Shown: one piece after another, positions 1 through 64,000 of the stretch
How the letters are laid out: each line of letters begins with the position of its first letter
Position numbering within the stretch: position 1 is the first letter of the stretch
Origin: Ilex aquifolium
Lineage: Eukaryota > Streptophyta > Magnoliopsida > Aquifoliales > Aquifoliaceae
DNA: 64,000 nucleotides
Assembly (NCBI GenBank): GCA_951799425.1
Contig: OX637409.1
Location: forward strand, 12,682,960 to 12,746,959
Reading direction: 5' to 3'
Notes under the pieces: model-generated
Databases searched by the model: none
The model's input: only the letters and a program-made list of their open reading frames with translations
What the model was told of the DNA's origin: nothing
Position numbers and translations under genes: made by a program

Positions 1-3000
1 CAGAGCCGCGGCTATCAAAGCCAAGGCCAGGGTCAATCCTCCCAAGGTGGGAGAAATCAGAGGCCTTCCTACCAGGCAGGCCAACGGACTTGCTATCATT
101 GCCACCAACCGGGGCACATGAAGCGGGATTGTCCTCAGAGGCAGGGATCCCAGAGTTATGGGGCATCCCAGTCCCAGTCTTCAGTGGGGCGCACACAGAC
201 ACCTTATGTTCCTCCCTACCCCACTACAGGCCAGGGAAGCCAGTACCAGTTCCAGGGTGCTGCACAGACCCCTACTACATCACGTGCGAGTGCCACGCAA
301 TCAGGCCAGATGGGCCAGAGTTTGGGTCGAGGCCGAGGACAGGGCTCACAAGCCGGTACTTCAGGGACCCAGGGGCGTGTCTACGCCATGACGCCACAGA
401 CTGAACCGGCAGATTTGTCGGTGATACAGGGTACATTCTTACTCTCTCGTTTATGGGCTAGGGTATTATTTGATTCTGGTGCATCACATTCATTTATTGC
501 TGCATCTTGTGTGAAAGACTTGGGCTTAGAGGTTGAGACCTTGGAGGAGCCATTGCATGTGAGTTCTCCCCTAGGTGCTAGGGTGAGGGTTGGTCAGATA
601 TGTCGGGGTTGTGAGTTAGAGATCTCTGGGATTCTACTCACCGTTGACCTTAGGGTCATGGACATGTCGGAGTTTGATGTCATCCTAGGGATGGATTGGT
701 TGACGGCACACCGTGTTGTGATAGACTGTGATCGGAAGAGGGTCACTGCTTATACGCCTGAGGGTGTTTGTTTCAAGTTCCAGGGGGACAAGCATGGTGC
801 TTTACCCCAAGGGGTGTATGACTCCCGATGGCACGGGCAGTTGATGGGTTGGCTAGCAAGCCTTACCCTAGAGAACGAGGAGAGGCAGGAGTTGGGTCTA
901 CCTCGAGTGGTTTGTGAATACGAGGATGTTTTTCCGGATGAACTACCGGGATTACCTCCACATAGGGATGTAGACTTTACCATTGAGTTACATCCTGGCA
1001 CTTCGCCCATTTCTATGACTCCACATAGGATGGCGCCTGCTGAGTTGCAAGAACTCAAGGTCCAATTGCAGGAATTGTTGGACAGGGGATTCATTAGACC
1101 GAGTACCTCACCATGGGGCGCTCCGGTGTTATTTGCAAAGAAGAAGGACAACACCCTTCGACTCTGCATAGATTACCGGCAGTTAAATAGGGCTACTATC
1201 AAGAACAGGTACCCTTTGCCGAGGATTGATGACTTGTTTGATCAACTGAGAGGGGCGCGGGTCTACTCCAAAATAGATCTACGTACCGGTTACCATCAGT
1301 TGAGGGTTAGGGAGGCAGATATCCCTAAGACGGCGTTCAGAACGCGGTATGGGCATTACGAGTTTACTGTCATGCCTTTCGGATTGACGAATGCCCCGGC
1401 GGCATTCATGGATCTCATGCATAGGGTGTTCCAACCCTACCTTGATCAATTTGTCGTAGTCTTTGTTGACGACATCTTGATCTATTCCAAGTCTGAGGAG
1501 GAGCATGAGGGTTACTTGAGGATCGTTCTTCAGATCTTGAGAGACCATCAGTTGTATGCCAAGTTCAGCAAGTGTGAGTTTTGGCTGACTGAGGTGAAGT
1601 TTTTGGGACATGTAGTGTCGGCTTCGGGTGTATCCGTAGACCCGGAGAAGGTCGAGGCGGTGATGAATTGGGAGAGGCCGAAGTCAGTTTTCGAGATACG
1701 CAGTTTCTTGGGATTGGCTGGGTATTATCGGCGGTTTATCGAGGACTTCTCTAGGTTAGCTGCACCTATGACGAAGTTGACTCGGAAGGAGGTTAAGTTT
1801 GAGTGGAATGATTCTTGCGAGAAGGCATTCCAGGAGTTGAAGAGGAGGCTTACTTCAGCTCCTATATTGATAGTCCCAGAAAGGGGACAGAGGTACACAG
1901 TCTATTGTGATGCCTCTAAGGACGGGCTCGGATGTGTGTTGATGCAGTCCGGGAGGGTCGTGGCTTATGGTTCTCGACAGTTAAAGAACCACGAGCAGAA
2001 TTACCCTACGCATGATATGGAGTTGGCGGCTATTGTCTTTGCCTTGAAGGCTTGGTGCCACTACCTGTATGGTGAGCAGTTTGAGGTGTTTTCAGACCAC
2101 AAGAGTCTGAAGTACATCTTTACACAGCGGGACCTCAACATGAGGCAACGCAGATGGATGGAGTTTCTGGAAGATTACGACTTCACGTTGCATTACCATC
2201 CTGGTAAGGCAAATGTGGTGGCTGACGCACTTAGCCGAAAGTCGAGGGGAGTCTTGGCTAGTATGGCTTCCCGGGAGTGGGAAATGCTCGAAACTGTGGG
2301 ACAGTTTGGGCTACATTACATGGGGCAGGCTCAGGGTACCCTGGGAAGTTTGGTGGCTACGCCTTCCCTACTGAGCAGAGTGATTGAGTCTCAGGGGCAA
2401 GACCCAGAGATAGTGTCCATTAAGGACCGGGTGCAGTCGGGTACAGGTGACGAGGGCTGGGCTATTCATTTGGATGGTAGTCTTCGGTATAGGGGAAGGA
2501 TTGTGGTTCCCCAATCTCCAGATCTAAGGGAGGAGATTCTTAGGGAATTTCATTGTTCCCGTTTTGCAGTTCATCCAGGGGGCACGAAGATGTATCATGA
2601 TCTTCGTCGCCAGTATTATTGGAGTGGGATGAAGAGACAAGTTGGTGAATTTGTTGGTAGATGTCTCACATGTCAGCAAGTGAAGGCTGAACACCAGAGA
2701 CCAGCGGGATTACTCCAGCCTTTAGAGGTAGCTGAGTGGAAGTGGGAGCATGTCACGATGGATTTTGTGACTCACTTGCCACGGACATCGCGGGGACATG
2801 ATGCGGTGTGGGTGATAGTGGACCGGCTTACGAAGTCGGCACACTTCTTGGCTGTGCGGATGACCTTCACATTGGAGGAATTCTGTAGGTTATATATACG
2901 GGAGATTGTCCGATTGCATGGGGTGCCCGTATCTATAGTATCGGATCGGGATCCCAGATTCACATCTCATTTTTGGGAGAGTTTCCAGCGAACCATGGGG

Positions 3001-3867
3001 ACTCAGTTGATGATGAGCACTGCTTTTCATCCCCAGACGGACGGTCAGTCTGAGAGGACCATCCAGACACTAGAGGACATGCTGCGGGCATGCGTCCTAG
3101 ACCTCAAGGGAAGCTGGGAAGATCACTTACCCTTGGTAGAGTTTGCCTATAACAATAGTTATCAGGCGAGCATACAGATGGCACCCTATGAGGCATTATA
3201 TGGGAGGCCTTGTAGATCTCCGGTTTGTTGGACGGAGGTTGGAGAGAGACCCTCTACGGGTCCTGAGTTGATTAGAGACACCTCAGAGAAGGTGAACTTG
3301 ATACGGAAGCGTCTTCTCACAGCTCAGAGCCGGCAGAAGAGCTACGCCGACAGACGGCGGAGACCTCTAGAGTTTGAGGTGGGTGATCACGTATTCTTGA
3401 AGGTTATGCCTACGAGAGGAGTGGTCAGGTTCGGCAAGCAGGGAAAACTGTCGCCGAGATATATCGGGTCCTTCGAGGTACTCGAGAGGGTTGGTGCAGT
3501 TGCTTACCGATTGGCGTTACCGCCTGATTTAGCAAGTGTTCACGCAGTATTCCATGTCTCTATGCTCCGGAAATACACACCAGATCCGACTCATGTGGTG
3601 GATTGGGGCGAGCTTGTTGTTGATACAGATGGGACCTTCGAGGAGGGACCGGTACGTATCATGGATAGCCGGGAACAGGTTTTGCGAGGCAAGACCGTGA
3701 GGTTAGTGAAGGTGTTTTGGCAGCACCGGAGAGTAGAGGAGGCAACATGGGAGCGTGAGGACACCATACGTGCCAATTACCCTTTCCTGTTTGAGGATAA
3801 AGGTACATTTTCATGCTTACGGCTTGGTATTGAGAGTACATTACTTGTTGCATATGCATGCTATTAA
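1..3867 (+). CDS. gag-pol polyprotein of a family B chromovirus (3' part, apparently intact)
   Basis: The frame is open from base 1, so the true start lies upstream; the first internal ATG at 118 is only a convenience start. Visible in order: a gag CCHC zinc knuckle (codons 91-132, CYHC...GH...C); an aspartic protease with an intact D-S-G-A site (D at 472-474); reverse transcriptase with the F-V-D-D box (V-D-D at 1465-1473); RNase H (YCDAS near 1905); an HHCC integrase finger; an integrase core with D, D and E motifs (MDF near 2761, [18 protein letters not shown]); a GPF/Y-like module; and a C-terminal chromodomain-like segment (about 3640-3800, [17 protein letters not shown]). Gag, protease and pol share one frame with no stop or frameshift, as in Tekay/Del chromoviruses. 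The intact catalytic motifs suggest a young copy. Clade assignment is inferred from domain order, LTR length and PBS type. Confidence 0.93.
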
Positions 3868-3904
3868 ATGTATATGTGTATGTGAATTTCAGGGACGAAA
3901 TTCT

Positions 3905-3920
3905 TTTAAGGGGGGGAGAA
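3905..3920 (+). other. Polypurine tract of the family B element
   Basis: A purine-rich run with seven consecutive G ends directly at the TG that opens the 3' LTR. This is the expected position of the plus-strand DNA primer. Confidence 0.85.
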
Positions 3921-4307
3921 TGTGAAACCCGGGAAAATTTGAAATTTTTCTGAAAAAGGGCAAAATGGTAATTTGCCATTACTGCACGTATTTGAAATAC
4001 ATATGTTCTAGACCTCGGATGAGGAAACGGAGTGCGTCGTTGGATTCGCAACGCGAAATCTAGTGACCACCAGAAAATTCGTTGAATTCCGAGATAGTCG
4101 GATTTTGCACGTAGTTCGAGACGACTGCGTGGCGATTGACCTTTTAAAGGTCCCCAAAAACGAGAAATATTAAATTTCCTTATAATTGGATTAATGTGCC
4201 AATAAAATTTATTTGGACTTAATCCGGGACTTAATGAGTCGTTTCGGGACGAAAAACGGACCGGAAAGTAATAAACGAGCGGTGCGATGTAGACCACACA
4301 TTTAAAA

Positions 4308-4317
4308 TTATAAATAG
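4308..4317 (+). promoter_or_regulatory. TATA box of LTR B1
   Basis: TTATAAATAG lies about 390 bp into the LTR, followed by a GA-rich (AGAG...) leader near 4379-4410. The same arrangement is seen in LTR B4 (TATAAATAGG at 45369-45378) and, on the minus strand, in B3 (33689-33698). Confidence 0.6.
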
Positions 4318-4617
4318 GAGCTAAAATATCTGAAAAATCAGAATTTCCAAGCCACCTGAGTCTTTGTTCAGCCGTTCAAAGAGAGAGAGAAAGAGAGGAG
4401 AGAGAAAAGGGTTTTCTTAAGCCTTTCTCCGGCGATTTCTCCGACAACCGTCGCTCGGATTCCGTCGAGCTAGAAGAGAGAAGTGATCTACTCGTCGAGG
4501 GCTACGTCTACGTACCAAAAATAAGGCGTTTCACCGAAGATCCAAAGGTGGAGTTTGGGGAAAGTCTTGGATTTTGGGTGATTTTGGTGTATAGAGATTG
4601 CCTACATCTCTATTGAG

Positions 4618-5642
4618 GTAGGGGTTAATCCTATCTTGGATCATTCTACTCTAGGTGTAGCTAGAATAAGGGTATACATAAATATATGCATGAGTAATAA
4701 TGTATATATGTGATTTATGGTTTGTGCCTACAAGGTGTTTGTTTAAATGCCTTAGTTGATAAATGGGTGTTATTTCAATTATATTGTGATAACATATTTG
4801 TGTGTATAGAGATAATTGAAATTTATGCTCTATGTTGTCAAGATATGACTTTGATGTGTTGATATGAATATGTGGTTTGGTAGTTATATGCACTTGATAT
4901 AATTGCCATGAAGTTATGACATGTTGAACATGTGGATACATTGCTCATGTAGTAGATGTTGCATTTTGAGCATTTTCATGGCATCACATTCATGGGACTA
5001 TTGCATGAGTGTTGGTGTGTGGGAGATGCATGGATATAATCAACACCTTGTTTGGTGGTTGATATGTGGGCTTGGAAATGTGGACCGATGGTCACATGGA
5101 GTCACATGATTGCATTGCATAAGGAAAAACTTGTGTTGGGTATAGCAAGAAGGGGCATGACGACTTCCTTGGGTGCAAAACCCTAAACCACTTGGTTGTG
5201 TCACTTGGCCGGCGGTGAGATTCCAGAAAAGTGACACGGTGTACGGAACCGGCGGTGTGATTCCGAAAATCCGTTGCCCAAAGAAAACACAAGGGTTTTG
5301 GTTATAAAAACACCCATTCAATGGGTAGATTCAAATGATGATCGGATTTCATAACGATCATTGGAAGGGTTTTTCCGTCAATAGACGGGGTGCATTACAC
5401 TTTGGCGTTGCATTGTGTTGCGTGAGTCGGTGGGGACTCGGGTTGAAATGCATGGGTGAGTGTCACTTCATTCCATGGCATAGCATTGTTGCATTCCATC
5501 ATAGAATGCATAAGTATGTGAAATGTTAAGTGATATGTTTATGTTATGATTACATGAGCATGTGCATCTAGGGGGAGAGTAACCTCTATAGGTTTATCTC
5601 TACTGGGCGTTGTGCTCACCCTATACGGGAAACCATTTTCAG
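4618..5642 (+). other. Probable intron inside LTR B1
   Basis: A donor-like TGAG|GTAGGGG (GT at 4618) and an acceptor-like CATTTTCAG (ending 5642) bracket a T-rich 1025 bp stretch between the leader and the LTR 3' region. Equivalent GT...AG pairs occur at matching places in B4 (45676-47187), the family A 3' LTR (42488-43577), the last LTR (62764-63792) and, on the minus strand, the nested LTRs (21423-22358). Splicing is inferred from conservation only. Confidence 0.45.
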
Positions 5643-5917
5643 GTGTCGGGTTTACATCGGCGATTGGCTCCCATGGAGAGCATCAAGGGTGAAGGGGGCC
5701 TATGTGTGGCCTTAGTTTAAGTTTTGTAAAACCTTTAACAAAATTCCATTTTGATGTATATATATTATGGAATGAATTGTAATAGAGATTGTATGAGTTG
5801 GGTATTATATGAAAAATCTCATTAAACATGTATTGAATGAGTTTGGAGTGTATGGGGTAGCTTTAAGGATGGTTTGGAGGGGGAAGAAATCCATTTTTAT
5901 GCTCACAGTCTGAAAAC

Positions 5918-6309
5918 CTACCGGAAGGTGTGTGTCGGCCTTCCGGAAGGTTTTGCTAAAAACCCCAGCTTGCCTTGCTCACAGCTAGTACCTTCCGGAA
6001 GGTTTTGCCCACTGGAATGAACCTTCCGGAATATTTTAGCTACTGGAGTAAAACCTACCGGAAGGACCTGTCTACTGGAGTGGACCTTCCGGAAGGTTTT
6101 GCCTTGGGTTTCTTTTTGACTGCCGAGTTCTTCCGGAAGGTTTTGTTTTCTGGAATGAACCTTCCGGAAGGTTTTGGCTATTGGAATGGACCTTCCGGAA
6201 GGTTTTTGCTACTGATGTCGACCTTCCGGAAGTTCTTCAAATTGATCTTTTTCATGTAACAGTTCCTTCAGTGACCTTCCGGTAGGTGTATGACGACCTT
6301 CCGGAAGGT
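5918..6309 (+). repeat. CCGG palindrome array, ACCTTCCGGAAGGT type (about 12 units)
   Basis: About twelve complete or decayed copies of ACCTTCCGGAAGGT are separated by 17-35 bp spacers. Many spacers read TTTTGCCCACTGGAATGA or a close variant. The array lies about 240-630 bp before the LTR 3' end. Here the spacer reads ACTGGA in the LTR sense; most other LTRs in the window whose orientation is known show it antisense. Confidence 0.9.
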
Positions 6310-6545
6310 TTTTCCAAAAACTTGAAATTTTCAAAATGCTTAGCCATGCTTTTGGGCTTTGTTTTCTTTGGCTTCTATGACATAAATGGACATAAATGGA
6401 GGTATAATTGACCTTGTGGATGGTAAATCTGATTAAAAGCATGTGAGTGACGTGGTGTCGGGTTATACGACTATCACGAGTATTTCCGCGGGTTGACGGA
6501 TGGTCAACGGTTAATAAAGGACCCCCGGAAATTTGGGGCGTCACA

Positions 6546-8427
6546 CAGTGAATCAAGATAACTTCTCCCTCTCTATCCCGTATATAAGAGGAGGGAACAA
6601 AGGAGTCTACATGCTAGGGAGGGGAGAGAGAAAGGTTGGGTCGGGCATCAAGAACCGGAATTGATGTCACATATGCCCTTCTCTTTGGTCCATAGCTAGC
6701 AACTCACCGTACTAAGCGCGACAGCCTCACCCCCTGAGATATATTAGAACCCAACAGTGTGGAGTCGTAATTCAATATGATTAGCAAATATGTTTGCAAG
6801 TGATGAAATATGGCCACAGATAATTCAAGAGAGCAAAACGAAAATTAAAATAAGAGTAACGACACATAAATACAACTTTACATAAAAACCGAAAATAAAC
6901 CAAACTTCTACAATGGAAATATCACATTTGGATAACCTATTCATATGTTGAAACTTTGAAGGATAGAAAAACCCTTATAGAATCTTGACTATAATGACAT
7001 CTATTTCTTATTTCCTATCTTTCCTCATAAAAAATAGAAACTATAAAAAGAGGAGGGTTAGCAACTCAGCCCAAGTTTAATTCAGACAGAAAAGTGAAGA
7101 GATTTAACATTAGAATCTGCAAAGCAACCAAATACACATAAAAATTGGTTGACTCAAGTCAAAATGAGTACAACTTCACCATAAGTTTAATATTTTGTTT
7201 ATAGTGCAGTAGTTATTCTAAAAAAAATAAAGGAGAAAAAACATTCATTAAAAGAACACAAAAAGAAGTCCATATTAAAATAGTCTTAGCTTAAATATGA
7301 TTCATTTTTTTTTCAATGAGTAATTTGTTCATTCTCAACACCAAGACCATTAAACCAACATATTTCTCAGGTTAGCCATTAAAGAAACTTTCTATTCGAA
7401 CAAACATGACAAAAAATACCAATCCTCTCCACTTGCAATAACTCTACAAGTGGAGAGGAAAGAACCCTAGAATTGAGTGTACTCCAACAAAGTAAAGGTA
7501 GCATAATCAACTGATAAAGGAAAACAACTGGAACTTGAATAAATCTTTCCAATTAATGTTGTGGTTCTACAAAAGTTACACATCAATTGTCATACTCCCA
7601 TAGTACACCATTAGGGCCACAGAATTGGTTGAAAAATTCAATAATCAATTTTTAATTAACAGATGAACAAAGTAAGAATGAGAAGCTACCTTAAGGTTCC
7701 TCATGGCCTTCCATTGAAACAATCATTTGCCTTTTGGAGAACACTGATTAAAAATATGCAATCAATCATCCAATTCATCAAAATATGCAATCAAATCCAT
7801 TGGAATATGTAATGCAATCAACCAAAATATGTAATCAGATCCACCAAAATATCCATCCAAAATACATTTAAAGGAAATCCTTCCAACCACATTAAAAATC
7901 CATCCCAACAAACCTTTCTTGTTCTATCACTTGTTTTGGGTAACCTAAAATTAAAGACAAACAATCATATAAGCACGAGCACTTATTCAGGCATGAAATT
8001 AATTCTTTATTTATGTATGGCAACAATAAACTCTGGTTAATTTTACCTCTTGGTTAACATCTTTCAATTTCTCTCTTTGCTCAATGGACCTGTACTTGAT
8101 AAATATAAATGCAAATATTAATACAATTATCGTACATCATCTATGTGTACAACCAATAGATATGACTCATATAGAGTAAATATTAGTACCAACTTTCCAG
8201 AAAACTTCCACGAAATTACAAAATTGGTACATGTCACCCAGACTCTGAAAGGTGGTGATAATAATGCAAATCTCACTTATGTGAGGAGGGTGTGGCTGCA
8301 ATGCAGCATTAGATATGATAATTCCACATAAATCATAACTTCTACTACCATTACAATTCTTGGATAATAATTGAATTCTTGTACAATCATAAGATGTTGC
8401 AAACAGCGCAACCATGTCCCCAATTCT
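6546..8427. other. Older AT-rich sequence with no intact gene
   Basis: No credible ORF or TE terminus is seen. It is continuous with 10393-13109 across the solo LTR at 8433, and carries one copy of the duplicated exon-like segment (7452-7757). It may be the 3' part of a decayed minus-strand gene whose other pieces are at 11021-12447. Confidence 0.4.
7452..7757. repeat. Direct duplication, left copy
   Basis: About 305 bp closely matching 11432-11736, with scattered substitutions and small indels seen by eye. On the minus strand its end resembles a short exon followed by a GTAGCT donor. In this copy the reading frame that is open in the right copy has a TGA stop. Confidence 0.85.
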
Positions 8428-9090
8428 CCTTGTGTAACGCCCTAAAATCCCCCTTGGTCGGCATTACTATTTACAACCATTCACATCATAAGAGCAACTA
8501 ATAAGATCCATAATTAAAGAAATTTCATTCCATCAACCACAATATCTACATCATCATCCCCAAAAGAATAAGTCAAACCATGGCCATTACATCCAAAAGA
8601 ATATGCCCAAATAGGACAATTACATCCCAAAAATCAACTATGAGTTTGCAGCGGAATAACCAAAATATTAGACATTACATTGTCTCAAAATAAACTTCCT
8701 AAGGTAGAATCTAAGAGCATGTGGCTCTAGGCATCACTCTCGGGATCCACGTTCCCGTCTATTGGAGCTTCCCATTGTGCTGGCTCATCAACTCTAAGCT
8801 CGTCCTCCAAACCATAATCTGAAAATATATTATTTGTAGGGGGTGAGCACTAAGCTCTGTAGCAACATTCTCCCAAACTCGAACAAGGTTTAGAAAACAT
8901 ATAAAACAAGTCGGTCATTTTGCAAATATCATATAGAACTTTTGAAGGAAAATATGGACATTTTAATAGATCTCTAGTTTACGAACAACAATAAAGTTAA
9001 GCGGAGAGGTGAAACCAATTACCAACATGGAGCCATACAATTTTCCAAAAGTAACCCATACTCCACACATGATATAATATTGTTCTATTT

Positions 9091-9230
9091 GGCATGAGCA
9101 TGCTTACAAGGAACCTCTCACCCTCAAGGTATTGTTTCTTTGACATGAGCATCCTTACAAGGAACCTCTCACCCTTACGGTCTTGTTTCTTTGGCATGAG
9201 CATCCTTACAAGGAACCTCTCACCCTTACG
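9091..9230. repeat. 51 bp tandem repeat within solo LTR A2
   Basis: Almost three copies begin at 9091, 9142 and 9193, each containing CATCCTTACAAGGAACCTCT or a one-base variant. The motif embeds the near-palindrome CCTTACAAGG. The same motif is amplified with a different period at 60473-60917. Confidence 0.9.
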
Positions 9231-10182
9231 TTCATCCAAACAACCATACAAGAAATACAATGTCCACAATTTCTCAAAAACAACAAGTCATTCTCCAAAA
9301 TTCCCCAAATTTCTCATAAAATAGCACAATAGAGACAATGTGAGGAAATATACAAGAAATCCTCATAAAGATCATTTTATGGTTCAATTTCAAGCACTAA
9401 AGTTTTTGAATTCAAGCATCAATGAAAAATCAAGAGAAAAACCTCTTTTTCTTGGGAACTAGGGTTTGAGACCAAGAAAAGAGTTTTGATGGTGAGTCCA
9501 CCATAGCATTGTTTAAAACATGATCACATTTACATAAATATCAAGAATCAACAATTTCATAGCAAGTATATAAGATTTAAAGTCAAAGAATGTATATATA
9601 TGTATGCCCTAGCCTCAATGCAAGAGAATGGAAGAAAACCCCTACCTTGAATCAAGATTTCCAAGCTAACCCAAGTTCTAGAGACCTTCTTCCTCCTTTT
9701 TCTTTCTCCCTTAATCTTCCTTTAGGGTTCTAAGAAGTGTGGGTTGAGAGTGGTGTGAAAGAATGAGAGAAAAATGGAATGAGAATGGTGTTATAAGGCT
9801 GCCCATTCCCGATTTTTACTGTTCACAGGGCCAAAAATTACATTTTTCCTTGAAATTACAATTTTGCCACTAACTATCTCCATTTTGATCTCTATGACCA
9901 CCCTAAGGTTTTTAGGCATTCCAAATTCATTTTTAATGTTATTTTATCCTAAAAATATGTAGTTTATGATTTATCATACTACTAAAGTAAATTTACCGAA
10001 AGTTTAAAATACACGGCCTATGTATATTTCTAATCGATTGACCCCATCCTAGACCCAACATACCACCATCCATAGTATCTATAACATCATCCCAAAATAT
10101 TTGAGACAAATAAGGATGGAAAGGTAGCTTGGAGATAGCTCAGGAGAGGAGGAAATCAAAAATTCAGGAAGTCAGTAAAACC

Positions 10183-10236
10183 GTACCGGTACGCATACCG
10201 GTACGATAAGGTTACTGGAGTTCGGCGTACCGGTAC
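10183..10236 (-). repeat. CCGG palindrome array, GTACCGGTAC type (3 units)
   Basis: Two perfect GTACCGGTAC units and one with a base change (ATACCGGTAC), with the spacer GGTTACTGGAGTTCGGC between units two and three. It lies about 150-205 bp inside the LTR 5' end. Confidence 0.9.
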
Positions 10237-11020
10237 GCTTTGCCTGATCTGCCCCAAATTTCCTATGCATTCACATTTCACATTTCCACTCCATTCCAAA
10301 CCCTTCCAAAACCATCCCAAACATATAAAACATACATTTGTATATCAACATAGTTGGTACAAGTTATATTACATGTGGGGGTTTACACCTTGCCTACATT
10401 TGTTGGGCACTTTATTGTGTTCAACTGAACCAAATCATTCCTAACATACTAATCTTCAAGGCATTAGATCTGTAACCAAACAAGATTACTTGTCTAGCAT
10501 TTATATACACTAAATTATATTTGCAAAAATATTCATGAAATACATGGGCATTGTGAAACCATGTCCAGTCTAACAACATCAAAACACCTTCAGCTACACA
10601 GGGCTGCAATCTATCACCTAAACTAACTATCAAAACAACAAATCTGGGAGTTATCTTTTTTTTTTTTTCCATGTTTAGCCATTAATATCATCCTATCATG
10701 GAGTTCTCTTTTTTTATTTCTTTTTTTTTTCTCAGATCAAACATCGAAAGCATGAAACATAGAAATTCACCATTACTTAAAATAAAAAGTGAATTATTTA
10801 CTCAGACTTCTTAAAAATAGACAAGTAGTAGGAGCTGCAAATACACAAAAAAATGACTTACGATTTTTCCAAGAAGAACCCAACTCGTTCAATACAACAT
10901 TCAATATAGAATGATTTAATGAACATAATACAAAGGGAAGGAGCATTAACTATCTATAAAATCATGCAAGTATACTGATACTGCAAAACTTACAGAGAGG
11001 TGTTAAAAAAAATTGTTAAC

Positions 11021-12447
11021 CTTTGAGCCACTCGACAACAATTCTTTCCTTGAGCATGGCTACAAAGGCGGCCAATGAGTATGGAAAGGGAATGATGTTG
11101 GATCCATCATTTGCAACCCCCAATCAATCTCACGTAATCCAAGCCCTTCGATCAACCACAACTCCCATCAACCACAATTATTCCTCTCCACAAATCACCT
11201 TCATTTCAACACCAACCATAATTAAAAAAAAGCATATATAAAAGTAAATAACAACTCAAATTGATAAAATTCCAGACACAGTTGAATAACCATACCAATT
11301 CAATGTCGATAAAGTGTTGGATTATATATATGGGACAAAGAAACATCTATTATGCTTTTCGAGAGCTTTTTCGTTAGGGCTGGAATTATCAAATGAAACA
11401 ATACAACAAAGTTCAGAGAGAGAGATGGGGAGGAATGAGCCCTAGAACTGGGTGTATTACACTCCAACCAGGTAAAGGTAGCATAATCAACTTATAAAGG
11501 AAAACAAATGGAACTTGCATAAATCTTTCCAACTAATGTTGTGGTTCTACAGAAGTTACACATCAATCATCATACTCCCACAGTACACCATTAGGGCCAC
11601 AGAATTGGTTGAAAAATTCAATATTCATTTTTTAATTAACAGATGAACAAAGTAAGAATGAGAAGCTACCTTAAGGTTCCTTGTGGCCTTCCATTGAAAC
11701 AATCATTTGCCTTTTGGAGAACACTGATTAAAAAAAACCAGCACTATGCAATTTATGACAGGGTTGTTCAGTGTCAATGAACTTCAAATAGAGCTGCAAT
11801 TTATGGCAATCGATCAACATTTTATACATGACATAGATTAATAAAGGCCAAAATAATGCGAATAAAACTCAGAGATTGTTCAATTCTTTGTGAAATCTAC
11901 ATCGAAATCGACCAGAATTGGAAACAATTTGAATGGAATGGACTTGAAGCAAATAAAAGTGATAATCCACCATGGTTTCTCCACATTTTTCAGAATAATT
12001 CTTAGACTATAAACACCAACATCAAAATTCGTAGCAATTATAAAATGCAAAACAGAAGTAGAGAAATAGGACGCAGTATCGAGATAGATGTTTCCATTGA
12101 TGTTGTTGTGAACTATCTTGGAGAATCATGTAACTCAGTATTATTGGTAGAAATTTATAGAACATTCCAATTGAACATTAACAAACACGAAAGGGGAACT
12201 CAGTATTACATCCTGCCCGAAATGAAAAGGACAAAACTTTAAGTAAATTCTTATCGATAAGTAACAATACAATCAGTCGAAAAAAGTAGATAAGAATCAT
12301 ACCTGCATAGAGATGATATCCAAGAGATCTGAGTCGTTTTCCTTGGTGGAGGATGGGTTCGGCAACGTGCAGACAACCCTTGGGTCGTTCTTTGAGAAGG
12401 GCAGCGTGGATCTCATCTGATTCCAAATTCGTTACTTTTCGCTTCAC
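11021..12447 (-). pseudogene. Relic of an unidentified multi-exon gene (minus strand)
   Basis: Three protein-like stretches lie in order on the minus strand. 12310-12447 is open (…EIHAALLKERPKGCL…) and ends in a good donor (GCAG|GTATGA), but its frame has no ATG; an ATG at about 12466 would need a 1-base shift. 11683-11736 encodes VLQKANDCFNGRPQGTLR ending at AAG|GTAGC. 11021-11120 is open (…IIPFPYSLAAFVAMLKE…) and ends CAAAG|GTTAAC. I do not recognise the family. The frame problem and the duplicated, stop-containing copy at 7.5 kb argue for a decayed gene. Exon boundaries are inferred. Confidence 0.35.
11432..11736. repeat. Direct duplication, right copy
   Basis: Partner of 7452-7757 in the same orientation. 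Removing the solo LTR insertion, the two copies were originally about 2 kb apart. Confidence 0.85.
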
Positions 12448-13118
12448 CTTTTGGTTCCATCTTATTCAAACTGTTATTTTAGAGGAAGAGCAAAAGTCCC
12501 ATTAAAGGAAGTTGTTGCTCTGTTATGGGTAGACAGAACGATTAGGGAGGTGAATGGTTGAACTAAAATAGAGAAGTGTGTCAATATATGAGAAAAGAAG
12601 AGTTGAAGAGGTGTGGAAAATGGATAGCTTAAACACGCAAGATTTTTAGGAGATGATGCGATAGCCATAATTTATCAATGATAATTATTGATTAAAGCAA
12701 CAATTAGTGGTTGTTTATTCTTGATGGTGAAAACGCAGGAGAGAGAAAGAGGTGTTGTATAACTACTAGAAATTAGGAACACATTAATGTTGAAGGATAA
12801 GAATGGTATAATTGTATTGTTGGAGGACAAAAGTGGAAAAAAAAAAGTTTTTCAAGAATGTTGATATTTTAGAGTAGTATAGATAAATGATTATCTACAT
12901 CACATTTGCTTTTTAATTGACAGTTTGATATCATTCTCCTCTTACTGATTCTCACCTTGGACATCTGTACTATAATCATTTCAGTACCCAAACACACCCT
13001 CATTCACATAATCACACTTATATTAAAATTCAGTAGGCATAGATGTATCATCTATCTTCTCCTTTCTCATGTAATTTTATTCTAGTTACCTCCACTTCCA
13101 AATGCATATTTGTATTAA

Positions 13119-13666
13119 GGGTTAATTGCACCGGAGGTCCCCAAAATATGAGATTTGTCTCATTTTGGTCCATAATATTTCAATTGCATCATTTTACTCC
13201 CTGAAATATTGAATATGTTTCTATATGATTCCTCAAGAAGACAACGTCCAGGTTGCTAACGATTTTTTATCATAAACTTGTCACGTAATACCTAAATATG
13301 AACAAAAAATAATTTTTGATAGTTCTTAAATAAAATTTGGATATCTCTTGATAAAAAATGTGTAATATGAGTAGTTTTTGACCAAAATTAGGATAACTCA
13401 TGATCAAAACTGTGTAATTTGGGTAGCTATTTAATCAAAATTTGAGTAAAAATTTGGTCAAGAGTTATCTAAATTTTTTTTGTTCATATTTAAGTATCAC
13501 GTGACAAGTTTATAATAAAATATCGTTAGCAATCTAGACGTTGTCTGCTTGAAGGACCATATAGAAATATATTCAATACTTTAGGGACCAAAATAATGCA
13601 ATTAAAATATTTGGGACCAAAATGAGACAAACTCCATACTTTGGGGACCTCCCATACAATTAACCC
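13119..13666. mobile_element. Mutator-type foldback MITE
   Basis: Starts GGGTTAATTG and ends CAATTAACCC, with arms of about 185 bp that are near-complete inverted copies of each other. Both sides carry the identical 9 bp duplication TTGTATTAA (13110-13118 and 13667-13675). A 9 bp duplication is diagnostic of the Mutator superfamily. No coding sequence, so non-autonomous. Confidence 0.9.
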
Positions 13667-13785
13667 TTGTATTAAAGCATCACTAATTTAATTCATCAAA
13701 CTTTTTGTTATAGCGAAACCTATTAATGGGTTTCCACAATTAGATGCATTTACATTGTTGAAGCAATGCCAGAGATAAGTATCAT

Positions 13786-16224
13786 TGTGACACCCCAATT
13801 TCCGGGGGTCCTATATTAACCGTTGATCATCCATCAACCAGCGGAATTACCCGTGAATGTCACTCAACCCAACACCACGGCGATAGCATCCCCTTAGCTG
13901 GGATCATAACTCACAAATGTAAATTGGATTCAATTATTCATTGGGTTCAACCAAGATCCAACATACCAGGATTTATACTCCATTATAGTCCATTTACATC
14001 ATTGGAGGGAAGGAAAGCATAGACCGAAAATAGGGCAAAGCAGTTTAAAAATCTGAAAATTCTTGAGAGTGTACCGGTACTGTGTACCGGTACAATATCG
14101 TACCGGTACTGCGTACCGGTACGGTTTGTCTACTGGAAAGTGTGTACCGGTACACAGTACCGGTACGGTTTGTCTACTGGAAAGTGCGTACCGGTACCCT
14201 ACCGTACCGGTACACAGTACCGGTACTTTCTGCCCAGTTTTGCCTTTTTCAACCATTTTTCATTTTCAATCCATTCCAAACCTCCCAAAATCATCCAACA
14301 CATGTTTGATAAGATTTCCCATATAAAACATAATTTGTACAAGTTCCATTACAATTAATTCCATATATTTACATATCAAAATGGAATTTTCACAAAAACT
14401 TTACAAAATAGTCATACAAGCCACAAGTCGGCTTTCTTCAACCTTGGGGCTCGAAACGGGAACCGTCCGCCGGTGTAAACCCCGCACCTGAAATGTTTTT
14501 TCCCACAAAGGGTGAGCCACGCTCAATAGGGTATCTCCTAAAGAGGCTACTCCCCAACCTATATGCATATGAAATGTTCACATGCCACAAAAACCACAAT
14601 TCATAACAATTCAAGCAAGAAAGTATATTCAATGTTGGAATTTTGCAAAGCCATGCTATGTAATGAGGTGAGACTCACTCATGCACATCAACCGAGTCCT
14701 TCCCGACTCCTCCACACATGCAAGTGCCAATGTGTACGAATCCGTCATTTATGTTGCACATCAAATGACATTTTATTCTAGGGTCTTTATAGGGGTGGAT
14801 GTTCATGGACCACACCAAGGGTCACCCAACCCACACGGAATTTACGGACTTCCACCGAGGGTTCCACGTACACCCACACACTTCATGGGCCAAGCTAAGG
14901 GAGTGCGTATCCCAAGCACCGGGTCTTGCACCCGAGGGATCTTCTAGCCCTTCTTGCTACCCCAACCCTAACAACATGTAAACCGTGAGACTCGACTAGG
15001 TCATCGACCCAGCTCATGCGAGCCCACTAGTCATCCACCAAACGAGGTGAAGACAACCACCATGCACACACCCACTAAATGCGATGTTCCCGTGCATATG
15101 CAATATGATGTCTCATTACAACTAAAATACAATGTTCAACATGGCATGAGTGACATATGAACATTTTTAATACATTTCACACATTTCATGGCAAAATCAT
15201 ATCATAAGCATATAATTCCCATAGCACAATTTTCAAGCATGTTATCACATAATCATGCTATTAACACTTTAAATTCTCAAGGCATTTATACTAACACATG
15301 ACATGCCCACAATTCCATATAACACAAGAATCACATTGGGTATATTTCACATATCCAATTCTAGAAATTTCAACTAGCAATTTCTAATTATCAATCCATG
15401 CTAGGATTTATCTTTACCCTCATTCATACCCATTTCACCCAAATTAACAACAATAGGCAAATGATATATATATCTATCAATCTACCCATTTCACCTAAGC
15501 ATTCTAGGTGTGGAATAAACCTTGGTAGGAGGAAACCCTACCTCTTGAAGCGTAGAGAACAACATTGAGAAGCTCCGAGAACCCCAAACGAGGTGGAACC
15601 CTCACTCTCCCAAAATCCCGTTCTTCGAATCACTCCAAAACTTGACCTCCTTGGTATGGTTTTGCAGCCCTCGGCGAGGAGAACAACTTTTGTTCTTGGC
15701 CCGAGTGGATTTGAGCTCTCAATCTCCGTAGATTGTAGAGAGAATGTGGAGAACTCAAGCCCTTTCCCTCTCTTCTTTCTCACGTGTATCGGCTGAACAA
15801 ATGGGGAGAAAATCAGATTTTCTCCCCTTTAAATACCCTTTAAATACTTGGCCCACAATGCGCCACACGGCCCTTATTTTTCGGATCCGTTTTAGCCCCG
15901 AAACGATTAAATTTCGCTCCGGTTCAAGTTCAAAATATTTTTATTTTAACTTGCCGTCATTTATTTCCCAAAATTTAAAATTTCATTCAGAATTTCGTTT
16001 TTGGGTCTCCCGAGGCTCGACCGCCTCGTAAAACGCGAAAAATCCGTCTAACTCGGAATTCAATGAAATTTGACAGGGTAAGTAGATTTCGCGAGATGAA
16101 TCCAACGGTGATATCCGTTTCGTCATCCGAGCTCTAGAAAAATTCAGGTTTACAACCTGTACCATAGTGGCAATTTACCGTTTTGCCATTTTTCACAAAA
16201 GTTTAAATTTTCTCGGGTTTTACA
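13786..16224 (-). mobile_element. Solo LTR, family B (B2)
   Basis: Plus-strand reading TGTGACACCCC...CGGGTTTTACA is the reverse complement of family B termini. Perfect 5 bp duplication ATCAT at 13781-13785 and 16225-16229. Length is 2439 bp with no internal region, so it is a product of LTR-LTR recombination. It contains a minus-strand TTTTCAGGT acceptor-like site near 14490 and an AGGTAGGG donor-like site near 15537. Confidence 0.94.
14071..14226 (-). repeat. CCGG palindrome array, GTACCGGTAC type (8 units)
   Basis: Eight units in 156 bp. Two spacers are almost identical (GGTTTGTCTACTGGAAAGTG), giving a higher-order repeat; others are only 4-8 bp. It lies about 285-440 bp from the LTR 3' end, the same relative place as in B1, B3 and B4. 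Confidence 0.93.
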
Positions 16225-16729
16225 ATCATAATTCCAAATTTATTCGCTCTCATTTATTCACACCATCAAATTTTCATATTACAGTCTCTACATCAGTGGC
16301 TATTATAATAATTATCAAGTTTTTATTTTTCGTTTCTTTATTTCACGCTAAATTGTTGTACCATATTTCATCTTCAAACTACCCTTCATAGAGATAAATT
16401 CACGATCAAGTAATCAAATGTTCATTCATAGACAAATATATCAATCTTTTGTAGGATATATGGTACCATATTCCATCCATAACACCACAGAAGAATTTCT
16501 TGCTACAAAAATTGTATCTATATCATAAAATTATATAGATAGATGTCTACCGTTAAGATAAGATGTCTCTCCACTGAGGCAACTACATTAGCCATCACAT
16601 ATAGTTTTCATATCTACACATCCATTAACCATTCCATATGGCATTCACATTAACACATCCATAAACCATTATATATGATATCCACATATATATTCATCCA
16701 TAAGCCATCATATATGGCATCCATATATA

Positions 16730-17075
16730 TTCATCCGCCACTAAGGCCATTCTCGCCACTAAGGCTAAACACTTGCCTTTAACCAATGAGCATTTGGTCT
16801 AATAGTACTCATTATCTTGTGAAGGCTTTGTCTTCTTGAGGTTAAGGATTCAAGTCCCCCTCCCCAAGAGAAAAAAAGATATAAATATATATATATAAAC
16901 TTGCCTTTAATGCAATATTTGTCGTCAAGGCATAATTCGCCAACAAGACAATATTTGTCACAAAGAGCATATATCCGTCGCTAAGACAACAACTTAGCCA
17001 TTAAGACATATTTTGCCACTAAGGCACTAATTGCCACTAAGGTCACACAATCGCCACTAAGGCAAAAAAATCACC
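16730..17075. repeat. Degenerate CGCCACTAAGGC short repeat field
   Basis: At least ten variants of GCCACTAAGGC (including CGTCGCTAAGAC and GCCATTAAGAC) with irregular spacing and strong decay. Function unknown. Confidence 0.65.
16783..16898 (+). mobile_element. tRNA-derived SINE
   Basis: A 116 bp unit with a box A-like TGGTCTAATAG and a box B-like GGATTCAAGTCC (near 16848), followed by an A-rich/AT tail. It is flanked by a perfect 12 bp duplication ACTTGCCTTTAA (16771-16782 and 16899-16910). Internal pol III boxes, A-rich tail and a long duplication together define a LINE-mobilised SINE. The family is not recognised. Confidence 0.75.
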
Positions 17076-18391
17076 CTTTAGGGTCGCACTAGTCAATAGA
17101 CTATTCACTTACCATTTGAGATAATTAAACAATCATATTATCTCTGACTGTCAATAGTCCACACACACTTGTTATTAACAAGCAACATTAGTAATAAAGA
17201 CTAACTTATTCCCAACGCTACCCAGCATATTTACATTTCCATCTTTAAGTTCATATTCAACTCACAGATGTATTAATACCATGTAAGTATATTCTTGCTA
17301 TGATCAATTACATAGAAAACAAAAACTCAAATATAACACCACGTTAACCACAGAAAAGTTAAATCCACCACTTAAATAACAGAAGTCTACACCACCACGC
17401 TTCTACTATATACTAAAATATCTCACCAACTATAATCTTACACACAAGTGCAAAATCATATATCATCACAATATATCATGTTTTTCTTTTAATTTTTTAA
17501 AATTATTCCCCTTTTCAAAACCCCAAGTAAAACCGACATCAATATCGTTATCTCTATCTCTGTTACATATCATCACAAATCTCATATAAACATCCTCCAT
17601 TTATGCGTTATGCACTAGATATGCATGTATGAATATTGGATCAACCCATTTTTAATCCCTTTCCAAAGCGATGTTATCCATCCACTTAAATCTCACTTGA
17701 ACTGAAGTTTGAATACCACAAAGATCTTTGGAAAAATGGATGGATGAAGAAAAAAAACTCTACTCCAGAATTAGTAAACTAAATTCGATAGTAATTTACT
17801 TCCTTATACTCAATCACATATATTTTCCTTTTAGGAGCTTATTCATGCTCATAACAATATTATTCAAATAATGTTATTTTTAGTACTTTTTTAACTTTTG
17901 ATACTTTCACAAATTGATTAAAACTAATCTGTACTGTCACCAAAAGTTCCATTATCATAAATTGAAGTTGTCAAGAATTATTCTGTAATCTATCATTAAT
18001 TTTTAAGTTTTTTTTTTTTTTTTCACACCCAGATGTGCAACCACAATTTATTAAACCACTCACAAATACAACCACTTAACTTACCACAATCATTACCTGC
18101 CCAAGTAGTTACCTGCATTTTCATTTGTAATTCAATAAATCGGGTCTACCGTATTTTCTACCACACCGTAATTTCAGATATTTTCTGAATTATATCATAC
18201 AGATTCTACTAGCCACCACCCTCTCTTGACGTTGTCTGTCACATTCCTCAACTATAAAACTATAAATCAACATTATCAGATATACATGTACATAGCATTA
18301 GTATCTTAGTATTTAACTCTATAATACACAGACACCCTAGACTGTCCAATGCCGACCTAAACACACTTGTCTACAGAACCTATAAACCTAT

Positions 18392-18403
18392 GCTCTGATA
18401 CCA
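18392..18403 (-). other. Primer binding site (initiator tRNA-Met)
   Basis: Minus-strand TGGTATCAGAGC, complementary to the 3' end of initiator tRNA-Met, 5 bp from the end of the LTR at 18409. Confidence 0.85.
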
Positions 18404-18408
18404 AAAAT

Positions 18409-18878
18409 TGTAATGCCCAAGTATAAGACTCCTTTTTCTTTTTTTTTTGGGTGCAAGGCATGTCTTCCCAAGTGGAGTACCACCATCATTACCCTATGTT
18501 TTAATATATATATATATTCGTATTTCGGACCCTTAGTCCACTCCTTGTATATACTAACACATTTTATTTTAATAACAATAAATTAATACCACATGTTTGC
18601 CACCCAATTAATTCCACATGCGCTAACGTACATAAAATAATAAAGTCATATCACATGTCAATATTTATATTTAATTTTTCACACTTAAATAAAATAATTC
18701 CCCAATATAATCATTATTTATACTTTTTCTCTGAATATTAAAATATTCATCGTTCAGCTTCAAGTTTCATATCATTTCTTGTAATTAAATACTGGTTGCT
18801 AATCCTACGCATGCATATCAATTGTGAATATACTTATTACAAATATTATATGTTTGTCATGTGTGTTCGGGCCTTACA
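18409..18878 (-). mobile_element. Short LTR (470 bp) of a Reina/Galadriel-like chromovirus
   Basis: Plus-strand TGTAATGCCC...GGGCCTTACA. In element orientation it is preceded by a purine-rich tract and the 3' end of pol (18879 upward) and followed by a PBS (18392-18403). An LTR with a polypurine tract on one side and a PBS on the other joins two internal regions, so it is the middle LTR of a tandem LTR-INT-LTR-INT array rather than a terminal one. The clade is inferred from LTR length and the pol C-terminus. Confidence 0.75.
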
Positions 18879-19105
18879 ATTTTTCCCTCCTTAGGAATTT
18901 TGTCCCCGAAATTTGACTGACCAATCTGAAACATGTGAGGATATTTGGTTCGCCTGACTTCCTCAGCTTCTTAAGTTGTTCCTTCGACTACTTGGTTCTG
19001 CCACAACACTTTAACCCACAAAATTTTATAAAATGATATGATATGCCTATTCGGGTCTCATACACTCTATCACGTTTGAGGAGTAGCCCATTAGTAGGGT
19101 CGGAC
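18879..19105 (-). pseudogene. 3' end of pol of the short-LTR chromovirus (broken)
   Basis: Minus-strand translation ends in a chromodomain-like tail (VLWQNQVVEGTT, then a stop, then RRTKYPHMF) just before the polypurine tract. Upstream it breaks off near 19105, where unrelated sequence (the antisense ORF) begins. Confidence 0.6.
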
Positions 19106-19116
19106 GTTTTTTTTTT

Positions 19117-19226
19117 CTAAAAATTAAACCACCCTAAACCGTGCCCTGGAGCAAGGGTGAGTTTGTAGCATTGTATGAGCTCGACAAAGGTAGGTTGTAC
19201 AACTACACCATTCGTCGTGGCCCATA
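19117..19226 (-). pseudogene. Antisense accessory ORF of a Tat-like element, 3' fragment
   Basis: C-terminal end of the ORF whose other part lies at 43975-44464. The two halves are in frame across the CCATA target duplication once the 24.7 kb insertion is disregarded. The fragment ends at a TAG (19117-19119) after a G-W-F-N-F-like ending, the pattern I associate with the plant 'putative gypsy-type transposon' domain (Pfam PF04195). Confidence 0.6.
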
Positions 19227-20928
19227 TGTAAACCTCACATGTTTATATTAATATAGTAATGTAATTGTTTGGTAATTCTTATATATGTAATGAACTAAGA
19301 ATGAATCATATAGATTGTAACAGTAGGAATAAATACTAGGGAGGCAAATTGATGGTAAACTTAGGAAAAGTTGTTAGGTAAGTTTCTAAATATTTTTAGG
19401 TCAAAATAAGATTTCCATTGAATTCGGAAGATCGAGAAACCTTGGGAGAGGTAATATGGGGTATATTAGAAGTTAGAAAGTATTCTGGAGTTCAAACAAA
19501 TTTTAGAAAGAATTCGGATAGAAAGAAATTTGACACTACCTTAGTATTTTAGCTATACCTCTTTACTCCTAACTCCTATTGATCTGATTTTTGGACAATA
19601 AAAACTAGACTTCACGGGCTACAAAAGTGTATTTGAAGAAAATTTTATGAATCGGTTCAAAATAGGTCAAAATTGATCTGGAAGTTGAGGGTATACTGTC
19701 ACCCGCGTCCGGACGGGAATAGACACTCGTCCGGACGCGTATGGCAGAAACTTGGACGCAAAAACACGCGTCCAGACAGCACAAAACACGCGTCCGGACG
19801 CGCCAAACCGAGGGCTTCATGTCCCAGACTTGTTTTGGGTGTTTTCTCTCCCATTTGCAAACCATTTCATCAAATCTACCTCTTGAGAGGCTTAGAGGGG
19901 AAGAAGCAAGGGAAAAGCAAGAGATTGAGGTGGTGATTCAAGTTGGGAAAGATCAAATCTTCTAGTTCTTCACACAAAAACTAAGGAACAAGGTAGGGGA
20001 TTCTTCTCAAATTCTTTCATTGAGGCTTAGGGTATTATATATGTATGTTTTCGATATTCTTGATAGTTATATGATAAATAGTTATGAGTTCTTGGTTTCT
20101 TTATTATTGAAACATAGTTTTGAACAAAATACATGTTTGGATTCAAGAAACCTTGTTCTTGAATTTCTAAAATCTTAGTTTTGCTAAATGCATGTTTGGG
20201 TTATGAAAAATACATGGATTCTTGATTTCCAAATGCCTATTGTTGATTAAATCATGTTTTCATCTAATACTTGTTCTTGTTCCAAGAAATTATGATTTTT
20301 GACAAAACCCTAGAATTTTGATATCAAGATTGTGAAGGTTTTATTGATATGATCTCTTGCTTATTTTAATTCATTTATTATTGTAGTATATTGTGAATTG
20401 TACAATTGTGATACTTGAATTATTAATGGAAATTGTGATTGATTAAGATTGTGGTTGTTGAGAAAATGTTGGTTTTATCTCTTGTATGGTTTGTTGTGAT
20501 GGACTTGAATTGCCTTCGAGAGCTGCCATAGAGTGTTAGAGGTTAGTCTATCCCAGTGGGGGTGAGATGGTTTCCTAGAACTTGTAGTGAATTGTTGTTT
20601 GTGAGAGCAACCACTATTGTTCACGTAAGTTCGAGGCTGAGGGATGGTATACATTTCCTAGGAATGATTCGTCAATGCCGTGGGAGACGGTATACACCCT
20701 TCCTAAAGTGTTTGTGATGTATCCTGCGGGGAATGATTGGTTTGTGGTGGGTGAATGAGATAGAATCGTTGTGTAGATTCATGAGAAGCAACCATCATAC
20801 ATGACAATGGGAAGAAACCAACATACATGAGAATATGGAATGAGGTTACTGGATTATTTATGGATTGCTTTAATTTCTTGTAAGTTTATTCCTGTCATTG
20901 ATTTACTGTATTCCGTGCACTTGAGATC
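19227..20928 (+). mobile_element. 5' LTR of A1, first segment
   Basis: Starts TGTAAACCTC and matches the 3' LTR from 41718. It lacks about 24 bp present in the 3' LTR near 41848-41871 and is broken by the three-LTR element at 20929. Together with 31271-31663 and 34090-34240 it gives 2246 bp, against 2252 bp for the 3' LTR. Confidence 0.92.
19704..19802 (+). repeat. CCGG palindrome array, CGCGTCCGGACGCG type (5' LTR of A1)
   Basis: Units CGCGTCCGGACG, CGTCCGGACGCG, a decayed CGCGTCCAGACAG and a perfect 14 bp CGCGTCCGGACGCG. This is a GC-rich arm variant on the same CCGG core. The 3' LTR equivalent at 42221-42297 has lost the decayed unit. Confidence 0.88.
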
Positions 20929-22510
20929 TGTAACACCCCAAAATACACCTTGGAAGCATTACTAGCCAATCACCATTCACATCATGAGAGCACTAAATAA
21001 CTCCATAAACAATAAAGTTTCATCCATCAATCATTGATATTTAAACAAAATTCGGGCAGAGTCTCCTTTGTACGGGGAGCTCTACCCAAAACTCAACCTG
21101 TGCAATTATACTATAATTGACCACACCGAGTCCCCAGATGCATCATAACATAAACTTTCATTCAACATATATCACATCCACACTATCATCCCAAAAGAAT
21201 AGACCAAACAATGGCATTTACATTCCCAAAAGAATTTAAACCATAATACGCAGCGGAATTTACAAAAGATAACTAGACTACACACAGTTTCAAAAGAATA
21301 TTCTAGTCTAGACAAAAGTAGGCATCAACTCTAAATACCCCACGCGGGATCCAAGTATCCCTCTAGGGAAACCTCTCCATGGCCTGGCTCACTAGCACCG
21401 AGCTCATCCTCAGGCACAAGATCTGAAAAAGTTTAGCAGTAGGGGGTGAGCACGAAGCTCTGTAAGAAAAATCCTTCCAAACCCAAACAAGGTTTAGAAA
21501 AGTGTATAAAACGGCCGGTCTTGTTTCGCAATTAACATATATAACATTTGAAGTAAAACAGTGACATTTAACCATGATCTCAAGTTTAAATAGCAAGAAT
21601 AAATTGAAGGGATGAATAACCACAATACACCATTTCAAATCCATTCTACCATTAATCATTTCAACAAGTTCTCCAAGGAATCCCATACTTCCCGAGAATC
21701 TTATCGAAATCATTTCTGGTATAATGCACGATAACCCACACTGTATGTCCGATACAACCCACGTTACTAATCCGTTACCATTAGTGATAGGAAAAGTTCG
21801 TATCCACACGGCGTACAAAGGCGTCTACCCACTCTAAGTGGTAGGAAAAGTTCATACCGGTGTGGTATCCGAAGACGTCCACCAGCTACATGATACCCGG
21901 CCAATAGTAAACCATGTTTGTATCGTACAATCACACAAGAGGTAAAATACCAACCAATAATCCCCATAATCAAAAATAGCATAAAACCCCCAATTTCCTT
22001 TCAAGCAATTTCCATAAAATCCACAATTTCATCATGAGGCAATTTCAAAGAAATCATGAAGAAAAATCCAAGAGATCATGTATAATAGCCTTTCAATACT
22101 CAACACAAGCACTATAGTTTCTAAATTGAGAATAAAAGAAGAGTTCAAGAGGAAACCCAACACTCTTGAAAACTAGGGTTTTTCAAGCAAAAGAGGGATT
22201 TCATGGTATACAACCCTAAACTTGTGTACAACATGTGAATAATTGCAAGAGAATCAAGAAACAACATACCCATAGCAAATACACATCATTAAGAGTCCAA
22301 AACATACATATATCATAACCCTAATCTCAATGTAAGTGAATGGAAGGAAAACCCCTACCTTGGTGTTCTTGAGAAAATTAGGGCTTTGATCTTGAATCAA
22401 CCCTTCAATCTCTTGTTTTCCCTTAATCTTATGTTTCTCTCTTTCTCTCTTCCTCTCTTATGTTTTCTAGGGTTTGGAGTGGTGTAATGAAGGCTAAGGA
22501 GGTGACAAAA

Positions 22511-22520
22511 TATATTTATA
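22511..22520 (-). promoter_or_regulatory. TATA box of the nested LTR (repeated at 26547 and 30583)
   Basis: Minus-strand TATAAATATA, preceded 50-180 bp upstream by the CCTTCCGGAAGG array and followed by a GA-rich leader and an AAG|GTAGGG donor-like site. This layout makes the array a candidate U3 promoter element. Confidence 0.6.
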
Positions 22521-22572
22521 GTGGAGAAAAAGCCGGCATTCGCGAAACAGAAATTTTTGGATTTTTACACTA

Positions 22573-22694
22573 ACCTTCCGGAAGGTTTTTGTCGTTCTTC
22601 CGGAAGGTTTTTGTCGTTTTTCCGGAAGGTTTTGCTCACTGGAAGGTTTTTGTCATCGACCTTCCGGAAGGTTTTATCGTTCTTCCGGAAGGTT
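22573..22694 (-). repeat. CCGG palindrome array, ACCTTCCGGAAGGT type (identical at 26609-26730 and 30645-30766)
   Basis: Five units, two perfect 14 bp palindromes and three with one decayed outer arm, with spacers TTTTGCTCACTGGAA and TTTTGTCGT. They sit just upstream of the LTR TATA box in LTR orientation. Confidence 0.92.
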
Positions 22695-23234
22695 TTGCTC
22701 ACTGGAACTTCTAGCGCATTTTTGACCCATTTAGAGGTCGAATTGGAAAATTTTCATTAGAGACACTTTTGTAGCTCTAGATGTCTAATATCTACTGTCA
22801 AAATTTCAGATCAATTGGACATAAGAATAAAAATTTATGGCCAAAATACTAGAAGGTGTCCAAGATACTTTTTACCCAACTTCACTCTAAAGCGTATTTT
22901 AACTCCGGAATCCTTTCTAACCTCTTATACAAGTCATATCACCTCTCCCAATGTTTTTCGACCTCCCGGATTCAATGGAGACCTTATTTTGGCCTCAAAG
23001 TATTTGGAATTTTGTCTAATCACCCTTTCCAAGTTTAAACGTCTTCGAACTTAACTTAGAAATTCAACATGCATCTCTAGTATTCTTTTCCTACTATTAC
23101 CATCCATATGATTTATTCTTACATCATTATCTATATATATGAATCACTAAACAAATACTTTACTATATAATTATAAACATGCGGGGGTTTACAATCCACC
23201 CCCCTTAAAGAAAGTTTCGTCCTCGAAACTTACC

Positions 23235-23756
23235 TCAAGTAGCGAATAAATACGGATACTTCTCTCGCATCCCCAGCTCCGGTTCCCAAGTAGCTTCTTC
23301 CGCTCCATGATGTTGCCATAACAATTTCACCAATTTGATGACTTTATTGCGAAGCACCTTTTCCTTGGCATCGAGAATCTTCACCGGTTGTTCTTCATAT
23401 GTCGCTCCATCTTGAATTTCTATATCTTCCAAGTCCACGACCGGCGTTGTTTCCGATTGACACTTCCTCAGCATCGACACGTGGAACACGTCGTGCACCC
23501 CGGACAACTGAGCCGGTAACTGAAGTTGATATGCCGCTTTGCCCACAACTTTGATCACTTCAAACGGCCCGGTATATCTTGGCGCTAACTTTCCCTTCTT
23601 GCCGAATCTAAATACTCCTTTCTGGTGTGACACCTTGGGAAACATGTAATCTCCCACTTTGAATTCCAAGGATCTTCGTCTGTGGTCCGCATAGCTCTTC
23701 TGTTTACCTTGCGCCATGCGTAGCCTCTCCCGGATGAGTTGAATCTTCTCCGTAGT
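23235..23756 (-). pseudogene. Integrase C-terminus plus chromodomain fragment (copy 1)
   Basis: Open to the stop at 23235. Contains the integrase C-terminal region (KIQLIRERLR, YADHRRR), a GPF/Y-type module (APRYTGPFEV) and a chromodomain (LVKLLWQHHGAEEATWE). The integrase core, RNase H, RT and protease are absent. It is closely related to the same region of A1 at 41242-41676. The open frame may reflect youth rather than function. Confidence 0.85.
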
Positions 23757-24030
23757 TTCCCCATTGTAGTCCTTACTCCGTTAGTTCGCTGCGCACTCTG
23801 ATATAAATTACAATCCACCAAAGGTTACAGTTGAAACCTAACCAGACTTGTCCTCCCATCTTAGCTTCCAAATCCATGTACAAATTACGAAATAATTTAA
23901 GAAAAATTAACATAATATCATCGAAAATACCATTTTAGTGGTCACTACCAATCACTAGAGTTTTGAATTCATGGGCAAATAAATAATCAAGCTTTGGAAA
24001 TCAAGAATAAAAGGTTATCAAGCTTAGATC

Positions 24031-24210
24031 TCAAGAACAATTGAATATTAAGGTTAGAATTCAATAACAAATGAATAACAAGTTTTGATCTCAAGAACCA
24101 TTGAAGATTAAGGTTTGAATTCAATAACCAATGAATAACAAGTTTTGATCTCAAGGACAATTGAATATCAAGGTTAGAATTCAATGACAAATGAATATCA
24201 AGTTTATATC
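24031..24210. repeat. 60 bp tandem repeat in internal region (copy 1; copy 2 at 28067-28246)
   Basis: Three consecutive 60 bp units starting TCAAGAACAATTGAA (24031, 24091, 24151), with a partial unit on each side. Each unit has two half-repeats built on AGAATTCAA and GATCTCAAG. Origin unknown; it has no counterpart in A1. Confidence 0.9.
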
Positions 24211-24689
24211 TCAAGAACAAGGAAGGAGTCAAGAGAAAACCCACTTTTCCTTGAAAATTAAGGTTTCGAAGGCATACAACGAGAATTAGGGGTTACCCAA
24301 GCATAATATAGTTAAAACAAGGTAAGATTTAAGGTTTGGAATCAAGAACAAATGAGAAATCAAGAGAAAAAACACATCTCCTGTGTAAACTAGGGTTGTG
24401 AAGGCATAAGATAAGATTTAGAGTTTGCCCAACCATAATACATTTTGGAACAAGGTGGTATTATCCAAAATGGCAAGACATGATGATTCCCTAGCAATTA
24501 GATATAAATTAGAGTCAAAGATTACATATAAATAAACCCTACTGGTATCCCCTTGTTTTCTCGTAGGCAAGTTAAGATATATAGTAAGTTCTAGCTTCTC
24601 GGACCCCAATCCCAATTCCACAGCGTCCATGTCCACGTCCACGTCCACGTTCACGAGATATTGTATTCTCGAATTCATAGTGTAACCAG

Positions 24690-24800
24690 CTTCTCACGAA
24701 TGGAAGGCCTCAAATCTTGTTCAAAGCGTTTAGGCCTCCTTGCTCAGTGACCACAACTTGATTGCGTAGCGAGACAACTCATCTAATTCGAACAAATAAT
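24690..24800 (-). pseudogene. gag remnant next to the 5' leader (copy 1; copy 2 at 28726-28836)
   Basis: Minus-strand sequence parallels the A1 gag segment that encodes LSRYAIE...FEQGLRPSIREKL, with indels. It joins the 5' leader at the same junction (TTGTTCGAATT then ATGAGTTGTCTCGC) as in A1 at about 34418-34430, so both share one ancestral deletion of the gag N-terminus. Confidence 0.7.
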
Positions 24801-24948
24801 TAACCCTTAACCTAAATATACAATGAATCTAACCTATCTGATAAACACTTAACTTCAAACAAATGCAAGCCTACGGTTCTTCAACCTAGTCCTACCTTTC
24901 TAGTGGTAATCCATAACCTACAGCTCCCATGTAAGACCTAAAGCCTAA

Positions 24949-24960
24949 GCTCTGATACCA
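24949..24960 (-). other. Primer binding site (initiator tRNA-Met), copy 1
   Basis: Minus-strand TGGTATCAGAGC, 4 bp from the LTR at 24965. Confidence 0.9.
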
Positions 24961-24964
24961 ACTC

Positions 24965-27229
24965 TGTAACACCCCAAAATACACCTTGGAAGCATTACTA
25001 GCCAATCACCATTCACATCATGAGAGCACTAAATAACTCCATAAACAATAAAGTTTCATCCATCAATCATTGATATTTAAACAAAATTCGGGCAGAGTCT
25101 CCTTTGTACGGGGAGCTCTACCCAAAACTCAACCTGTGCAATTATACTATAATTGACCACACCGAGTCCCCAGATGCATCATAACATAAACTTTCATTCA
25201 ACATATATCACATCCACACTATCATCCCAAAAGAATAGGCCAAACAATGGCATTTACATTCCCAAAAGAATTTAAACCATAATACGCAGCGGAATTTACA
25301 AAAGATAACTAGACTACACACAGTTTCAAAAGAATATTCTAGTCTAGACAAAAGTAGGCATCAGCTCTAAATACCCCACGCGGGATCCAAGTATCCCTCT
25401 AGGGAAACCTCTCCATGGCCTGGCTCACTAGCACCGAGCTCATCCTCAGGCACAAGATCTGAAAAAGTTTAGCAGTAGGGGGTGAGCACGAAGCTCTGTA
25501 AGAAAAATCCTTCCAAACCCAAACAAGGTTTAGAAAAGTGTATAAAACGGCCGGTCTTGTTTCGCAATTAACATATATAACATTTGAAGTAAAACAGTGA
25601 CATTTAACCATGATCTCAAGTTTAAATAGCAAGAATAAATTGAAGGGATGAATAACCACAATACACCATTTCAAATCCATTCTACCATTAATCATTTCAA
25701 CAAGTTCTCCAAGGAATCCCATACTTCCCGAGAATCTTATCGAAATCATTTCTGGTATAATGCACGATAACCCACACTGTATGTCCGATACAACCCACGT
25801 TACTAATCCGTTACCATTAGTGATAGGAAAAGTTCGTATCCACACGGCGTACAAAGGCGTCTACCCACTCTAAGTGGTAGGAAAAGTTCATACCGGTGTG
25901 GTATCCGAAGACGTCCACCAGCTACATGATACCCGGCCAATAGTAAACCATGTTTGTATCGTACAATCACACAAGAGGTAAAATACCAACCAATAATCCC
26001 CATAATCAAAAATAGCATAAAACCCCCAATTTCCTTTCAAGCAATTTCCATAAAATCCACAATTTCATCATGAGGCAATTTCAAAGAAATCATGAAGAAA
26101 AATCCAAGAGATCATGTATAATAGCCTTTCAATACTCAACACAAGCACTATAGTTTCTAAATTGAGAATAAAAGAAGAGTTCAAGAGGAAACCCAACACT
26201 CTTGAAAACTAGGGTTTTTCAAGCAAAAGAGGGATTTCATGGTATACAACCCTAAACTTGTGTACAACATGTGAATAATTGCAAGAGAATCAAGAAACAA
26301 CATACCCATAGCAAATACACATCATTAAGAGTCCAAAACATACATATATCATAACCCTAATCTCAATGTAAGTGAATGGAAGGAAAACCCCTACCTTGGT
26401 GTTCTTGAGAAAATTAGGGCTTTGATCTTGAATCAACCCTTCAATCTCTTGTTTTCCCTTAATCTTATGTTTCTCTCTTTCTCTCTTCCTCTCTTATGTT
26501 TTCTAGGGTTTGGAGTGGTGTAATGAAGGCTAAGGAGGTGACAAAATATATTTATAGTGGAGAAAAAGCCGGCATTCGCGAAACAGAAATTTTTGGATTT
26601 TTACACTAACCTTCCGGAAGGTTTTTGTCGTTCTTCCGGAAGGTTTTTGTCGTTTTTCCGGAAGGTTTTGCTCACTGGAAGGTTTTTGTCATCGACCTTC
26701 CGGAAGGTTTTATCGTTCTTCCGGAAGGTTTTGCTCACTGGAACTTCTAGCGCATTTTTGACCCATTTAGAGGTCGAATTGGAAAATTTTCATTAGAGAC
26801 ACTTTTGTAGCTCTAGATGTCTAATATCTACTGTCAAAATTTCAGATCAATTGGACATAAGAATAAAAATTTATGGCCAAAATACTAGAAGGTGTCCAAG
26901 ATACTTTTTACCCAACTTCACTCTAAAGCGTATTTTAACTCCGGAATCCTTTCTAACCTCTTATACAAGTCATATCACCTCTCCCAATGTTTTTCGACCT
27001 CCCGGATTCAATGGAGACCTTATTTTGGCCTCAAAGTATTTGGAATTTTGTCTAATCACCCTTTCCAAGTTTAAACGTCTTCGAACTTAACTTAGAAATT
27101 CAACATGCATCTCTAGTATTCTTTTCCTACTATTACCATCCATATGATTTATTCTTACATCATTATCTATATATATGAATCACTAAACAAATACTTTACT
27201 ATATAATTATAAACATGCGGGGGTTTACA
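24965..27229 (-). mobile_element. LTR 2 (middle LTR) of the three-LTR element
   Basis: Has the LTR 3 alleles at its left end (G at 25239 and 25364) and the LTR 1 alleles at its right end (A at 26824 and 26844). It is flanked by a PBS on one side and a polypurine tract on the other. Confidence 0.95.
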
Positions 27230-27270
27230 ATCCACCCCCCTTAAAGAAAGTTTCGTCCTCGAAACTTACC

Positions 27271-27792
27271 TCAAGTAGCGAATAAATACGGATACTTCTC
27301 TCGCATCCCCAGCTCCGGTTCCCAAGTAGCTTCTTCCGCTCCATGATGTTGCCATAACAATTTCACCAATTTGATGACTTTATTGCGAAGCACCTTTTCC
27401 TTGGCATCGAGAATCTTCACCGGTTGTTCTTCATATGTCGCTCCATCTTGAATTTCTATATCTTCCAAGTCCACGACCGGCGTTGTTTCCGATTGACACT
27501 TCCTCAGCATCGACACGTGGAACACGTCGTGCACCCCGGACAACTGAGCCGGTAACTGAAGTTGATATGCCGCTTTGCCCACAACTTTGATCACTTCAAA
27601 CGGCCCGGTATATCTTGGCGCTAACTTTCCCTTCTTGCCGAATCTAAATACTCCTTTCTGGTGTGACACCTTGGGAAACATGTAATCTCCCACTTTGAAT
27701 TCCAAGGATCTTCGTCTGTGGTCCGCATAGCTCTTCTGTTTACCTTGCGCCATGCGTAGCCTCTCCCGGATGAGTTGAATCTTCTCCGTAGT
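27271..27792 (-). pseudogene. Integrase C-terminus plus chromodomain fragment (copy 2)
   Basis: Same translated sequence as the copy at 23235-23756, exactly 4036 bp away. Confidence 0.85.
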
Positions 27793-28984
27793 TTCCCCAT
27801 TGTAGTCCTTACTCCGTTAGTTCGCTGCGCACTCTGATATAAATTACAATCCACCAAAGGTTACAGTTGAAACCTAACCAGACTTGTCCTCCCATCTTAG
27901 CTTCCAAATCCATGTACAAATTACGAAATAATTTAAGAAAAATTAACATAATATCATCGAAAATACCATTTTAGTGGTCACTACCAATCACTAGAGTTTT
28001 GAATTCATGGGCAAATAAATAATCAAGCTTTGGAAATCAAGAATAAAAGGTTATCAAGCTTAGATCTCAAGAACAATTGAATATTAAGGTTAGAATTCAA
28101 TAACAAATGAATAACAAGTTTTGATCTCAAGAACCATTGAAGATTAAGGTTTGAATTCAATAACCAATGAATAACAAGTTTTGATCTCAAGGACAATTGA
28201 ATATCAAGGTTAGAATTCAATGACAAATGAATATCAAGTTTATATCTCAAGAACAAGGAAGGAGTCAAGAGAAAACCCACTTTTCCTTGAAAATTAAGGT
28301 TTCGAAGGCATACAACGAGAATTAGGGGTTACCCAAGCATAATATAGTTAAAACAAGGTAAGATTTAAGGTTTGGAATCAAGAACAAATGAGAAATCAAG
28401 AGAAAAAACACATCTCCTGTGTAAACTAGGGTTGTGAAGGCATAAGATAAGATTTAGAGTTTGCCCAACCATAATACATTTTGGAACAAGGTGGTATTAT
28501 CCAAAATGGCAAGACATGATGATTCCCTAGCAATTAGATATAAATTAGAGTCAAAGATTACATATAAATAAACCCTACTGGTATCCCCTTGTTTTCTCGT
28601 AGGCAAGTTAAGATATATAGTAAGTTCTAGCTTCTCGGACCCCAATCCCAATTCCACAGCGTCCATGTCCACGTCCACGTCCACGTTCACGAGATATTGT
28701 ATTCTCGAATTCATAGTGTAACCAGCTTCTCACGAATGGAAGGCCTCAAATCTTGTTCAAAGCGTTTAGGCCTCCTTGCTCAGTGACCACAACTTGATTG
28801 CGTAGCGAGACAACTCATCTAATTCGAACAAATAATTAACCCTTAACCTAAATATACAATGAATCTAACCTATCTGATAAACACTTAACTTCAAACAAAT
28901 GCAAGCCTACGGTTCTTCAACCTAGTCCTACCTTTCTAGTGGTAATCCATAACCTACAGCTCCCATGTAAGACCTAAAGCCTAA

Positions 28985-28996
28985 GCTCTGATACCA
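28985..28996 (-). other. Primer binding site (initiator tRNA-Met), copy 2
   Basis: Minus-strand TGGTATCAGAGC, 4 bp from the LTR at 29001. This is the PBS next to the true 5' LTR of the array. Confidence 0.9.
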
Positions 28997-29000
28997 ACTC

Positions 29001-31265
29001 TGTAACACCCCAAAATACACCTTGGAAGCATTACTAGCCAATCACCATTCACATCATGAGAGCACTAAATAACTCCATAAACAATAAAGTTTCATCCATC
29101 AATCATTGATATTTAAACAAAATTCGGGCAGAGTCTCCTTTGTACGGGGAGCTCTACCCAAAACTCAACCTGTGCAATTATACTATAATTGACCACACCG
29201 AGTCCCCAGATGCATCATAACATAAACTTTCATTCAACATATATCACATCCACACTATCATCCCAAAAGAATAGGCCAAACAATGGCATTTACATTCCCA
29301 AAAGAATTTAAACCATAATACGCAGCGGAATTTACAAAAGATAACTAGACTACACACAGTTTCAAAAGAATATTCTAGTCTAGACAAAAGTAGGCATCAG
29401 CTCTAAATACCCCACGCGGGATCCAAGTATCCCTCTAGGGAAACCTCTCCATGGCCTGGCTCACTAGCACCGAGCTCATCCTCAGGCACAAGATCTGAAA
29501 AAGTTTAGCAGTAGGGGGTGAGCACGAAGCTCTGTAAGAAAAATCCTTCCAAACCCAAACAAGGTTTAGAAAAGTGTATAAAACGGCCGGTCTTGTTTCG
29601 CAATTAACATATATAACATTTGAAGTAAAACAGTGACATTTAACCATGATCTCAAGTTTAAATAGCAAGAATAAATTGAAGGGATGAATAACCACAATAC
29701 ACCATTTCAAATCCATTCTACCATTAATCATTTCAACAAGTTCTCCAAGGAATCCCATACTTCCCGAGAATCTTATCGAAATCATTTCTGGTATAATGCA
29801 CGATAACCCACACTGTATGTCCGATACAACCCACGTTACTAATCCGTTACCATTAGTGATAGGAAAAGTTCGTATCCACACGGCGTACAAAGGCGTCTAC
29901 CCACTCTAAGTGGTAGGAAAAGTTCATACCGGTGTGGTATCCGAAGACGTCCACCAGCTACATGATACCCGGCCAATAGTAAACCATGTTTGTATCGTAC
30001 AATCACACAAGAGGTAAAATACCAACCAATAATCCCCATAATCAAAAATAGCATAAAACCCCCAATTTCCTTTCAAGCAATTTCCATAAAATCCACAATT
30101 TCATCATGAGGCAATTTCAAAGAAATCATGAAGAAAAATCCAAGAGATCATGTATAATAGCCTTTCAATACTCAACACAAGCACTATAGTTTCTAAATTG
30201 AGAATAAAAGAAGAGTTCAAGAGGAAACCCAACACTCTTGAAAACTAGGGTTTTTCAAGCAAAAGAGGGATTTCATGGTATACAACCCTAAACTTGTGTA
30301 CAACATGTGAATAATTGCAAGAGAATCAAGAAACAACATACCCATAGCAAATACACATCATTAAGAGTCCAAAACATACATATATCATAACCCTAATCTC
30401 AATGTAAGTGAATGGAAGGAAAACCCCTACCTTGGTGTTCTTGAGAAAATTAGGGCTTTGATCTTGAATCAACCCTTCAATCTCTTGTTTTCCCTTAATC
30501 TTATGTTTCTCTCTTTCTCTCTTCCTCTCTTATGTTTTCTAGGGTTTGGAGTGGTGTAATGAAGGCTAAGGAGGTGACAAAATATATTTATAGTGGAGAA
30601 AAAGCCGGCATTCGCGAAACAGAAATTTTTGGATTTTTACACTAACCTTCCGGAAGGTTTTTGTCGTTCTTCCGGAAGGTTTTTGTCGTTTTTCCGGAAG
30701 GTTTTGCTCACTGGAAGGTTTTTGTCATCGACCTTCCGGAAGGTTTTATCGTTCTTCCGGAAGGTTTTGCTCACTGGAACTTCTAGCGCATTTTTGACCC
30801 ATTTAGAGGTCGAATTGGAAAATTTTCATTAGAGACACTTTTGTAGCTCTAGATGTCTACTATCTACTGTCAAAATTTCGGATCAATTGGACATAAGAAT
30901 AAAAATTTATGGCCAAAATACTAGAAGGTGTCCAAGATACTTTTTACCCAACTTCACTCTAAAGCGTATTTTAACTCCGGAATCCTTTCTAACCTCTTAT
31001 ACAAGTCATATCACCTCTCCCAATGTTTTTCGACCTCCCGGATTCAATGGAGACCTTATTTTGGCCTCAAAGTATTTGGAATTTTGTCTAATCACCCTTT
31101 CCAAGTTTAAACGTCTTCGAACTTAACTTAGAAATTCAACATGCATCTCTAGTATTCTTTTCCTACTATTACCATCCATATGATTTATTCTTACATCATT
31201 ATCTATATATATGAATCACTAAACAAATACTTTACTATATAATTATAAACATGCGGGGGTTTACA
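29001..31265 (-). mobile_element. LTR 3 (5' LTR) of the three-LTR element
   Basis: Carries C at 30860 and G at 30880, where LTR 1 and LTR 2 have A. It ends at the AGATC duplication. Confidence 0.95.
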
Positions 31266-31270
31266 AGATC

Positions 31271-31663
31271 ATTACAACTATCATGGTTTTATTCTCAAAA
31301 TCTATAAATGCTATTTTTCAAAAGAGACTTGCCATCTTTTATTTGTTTTAAAACCTTGTTCGAGTTTGGGAGTATGTTGCTACAGAGCTTAGTGCTCACC
31401 CCTTACAAACAATATATTTTTCAGATTATGGTTTAGAGGAGGAGCTCGAAGTTGATGAGCAGATAGCTTGGGAAACTCAATTGGATGGAAGCGTGGATCC
31501 CGAGGGGGATGTCTAGAATTGTTCTTTTTATGTTCTAATCTAGGAGATTCATTTTTGAGATAATGTTCATGTTAAGATTTTACTTATTCCACTGCGAGAT
31601 ACTAGTTTGGCATATTCTTTTGGGTGTATTTGTCATAGTTTGATATATTCTTTTGGATGTATT
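31271..31663 (+). mobile_element. 5' LTR of A1, second segment
   Basis: Continues the A1 5' LTR after the nested insertion and matches 43429 onward in the 3' LTR. Includes the conserved GTGCTCACCCC...TTTTTCAG block. Confidence 0.9.
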
Positions 31664-34084
31664 TGTGACACCCCATTTTTTCGGGGGTCCTGTATTAACC
31701 GTTGACAACCCGTCAACCCGCGGAAATACCCGTGGATGTCGCTTAACCCGATACCGCGGCACCACATTCCCTTTACCGGGATAAAAAAAATACAAGTCCA
31801 ATTTCTTTCGGTTGGTTGACCTATCCGAGATCCAATATACCACCATTGGTATCCTCTTATTATCCATTTGTAACATTAGAAGGGAGGAAAACATAGCCCA
31901 AAGACTTGGCAAAAGAATAAAAAAATTCTGAATTTTGGAGAGTGTACCGGTACGCGTACCGGTACGCTACGCCTATTGGACCTAACCGTACCGGTACGCG
32001 TACCGGTACGCTACGCCTTCTGGACCTAACCGTACCGGTACAGAATTGCCCTTTTTACCTATTTTTCATTTCCAAGCCATTCAAAACCCTTCCCAATTCA
32101 TCAAATACATGTTTGACAAGGATTTCCATATAATACACAACTTATACAAGTTTCATTACAATTAATTCCATAATTTACACATCAAAATGGAATTTATACA
32201 AAAGTTTTACAAAAAACTCGAACTAAGGCCACAAGCCGGCCCCCTTCATACTTGATGCTCTCCAAGTGAGCCATCCGCCGGTGCAAACCCCACACCTGAA
32301 ATGTTTCCCGTATAGGGTGAGCCAACGCCCAGTAAAGTAAACCCTACAAGGGCTACTCTCCCCCTAGATGCTCATGCTCATGCAACATTCATTTGCAAAC
32401 AATCATTTCTCACAAGGACATGCATCCTAAGTTGGAATGCAATACTACCATGCCATGAAATGAGATGTCACTCCCTCATGCATTTCAACCCGAGTCCTCA
32501 CCGACTCCTACAACACGATGCAATGCCAAAGTGTTTCATTTCATCATTTATGTTTCATCAAATGACATTTTCAAAGCTAGGGTCTTTCTTGGGATCGGAC
32601 TTTTTCATGGACTCATACCAATGGTCTTCCACACCCGTACACTTTATGGGCTCTTATACCAATGGAGTGCACCCCCCAAATCACCGGGTCTTTCACCCCG
32701 AGAGGTCGTCATGCCTCTTCTTGCTCATCCCGACCCAATTTATCATGCAATCATGGGCTTAGCTAGGTCTTCGACCCAACTTTTCCCAAGCCATTTCGTC
32801 AATCACCAAGTGTGGTGTTGACATCAACCATGCACACACCCATGTAATGAGATGCTTTCGTGCACATGCAATGCTATGTCCCATTGCATATCACATGATG
32901 TTCAATATGTCAAGAACAACCATGCACAATTTCAACACATCCATGGTAAATTTATATCCTAAGCATATAATTACCATATTCATTTCAATGTTACTATATC
33001 AACATATGCATATATCAATAAGCACATTTAATTACAAATCATATCATATGCATATGATTCCACAAGTTAAACTTAAGCATGTTATTTCAATTCAATTAAA
33101 ACAACTACTTCCATTCAAACAAGGCATTTAATCAAACACCTTCTAGGCACAATTTATAAATCTCATAATCATGCCTCAAATTTCCCCAAGTTACATAATA
33201 ATTCACATGTAACTTCATATACCAAAGTTAAGCTAGAAATTAGATTTAAACCATCTCTATGCTCACTTTTCCATTTCTATGACCATAAACCTATATATGA
33301 AGGTCTATCCTAGGCATAGCATATCAAAACTTTAGACTACTAACATCTAAGGAAAGATTACACCAAAATAGGGAGAACCCTACCTCTTGAAGCGTAATCA
33401 CTCGAAGGAAGCTTCAAGAACACTTTCCTAGCCCAAGACTAGATTTTCCCCAAATCTCCTCTTTTGGATCTTCGGTGAAATCCCCCGTTCTTGGTGTGGT
33501 TGCGTAGCCCTCGTCGAGAGGATCGACTTTGACTCTTGGTTCGACGGATTTCGAGCGACGGAAGTCCAGGAAATCGCCGGAGAAAGCTTGAAGGTCAAGG
33601 TTTTCTCTCTTTTCTCTCTTTTCTCTCCCACATGTTGAAGACCAGCACAATGGCAGAATTTTTCTGCCTAAAATGCAGATATTTGCCTCTATTTATAGTT
33701 CTAATACTCGACCCACGTCGCGCCACGTGTCCTTCGCTTAATCGGGTCCGATTTCGTCCCGAAACGATTCGTTTGATCCCAGTTTAAGTTCAAATTAATT
33801 TTATTTGAACTTTAACTTAATTTTAAGGAAATTTTATAAAATTTATTTAAGGGGACGTTCGTAAGGTAAATCGCCACGCAGTCGCCTCGAACGACATGCA
33901 AAATCTGACTACTTCGGAATTCGACGAAATTTGACAAGGTGACTAAATTTCGCTATACGAATTCAACAGCGAACTCCGTTTCCTCATCCGAGGTCTAGAA
34001 CATGAGTATTTTAAATACGCATTATAGTGGCAAATTACTATTTTGCCCTTTTTTGGAAAAAGTTTAAATTTCCCGGGTTTTACA
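31664..34084 (-). mobile_element. Solo LTR, family B (B3), inserted in the A1 5' LTR
   Basis: Plus-strand TGTGACACCCC...GGGTTTTACA; perfect duplication GTATT (31659-31663 and 34085-34089); 2421 bp. Contains a minus-strand TATA box (CTATAAATAG, 33689-33698) and a palindrome array about 280-380 bp from its 3' end. Confidence 0.95.
31944..32041 (-). repeat. CCGG palindrome array, GTACCGGTAC type (5 units)
   Basis: Five perfect units: two close pairs (GTACCGGTAC-GC-GTACCGGTAC would share the flanking CG) and a single one. The spacer GCTACGCCTATTGGACCTAACC is repeated once with one change. Confidence 0.92.
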
Positions 34085-34089
34085 GTATT

Positions 34090-34240
34090 TGTCATGGTTT
34101 GGCATATTCTTTTGGATGATGTTGTAGATATTATGTATGATGAATGGAATTTTCTTCATTTATGGATTTTATTAGTTGCTCTCATGAGGTGAATGGTTTT
34201 AGATAGTAATGTCGTCCAAGGTGGATTTTGGGGCGTTACA
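34090..34240 (+). mobile_element. 5' LTR of A1, third segment
   Basis: Ends TTTTGGGGCGTTACA, directly before the PBS. Confidence 0.92.
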
Positions 34241-34244
34241 GGTT

Positions 34245-34256
34245 TGGTATCAGAGC
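34245..34256 (+). other. Primer binding site (initiator tRNA-Met) of A1
   Basis: TGGTATCAGAGC, 4 bp after the 5' LTR. Confidence 0.92.
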
Positions 34257-34411
34257 TTAGTAATTAGGTCTTACATAGGAGCTGTAGGTTATGGATTACC
34301 ACTGGTGAAGTAAGACTAGGTTGAAGAAACTTTAAGCTTGAATTGGTTTGAGGTTATATGTTTATGAAATAGGTGTGATTTTTTGTTTAGTTAGGTTAGG
34401 GATTTATTTTT

Positions 34412-36031
34412 TTGTTCGAATTCAATGAGTTGTCTCGCTACGCAATCGAGCTTGTGGTCACTGATGCAAAGAGGGTTAAACACTTTGAACAAGGTTTGAG
34501 GCCTTCCATCCGCGAGAAGCTGGTTGCACTCCAAATTCAAGAATACAAGGATCTAGTGGAATGGGCGAACTTGCTGGAGAAACACACAGAGGAGACCAAA
34601 CGAAGACAAATTTTTGCTAGAGGAGGTCCCTTGAGAGCCGGTAACAGCAGTGGAGTCACACAAAGGGTAAATCCGTACCGTCGACCTAACTAAGCTTTGG
34701 GGTAAAAGAATCAAGTTGTTCGAGGAGCTAGGGTTACTCAGAATAGAGCAGACACTGACCCGTGTCAATGCTTCGCATGCGGAGGGCTTGGGCACTTCAG
34801 AAATAATTGCCCATCATTTCCACCAAAGACCAATCAAGCAGCAGAAGACGTAAATGCAAATAGGCCACCACTACAGAAGCCACTACAGCTGAAACCGTTA
34901 GGAGCTATAGCCCTAGGCGGTATCAATCAAGGAAGAGTTTTTGCTTTGACCCAACCGGAGGAAGATGTTTCCAATGCAGTTGTGGAAGGTATTGTTCTTC
35001 TTTATAATTATTGGGCCCGAATACTATTTGATCCCGGTGCGACTCATTCATTCATACGCACTATATATGCTCTTAATTTGGGGTTGGAATTTGAGAAGTT
35101 AGAACATTCCTTGAGTATTGACATGCCTATGGGAGAACAGTTGGATACTAAAAGGGTGTGTAGAGGTTGTGTGCTTCGAATTGGGGAGCAAAAATTGATT
35201 GTAGATTTGGTTGCATTAGACATGAAGGGGTATGACATAATATTCGGGATGAACTTGTTGTCCACTTTCCGTGCGGTAATGGATTATTTTCGCAAGCGGA
35301 TTTCATTTCAATTACCAGGAGGGGTAGTTTTCAGCTTCATTAATGATCGAAATTCTTCCCATCCATTTCCCACTACGGGAAATAGATTCTTGAAAGCTAA
35401 GGCGGGGAGCAATTTGAGTTTCTTGGCCAGCTTAATGGGAGATGATCGAGATAAATTCCATACGGACGTGGTATTGATAGTGTCAGATTTTCCAGATGTC
35501 TTTCCAGATGAACTACCCGAGTTACCCCCACAGAGAGAGATCGAGTTTGCAATCATATCCATTGCTCCTTATAGGATGGCACCCTTGGAGTTAAAAGGAG
35601 CTAAGGAAGCAGTTGGACCATCTATTGACTATTGGGTTTATCCGTTTAAGCACTTCACCTTGGGGAGCCCCGATCCTCTTTGTGAAGAAGCATGATGAGA
35701 CACTTCGGCTATACACAGATTACCGAAGGTTGAATCGAGTGACAGTGAAGAATAAATATCCGTTGCCACGAATCGATGATTTATTTGATCAACTGAGGGG
35801 TTCTAAGTATTACTCCAAGATTGATCTTCGCACAGGGTACCATCAACTGCGGATCAAGGAGGAGGATATTCCTAGGACAACTTTTCATACCCGGTATGGT
35901 CATTTCGAATATACGGTAATGTCGTTCGGACTGACTAATGCTCCTACAGCCTTCATGGATTTGATGCATAGGGTATTCTGGCCGTATCTAGATCAGTTTG
36001 TCATTGTGTTTATTGATGACATATTAATCTA
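34412..36031 (+). pseudogene. gag-protease-RT (N-terminal part) of A1, decayed
   Basis: The gag begins mid-domain (LSRYAIE...), lacking its N-terminal half; a TAA follows at about 34690. A CCHC zinc knuckle is still visible (34771-34812, CFACGGLGHFRNNC). The protease active site reads D-P-G-A instead of D-T/S-G-A. A deletion and frameshift near 35590 separate the protease frame from the RT frame (35613 on). RT reaches F-I-D-D-I-L-I-Y and is cut there by the Helitron. Confidence 0.9.
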
Positions 36032-39000
36032 CTAGGGATAACCCGTGCCTGAAGGCACGGTGCAACTAAAAAAAATCGAACATTGAATTTGAACGCGAAA
36101 TAATCAAGCATTGAACTCGGATACATACTAAATTGAAAGCTTAAATTCGCCCTATATCACGTGTCTGAAGGCATTGTACAAAGTTCTTAAACACGAAATA
36201 ATCAAACAATGAATATAAACATGCAAACTATGGATACTCTATGATGCCCTATATCACGTGTCTGAAAGGCACTATACATAGGTCATTTTTAATGTCATGA
36301 CTTTAGTGAAATAAAATGGGTCAAAATGTGGATACTCTATTGAGTTCGAGCTCGTCGCGGATCACAACACCCACATTATTTTTCTTGAGCAACTGAACCT
36401 ATAAATGAAAATGCAATTAACAGGTAAATGAACACAAACTGTATGAGAAAAATTTATTAAGAATATTAGTGAAATGATGCTCATCTTACAGTTTGTTCTA
36501 AGTCGTCATCAATCTGTAAGAAGATGCATGAAAATAAAGTGAAATAAATATGTCAATATTTTTGCGGCGGCAAAAAAAATAATTACAACGTTGTATGCTT
36601 TGTAATTAAAACAATGTATGATATAGATGAGGTTTAAACTTACACGACCAAAAATGGTGAGATTTTTCATTTTTCAATCTTGTGAGTTTGCAGTGGTGGT
36701 TAGTACACTCTGGTGGCTACAAATATAAGAAACAAAGAGAAATCATTAAACATGCAATTGAAAATAAAAAATATTGCCTTAGCAAAATTATTTACCAATC
36801 CGCATAATAACATAATAATATCAATTGTGTAAGCAAGTAAAAAAAAAAAAATTACCCTTGCCTGAAGACACTATATGACAAATAAAAAAATTACAAATAA
36901 TTACCCATAAAAAGTTAGAATCTGTTGGAAAAAAATTAAGCCCTCATAAGAGTCAAGCCGTATACACAATTCACAATCATATCCCAAAAAAAACTATTAA
37001 ACTGGATTCACTATCACACCATAATCCTATCTAAACACAAATATCTATCAACTACTGCAACAAAACGGATGAAAACCATAAAAATACATGAATAAATTTA
37101 CGCCGCAAATAAAAAACAACATGACCAAATGAAGGAATTTGCACCCACATTCACCAACATTGAACTTTGAATCAGACCTAATAATTAAATCATAAATTAA
37201 AAAAAAAAACCCATCCGATGAAAATGACCCAATAATTAAATCAATACACACCCTTGAACTTGAAGATAACGAACAGCTTGTGGGCATTTGAATGAAGAGC
37301 AAAACCAAACAAACCCAGTCATACTTCACCTTTTTTCCAATACCCTCAACTATAGTCATACTTTACCTTCCAATGCAATGACAAACACAACGAAGCATTC
37401 ACATTCCATGCAATGTCTAAAAGCAAACTAAATAAGTACCTTTGAGGTAAAAAACCGGAAGGGACAATACAGCACCACTCTCCAAAAAAGCCAACCTATT
37501 ATGAGATAAGTAATGAACCATTAAGCCCCTAATCGCTTAGATTAACATGAAATTAGTAATAAGACATTGGAAACCACATGCCTACCGCCAAGATATGTAT
37601 GTAAAGCAGCCAAACAGGTATCAAATGTCAAGTCACCAGATGCTGAAGCCCCTCCATAACCACGACCACTGTGATCCATAACCAAATAGCACAAAAGAAT
37701 ATGCAGTTATAAACACACAAACGAAAATCAATACAGCTTTGATTTAACTAAGAATAAAAAAAAACCCACAATATAAGCTTAAAACAATGCAATGACAACC
37801 AGAAGACTGGGGAAAAAAAAAAACTCTAGCTCTTGAGATGTTAAAAGCATACCAGACAACACAATATTTATTTCCTTTCTTTCCTCCTACAACTCGAAAA
37901 ATAAAATAAAATAAAGCTTCTCTCAACTATAAACTTTCAAGAGCTATATGAAACTATAACGTTAAACACGCAGAAGCACGAATATATTCGTCTGTATAAA
38001 CCTAGATTAAAAAAAAAAAAAAACGCAGAATTAGTATTTATTGATTGAGAGATGGGTGGCTGTGCTATTTTTCCATTTTTTCACCCCATAATGATCCGAT
38101 ATATGCATGAAAACAGAACATTATATTCATTGAACTCATGGCAAAAATTGAGGTTTAATAGTATATTCATTGGACTCATGGCAAGGAAAAGAGTTGATAG
38201 TTGGCCTAAGGAGATATTTTATATGAGAAACCAAAAATCACAGGCCAAGATCCATCTGGTTGCACATGAAACACTGTTAGTTCTTCCTTCTTCCATCAAC
38301 TGATAGACTCTGTTAAAATGCAGTCTAAAACAACATGAACTGTTTCTAGCCAATTTAGTAAACACCAAATGCTCCAGAATTTTAACTTGCTTAAAGCTCA
38401 ATGCACTAGAAAAGGCAACTCAAACAATAAAAGGAAAAAAATAATATTGACTGTAGTGTAGTAACATGCATCCACCATGTTGACGAAAATGAAATGAGCT
38501 TTAATTGGGTTCAATTTAAAAAGAAGGTAAAACTGGAAAATTTCAAAAGCATGTAGAAATGTACGCCAAGGGAGAGAATTAAAATGGAAAGAATGTGACG
38601 AACTGAAAAATCAAAAAGGGAGAGAAAGTGAAATAACAAAAGCATGTGAATACAATTAACAAAATTATGATTCTCCAGCTCTACCCAACAGAACAGAACT
38701 TTAGCTCTGAGTTTCTCAAATGTATTTGACTCAGAACAGGAACAAAAGCAGCCGGTGAGTTCAACGTTGTAACCCAGCCGGTAACAAAAGCAGCTTGCAA
38801 TTCCTCTGTTGGTGTTTACGCAGAAGAGGGATGGAGGAGTGGGTGTTTGCGTTGGGTGAATCAGTAAAATAACCAGAGAAAAAATTAGATATAAACTTAC
38901 CTTACACAAAAAATTCTGTTGAAAAAACGCCGGAATAGCCGCTGGGTGAGCCTCTTTGCATTGAGTGAAGAGGGAGAGCAGAGAGATTGGGACCTGTTTG

Positions 39001-39358
39001 CGTTGAGCGAAGAGGGAGAGCAGAGAGAGAGGAGGTGTTTGCGCAGAATAGGGATGTGGGGGGGGGGGGAGGGTGTTTGCGCAGAGGGTGGCTGTGTCTG
39101 TGATTTGGGGAAGTGACCCGCCGCCTGACTCGCCGCCTGTGGGTTGCCATGGAGCTGTTGCTTGTCCGGGATTTGGGGGAACTGACTGCCTGAGAAAGAA
39201 GAGAGATGGCATAAGGGTTGCAGGGAGCCGTTGCTCTGGGTTGGGTTGGGTTGGGTTAGATGTGATGGTTGGGTTGAGTTAAATTGGATGGGATGATTTT
39301 GGGGGGAAAAAATATATGGGGTATAAGATTCAAATGCCCTTCTGTTTTATTATATAGA
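36032..39358 (-). mobile_element. Non-autonomous Helitron inserted in the A1 RT
   Basis: On the minus strand it starts 5'-TCTATATAATA (39358 downward) and ends ...CTAG-3' (36035-36032). An 18 nt hairpin (CCGTGCC / GGCACGG, 36043-36060) lies 7 nt before the CTAG. The target is an A|T dinucleotide and there is no target duplication; removing the element restores the RT reading frame across the site. Length is 3327 bp. No Rep/helicase coding is seen. Confidence 0.93.
37440..37680 (-). pseudogene. Captured gene fragment in the Helitron (LON-domain / cereblon-like)
   Basis: Two exon-like stretches on the minus strand. One (about 37680-37586) encodes LTFDTCLAALHTYLGG, then a GTAGGC donor-like site. 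The other (37495-37440) encodes LAFLESGAVLSLPVFYLK between TAG| and AAAG|GTAC. They resemble, in order, the conserved stretch around the start of the LON substrate-binding domain in plant cereblon-like proteins. The phases of the two exons do not match, so part is missing. Identification is from memory of the motif; gene capture is typical of Helitrons. Confidence 0.5.
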
Positions 39359-41676
39359 TTCACGGACATAAAGGGAACATGAACACCATCTTTCGGTAGT
39401 GCTTCAGACCTTGAGAGAGCATAAGTTATATGCTAAGATGAGTAAATGCGAGTTCTGGATGAAGGAAGTGAAATTCCTTGGCCATGTTGTGTCGGAACAG
39501 GGTGTAGCTGTTGACCCCGCAAAGATTGAAGCAGTGATGAAGTGGGAACCACCGAAGAATGTGACTGAAGTACGTAGTTTCCTGGGCTTAGCAAGTTACT
39601 ATCGGAGATTTGTGGAAGGGTTCTCAAAACTAGCAAATGCCGATGACCCGCCTTATAAAGAAGGGGGAAAGATTCTTGTGGACTCAAGAGTGTGAGCTAG
39701 CCTTTTGCACCTTGAGGGAAAGGTTGACAACAGCTCCTATCCTCATTATTCCTAGCAGTGGGGAAGGATACGATGTTTACACCGATGCTTCGTTACGAGG
39801 GTTAGGATGTGTGCTAATGCAGGGAGGCAGGGTAGTCGCTTATGGATCGAGACAACTAAAGGTTCATGAGCAGAACTATCCCATTCACGACTTAGAGCTC
39901 GCCGCCGTGGTCCTTGCTTTTAAGTTGTGGAGGTGTTACCTGTATGGAGAAACATTTCAGGTGTTTTCTGATCATAAGAGTCTCAAGTATATATTCACAC
40001 AGAAAGATTTGAATCTCCGACAAAGAAGGTGGATTGAATATTTGGAAGATTACGATTTCACACTTAACTACCATCCGGGGAAGGCGAATATAGTAGTAGA
40101 TGCACTTAGCAGAAAGTCTCGGGGTGAAATCAATGTCCTTGCAGTTAATAGGTGGAAGATGATTGATGCTTTGGAGGAATTTGATCTATTGGTGGATAGG
40201 CAGGAGGATCGACCATGCTTATTTAATCTTGTAGCTCAACCAATTCTCCGACAAAGGATTGTGGAGTTGCAACGATTAGATATCGAGTTGGGAGTTATCC
40301 CGGATAGATTGGAGAGAAATGAAATTGTTGAGAATTGGTCGATACATAATGATGAGTTACAGTTTCGTGGAAGACTATGGGTACCAAACAATGACCAAGT
40401 AAGGGAAGAAGTGTTGGGTGAGTGTCATCGTTCAAAATTTTTCATACATCCGAGTAGTAACAAGATGTATAGAGACATGAAGCGTCAATATTGGTGGAAA
40501 GGGATGAAACAAGACGTGGCCAAGTACGTTGCAAGGTGCATGGTGTGTCAGCAGGTGAAGATTGATCATCAAAAACCCGGAGGATTACTACAGTCCTGAC
40601 CTATTCTAGAGTGGAAGTGGGATCAGATCACCATGGATTTCGTGTTTGGCTTTCCACGGACTTCATGAGGGCATAATGTCGTATGGGTCATTGTAGATAG
40701 ACTCACTAAGTCAGCTCATTTCTTGAGTATGAAGACCACTGATACCTTAGAGACCTTGAGCAAGCTTTATATTCACGAGATTGTTAGATTGCATGGAGTT
40801 CCACTCTCTATTGTGTCGGATCGTGATTCTCGTTTTGTGGCGCAATTTTGGCAAAGTCTACAACGAGCTATGGGGACAGAGTTGCACTTCAACACCGCCT
40901 TTCATCCTCAAACGGATGGCCAATCCGAGAGAGTGATACAGATTTTGGAGGACATGTTACGTGCTTGTGTGTTGGACTTCAAGGGAAGTTGGAGTGATCA
41001 TTTTCCATTGGTGAAATTTGCATATAACAATAGTTTTCAATCTAGCATTGGCATGGCACCTTATGAGGCATTGTATGGGAGACCATGTAGGTCCTCGACT
41101 TGTTAGTTAGAAGCTGGAGAGAGTAGCTTGTTTGGGCCAGAGATTGTTTGAAAGACTACGAAGAAAATTCAACTAATCCGGGAAAGACTATGCACGTCAC
41201 AAAGTAGATAGAAAAGCTATGCGGATAGAAGAAGAAGACCATTGGAATTCCAAGAGGGGGACTATGTGTTCCTCAAGGTATCACCCAAAAAGGGGGTGTT
41301 TAGATTTGGCAAGAAAGGAAAATTAGCTCCAAGGTACATCGGACCATTTGAGGTGATCAAAGCAGTGGGCAAAGTGGCGTATCAACTTCGGTTACCAGCT
41401 CAGTTGTTAGGGGTACATGACGTGTTCCATGTGTCAATATTAAGGAAGTGTCAATCGGATACAACGCATGTCGTGGATTTGGAGGGAATTGAAATTCAAG
41501 ATGGAGCAACATATAAGGAACAACCGGTGGAGATTCTCGATATCAAGGAGAAGGTGCTTCGCAATAAAGTAATCCAATTGGTGAAAGTCTTGTGGCAACA
41601 TCATGGGGTGGAGGAAGTTACTTGGGAACCAGAGCTGGAGATGCGAGAGAAATACCCTCATTTGTTCTCTACTTAA
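39359..41676 (+). pseudogene. RT (C-terminal part)-RNase H-integrase-chromodomain of A1, decayed
   Basis: Resumes the RT frame after the Helitron, with an in-frame TAA a few codons later. A frameshift lies near 39650. RNase H ([14 protein letters not shown]) and the HHCC finger follow, then stops near 40599 and 40667. The integrase core segment includes SDRDSRF and QSERVIQILED (40723-41106) and ends in a TAG. The GPF/Y module and chromodomain (41242-41676) are open to TAA. Related to but distinct from the left-edge family B polyprotein. Confidence 0.92.
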
Positions 41677-41700
41677 GGTAAGTTTCGAGGACGAAACTTT

Positions 41701-41717
41701 CTTTAAGGGGGGTGGAT
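41701..41717 (+). other. Polypurine tract of A1
   Basis: CTTTAAGGGGGGTGGAT immediately before the 3' LTR. The same tract occurs in reverse complement at 23194-23210 and 27230-27246. Confidence 0.88.
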
Positions 41718-43969
41718 TGTAAACCCCACATGTTTATATTAATATAGTAATGTAATTGTTTGGTAATTCATATATATTTAATGAACTAAGAATGAATCAT
41801 ATAGATTGTAACAGCAGGAATAAATACTAGGGAGACAAAATTGATGGTGAAGTTTAAATTTCGAAGGCGTTTAAACTTAGGAAAAGTTGTTAGGTAAGTT
41901 TCTAAATATTTTTAGGTCAAAATAAGATTTTCATTGAATTCGGAAGATCGAGAAACCTTGGGAGAGGTAATATGGGGTGTATTAGAAGTTAGAAAGTATT
42001 CCGGAGTTCAAACAAATTTTAGAAAGAATTCGGATAGGAAGAAATTTGACAATACCTTAGTATTTTAGCTATAACTCTTTACTACTAACTCCTATTGATC
42101 TGATTTTTGGACAGTAGAAACTAGACTTCAAGGCCTACAAAAGTGTATTGGACAAAAATTTTCTGGATCGGCTTCTAAATAGGTCAAAATTGATCTGGAA
42201 GTTGAGGGTATACTGTCACCCGCGTCCGGACGGGAATAGACACGCGTCCGGACGCGTATGGCAGAAACTTGGACACAAAAACACGCGTCCGGACGCGCCA
42301 AACCGAGGGCTTCACGTCCCAGACTTGTTTTGGGTGTTTTCTCTCCCATTTGCAAACCATTTCATCAAATCTAACTCTTGAGAGGCTTAGAGGGAAAGAA
42401 GGAAGGGAAAAGCAAGAGATTGAGGTGGTGATTCAAGTTGGGAAAGATCAAATCTGCTAGTTCTTCACACAAAAACTAAGGAGCAAGGTAGGGGATTCTT
42501 CTCAAATTCTTTCATTGAGGCTTAGGGTATTATATATGTATATTTTCGATATTCTTGATAGTTATATGATAAATAGTTATGAGTTCTTGGTTTCTTTGTT
42601 ATTGAAACATAGTTTTGAACAAAATACATGTTTGGGTTCAAGAAACCTTGTTCTTGAATTTCTAAAATCTTAGTTTTGTTAAATACATGTTTGGGTTATG
42701 AAAAATACATGGATTCTGGATTTCTAAATGCCTATTGTTGATTAAATCATTTTTTCATCTAATACTTGTTCTTGTTCCAAGAAATTATGATTTTTGACAA
42801 AACCCTAGAATTTTGATATCAAGATTGTGAATGTTTTATTGATATGATCTCTTGCATATTTTAATTCCTTTATTATTGTAGTATATTGTGAATTGTACAA
42901 TTGTGATACTTGAATTATTAATGAAAATTGTGATTGATTAAGATTGTGGTTGTTGAGAAAATGTTGGTATTATCTCTTGTATGGTTTGTTGTGATGGACT
43001 TGAATTGCCTTCGAGAGCTGCCGTAGAGTGTTAGAGGTTAGTCTATCCCAGTAGGGGTGAGATGGTTTCCTAGCACTTGTAGTGGATTGTTGTTTGTGAG
43101 AGCAACCACTATTGTTCACGTAAGTTCGAGGCTGATGGATGGTATACCTTTCCTGGGAAGGATTCGTCAATACCGTGGGAGACGGTATACGCCCTTCCTA
43201 AAGTGTTTGTGATGTATCCTGCGGTGAATGATTGGTTTGTGGTGGGTGAACGAGGTAGAATCGTTGTGTAGATTCCTGAGAAGCAACCATCATACATGAC
43301 AATGGGAAGAAACCAACATACATGAGAATATGGAATGAGGTTACTAAATTATTTATGGATTGCTTTAATTTCTTGTAAGTTTATTCCTGTCATTGATTTA
43401 CTGTATTCCGTACACTTGAGATCATTACAACTATCATGATTTTATTCTCAAAATCTATATATGCTATTTTCCAAAAGAGACTTGTCATCTTTTATTTGTT
43501 TTAAAACCTTGTTCAAGTTTGGGAGTATGTTGCTACAGAGCTTAGTGCTCACCCCTTACAAACAATATATTTTTCAGATTATGGTTTATAGGAGGAGCTC
43601 GGAGTTGATGAGCAGATAGCTTGGGAAACTCAATTGGATGGAAGCGTGGATCCCGAGGGGGATGTCTAGAATTGTTCTTTTTATGTTCTAGTCTAGGAGA
43701 TTCATTTTTGAGATAATGTTCATGTTAAGATTTTTCTTATTCCACTGCGAGATACTAGTTTGGCATATTCTTTTGGGTGTAATTGTCATAGTTTGACATA
43801 TTCTTTTGGATGTATTTGCCATGGTTTGGCATATTATTTTGGATGATGTTTTGTAGATATTATGTATGATGAATTAAATTTTCTTCATTTATGGATTTTA
43901 TTAGTTGCTCTCATGAGGTGAATGGTTTTAGATAGTAATGCCGTCCAAGGAGGATTTTGGGGCGTTACA
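41718..43969 (+). mobile_element. 3' LTR of A1
   Basis: TGTAAACCCC...GGGGCGTTACA, 2252 bp, uninterrupted. Probable intron 42488-43577 (CAAG|GTAGGG ... TTTTTCAG). Palindrome array at 42221-42297. Confidence 0.94.
42221..42297 (+). repeat. CCGG palindrome array, CGCGTCCGGACGCG type (3' LTR of A1)
   Basis: Three units: CGCGTCCGGACG and two perfect 14 bp CGCGTCCGGACGCG palindromes (42243-42256, 42284-42297). Confidence 0.9.
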
Positions 43970-43974
43970 CCATA

Positions 43975-44464
43975 TGATGGACATAACAATCAAAAAGCGC
44001 CAGCTATTAGGGGATAGCTGAGTAGGAACAAGGTTCAAAAGGTAAAGTGTTTCCCTAACATATCTAGGTATTGGAAAGTGGAACCCATCCTCGAGGATGG
44101 GTTCATAAAAACAAACTTCATCGGGGAAAAAACAATTAGCGGTCTCACAGGCAGAAGGGACCCGTAGGTGCACTATTTCAAGAATCTGATATAAAACCCT
44201 AAGCTTTTAAAGAGAGCTTTCATTTAAGCAACTATGGTAGTTGTTGGCCCGACTAACTCTGAGAGATGAAGAACCAATCTCCAAGATGGAGTTGGAATCC
44301 TCATTAGCCTCGTCGACTTGGGCCACTTGCGCCAGGACACTTTTAGAAGGAGATTGATCAAGATCAACATCCGTAATCGAAAAGCTAAAGTGGATAATAT
44401 ATAAATTCGGGTGAAGGGTGCAATTAAGGTTATTAACAACCAAAGAGAGGCAAAAGACAAGCAC
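43975..44464 (-). pseudogene. Antisense accessory ORF of a Tat-like element, main fragment
   Basis: Minus-strand frame open from about 44464, with one in-frame TAA (44207-44209), then LRVLYQILEIVHLRVP...CFFPDEVCFYEPILEDGFHFPIPRYVRE... running to the insertion site of A1; it continues in frame at 19226-19117. The F-P-x-P-R-x-V-R-E ... Q-L-x-P-N-x-W-R pattern matches the plant 'putative gypsy-type transposon' domain. Antisense extra ORFs upstream of the 3' LTR are known in Tat-lineage elements, which fits the plus-strand LTR downstream. Confidence 0.65.
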
Positions 44465-44848
44465 AAATTGAAGCCGCGCACCAACGGATTAGCTCACAAA
44501 AGAATCTAAAAATTCAGGGTTGGAATTCTTCCACCACAAAAAGAAAATGAGGTAAAAATGGAATTGGAAGATGTGGGTCCAACCTATATTGTCCAGAATG
44601 AAGAGTCATAACGAAATAGGAAAAATAAAATAAGGTTAGGACATAGAGGCAAAAGCGTAGCAAACTTCTTAGAGCTCTTGAAGATGAACCAAAGAGAATG
44701 AAAGAGAGTTTTTATACGCTGGGCCCACAATGGTTCTCTGGCGGTTGCATGTGCAAAGTAGACGATTCCACTCCTCAGGTCTCTAACGAGCAAATTTAAT
44801 CAATGAACGATGCGAGTCTTCCATTAGTCTAAACTAGGGGGCAACTAA
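44465..44848. other. Noncoding 3' region of the Tat-like element
   Basis: No ORF of note. A purine-rich ACTAGGGGGC (about 44832-44842) precedes the proposed LTR start and may be its polypurine tract. Confidence 0.35.
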
Positions 44849-44980
44849 TGAGCATAAAATGGTTATAAACCCAACATGTATGCTCAAGCTCATCACGTGG
44901 GCCTGATACAAAGGCTCGAGCTTGGCACGTCAGTTCTCTTTCCTAATAAGAGGGTTCCCAGCAGCTTGCTCGCCTATATC

Positions 44981-47839
44981 TGTGAAACCCCGGAAAATTT
45001 AAACTTTGACGAACAAGGGCAATAGGTGAATTGCCACTTCGGTACTAGTTGAAAAACTGAATTTTTCTAGATCTCGGATGACGAAACGGATTTCACCGTT
45101 GGATTCGTCTCGCGAAATCTAGTTACCATGTCAAATTTCGTTGAATTCCGAGATAGTCGGATTTTTTGCGTTTTACGAGACGAACGGGCCTCGGGTGACC
45201 CCGTACACGAAATTTTTATAAAATTTTAAAGTTTGGGGAAATATTAGAGACAAGTCGAAATAAAAATAATTCGAACTTGAACCGGAGCGAAATTTAGTCG
45301 TTTCGGGATTAAAACGGACCCGAAATCAAATAGGACATGTGGCCAATTGTGGGCCAAGTATTCTAAAATATAAATAGGGGCCTAAAGTCTGAAAAATCAG
45401 ACTTCTCCTTCAACATTTCAGCCGGTTTCAGCCGAGAGAAAAGAAGAGAGGGAAAATGAGAGAAAACTCAACTTCTCTCTACGATTTACGGCCGTGGAGT
45501 GCTCAAATCCACTCGAGCCAAGAACAAGAGTTGTTCTACGCGTCGAGGGCTACGCGTGGGTACCAGAAACGACAGTTTTCACCGAACGTTGGAGGGCCGA
45601 AAATTTGGAAGTGAAGGATTCAAGCTTTCTTTGAGTTCTAGGAGCTTCCCACGGCGATTCTACACGCTACAAGAGGTAGGGTTTTCTTCCTACTTAGGTT
45701 TGTTTCCAACCTAGGAAGGTTATATGGAATGGGTAGGTGTATATATATATGTATCACTTGCCTATTGTGGTTATTTGGGTGAAATGGGTATTGAGAATGG
45801 GTAGCATGATTTAAATCACATTCTCTAGTTTAATGTACCACTAATGCATTTCATGTGTGGGAAATGAGTACCAAATGTGCTAAGCAAGGTTGGTATGAAA
45901 TGGGTATATAAATTTACTTGATGGGTAAATTTAGTAAAAAGTTAAAGGAACTTGAAGTATGGAAAATTGATATGGGAAATTGGGTATAGTGAATTCCTAA
46001 ATGAAATGGACATTTAGGAATGGTTGTTGATAATTTCTTGAGAAATTATGACATATGAGGTTATGTTATGGGTAGAATGAATTCTATCTTGGTATAATTG
46101 TGTAGAAATCAATTAATATGATTTCTTGAGCTTTATGATGAATTTGAGTATATTATGTGATTACATGATCTTGGATGCCTTGAAGGTGTTGAGTAAATGC
46201 TTTGATGAAAATGTGAAGTATGTTTTGCATGAACTATGTATAACATGCTTAGATATTGTGATTAAGGAAAATGTTGATATACACTTGCTTATGAGGTGTT
46301 GACAAAGTGTTGAATTATGGTATTTATATGCATATGCTTATGATATGAAGTACCATGGATATGTGGATTTATTGTTGAGTTGTTCATATGGCATTCATAC
46401 ATATTGAACATGTGGAGAAGATGCAAGGGTACATTACATTGCATTCTCATGGGTACATCACATTCATGGTTATAAGACATGAGTGTGTGTGGGTGAGTTG
46501 ACATCGCATTCATGGGTCATAGGCATGAGTGTGGGTGTGTGCATGTGTTGTGGATCAAACACCAAATCTTGGTGGTTGGTATGTGAACTCGAGAAAGTCG
46601 GGATCGAAGATCCGACTGAGTTGCACGGTTGCATTGCATAAGGAAAACTTGTGTCAGGTAAAGCAAGTAGGGCTAGACACTCCCTCGGGTGAAAAACCCG
46701 GAACCACTGGTTCATACACTCCGACGGTGCAAGTCCAAAAAGTGTAGATAGGCCCACGGAGCCAGCGGTGCGATTCCAAAATCCGTTGCCCAGGAAGACA
46801 CAAGATTTTGTTGTATAAAAACACCCATTCAATGGGTAGCCTCCAACAATGATTGGGTTTTTATAAAGACATAACTTTTAATTCAAACGATCATTGGGAG
46901 GGTTTTTCCGTCGATAGACGGGTTCATACACATTGGCTTTTGCATTGTGTTGTGTGAGTCGGGGAAGACTCGGGATAAGGTGCGTGAGTGAGTTCCATCT
47001 CATATCATGGCATGACATAGCATAGCATGGTAGCTTTCTAACATTGAAGTGTATACTCTTGTTGGATTGGTTGATGCTTGTTGATTGTTGCATGTGCGCA
47101 TTTCATATGCACTTAGGTTGGGGAGTAGCCTCTGTAGAAGGATATCCTATTGAGCGTGGCTCACCCTTCGTGGGACAACATTTTCAGGTGCGGGGTTCAC
47201 ACCGGCGGACGGCTCCCATTTCGAGCCCCAAAGTTGAAGAAAAGCCGACTTGTGGCTTTTATGGTTTAACTTGTAAAGTTTTAGTATAAATTCCATTTTA
47301 ATGTGTAAATATATGGAATTGTATTAAATGGACTTCCATGGACTTTTATAATGTAGAAAACATGAATATATATGTTTGGGTGACCTTGGAAAGGTTTGAA
47401 ATGAGTTGGAAATGAAAAATGGTTGAAACTGGCAAAACTGGGTACCGGTACTGTGTGGTACCGGTACTGTGTACCGGTACTCCCTTTCCAGTGGGTTGAC
47501 AGTACCGATACTGGGTACCGGTACGGTATGGTACCGGTACTGGGTACCGGTACTCTCTTCAAAATTTTCAGATTTTCACACTACTTCGCTCTATTTTCAA
47601 TCTACATTTTCCTTCCCTCCAATGATGTAAATGGACTATAATGGAGTATAAATCATGGTATATTGAATATTGGTTGAACCCAAATGAATAATCGAATCCG
47701 GTTAACAATTGTGAGTTAAGATCCCGGTTAAGGGGATGCTACTACCGTGGTGTTAGGTTGAGTGACATCCACGGGTATTTCCGCGGGTTGACGGGTGGTC
47801 AACGGTTAATAAGGGACCCCCGGAAATTGGGGTGTCACA
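44981..47839 (+). mobile_element. Solo LTR, family B (B4)
   Basis: TGTGAAACCCC...GGGGTGTCACA, 2859 bp; perfect duplication ATATC (44976-44980 and 47840-47844). TATAAATAGG at 45369-45378; probable intron 45676-47187 (AGAG|GTAGGG ... CATTTTCAG). Confidence 0.95.
47442..47553 (+). repeat. CCGG palindrome array, GTACCGGTAC type (6 units)
   Basis: Five perfect GTACCGGTAC units and one decayed (GTACCGATAC). The spacer CCCTTTCCAGTGGGTTGACA is the reverse complement of the ACTGGA spacer. About 290-400 bp from the LTR 3' end. Confidence 0.92.
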
Positions 47840-48183
47840 ATATCGCTACTCAATGCACAACCAACCACCTGAAGAGTAGCTCAAACCAGTTGCAAAGCCC
47901 TCAATGGACGTTCCACTTTCTTTGCCACCTTATTTGAAAATTAGTTGAGGAGCTCAAATGGCACAATTGGCTCACCTATAAAGGATCATGATAGCCATGA
48001 ATCTGGTAATTAATTCTCTCCCAGCGAATTACAACTCAGTCAATTATACCCTTTTTGACTTTATCATCGAAATATCGACCACTGGAGCCCCTCCAGTCCT
48101 CTACTTCCTTTGCAAGAACTCCCTTAATTGCCATATCATCTCACATTCCTAAGGTGCAGCTTTTGGGATCAACAATTTACATT

Positions 48184-50106
48184 GTGACATCCCGGTATTA
48201 CTTGTAGACTTTTGGGCCTAATAAATATGAGTCATTCATTATTCTCAATATTAATACATTTTTCAGAGTGGAAAGTCTACTGGCCATTGCTTGATGAAAA
48301 ACGTTGTCATTTCCTAACCTCTAAAAATCATCCCTTAGAATGTGTAGTGTATGGATAAAAGGGAGTGTCACTCTCCCTTGGGATGATGTCAAAAGAAAGG
48401 CAACGGAATGGTGGTGTAAATGAAAATGGAATGTATGAAATGAACAAAAGTGCTCTCCAAGCGTAGGGAGTCTTTTGAGTGTCGTGTTTTACTTGGAATG
48501 AGTATTCCAAGGTCGTCTCCTCAGGGAAGGAAGGAAATTATGTGAAGGTGATTTTGTCAAAAAGGAAAAATGTAAAATCTTTTGTTTGAGTTTTGTGAGT
48601 GAAGTTTTTGAATGAAAATGCAATGAAAACAAGTGTTGGCTAATCCAAAGAGGTCATTCTAATGGGAATTCCAACTCAACTCGAAACCTTCCTCCAATGG
48701 TGCTTAAATGAACGATTGATTCGTGGGAAGTTAGGGACAAGATGGAGATGAGGGTTCAAGCATACACCGTGACAATGCCTACGGGATATCAAAGACTCAC
48801 AACCACATCCACTCTCAACCCAGTCAAACCGAACCACCGTACACCGAGTGGAGGAAAAAAGAAGAGTTGAAATGGAATCCTCACGGGGAGGTCTCCCTTG
48901 GATTAACCAACTAAAACTCTAGCTACTCATGAAAGCAAGAAAGAAATGCAAAATGTAAAGAGACATAATTGAAATGGAGCATGAAACTTAAATGAATGCA
49001 AGAAATCTTAAACTAAGAAAAAAATATTCAATACCCATTTTAAGCTTGAAAGTGAAGAACTCAAAACAACAATGGTAGAATCTAGAATGCATAACTAAAC
49101 TTGCAAAGCATTAGAAATAAATGACATTCAAGACAATAAATGAAGCTTACAAGATCCTTACAAAAGATTACAAGTGAAATGGGTGAAGACAATGCAAAAA
49201 TCTAACTATTCATCATCTTCTTCCTTGGACTACTCCTAAGCTTAGGTAGCCACCTTTGAAGAACTTGTGTAATGCTGAATATATGGTGTGTAGAGACTTC
49301 ATTTTCGTCCATGAGGGTCCCTAGGGTCTGTGTGTGCAGGCCTCCCATCAATGGGAGGTGATTTGAAGTCTTGGACAGGCTAGGAGAAGCTTAGCCTGCA
49401 ACTCCCCCGACAGCCCCCTTCTCTCCCATCCTCATTAATGTTCTTGCGTCCAAAGTCTTCAAATTGTGTAAGGGATGCATGGTTGTAGGTAGAACATGTT
49501 GGGATAGGTGTAGGAGAAGTGTAAGTGGGACCCCCAAGCAAGTGGGATATGATTTGCAGGCGTCTGGGCTGTTTTGGGCATTCTGGGCACGTTGTACCGG
49601 TATGCGTACCGGTACGGTTTGGCTACTGGAGTTCGGCGTACCGGTACGGTTTGCCTGCTCTGGACCAGTTTTCGTAAAATTATCATAACTTTTGATCCAA
49701 CCGTTCAATTGAGCTGCAATTTTGACACAATACATAAGACATCCAGATCTACAACTTTTATGTTTTGCACGTTTTTAGATTCGAAGTGGATCATGGTTAA
49801 AAATGAGACAAACAGCGGTACTGTGTCAAAACTTTGGGAAACCAGTGGGCTAAACCTTCCAAATTTCATTTTTCTTGGTTTCTTCACCTTTAAGCCTCCA
49901 AATCCTCATTGAATGTGTCCATCTCTTCACCACTCATTCATCCTTAGTTGCAAGGTTCTAAAATCCATCATTTACGCTATAATTACCTGCAACATCAAAA
50001 ATTCAACATTATTCATAATTTCGGCTAACTCTAAGTACTTAAATACCAAGTTGAGTTAAAATGCATGTAATGAGACCTTGAAATATACAATATTTTGTGC
50101 TCATCA
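48184..50106. mobile_element. Unclassified LTR-like repeat
   Basis: Bounded by TGTGACATCCC and ...TTTGTGCTCATCA. No ORFs. Contains the phrase AAGGTCGTCTCCTCAGGGAAGG (48509-48532), which I associate with LTR or leader regions of plant Ty3/gypsy elements, and a palindrome array. No matching target duplication was found, so the ends are tentative. Confidence 0.4.
49594..49647. repeat. CCGG palindrome array, GTACCGGTAC type (3 units)
   Basis: One decayed (GTACCGGTAT) and two perfect units, with the spacer GGTTTGGCTACTGGAGTTCGGC, close to the spacer in solo LTR A2 at 10.2 kb although the surrounding repeat looks different. Confidence 0.9.
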
Positions 50107-50198
50107 GCCATATATTTGCAAAAAAAGTCAAACTTTAAAAGTTAAAAGCTTTTATTTAATGTTTAAATGTGGTGGGTATGACCATTGCCCAAGCTTTA

Positions 50199-50569
50199 GA
50201 GCATCTCCAACTGACTAACTATTTTACGTTTGTTAACTAAAATAAAGAGCCAAATCATAAAATTTTACTCCAAGGGGTTAGCTATTTTACCTTTGGGCTA
50301 AATGACTCCCTAAATTTAGAGAGACTCTTTGGCTAGCTATTTTACATTTGGAGAACCATATCACTCTGTTTGCAGACCAAGAAACTAGCTATTTTACATT
50401 TTAATGACGTATCAAGTTATGCAATATTTTTGACTTAAAATATCAATAGTAGTTAGCTAAAATAGAGAGTATGGTTGAAATAACATTGTAAAAGTGACTC
50501 TTTAAAATAAAGAATGTAATATTTTAATATATTTTGACAAATTATTTTGAAGAGGACCTGGAAATGCTC
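50199..50569. mobile_element. Tourist/PIF-Harbinger-like MITE
   Basis: Starts GAGCATCTCCA and ends TGGAAATGCTC, imperfect terminal inverted repeats, flanked by TTA on both sides (50196-50198 and 50570-50572). A TTA duplication fits PIF/Harbinger. 371 bp, no coding. Confidence 0.6.
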
Positions 50570-50572
50570 TTA

Positions 50573-51996
50573 TTACACCTTTTGCATCGTAGCATGCACA
50601 ATGTAACCGAGATCCATGGTCTAGCTATAAATAGGTGTATGTCTGTTATGAATTGCAATTCAAGGTCAAAAGCCAAGGATCTATAACAAGATTGTTTTGT
50701 TTCATTTGAGTTTTCTTTGAGTGTTTGAGCTCTAATGTAATAACTTACATATCCGATCCAATCCAAATTAGTATTTTGTCTATGTTTCAACAAAATATCC
50801 AACAGGTGCCATTTCGAAGTTGATCAAAGGTCATAGATTTCAGTAATGTTACACTGACCAAATTCTATGATCAAATTAAGAGCCCAAATGACATAACAGT
50901 TGACTTGAGTTTCTTTATTTGATGCCATGTCATTTGAGCTCCAATAAAGACTCTAAATAATATATTGTCATGTCATTTGGGCTATTAATTTGGTCCCAAA
51001 ATTTGGTCAACATAGTATTACTCCATAGATTTAGTTTGTTGATTTGTATTTATTGATGGTAAAAAGGATAAAACATAAAATAATAAAAAAAATTACACAT
51101 GTCAGTTTTATTGAATGAAAAGTGAAAGTACTCTACCAAAAAATTACTTTTCCATACTATAACACCCAGAAAACATACCAGCAATCTAGCTAAAAATGCA
51201 CTCCTATTCTGATCCTTTTTCTTTTTCTTCTTGTTTCGATGGCTGATGCCTATTATTTAGTTATAGTGAAAGAAGAGGAAATTTTAGATGGGCCAGATAC
51301 ATAATTTGACAGTATCATAGGAAAATGGAGTATACACCGAATAAGAGTCTTTCACAAAAGTAACTTGTGGGACACATAATTTAGGTTTAAAAAAAAAAAA
51401 TTTGGAGTTATTTATTGGGCATGTAAATTTTTTTATTTATAATATACACTTCATGGCACTGTCATGTCATTCGTTAAAACCTTTGAAAATTTCTCGTGAA
51501 AGAGAGAAGAAACACATAATTCTAACCAATGAAAAGAGATCAAACACGGAGAAATAATCTTATGAGCAATACTATACATAATTAAAAAATTGGCTTAAAA
51601 ATCTGATTTGATAATGTATCTATTATGTTTGTCATTGATTCTATTATATTTCTCATTGATTTATTAGGACAAACTATTTATTCAATAATAATGATTCATT
51701 AAGTCAAGGTTTTTAAAAAAAAATTAAGTCTATATAGCATTTTTTCATAAGCTAGTAAAAGGAAACAAAACTTTTAAGGACATTTTGTATCGAAAGGGTC
51801 AAATACATGCATTATCATCCAAACTATGTTTTTTACAACCCTCTGCTCCCAACTCTTTTTCTTTTCTCTTTCCTTTTGTCTTATTTGTGCTGTTTCCTTT
51901 GCACCATCACTCATTTTCTTCTTGACACAGGGTCGATCTCTCTCCATCTCATTCTAATTTGGTGTCAAGTGAGATATTCATTAATTCTAAATGAGC
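50573..51996. other. AT-rich 3' flank of the SKS gene
   Basis: No gene or clear repeat is seen. It should contain the 3' UTR and poly(A) site of the minus-strand gene, but no unambiguous signal could be picked. Confidence 0.4.
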
Positions 51997-53664
51997 TTAG
52001 GGAGTGTAAGGAGGGGGCATTGGCAATCCTTTGGGGAGACCACATAGTGGGGTGTTGTCCGGAATATTGTATTCATCCCTCAGGGAGCGTGCAGGGGAGA
52101 GAACGCTGAGGTAGAGCTGTTGTCCCAAGTAAGACCTCTCCCCCATATCTGACCTCAGGTTCCACATGCCGGCGTTGTCAAGTGTAGTCATGGTTGCTGC
52201 CCATGAGTTAGGGTAGACCTGGATGGTGTGCCTGCTCACGGCGTCAAGAAGGTTATAGTTCTTCCTCTTCTCTGGGCTCCACCTGCCAGGCTCAATGCCC
52301 ACGGCAAAGAAGGAATACCCATCAAGATGCCAGGTTTGGATTGTCTTCTCGTGGTTCTCGAAGATGATCTCAACGAAGTTACGGAAGGTGGCATTGACAA
52401 CATTGGGAGCCAATGTGACCTTCTCACTTTTTAATGTGGGCTCGTCAGCCATAATGTTATATTTAAACATCTTGTCTGCAACTCCAAAATACTCCGCAAG
52501 CTTCAATGGAGTGTCGGAGTCCACATGTGAGACACCGTTGATGGAAAACCGGAGCTTCTTGTTGACATTACTCCTGGAGTTAACCAGCTTGATGGTTCGG
52601 GTGATGTTAATCTTACCATAATGGTAAGAACCCTGAGGGTTGGGGCGAGCAGCACTGGCCGTAAGGTTCCAACGGAACGAGCGGAACTGGTTGATGGACC
52701 AGGCGATGCCTTCCGAATCCTCCGGCGGGGGTGGTGGGAGCTTTGCAGATGCTGGGCCCTTGGCGTTGGTGTAGCTAATGATGGCCACTGATGTCATCGG
52801 TTTCTTAGTGAACCTGCTGGAAGCCACCAAGTAGTAGTCCTTGGGCTCTTGGTTGGCGGTGATCAACACTGAGAGACATTGTCCGACATGCAGGTCCAGG
52901 GAGTCATATAAGTTCTGGACTGTGTGAGAACCCTCCAACTCCACGAGCTTCATGGTATGGCCTTGGAGCTTGAAATTGAGAGATGTCTTCATCCCAACAT
53001 TGCAGAACCTGTACCTGTAAGTCTTACCCGGCTCCATGGTGAAGAGGGGCTCGCTCTTGTCGCCAATCTTGCCGGACTTGCCATTGATCTGTATGCCATC
53101 AGGCCTGCCAATGGAGCGACCACTGTCCACAAGCTTCTTCAAGGCCTTGTGGCCCTTGGTGTACCAATCCCCCGTGATGACCCAGTAGTCATCGGCAGGT
53201 TCGTCAAAAGGAACGGGGATGAGCAATCGGCTATTAACTCGGAGGCCACCAATGCCACCAGATGCCCTATGAAAGGCGGTGGAGGGGTAGTAGAAGAAGC
53301 TTCCGATCTGGTCCTTGACCTGGAAGCGATAGGTATAGTTTGTCCCGGGTTGAATAGGGCACATGGTTCCAAGGGTTCCATCCTGCCATGAGTTTTTCCT
53401 CTGCTGAATGCCATTCCAGGTCAATAGGAATGGCTCGTCGAGATTGTTAAAAACATTGACAACGATGTTGTTGTTGGAGGAGCAGTTGATCCTCGGCCCT
53501 GGGAACTGGCCGTTGATGAGAATGACTTGTTGGGGGACTCCCAAAGGAGCGATGGTTCCATAAGTGACATTCCATTCAAAGAAGAGGTAAGGGTCTTCAG
53601 CCTGCACTATCAACGCCCCAGCGGAGAGGCACAGCAATAACGCTAAGAATGTTATGTTACCCAT
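51997..53664 (-). CDS. SKU5-similar (SKS) / NTP303-type monocopper oxidase-like protein
   Basis: Complete 555-residue protein. I start at the ATG 53664-53662 because the frame's further extension begins with TTG, and this ATG gives a clean signal peptide (MGNITFLALLLCLSAGALIV, cleavage near QA|EDPY). Three cupredoxin-like domains follow: about residues 27-145 (NGQFPGPRINC), 155-305 and 370-515. The copper-ligand histidines of ascorbate oxidases are replaced (LTWNGI, FYYPSTAFHRASGG, TWHLDGY, MWNLRSDMGER), as is known for the SKS family, so oxidase activity is not expected. Several N-x-S/T sites suggest a glycosylated apoplastic protein. Closest in character to the pollen-expressed NTP303/Bp10 branch, linked to pollen-tube growth. 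A single uninterrupted exon. Confidence 0.95.
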   Translation of the reverse strand: MGNITFLALLLCLSAGALIVQAEDPYLFFEWNVTYGTIAPLGVPQQVILINGQFPGPRINCSSNNNIVVNVFNNLDEPFLLTWNGIQQRKNSWQDGTLGTMCPIQPGTNYTYRFQVKDQIGSFFYYPSTAFHRASGGIGGLRVNSRLLIPVPFDEPADDYWVITGDWYTKGHKALKKLVDSGRSIGRPDGIQINGKSGKIGDKSEPLFTMEPGKTYRYRFCNVGMKTSLNFKLQGHTMKLVELEGSHTVQNLYDSLDLHVGQCLSVLITANQEPKDYYLVASSRFTKKPMTSVAIISYTNAKGPASAKLPPPPPEDSEGIAWSINQFRSFRWNLTASAARPNPQGSYHYGKINITRTIKLVNSRSNVNKKLRFSINGVSHVDSDTPLKLAEYFGVADKMFKYNIMADEPTLKSEKVTLAPNVVNATFRNFVEIIFENHEKTIQTWHLDGYSFFAVGIEPGRWSPEKRKNYNLLDAVSRHTIQVYPNSWAATMTTLDNAGMWNLRSDMGERSYLGQQLYLSVLSPARSLRDEYNIPDNTPLCGLPKGLPMPPPYTP

Positions 53665-53750
53665 GGCTTCTCTTGCTGTGACTCTCTCTCCCAACTGTCA
53701 CGCTCCCTTTATTATGGTGGAATTATTTTGTTTCAATCAGAAGATGGGGG

Positions 53751-53760
53751 TTTCTTCTTC
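53751..53760 (-). promoter_or_regulatory. GAA run in the predicted 5' leader of the SKS gene
   Basis: Minus-strand GAAGAAGAAA, about 90 nt upstream of the start codon. A GAA repeat in the tobacco ntp303 leader is reported to affect translation in pollen tubes; this three-unit run is a possible weak counterpart (inference). Confidence 0.35.
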
Positions 53761-53798
53761 CGGCTAGCGCTGAGGATGTTCCCCTCACCCATCAATCC

Positions 53799-53808
53799 CC
53801 TTTTATAG
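53799..53808 (-). promoter_or_regulatory. TATA box of the SKS gene
   Basis: Minus-strand CTATAAAAGG, about 135 bp upstream of the ATG, which would give a leader of roughly 100 nt. Confidence 0.65.
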
Positions 53809-53829
53809 CAGGGACTGTTTATATTAGGA

Positions 53830-54640
53830 CCGTTCATAAGTCCCAATTCCCTTGAACATATTTGTGGCTCGCCCTTCCTTTTGCCCCCTTCCGTTACGGG
53901 TTTCCTTTCATTTGTTCAACTCTTTAAGTTCCCCTATTATTAGGGATGGCAGTGGAACATGGCGTGGGCTGGGTGGGGGAGTAGTCTTCACCTTGTACGT
54001 GCTTCAAAAATATTTCTTCATCCCTAATCCACCCTATTAGCAGGAGAAATTTTAAGCTCCATCATCGTTTCGTGGGTAAATTTTGATCTCGTCCTCGTTT
54101 TTGTCTCCACTATCGTCACCGTCCATAATAATTAATTTTTATAATTTAAAAAAAATTAAAACAAAAATCATAAAACCTCACTAATGAAAGCAACCTCATT
54201 ATATAACAAATGGATCAAAAGAAAGAGAGAAAGTAAAGTGTTTTCTTTTTGGTAAAAAAAAGAGTGTGTGAGTGGGTGGAATTTGTGATATTGTATGTGT
54301 GTATATATATATATAAATATATCACACGTTTAGCGGGGATAGTAGGGACGGGGTAGGTATGAGTTTCAGTCCAAACGGGACGGATTTGGACGAATACTCG
54401 TTTTTTTTCCAATCCACTGCCATCACTACCTAGCATTGCTCTCTCCCTCTCTTGGTTGAATTTCTTTAGATAGGTATTGATTGTCCTCACCATGAAGGCA
54501 AGAAGGTTTTTCCATTAGCTTCCTATCTCGATCTTGATTTTATTGCGCAATTCTTGAGCACAAAATTAACTTTTTCATTGTTCCTCAGAGGACATGCGGT
54601 AACTGATGTAATCCATTTATTCTGCATAGTAGAAATTGTC
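53830..54640. other. Upstream intergenic region of the SKS gene
   Basis: No ORF. Contains a short TA/AT microsatellite near 54303-54320. It should hold the distal promoter of the minus-strand gene. Confidence 0.4.
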
Positions 54641-54658
54641 TTTTTTGTTCTCTTCTAA

Positions 54659-55519
54659 TGTGGTGTTTGATAAAACTGAAAGTTGAAGTCTGAAAACTGA
54701 ATGTTGAATTTTTGGACTGTTTGGTATCCACTGAAATTTAAGTACTGAATTGAACTAAACTGTTTGATAACTACACAGAGCTGACATCTGAAAATAAATT
54801 AATTTTTAGTTTTACCTTTCCACTCTTTATTTGAAAATATTTATAAAATATGTCATAACATAAATCACAATCACTATTATTATATTGTAATCTACATTTA
54901 ACAAATATTTGATCAAAAAAAAAAAAAAAACATTTGAATAACACAATAAGTGAATAATAATATTTGATAAAAAAAAAAACAATAACTAATAAATAATCAA
55001 ATAATATTAAAAAAATACAATAAATTAGATTTCATTAACAATATGTGTGTGCGTCGTGAAGGTATGTGTGTGTGTGTGTGTGTGCAGTCCACATGTGTAA
55101 CTATGTGTGTGTGCAATGTGTTCAATGTGTGCATTTGTGTGTGTGCGTGTGTAATTATAATTATGTATATATATTTTTATTGCAGAAGACAAAGGAAAGG
55201 GAAAAAAAAAAAAAAGATCGACAAGGAGAATCGATAGGTTAGGGTTTTGAAGAGAAGACTAATTAGAGTTTTAATAGAATTGTAAAATATTTCGGGTATA
55301 GTTTTAATATTGTAAATATTATTAAAGATGGTTTTGCTGAGCGCTTTCTGCTTTCAGTTTTCAGAATTAAGTAACGGATCTCCTACTTAATATTGTAGTC
55401 TATTCTTAAGGAACACTTAACATATTAAGAGAGTTTAAATTTTTGGTTATCAAACGGGATCAATTAATAAGTGTTGAATACATTCATTTTAAGTATTGAA
55501 CTTGGGTTAACAAACACAC
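54659..55519. mobile_element. Possible hAT-like MITE
   Basis: The left end GTGGTGTTTGATAAAACTGAAAG and right end GGTTAACAAACACACC form an imperfect inverted pair, flanked by CTAAT on both sides. Internally there are further mirrored stretches. Ends and superfamily are uncertain. Confidence 0.35.
55041..55160. repeat. TG/GTGTGC microsatellite
   Basis: Interrupted (TG)n run, including nine or more uninterrupted TG units near 55063-55084. Confidence 0.85.
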
Positions 55520-55539
55520 CCTAATTTTATGGTTGCAAT

Positions 55540-56193
55540 CTATGAAGCACGAATATGGATACATGATACGGGTACGATACGATACGGATACGGCGATACG
55601 ACAAAATCTAAAAAAGAAGGATACGGGTACAGTCAAGATACGGTTATAATAAAATATATTTAATATTTTTATTATTTTCAATCAGCATAATACTTATATA
55701 TTTTGATAGTTCTTTAATACAATAAGAAAAATTTGTAATTCTTTTTAGTTTGAAGAAAATATATATCGTATCACTTGGTATATTCACAGTGTGAAGTGAT
55801 TAATTAAAGAATCAAAGCTAACATTTACCGAGTCGGTTTATTTATAAGTAAGTTTTGCTAAAACTATAATGTAATAGATTTATTTTATGCTCTTTTGACA
55901 TGTAATTGTAGATAATACTTAAAAAATACTCATGTGCCTTTGAAGTAGTATGAATTTTTGTAAATGTATTGTATGGTATGTGAATTCGAAAGGAAATGTT
56001 AAAAATTTAACTCAAAAATTATATATATATTACTTGAACACAAAAGTATCCGTGAAGTATCCTAATATTTAATTATTATTCGATACGTAGGAGGTGTATC
56101 CGATACGTATCCTCGAGTATCCGACGAGTATCGTATCCGACAAAGTATCCGATATGGATACGCCGACCTCAACGAAGTATCCGTGCTTCATAG
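55540..56193. mobile_element. TIR MITE with 8 bp duplication (hAT- or Mutator-like)
   Basis: Starts CTATGAAGCACG and ends CGTGCTTCATAG, perfect terminal inverted repeats, flanked by GTTGCAAT (55532-55539 and 56194-56201). Both subterminal regions are rich in GTATCC/GGATAC repeats that extend the inverted symmetry. Eight bp favours hAT. Confidence 0.82.
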
Positions 56194-56323
56194 GTTGCAA
56201 TGCATTAGTTGAATTAACTGTATTGACATACTTTACCTATCAGCCCAACCAATTCTCCACATTTTTTGTTTGCTCAAGAACTTAATAGCTTTAGATTATC
56301 TGACGACACAGTGTCATAGAAAT

Positions 56324-58484
56324 TGTAGAGATCCAAAAAATGATGATAAATTTTTCGTTTGGCCAGTAGTGCACTATTTATGCACCATTTGCCGATAAAA
56401 TACTACATATGCATCATTTAGGCATAAGTCATGTTTAGGAGCATAATTTGAGTATGTCATAGAAGAGAAACATGCTTAGAATATTAAAATAAACCTACTG
56501 TGTGAATTTGAACCTAAACGAAAATATTTTCAAAAATTGAACCAAAAAAGGCATCCCAGGTGGAACCGACCACAGGCAGAAATTTATTTTTTTAAAAATT
56601 TTCATTTAAAATAATTTTAAGAACTTTGGTTAAAGCAAAATGTCGAATTGAGGTGTTTCAGGATGGGTTGTAGTGCGACAGGGTCCCGGGTTCATTAAGG
56701 GCAAAAGGGTTATTTTGCACCTTCACTATAAATACAGGCCCCTTAGTGTAAAAATATCATTTTTTGGTCTGGAGAAAGAGAAGAACACGTTCATGGAGAG
56801 AAAGTGAAGAAAAACTCTAGGTTCTCCAAGCTTCAAGTCACCAAAACACACTCCTAGTCAAAGATTCTTGCAAGACTTCCTTCTAGGAAGTTATTCCTCT
56901 CAACAAGGACTATATTATCACTGATCGGTTCGGCTGCACAGCGAACATAACTCTCTCGGTTTGATAAAAATCATTTTAGGTATGATATTTTACTAACTTA
57001 GAAATAGATTTCAGTTTCCTTGCCTTTCTATGTGTTGATTGAACGATTTAAGTGTTTACTTGATGTTAGAAAATCACTTAGGTGGTAGTTGCTTTGAAAA
57101 CTTAGAGTTAGTAGTTTAGGTACTTTTGTGTTCTTTGAGTTTCTTGACAATTTGTTACTAAGATAAAGGTGTACCTTGCATATGTGTTGGATTATTATAT
57201 TGATGAGTCGGTTTTATACCTACGAATTGAGTTTTTTTGGCTTGATGAAATTGCAAGTTTTCAAATTATTTTATGTTCCTTTTTATTTGTTTTGTGTGTT
57301 TTGATGTTATTTGGTAGGAATCATCATTTGGAAGCAAACAAGATCATTTGGAAGGAAATAAGGTCAATTTAGAGCCTAAGTGTTGGATTTTTGAAGGCTG
57401 AGCAACAAGGGGAGCTTTAGGTTTAAAAAGGGGCAGCGCCTTTTCAGCGCCCCAATGCCCACATTCTGTCCAAGCACCGCTTAGGCGCTTGTGTTGCTTG
57501 TGCTGACTCTTGACGCGAATTCTGACTTGTTTTTGACCCGAAATTGGACTCTAATGCTACATATATGCTAGGGTTTGAGTTGGAAAAAGATAGACTGGTT
57601 TTTGGGGCTGAAAACATAAGAAGAAGACCAAGGATTGATAGAAAATTGAAGGTAATAATCGAAGGAGGCGACGCGAAGAAAATCGGGATTGAAGATTGCA
57701 ACTAAGTTTTCATTCCTTTTCTCTTACTTTTAGTTCTTGATTTTTTTGAGATGTTGTTTTTATTTGAGGATGATGTTTTTCAATTACATTATGAACTAAA
57801 TTTTTATTAAGATTGCAACGAAACCTAATGTCTAGTTCTATTGATCATACATGAATTATTTGTCATATTTTGTGCTTAATATATGATTGTGTGACCAACA
57901 ATTAATTTAATAACTTAGATGAAATTGGAAGATGAATTCTAGGTTTAGATCTGAATATGATGACATGCGTCTGATTAATTCTTCTTAGGATTGAATTGCT
58001 GGGTTTGTGTATAGGATAAGAATATACATATATGCCGTGTGTAACTTTTATGAGAGTTTGAACTTAATGAATCTATTCCAACTTATTTTGCATAGGAATA
58101 TAGCAATTTAATTGGGAGAGATATACTTATCTAACTATCGGAAGAGATTTGATAAATAATTTTGAAGTCTCAGTTAACAACTTATTTTGATCAATTAACT
58201 GGAAATAGAGTGGAAAGATTTATACGAAGCATTAGGGGAAGTTGTAATCTTAAATTTTTTAATCCGTTAAATTCAATCCTTGATTATTAATTTTAGATTT
58301 AGTTTTAAACTAGTTATTTCATAGTTCAATTCCAATTGTTTAAATAAAATTGAATTGATATAAAGTTAGTACTTGGAAATTATTGGTAATAATTCTCCGT
58401 GGGAACGATACTCTACTTATCACTTTATTACTTGTTGATCGTGTATATTTGCACGTAAATTGTCAATACCAAATTTGGACAACA
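56324..58484 (+). mobile_element. 5' LTR of an Athila-like element
   Basis: Starts TGTAGAGATCC and ends GGACAACA, 6 bp before an Athila/Tat-type PBS. TATA box (TATAAATAC) at 56727-56735. The end is well supported by the PBS; the start is inferred from the TG and the expected length (2.16 kb). The 3' LTR is outside the window. Confidence 0.6.
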
Positions 58485-58490
58485 AGTTTT

Positions 58491-58508
58491 TGACGCAGTT
58501 GCCGGGGA
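58491..58508 (+). other. Primer binding site (tRNA-Asp type) of the Athila-like element
   Basis: TGACGCAGTTGCCGGGGA is the Athila/Tat PBS pattern TGGCGCCGTTGCCGGGGA with three mismatches, all in the half nearest the LTR. Confidence 0.75.
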
Positions 58509-58614
58509 ATTATTCTAGTAATTATTTCAATATTAATTTCAATCAGTTTGATCTTAGTTTAAACTTATTTAATTTTCTATTTTAATTGTTTTCACAAGCA
58601 CTCTTAAATTTTGT

Positions 58615-59851
58615 ATGCAAACACGGCCTACAGGTCAGGTTCTACTACCGTATGAAGACGAAATCGAAAGAGGGCTTCGAAACTTACGAAAGCAGTGTAA
58701 AGAAGTAAATAATCATGAAACTATGGTTGAAGATGAACAAAAATCACTCAGGGATTATGCTATGCCGCTTGTGACGGAAATACAATCAAGCATTCAAAGG
58801 CCTGCAATTCAAGCAAACAATTTCGAGATCAAATCGGGTACCATTCAAATGATTCAGAATTCAGTGCAGTTTGGGGGCTTGACTAATGATGACCCAATCG
58901 ATCATTTGGTGAGTTTTCTGGAGATATGCAACACATTCAAATACAATAGGGTTTCTGAAGATGCGATTAGACTTCGACTTTTCCCTTTCTCACTTAGTGA
59001 TAAGGCGAAGAGTTGGTTGCATTCATTGCCGTCGGGTTCTATTACTACGTGGTTAGATTTAGCTCAAAAATTCTTAGCTAAATTCTTTCCACCAGCTAAA
59101 CCTACAAGGATGAGTAATGATATCACTTCATTCGCACAACATGACTCTGAGACTCTCTATGAAGCTTGGGAGCGATTCAAAGACTTACTCCGAAAATGCC
59201 CTCACCATGGTATTCCTAATTGGTTGCAAGTTCAAACGTTCTACAACGGGTTGTTTAGTGCTACCCGAACTAGTATCGATGCAGCTGCAGGAGGGGCATT
59301 GATGGGGAAGAATTTCGATGAAGCCTACGAGTTATTGGAGACGATGGCTGCCAACAATTATCAGTGGCCCTCTACAAGGATCAATCAACCAAAGGTAGCA
59401 GGGATTTATAAAGTTGATGCAGTTACTGCATTGGCTGCACAGGTTGCTACATTGACAAAGAAGATTGATGCTTTAGGAGTGCAGCCTATTCAGAGTATGA
59501 CAGTTGTTTGTGAATTGTGTGCAGGGAATCATCCGAGTGATCAATGTGCAATTAATCAAGAGTTGGTAGAATACATTGGTAACCACAACAGGCAGCAATA
59601 TAACAATAATTCCAACAATTATAAACCTGGTTGGAGGAATCATCCGGGCTTTTCATGGAATAATAATCAAGCCCAACCTTTTGCTCCAAGACAATCATAC
59701 CCACCAGGCTTTCAGAATCAAGCTCCACCACAACAGGAAAAGAAGTCGAATTTGGAGGAGCTGCTTTCCAGGTACATAGCACAGAGTGAGACAAGGATGA
59801 ACAGTATGGAAGTATCAATCCGAAACCTGGAAAATCAAATGGGTCAGCTTG
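58615..59851 (+). pseudogene. Athila-type gag, truncated by an LTR insertion
   Basis: About 412 codons open from ATG 58615. Contains the Retrotrans_gag core (DDPIDHLVSFLEICNTFKYN, WLHSLPSGSITTW, FLAKFFPP, LYEAWERFKDLLRKCPHHG) and a CCHC-type knuckle variant (CELCAGNHPSDQC, near 59512-59550). The frame is cut at 59851 by the minus-strand family A LTR. Up to that point gag has no stop, although the PBS is mutated. Confidence 0.88.
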
Positions 59852-60472
59852 TGTAACACCCCAAAACACACCCTGGACGGCATTACATTCTAAAACATTC
59901 ATATCATGAGAGCACTAACATAATTCCATCAATAAGAAAAAATTTCCATTCATCATCCATAGAATTTACAATATCATCTCAAAAGAATAAGCCAAGCTAT
60001 GACATTTACATCTCAAAGGATCAAACATAACTTAGCAGCGGAATAACAAAAGAAAACTAAACTTCACATGATTTCAAAATAAATTCTCAAGTCTATTACA
60101 AAAGAAGCTATGTCTCTACAGGTCCATCTCGGGATCTACGTTCCCTTCTATGGGAGCTTCCCAATGTCCCGGCTCGTCAGTTCCAAGCTCTTCCTCTAGA
60201 CAAAGACCTGAAATATGTTGTTTGTAGGGGGTGAGCACTAAGCTCTGTAGCAACATTCCTCCCAAACTCGAACAAGGTTTATCAAAGCATATAAAATGGT
60301 CGGTCTCATTTCACAAATAGTATATATAATCTTTGAAGTAAAATAGGGACATTTTAGAATGGATCTCAAGTTTAAGTAGCAATAGAAATGAACAATAACA
60401 ACCAAGTTCCAATAAACATCCATTTTCAAAATATAAACCATTTCCCACACATGATATAAGATTGTCCTCCCC

Positions 60473-60917
60473 GGCATGAGCATCCTTACAAGGAACCTCT
60501 CACCCTCAAGGTTTGGTTTCTCAAGCATCCTTACAAGGAACCTCTTGAGGAAATCACATATTGTCCTCTTTTGGCATGAGCATCCTTACAAGGAACCTCT
60601 CACCATCAAGGTTTGGTTTCTCAAGCATCCTTACAAGGAACCTCTTGAGGAAATCACATATTGTCCTCTTTTGGCATGAACATCCTTACAAGGAACCTCT
60701 CACCCTCAAGGCTTGGTTTCTCAAGCATCCTTACAAGGAACCTCTTGAGGAAATCACATACTGTCCTCTTTTGGCATGAGCATCCTTACAAGGAACATCT
60801 CACCCTCAAGGCTTGGTTTCTCAAGCATCCTTACAAGGAACCTCTTGAGAAAATCACATACTGTCCTCTTTTGGCATGAGCATCCTTACAAGGAACCTCT
60901 CACCCTCAAGGCTTGTC
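60473..60917. repeat. 100 bp tandem repeat (about 4.5 copies)
   Basis: Units start at 60473, 60573, 60673, 60773 and 60873 with very few differences. Each carries two copies of AGCATCCTTACAAGGAACCTCT. Same basic motif as the 51 bp repeat at 9091-9230 in solo LTR A2, but with a different higher-order period. Confidence 0.95.
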
Positions 60918-61736
60918 CAAACAACCATACAAGAATACAATACCAATTATTCTCTCAAATACCCAACAATTCCAAATAACTACAAAATCCACAATTTCTC
61001 ATTTTACAAGCATATCTCAAAATCCCCAAATTAAGCATGTGACATTTTCAATAATCAACCAAGAAAAATGCAAAAGATCACAACAATATCATTTTATTAC
61101 TCAACACAAAACACTAGAATTTTGAAATCAAGAATAAAGGAAGAGTTCAAAAGGAAAACCCATCACTCTTGAAAACTAGGGTTTTTCAAACCAAAGGGGG
61201 ATTTCATAGGTATACAACCCTAACTTTGTGTAAAACATGTTAACAATTGCAAGAGAACCAAGAAACAATGAACCCATAACAAATACATATGATTAGGAGT
61301 CAAAACATATATATATATAATAACCCTAACATCAATGAACAAGAATGGAAGAAAAACCCCTACCTTGGTGTTCTTGAAAATCTAGGGTTTGATCTTGAAT
61401 CACTCTTAAATCCTTTATTTTCCCCTTTTGATCTTGTGTTTTCTCATTCTTTATTCTTTTCTAAGACTCTCTCTAGGATTCCAAGAGGTGTGGGTAAGGG
61501 TGTAGTGAAAGTGTAGAAGAAGAGAGTAGAAGAATGGTGTTCTTGAGAAATTTCGGTTTTGATCTCTATAAGGGGTAACTCTCTCTCAAGATCTTTGTGT
61601 TTTTCTCTCCTTTTCTCTTCTCTTAGGGCTCTAAGATGTTTGGGGTGAGAGTGGGATGGAAGAATGGGTCAAATGAGGCTTAAAAGGGTGTTTTAAAACA
61701 CCAAAATCCCGACTTTTTCGGTGCCAAACTTCGGGC

Positions 61737-61819
61737 GTACCGGTACGCTGTACCGGTACGATTTACCTACTGGTTCAGGAGTACCGGTACGGTACCGTAC
61801 CGGTACTGTGTACCGGTAC
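61737..61819 (-). repeat. CCGG palindrome array, GTACCGGTAC type (5 units)
   Basis: Five GTACCGGTAC units (two separated only by GGTACC), with the spacer GATTTACCTACTGGTTCAGGA. In LTR orientation it lies about 40-130 bp upstream of a TTAAAAG/TTTTAAG TATA-like site near 61680-61695. Confidence 0.92.
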
Positions 61820-62168
61820 ACTTCGGCTATTTCGACTTCCAGGGCAGTTTTGACCCATTTAGATGTCGAATTAGAAAATTTTTATGAGATACACTTTTGT
61901 AGCCCTAGATGTCTACTATCTATTGTCCAAATTTCAGATCAATTGGATATAAGGATAAAAAGTTATGACCAAAATACTAGAAGGTGTCCCAACTCCTTTT
62001 TACCCAAATTTTCTCTAAGTGTGTTTTCACTCCGGAATACTTCCTAACTTCCAATACACCTCATATTACCTCTCCCAATGTTGTTCGACCTTCCGGATTC
62101 AATGGACACCTTATTTTGACCTAAAAATATTTAGAAATTCATCTAATCACCCTTTCCAAGTTTAAATG

Positions 62169-64000
62169 TGTAACACCCCGCATTTTCGTTTATATATGTA
62201 TATAGATATATACTAAATAATAGTTGTAAAAAGGTTGATATAGTATAACTCGAGGAAATAATATTTGAAATTTAGTTTTAGTATGTGAAAATATGAAATT
62301 TTATGTCCTAGAACTTGTACTAAATAGGTTTGAGGTAGAAATATATGTTGGAGAGGTTTGAGATGGTTTTGGAAGAGATTGGAATGGATTAGAAATGAAA
62401 AATAAAGGAAGAAGGCAAATCTGGGATCAACTACCGGTAGTAACTACCGGTAGTCGAGTGTCCAGTGTACCCGAGCTACCGGTAGTCAACAGGTAGTCGA
62501 GTGCCAATGTACCCGAGCTACCGGTTGTCAAAATTAACTACCGGTAGTCACTGTAAAAATCTGAAATTTTAAGTCGCGAACAAGTCGATTTTTCCTCCAC
62601 TATAAATACATTTTTGTCACCTCCTTAGCCTTCATTACACCACTCCAAACCCTAGAAAACATAAGAGAGGAAGAGAGAAAGAGAGAAACACAAGATCAAG
62701 AGAAAACAAGAGATTGAAGGGTTGATTCAAGATCAAAGCCCTAATTTTTCCAAGAACATTAAGGTAGGGGATTTCTTCCTATTCTCTTACATTGAGGCTA
62801 GGATTAAATTATATGTATTCTTTTGGTTCAAAATCATATATACTTGCTATTATTTACTTGATTTTTGATCCTCTTGCATTTATTGCCATGTTTTAAACAT
62901 TGTGGTAGTTGGATAACCATTAAAGGTCCCTTTTTCATTCTCAAACCCTAGTTTTAAGAAAAATTAATTTTTCCTCTTTACATTTTCTTTGTTCTCGCCA
63001 TCAAAACCTTAGTGCTTGATATTGTATAACAAAATGATGTTTATGGTGATCTCTTGCTCTTTTTCTTCAATTATGCTATGGTACAAATTGTGAAATTTGG
63101 GGATTTTGGGATTTCTGGTAAATTGAGAAAATGTTTGTAATGATATCTCTTGTATGATTGTTGTGATGGACTTGAATTGCTTTCGAGCATTGCCGTAGAG
63201 TGTTAGAGGTTAGTCTATCCCGGTGGGGATTTATGGTATGGTTAGAATGTGAGATATTTGTGGGAATTTTATCGCTTGCGTGGTTGTACGATACGAACAT
63301 GGATTACTATGGACCGGGTATCATGTAGTGGGTATACGTCTTTATATGCCACGCGGGTATGAACTTTTCCTACCACATGGAGTGGGTAGACGCCTTTGTA
63401 CGCCGTGTGGGTATAAACTTTTCATATCGCTAATGATCACGGGTTAGTAACGTGGGTTGTATCGAGCACACAGTGTGGGTCATCGTGCATTGTACCATAA
63501 ATTGTTTTGACAAGAGTTTCGGGAAGTATGGGATTTTGCGAGAACTTGTTGAAAACGGTTCATGGTAGAATGAATTACCAATGATATATGGTGTTTATTT
63601 ATCCATTTCGATTACTATTGCTACTTAAACTTGAGATCTATTTAAAATGTCCTGCTTTTCCTTCAAAATGTTATATATACTATTTGTGAAAATGAGACCA
63701 ACCGTTTTATATACTTTCCTAAACCTTGTTTGAGTTTGGGAAGATTTTGCTACAGAGCTTCGTGCTCATCCCCTACAATTAACATTTTTCAGATTATGCT
63801 ATAGAGGAGGAGCTTGGCGCTAATGAGCCGGGCCTTGGGAAAGCCTCATTAGAGGGGTACCTGGATCCCGAGTGGGACATTTAGAGATGCCCCTTTTATT
63901 TTTGTACTAGACTAGGAACCAATATGTACAAACATTGTAAAGTCTAGTTTCTTTTGAAATTTCGCTGCAATATATTCATGTAATTCTTTTGGGTTGTAAT
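62169..64000 (+). mobile_element. Family A-like LTR (A6), running off the window
   Basis: TGTAACACCCCGCATTTTCG start inside LTR A5; TATA box TATAAATA at 62601-62608; GA-rich leader; AAG|GTAGGGG donor-like site (62764) and TTTTTCAG acceptor-like site (63792). Colinear with the reverse complement of the nested LTRs. Left flank AAATG is the expected target duplication. Confidence 0.88.
62431..62547 (+). repeat. CCGG palindrome array, CTACCGGTAG type
   Basis: Four CTACCGGTAG units plus a decayed CTACCGGTTG and an isolated half unit (CAGGTAG), with the repeated spacer TCGAGTGTCCAGTGTACCCGAG. It ends about 55 bp upstream of the TATA box. Confidence 0.92.

Follow-up and report, generated by a model that had tools for sequence, protein, structure and literature searches.

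Spacing-locked arrays of CCGG-centred palindromes in Ty3/gypsy LTRs of Ilex aquifolium

Arrays and elements at the locus

The window, the whole 64-kb stretch analysed, contains 13 arrays of CCGG-centred palindromes at 10 insertions. The surplus of arrays over insertions comes from two elements, one bearing an array in each of its two LTRs and the other, a tandem element, bearing them in three LTRs; the first-pass annotation had the ten insertions right and listed 11 arrays. The palindromes with arms CTT, GTA, CTA and CGT lie where that annotation had placed them. Features are given in window coordinates.

1..3867, plus strand: pol reading frame of the A1 element, with Ty3/gypsy protease, RT, RNase H and integrase, and a weak C-terminal chromodomain match
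5918..6307, minus strand: array A1, arm CTT/AAG, 12 CCGG, in the 3′ LTR (from 3921) of a Ty3/gypsy element; inverted relative to its own LTR, with hybrid sites (CTTCCGGTAG/CTACCGGAAG)
10183..10236, minus strand: array B3, arm GTA/TAC; LTR 3′ end near 8429
14071..14226, minus strand: array A2, arm GTA/TAC; LTR about 13785-16224, TSD ATCAT
14174..14180, minus strand: spacer element S (CCAGTAG) of array A2, 17 bp before a palindrome; second copy at 14130-14136
19706..19800, plus strand: array B1 in the 5′ LTR, arm CGT/ACG; element about 19227-43970, TSD CCATA
22513..22520, minus strand: TATAAATA, likely TATA box, 55 bp downstream of array B2
22575..22691, minus strand: array B2 copy 1, arm CTT/AAG; LTR about 20927-23194
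22636..22642, minus strand: spacer element S (CCAGTGA) of array B2, 17 bp before CCGG; second copy at 22699-22705
26611..26727, minus strand: array B2 copy 2, tandem copy of a 4036-bp unit
30647..30763, minus strand: array B2 copy 3, tandem copy of the 4036-bp unit
31944..32041, minus strand: array A3, arm GTA/TAC; LTR about 31664-34084, TSD GTATT
42223..42295, plus strand: array B1 in the 3′ LTR, arm CGT/ACG; LTR about 41718-43970
47442..47553, plus strand: array A4, arm GTA/TAC; LTR about 44981-47840, TSD ATATC
49594..49647, no strand assigned: array D, arm GTA/TAC; in a third LTR-like backbone
49623..49629, minus strand: spacer element S (CCAGTAG) of array D
61737..61819, minus strand: array B4, arm GTA/TAC; LTR 3′ end near 59848, similarity to other B LTRs ending at 62169, the start of element C
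61767..61773, minus strand: spacer element S (CCAGTAG) of array B4
62431..62547, plus strand: array C, arm CTA/TAG; LTR start about 62170, the LTR being chimeric, A-like 5′ and B-like 3′ of the array
62462..62468, plus strand: spacer element S (CCAGTGT) of array C, 17 bp before a palindrome
62601..62608, plus strand: TATAAATA, likely TATA box, 54 bp downstream of array C

The elements that bear the arrays are Ty3/gypsy elements. Specifically, their internal ORFs encode RVP_2, RVT_1, RNase H, Integrase_H2C2 and SH3_Tf2-1 in gypsy order, and in 3/3 fragments a chromo match lies C-terminal to SH3_Tf2-1, with scores (16.7, 17.6 and 13.2) under the curated cut-off of 25.1. The LTRs exceed 2 kb and the primer site TGGTATCAGAGC is present, features that are no more than suggestive of the Tekay/Del lineage. 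Membership in the Sireviruses (Ty1/copia) was considered and rejected, because pol is of the gypsy type.

Nearly all sampled arrays, 16 of 17, lie within or beside retrotransposon LTR sequence, two of them weakly. Arrays in A-type LTRs stop roughly 235-290 bp short of the LTR 3′ end. Besides the two likely TATA boxes listed above, TATAAT or TATAAAT occurs 84-95 bp downstream of arrays A1, A2 and A4; among the nine distinct arrays checked, all except D, no TATA-like match was found within 100 bp of A3, B1, B3 and B4. Array A1, though inverted in its own LTR, resembles the B2 array.

Dyad symmetry and the four arm words

The ten distinct arrays hold 56 CCGG sites, 48 of them perfect over 10 bp; the first-pass claim that all are perfect is close to the mark without holding throughout, the remaining sites being mismatched. 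Symmetry was scored at 55 sites, seven of which carry a single mismatched arm pair; the 56th, at position 5921 in array A1, was left out of the scored set and is also mismatched (CTACCGGAAG). With the triplicated unit collapsed, the window contains 51 CCGG-centred 10-bp palindromes against 1.7 expected (mean of 30 Markov simulations, maximum 4). CCGG extends symmetrically by at least 3 bp at 59 of its 182 occurrences in the window (32%), and the 15 other 4-base palindromic cores do so at 0 to 7%. The dyad symmetry is limited to three arm bases on each side: pairs at ±1, ±2 and ±3 are symmetric at 53, 54 and 51 of the 55 sites, and pairs at ±6 and ±7 at 11 and 5, below expectation. Quasi-palindrome correction, a mechanism acting during replication, is disfavoured by this end at ±3. 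An Rfam search returned snoR71 as its sole match.

Four words dominate. The host genome (800 Mb) contains 51,910 copies of GTACCGGTAC, 23,874 of CTTCCGGAAG, 22,728 of CTACCGGTAG and 8,992 of CGTCCGGACG, in sum 107,504 copies of the four 10-bp words, and the reversed controls are far rarer. These figures are copies, not events, and a few high-copy families weigh heavily in them. A word recombined from the letters of the four, GTTCCGGAAC, occurs 129 times, which is background, and the four words make up 52 of 58 palindromes in a 250-kb sample; the arms do not vary freely, which corrects the first-pass reading. Two of 60 other arm words were counted genome-wide. A candidate fifth word, GAACCGGTTC, was rejected as a main class, being rarer than its control (371 copies versus 807), though some of its listed copies are paired.

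Arms of different classes are hardly ever mixed. In the same sample, half-sites of the four kinds are completed to a palindrome in 104 of 145 cases, against 12 of 489 for other half-sites; all 52 sites with both arms from the four kinds are homotypic (cross-class, 0/52), and all 15 multi-site arrays have uniform arms. A genome-wide check of the type called for in the first pass is favourable to its interpretation, in the word counts and in the half-sites of the sample alike. The hybrid CTTCCGGTAG occurs 4,189 times on both strands, versus 1,546 for its control; many of the listed hybrid copies belong to an A1-like family. Within one word class the arms of the 55 scored sites are almost invariant, leaving next to no variation in which covariation inside classes could show. 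Of 22 changes in the core, 18 replace G by A, and they affect CG as well as CHG positions (raw counts, base content not normalised), so many copies look methylated and decaying.

Different words share one LTR or LTR-like backbone: A carries three, B four and D three. The last palindrome of the backbone D array aligns as CTA in one copy (L017) and CTT in another (L027), with 13 of 16 flank bases kept; in a further copy (L019) identical flanks enclose another palindrome of that array, and the flank of the CTA/CTT pair is found again at other palindromes. A comparison of flanks gave 33 symmetric pairs, 45 one-base pairs and 52 other asymmetric pairs. Arms are uniform within an array, so independent symmetric switches are few; four words require no fewer than three. 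What weighs most is therefore not how many changes there are but that mixed words are scarce, that both arms change where the flanks are kept, and that the spacing is locked, as described below.

A spacing-locked unit and its putative reader

The arrays contain a rigid composite unit that is new here and goes beyond the first-pass annotation: a palindrome, 14-15 bp, CCAGT, exactly 17 bp, and a palindrome. Genome-wide, the unit with 17-bp spacing occurs 15,515 times, the form one base shorter 676 times and the form one base longer 20 times; the 16-bp version is found in real arrays too. In the window, 17-bp spacing is seen in 8 of 10 arrays (2,000 null trials gave at most 5), and all 20 occurrences of CCAR-N13-CCGG, four of them tandem copies, lie inside arrays. 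The spacing is constant while the intervening bases differ between arrays, and the facing arms match in 33 of the 37 distinct units among those listed (shuffled mean 12.6). Three of the four word classes show the lock; the CGT arrays are without the 17-bp unit, the motif in B1 lying 22 bp away.

The arrangement of the palindromes resembles a grammar for the docking of a DNA-binding protein that acts in pairs. On the sequence evidence, we consider it reasonably probable that the arrays act as cis-regulatory modules close to the promoter of Ty3/gypsy LTRs, where a homodimeric, sequence-specific protein with four specificities would bind. Each 10-bp palindrome would consist of two 5-bp half-sites (GG followed by TAC, AAG, TAG or ACG) joined at CCGG. 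The invariant CCGG would be the shared contact of the putative reader and the three arm bases would set specificity, so that each of the four words would have its own dimeric reader specificity; the simplest candidates are paralogues from one host transcription-factor family that the elements exploit. The second element, CCAGTRG or near, lies at exactly 17 bp from the palindrome that follows it and mostly 14-15 bp from the one before; it may bind a partner that the fixed distance would hold at constant helical phase with the dimer, in an enhancer-like array that occurs in both orientations. In a lineage that changes its reader, both arms would change and the CCGG core would stay, as would the 17-bp spacing in three of four classes, the direction and number of such switches being inferences. 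A homodimer site is expected to be a short, defined dyad that is kept when its sequence changes, and such a dyad is what the arrays contain, with strength limited by the few independent changes. LBD/LOB proteins, which bind CG-rich dyads, are a candidate reader, offered as a lead. Dimers are said to discriminate palindromic DNA in the available text of PMC10118128; among the papers that our literature searches listed, none showed a matching motif.

A further extension, which we regard as possible but rather improbable, is a recognition code, in which dimeric readers that exclude one another, whether host paralogues or proteins borne by the elements, would each activate or protect only LTRs with their own word, and lineages on different LTR backbones would change allegiance by rewriting both arms with core and spacing kept. 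If so, the history of reader switching in an arms race could be read genome-wide from the arm words.

Several explanations compete with a dimeric reader, and as they overlap, their odds need not sum to one. We give a purely neutral history about the same low standing as the recognition code. A few chance-palindromic founder arrays would have multiplied through tandem duplication, LTR recombination and transposition, with words moving between backbones as modules and function unneeded. Module exchange does occur, and the gene-conversion spread named beforehand in the first pass as a refuting outcome is thus possible; arms uniform within arrays, the chimeric LTR of C, the inverted yet B2-like A1, counts driven by high-copy families and the recurrence of the CTA/CTT flank as a repeat flank all fit. 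But four founders, all symmetric over exactly 10 bp around one core, are needed, and the absence of cross-class pairs in the sample with hybrids scarce genome-wide, the aligned symmetric change flanked by kept sequence, and a spacing that stays at 17 despite differing intervening bases speak against it.

An anti-silencing system like VANC seems unlikely; in it, a protein encoded by some elements would bind those arrays that carry its word and lift silencing, and divergence of the words would keep the systems apart. Motif clusters in non-coding DNA, units that co-change within a repeat and motifs that differ by family are as reported for VANC targets in the available text of PMC5735166, and nuclear 5′ extra ORFs are possible in chromoviruses by that of PMC11728184. 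However, no extra ORF was found downstream of pol, where only 53 bp (A1 element) and 41 bp (B1 element) separate the pol stop from the 3′ LTR, and the cores show G to A decay. The ORF check covered the region 3′ of pol in these two elements; the stretch of B1 between PBS and protease frame (34243-34706) is short, insufficient for a full gag, so that a 5′ ORF is possible, and the 5′ part of A1 lies outside the window.

Slightly less likely still, the arrays could act through secondary structure, either as RNA hairpins or as DNA cruciforms. They might, for instance, template small RNAs by which the element is silenced, a role proposed in maize for the palindromes of Sireviruses, which are small-RNA hotspots (PMC5311732 and PMC10760457, in the text available). 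Compared with the shuffle mean, all ten arrays (two as 148-149 nt pieces) form more stable folds (z -2.6 to -7.5), but stable folding is expected of any repeated palindrome. The centre, where the loop would form, is what stays invariant, symmetry stops at ±3 and falls under expectation at ±6 and ±7, pairing permits any arms and not four words, and the 17-bp lock is left unexplained; the cruciform of the first pass is a poor fit for the first two reasons. That the function of CCGG is to be a paired CG/CHG methylation target, as the G to A core changes and an array CpG observed/expected of 0.70-1.91 (over the rest of the LTR in five of six LTRs compared, lower in A1) might suggest, is very improbable, since methylation requires neither matched arms nor a spacing lock. 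The dimeric-protein site is the best supported form of the selection for dyad symmetry proposed in the first pass, whose interpretation is partly supported.

Relation to known systems

A dimeric reader predicts word-specific binding, and the arrays offer a natural experiment on how the specificity of dimeric DNA-binding proteins changes, as well as on the factors that activate or silence gypsy elements. A search for relatives in viral contigs found GTACCGGTAC pairs in nine contigs, with palindromes counted in 9/9 and sites inspected in five (L001, L002, L004, L005 and L007); L001 has four palindromes within roughly 100 bp, and the L007 repeats fall inside an open reading frame. In that search a longer CTT-unit pattern gave 0 matches, and an RT piece matched 15 stretches by pattern and 0 by tblastn.

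The arrays resemble Tnt1 boxes as repeated promoter-proximal sites in an LTR, and we know of no four-word palindrome set with locked spacing in enhancer repeats of that type. Tnt1 boxes are named among plant LTR promoter enhancer repeats in the available text of PMC2829016. The VANC targets of VANDAL (Mutator-like) transposons are likewise short tandem-repeat motifs in non-coding transposon DNA that diverge jointly within a copy and differ between families, as far as the available text of PMC5735166 and PMC10398659 goes. VANDALs, however, are DNA transposons with a known element-encoded binder, whereas here retrotransposons would have a putative reader, and the available text of PMC5735166 describes no palindromic character.

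The closest analogue is found in the Sireviruses (Ty1/copia), whose RM boxes are palindromic CGG-CCG boxes upstream of TATA (Bousios 2010, PMC2829016, in the text available, as for the rest of this comparison); the first-pass statement that no named element class has this feature was too strong. Both are CpG-rich clusters of short palindromes in the LTR, with a fixed CG-rich signature and element-specific arms, and a regulatory role has been proposed for RM boxes too. RM boxes lie just upstream of a TATA box; here TATAAATA or TATAAT/TATAAAT follows five of the nine arrays checked. The CGG-CCG signature of RM boxes surrounds a variable centre, whereas CCGG is the centre in all four words; and the Sirevirus table gives one consensus word per element, whereas several words, four of them dominant, occur per LTR backbone here. 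No unit like CCAGT-17 bp was found in that RM description. RM was called Sirevirus-specific against the classic retrotransposons compared (PMC2829016), and in the literature searched, with most subscription papers outside its scope, we found no gypsy LTR palindrome arrays of like kind. The present arrays extend a known palindromic-LTR type, of which the copia analogue was already described and the gypsy arrays with a spacing-locked unit are new. This suggests that the palindromic LTR grammar of copia Sireviruses exists in gypsy elements too, whether it arose there convergently or the two groups exploit a single reader family.

A ten-base palindrome in nested LTR retrotransposons

The window contains nested LTR retrotransposons next to one open multicopper-oxidase reading frame. 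The internal reading frames are of the Ty3/gypsy type, and three pol C-terminal fragments give weak chromodomain matches, all below the curated cut-off. Type A LTRs start with TGTRAAACCC and end with GTCACA, type B LTRs start with TGTAAACCCC and end with GTTACA, and 5-bp target duplications flank A2, A3, A4, B1 and B2 (A1–A4, B1–B4, C and D denote the ten distinct palindrome arrays and the elements that carry them). Positions 20927–31266 hold a tandem LTR-internal-LTR-internal-LTR element, whose 4,036-bp unit is present in copies 99.8–99.9% identical and whose outer target duplication is AGATC; a pol C-terminal fragment is the only thing identified in its internal part.

Features in the window:
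52000–53697, minus strand: multicopper-oxidase open reading frame; best relative Ilex paraguariensis, 88% identity
59107–59213, minus strand: snoR71 Rfam match; 59 bits, cut-off 40

The relative of the multicopper-oxidase frame suggests an Ilex-like host. The snoR71 match lies within a gag reading frame (58573–59856), on the opposite strand. Tandem repeats of 100 bp and 51 bp, at 60473–60915 and 9078–9230, lie downstream of arrays B4 and B3, respectively, in the LTR sense and have the phrase GCATCCTTACAAGGAACCTCTCACCCT in common.

A dyad of at least 3 bp per side surrounds 59 of the 182 CCGG in the window, while each of the 15 other four-base palindromic cores is so extended in only 0–7% of cases. 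With two of the three copies of the 4,036-bp unit removed, there are 153 CCGG and 51 ten-base palindromes, which fall into four words defined by their arms: GTACCGGTAC (29), CTTCCGGAAG (12), CGTCCGGACG (6) and CTACCGGTAG (4). Under a first-order Markov null for the whole window (30 simulations) there are on average 1.7 such palindromes and never more than 4, versus the 51 observed.

The first-pass annotation had described eleven arrays of perfect palindromes with co-varying arms at ten insertions; we count 13 arrays, likewise at ten insertions. We scored dyads at 55 of the 56 CCGG of the ten distinct arrays regardless of symmetry, the asymmetric site at 5921 falling outside the bounds set for scoring. 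Positions ±1, ±2 and ±3 are paired at 53, 54 and 51 of the 55 sites, and 48 sites are perfect over 10 bp; perfection thus holds for these, and not for the others or for 5921. The excess of pairing at ±4 and ±5 (28/55 and 26/55) is accounted for by the word classes; ±6 and ±7 (11/55 and 5/55) show a deficit instead of an excess. The palindromic site is 10 bp long. The arms do vary symmetrically between word classes, but within a class no covariation is found at ±1 to ±3, since the arms barely vary there.

Four arm words, their LTR backbones and their decay

Genome-wide, GTACCGGTAC occurs 51,910 times (907 for the control, the reversed pattern), CTTCCGGAAG 23,874 (931), CTACCGGTAG 22,728 (353) and CGTCCGGACG 8,992 (134), 107,504 copies in sum. 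These counts come from a single genome (800,232,872 bp in 103 contigs, the window being C19:12682960-12746959), represent copies rather than events, and may undercount repeats. GTTCCGGAAC (129 versus 584 for the control) and GAACCGGTTC (371 versus 807) are not used genome-wide at the scale of the four words. The hybrid CTTCCGGTAG occurs 4,189 times on both strands (control 1,546), and many of the matches listed belong to a family resembling A1, in which a single LTR can have as many as three. Near the end of contig C1 (60595–192121), CTT arrays repeat with near-constant internal spacing, often ~7.5–7.8 kb apart; they may represent a single LTR family, clustered in tandem or by nesting, and inflate the genome counts. 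In a viral contig, eight GTACCGGTAC lie within an ORF (4222–4410) and encode a repeated PVPRTGT, with no relation to LTRs.

In a 250-kb sample (30 stretches at fixed coordinates on C1–C20; 317 CCGG scored), 104 of the 145 half-sites that belong to the four words are completed to palindromes, as are 12 of the 489 other half-sites. One of the four words accounts for 52 of the 58 sampled palindromes, none of the 52 joins two different words, and all 15 sampled arrays with at least two sites are uniform. For 16 of 17 sampled arrays, blastn finds a match to window LTRs no more than 700 bp away, although only 26,790 of the 250,000 sampled bases are covered by such matches of at least 150 bp; two of the 16 are weak, one (L017:9881) being matched in the array stretch alone and the other (L029:3706) having a match that starts 400 bp off.

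The words are GTA, CTA and CTT on backbone A; CTT, GTA, CGT and CTA on backbone B; and GTA, CTT and CTA on backbone D. The LTRs of B1, B2 and B4 have common sequence as far as the array, in which each has a different word. The last palindrome of backbone D is CATCGAC-CTACCGGTAG-GTTTT in one sampled stretch (L017) and CATCGAC-CTTCCGGAAG-GTTTT in another (L027), with both arms different and 13 of 16 flank bases equal. In a third stretch (L019), these flanks (14/16) enclose a different palindrome of the array, the last one being CTTCCGGAAA, indicating that flanks of the CATCGAC/GTTTT type recur within arrays. Of the pairs of palindromes that agree at 11 or more of 16 flank bases, 33 are symmetric, 45 have one arm base changed and 52 are otherwise asymmetric; these pairs are not mutually independent. 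Furthermore, LTR C (62170–64000) is chimeric, A-like at 62268–62489 and B-like from 62529 with the junction at the array, and array A1 (5918–6307), which has three half-switched palindromes in all, is inverted relative to its LTR, indicating that module exchange also occurs.

Decay was assessed at 42 sites that have a single mismatch and lie close to 103 perfect palindromes. The core holds 22 of the 42 mismatches, 18 of them G to A in the folded orientation, at CG and CHG positions alike; arm mismatches affect the outermost base 13 times and the inner bases 4 and 3 times. Many array copies were probably once methylated. CpG observed/expected reaches 1.91 in arrays and is 0.70 in A1, below the 0.89 of the remainder of its LTR.

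A CCAGT spacer at a fixed distance

With arrays oriented so that the spacer reads CCAGT, eight of the ten arrays have CCAR exactly 17 bp before CCGG (16 of 25 CCAR motifs), and A4 provides a ninth case with a decayed CCGA; random placement (2,000 trials) reaches 5 of 10 arrays at best. The preceding CCGG is 14 or 15 bp away for 13 of these 16 motifs, 25 bp away for two, and missing for one. All 20 CCAR-N13-CCGG on both strands of the window are inside arrays, four being tandem copies, and the bases between motif and palindrome are not the same from array to array. The 17-bp unit was not seen in the CGT arrays of the window, B1 having the motif at 22 bp.

In the 250-kb sample, (C/T)CAG occurs 14 times at 17 bp before CCGG and 1 to 6 times at each remaining offset in the range 8–30. 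The arm-free pattern CCGG-N10/11-CCAGT-N12-CCGG is present 15,515 times in the whole genome (control 24), versus 676 (control 4) with the spacing one base shorter and 20 (control 18) with it one base longer; these counts are not independent because they are of copies, some from very common families. The one-base-shorter matches listed include true spacing-16 arrays and one unrelated-looking repeat. Among them, CCGGATTAGTCGGCCCAGTGGGTTCGGATACCGG has identical letters at each recurrence and mismatched facing arms (the inner arms flanking the spacer), and is probably another repeat family. Among the composite units listed (the first 100, all on C1), facing arms are of the same word in 33 of 37 distinct strings, versus a mean of 12.6 and a maximum of 25 after shuffling; the other four consist of a hybrid, a TTT and two ATA.

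Putative recognition of the arrays and known systems

Folding of the arrays is strongly stable in all ten (z −2.6 to −7.5), as repeated palindromes necessarily fold, and it leaves the invariant centre and the spacing unexplained. Protein recognition fits a centre that does not vary, a site confined to 10 bp, a small set of discrete words that are seldom mixed, and the locked spacing; the arrays are most likely putative sites for a homodimer and a partner. A homodimer would sit on each palindrome and the partner on CCAGT, ahead of the LTR promoter and with a constant helical phase between the two. In the nine arrays checked for a TATA box (A1–A4, B1–B4 and C), TATAAATA lies 54–55 bp downstream of the array in B2 and C, and TATAAT or TATAAAT at 84–95 bp in A1, A2 and A4; A3, B1, B3 and B4 have no TATA-like match within 100 bp.

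We favour a host protein family as the putative reader. The distance between the pol stop and the 3′ LTR is 53 bp in the A1 element and 41 bp in the B1 element, leaving no extra gene on the 3′ side there; one may lie on the 5′ side. Nuclear 5′ extra ORFs are reported to occur in Tekay elements (PMC11728184, PMC12844716). In Sirevirus LTRs, palindromic boxes that share a CGG-CCG signature are reported to precede TATA (PMC2829016), small RNAs are drawn to the palindromes of maize Sireviruses (PMC5311732, PMC10760457), and the motif clusters targeted by VANC are reported to diverge jointly (PMC5735166, PMC10398659). In light of this earlier work on Sirevirus, VANC and Tekay, the arrays described here are palindrome arrays of a kind already known, in a new variant.
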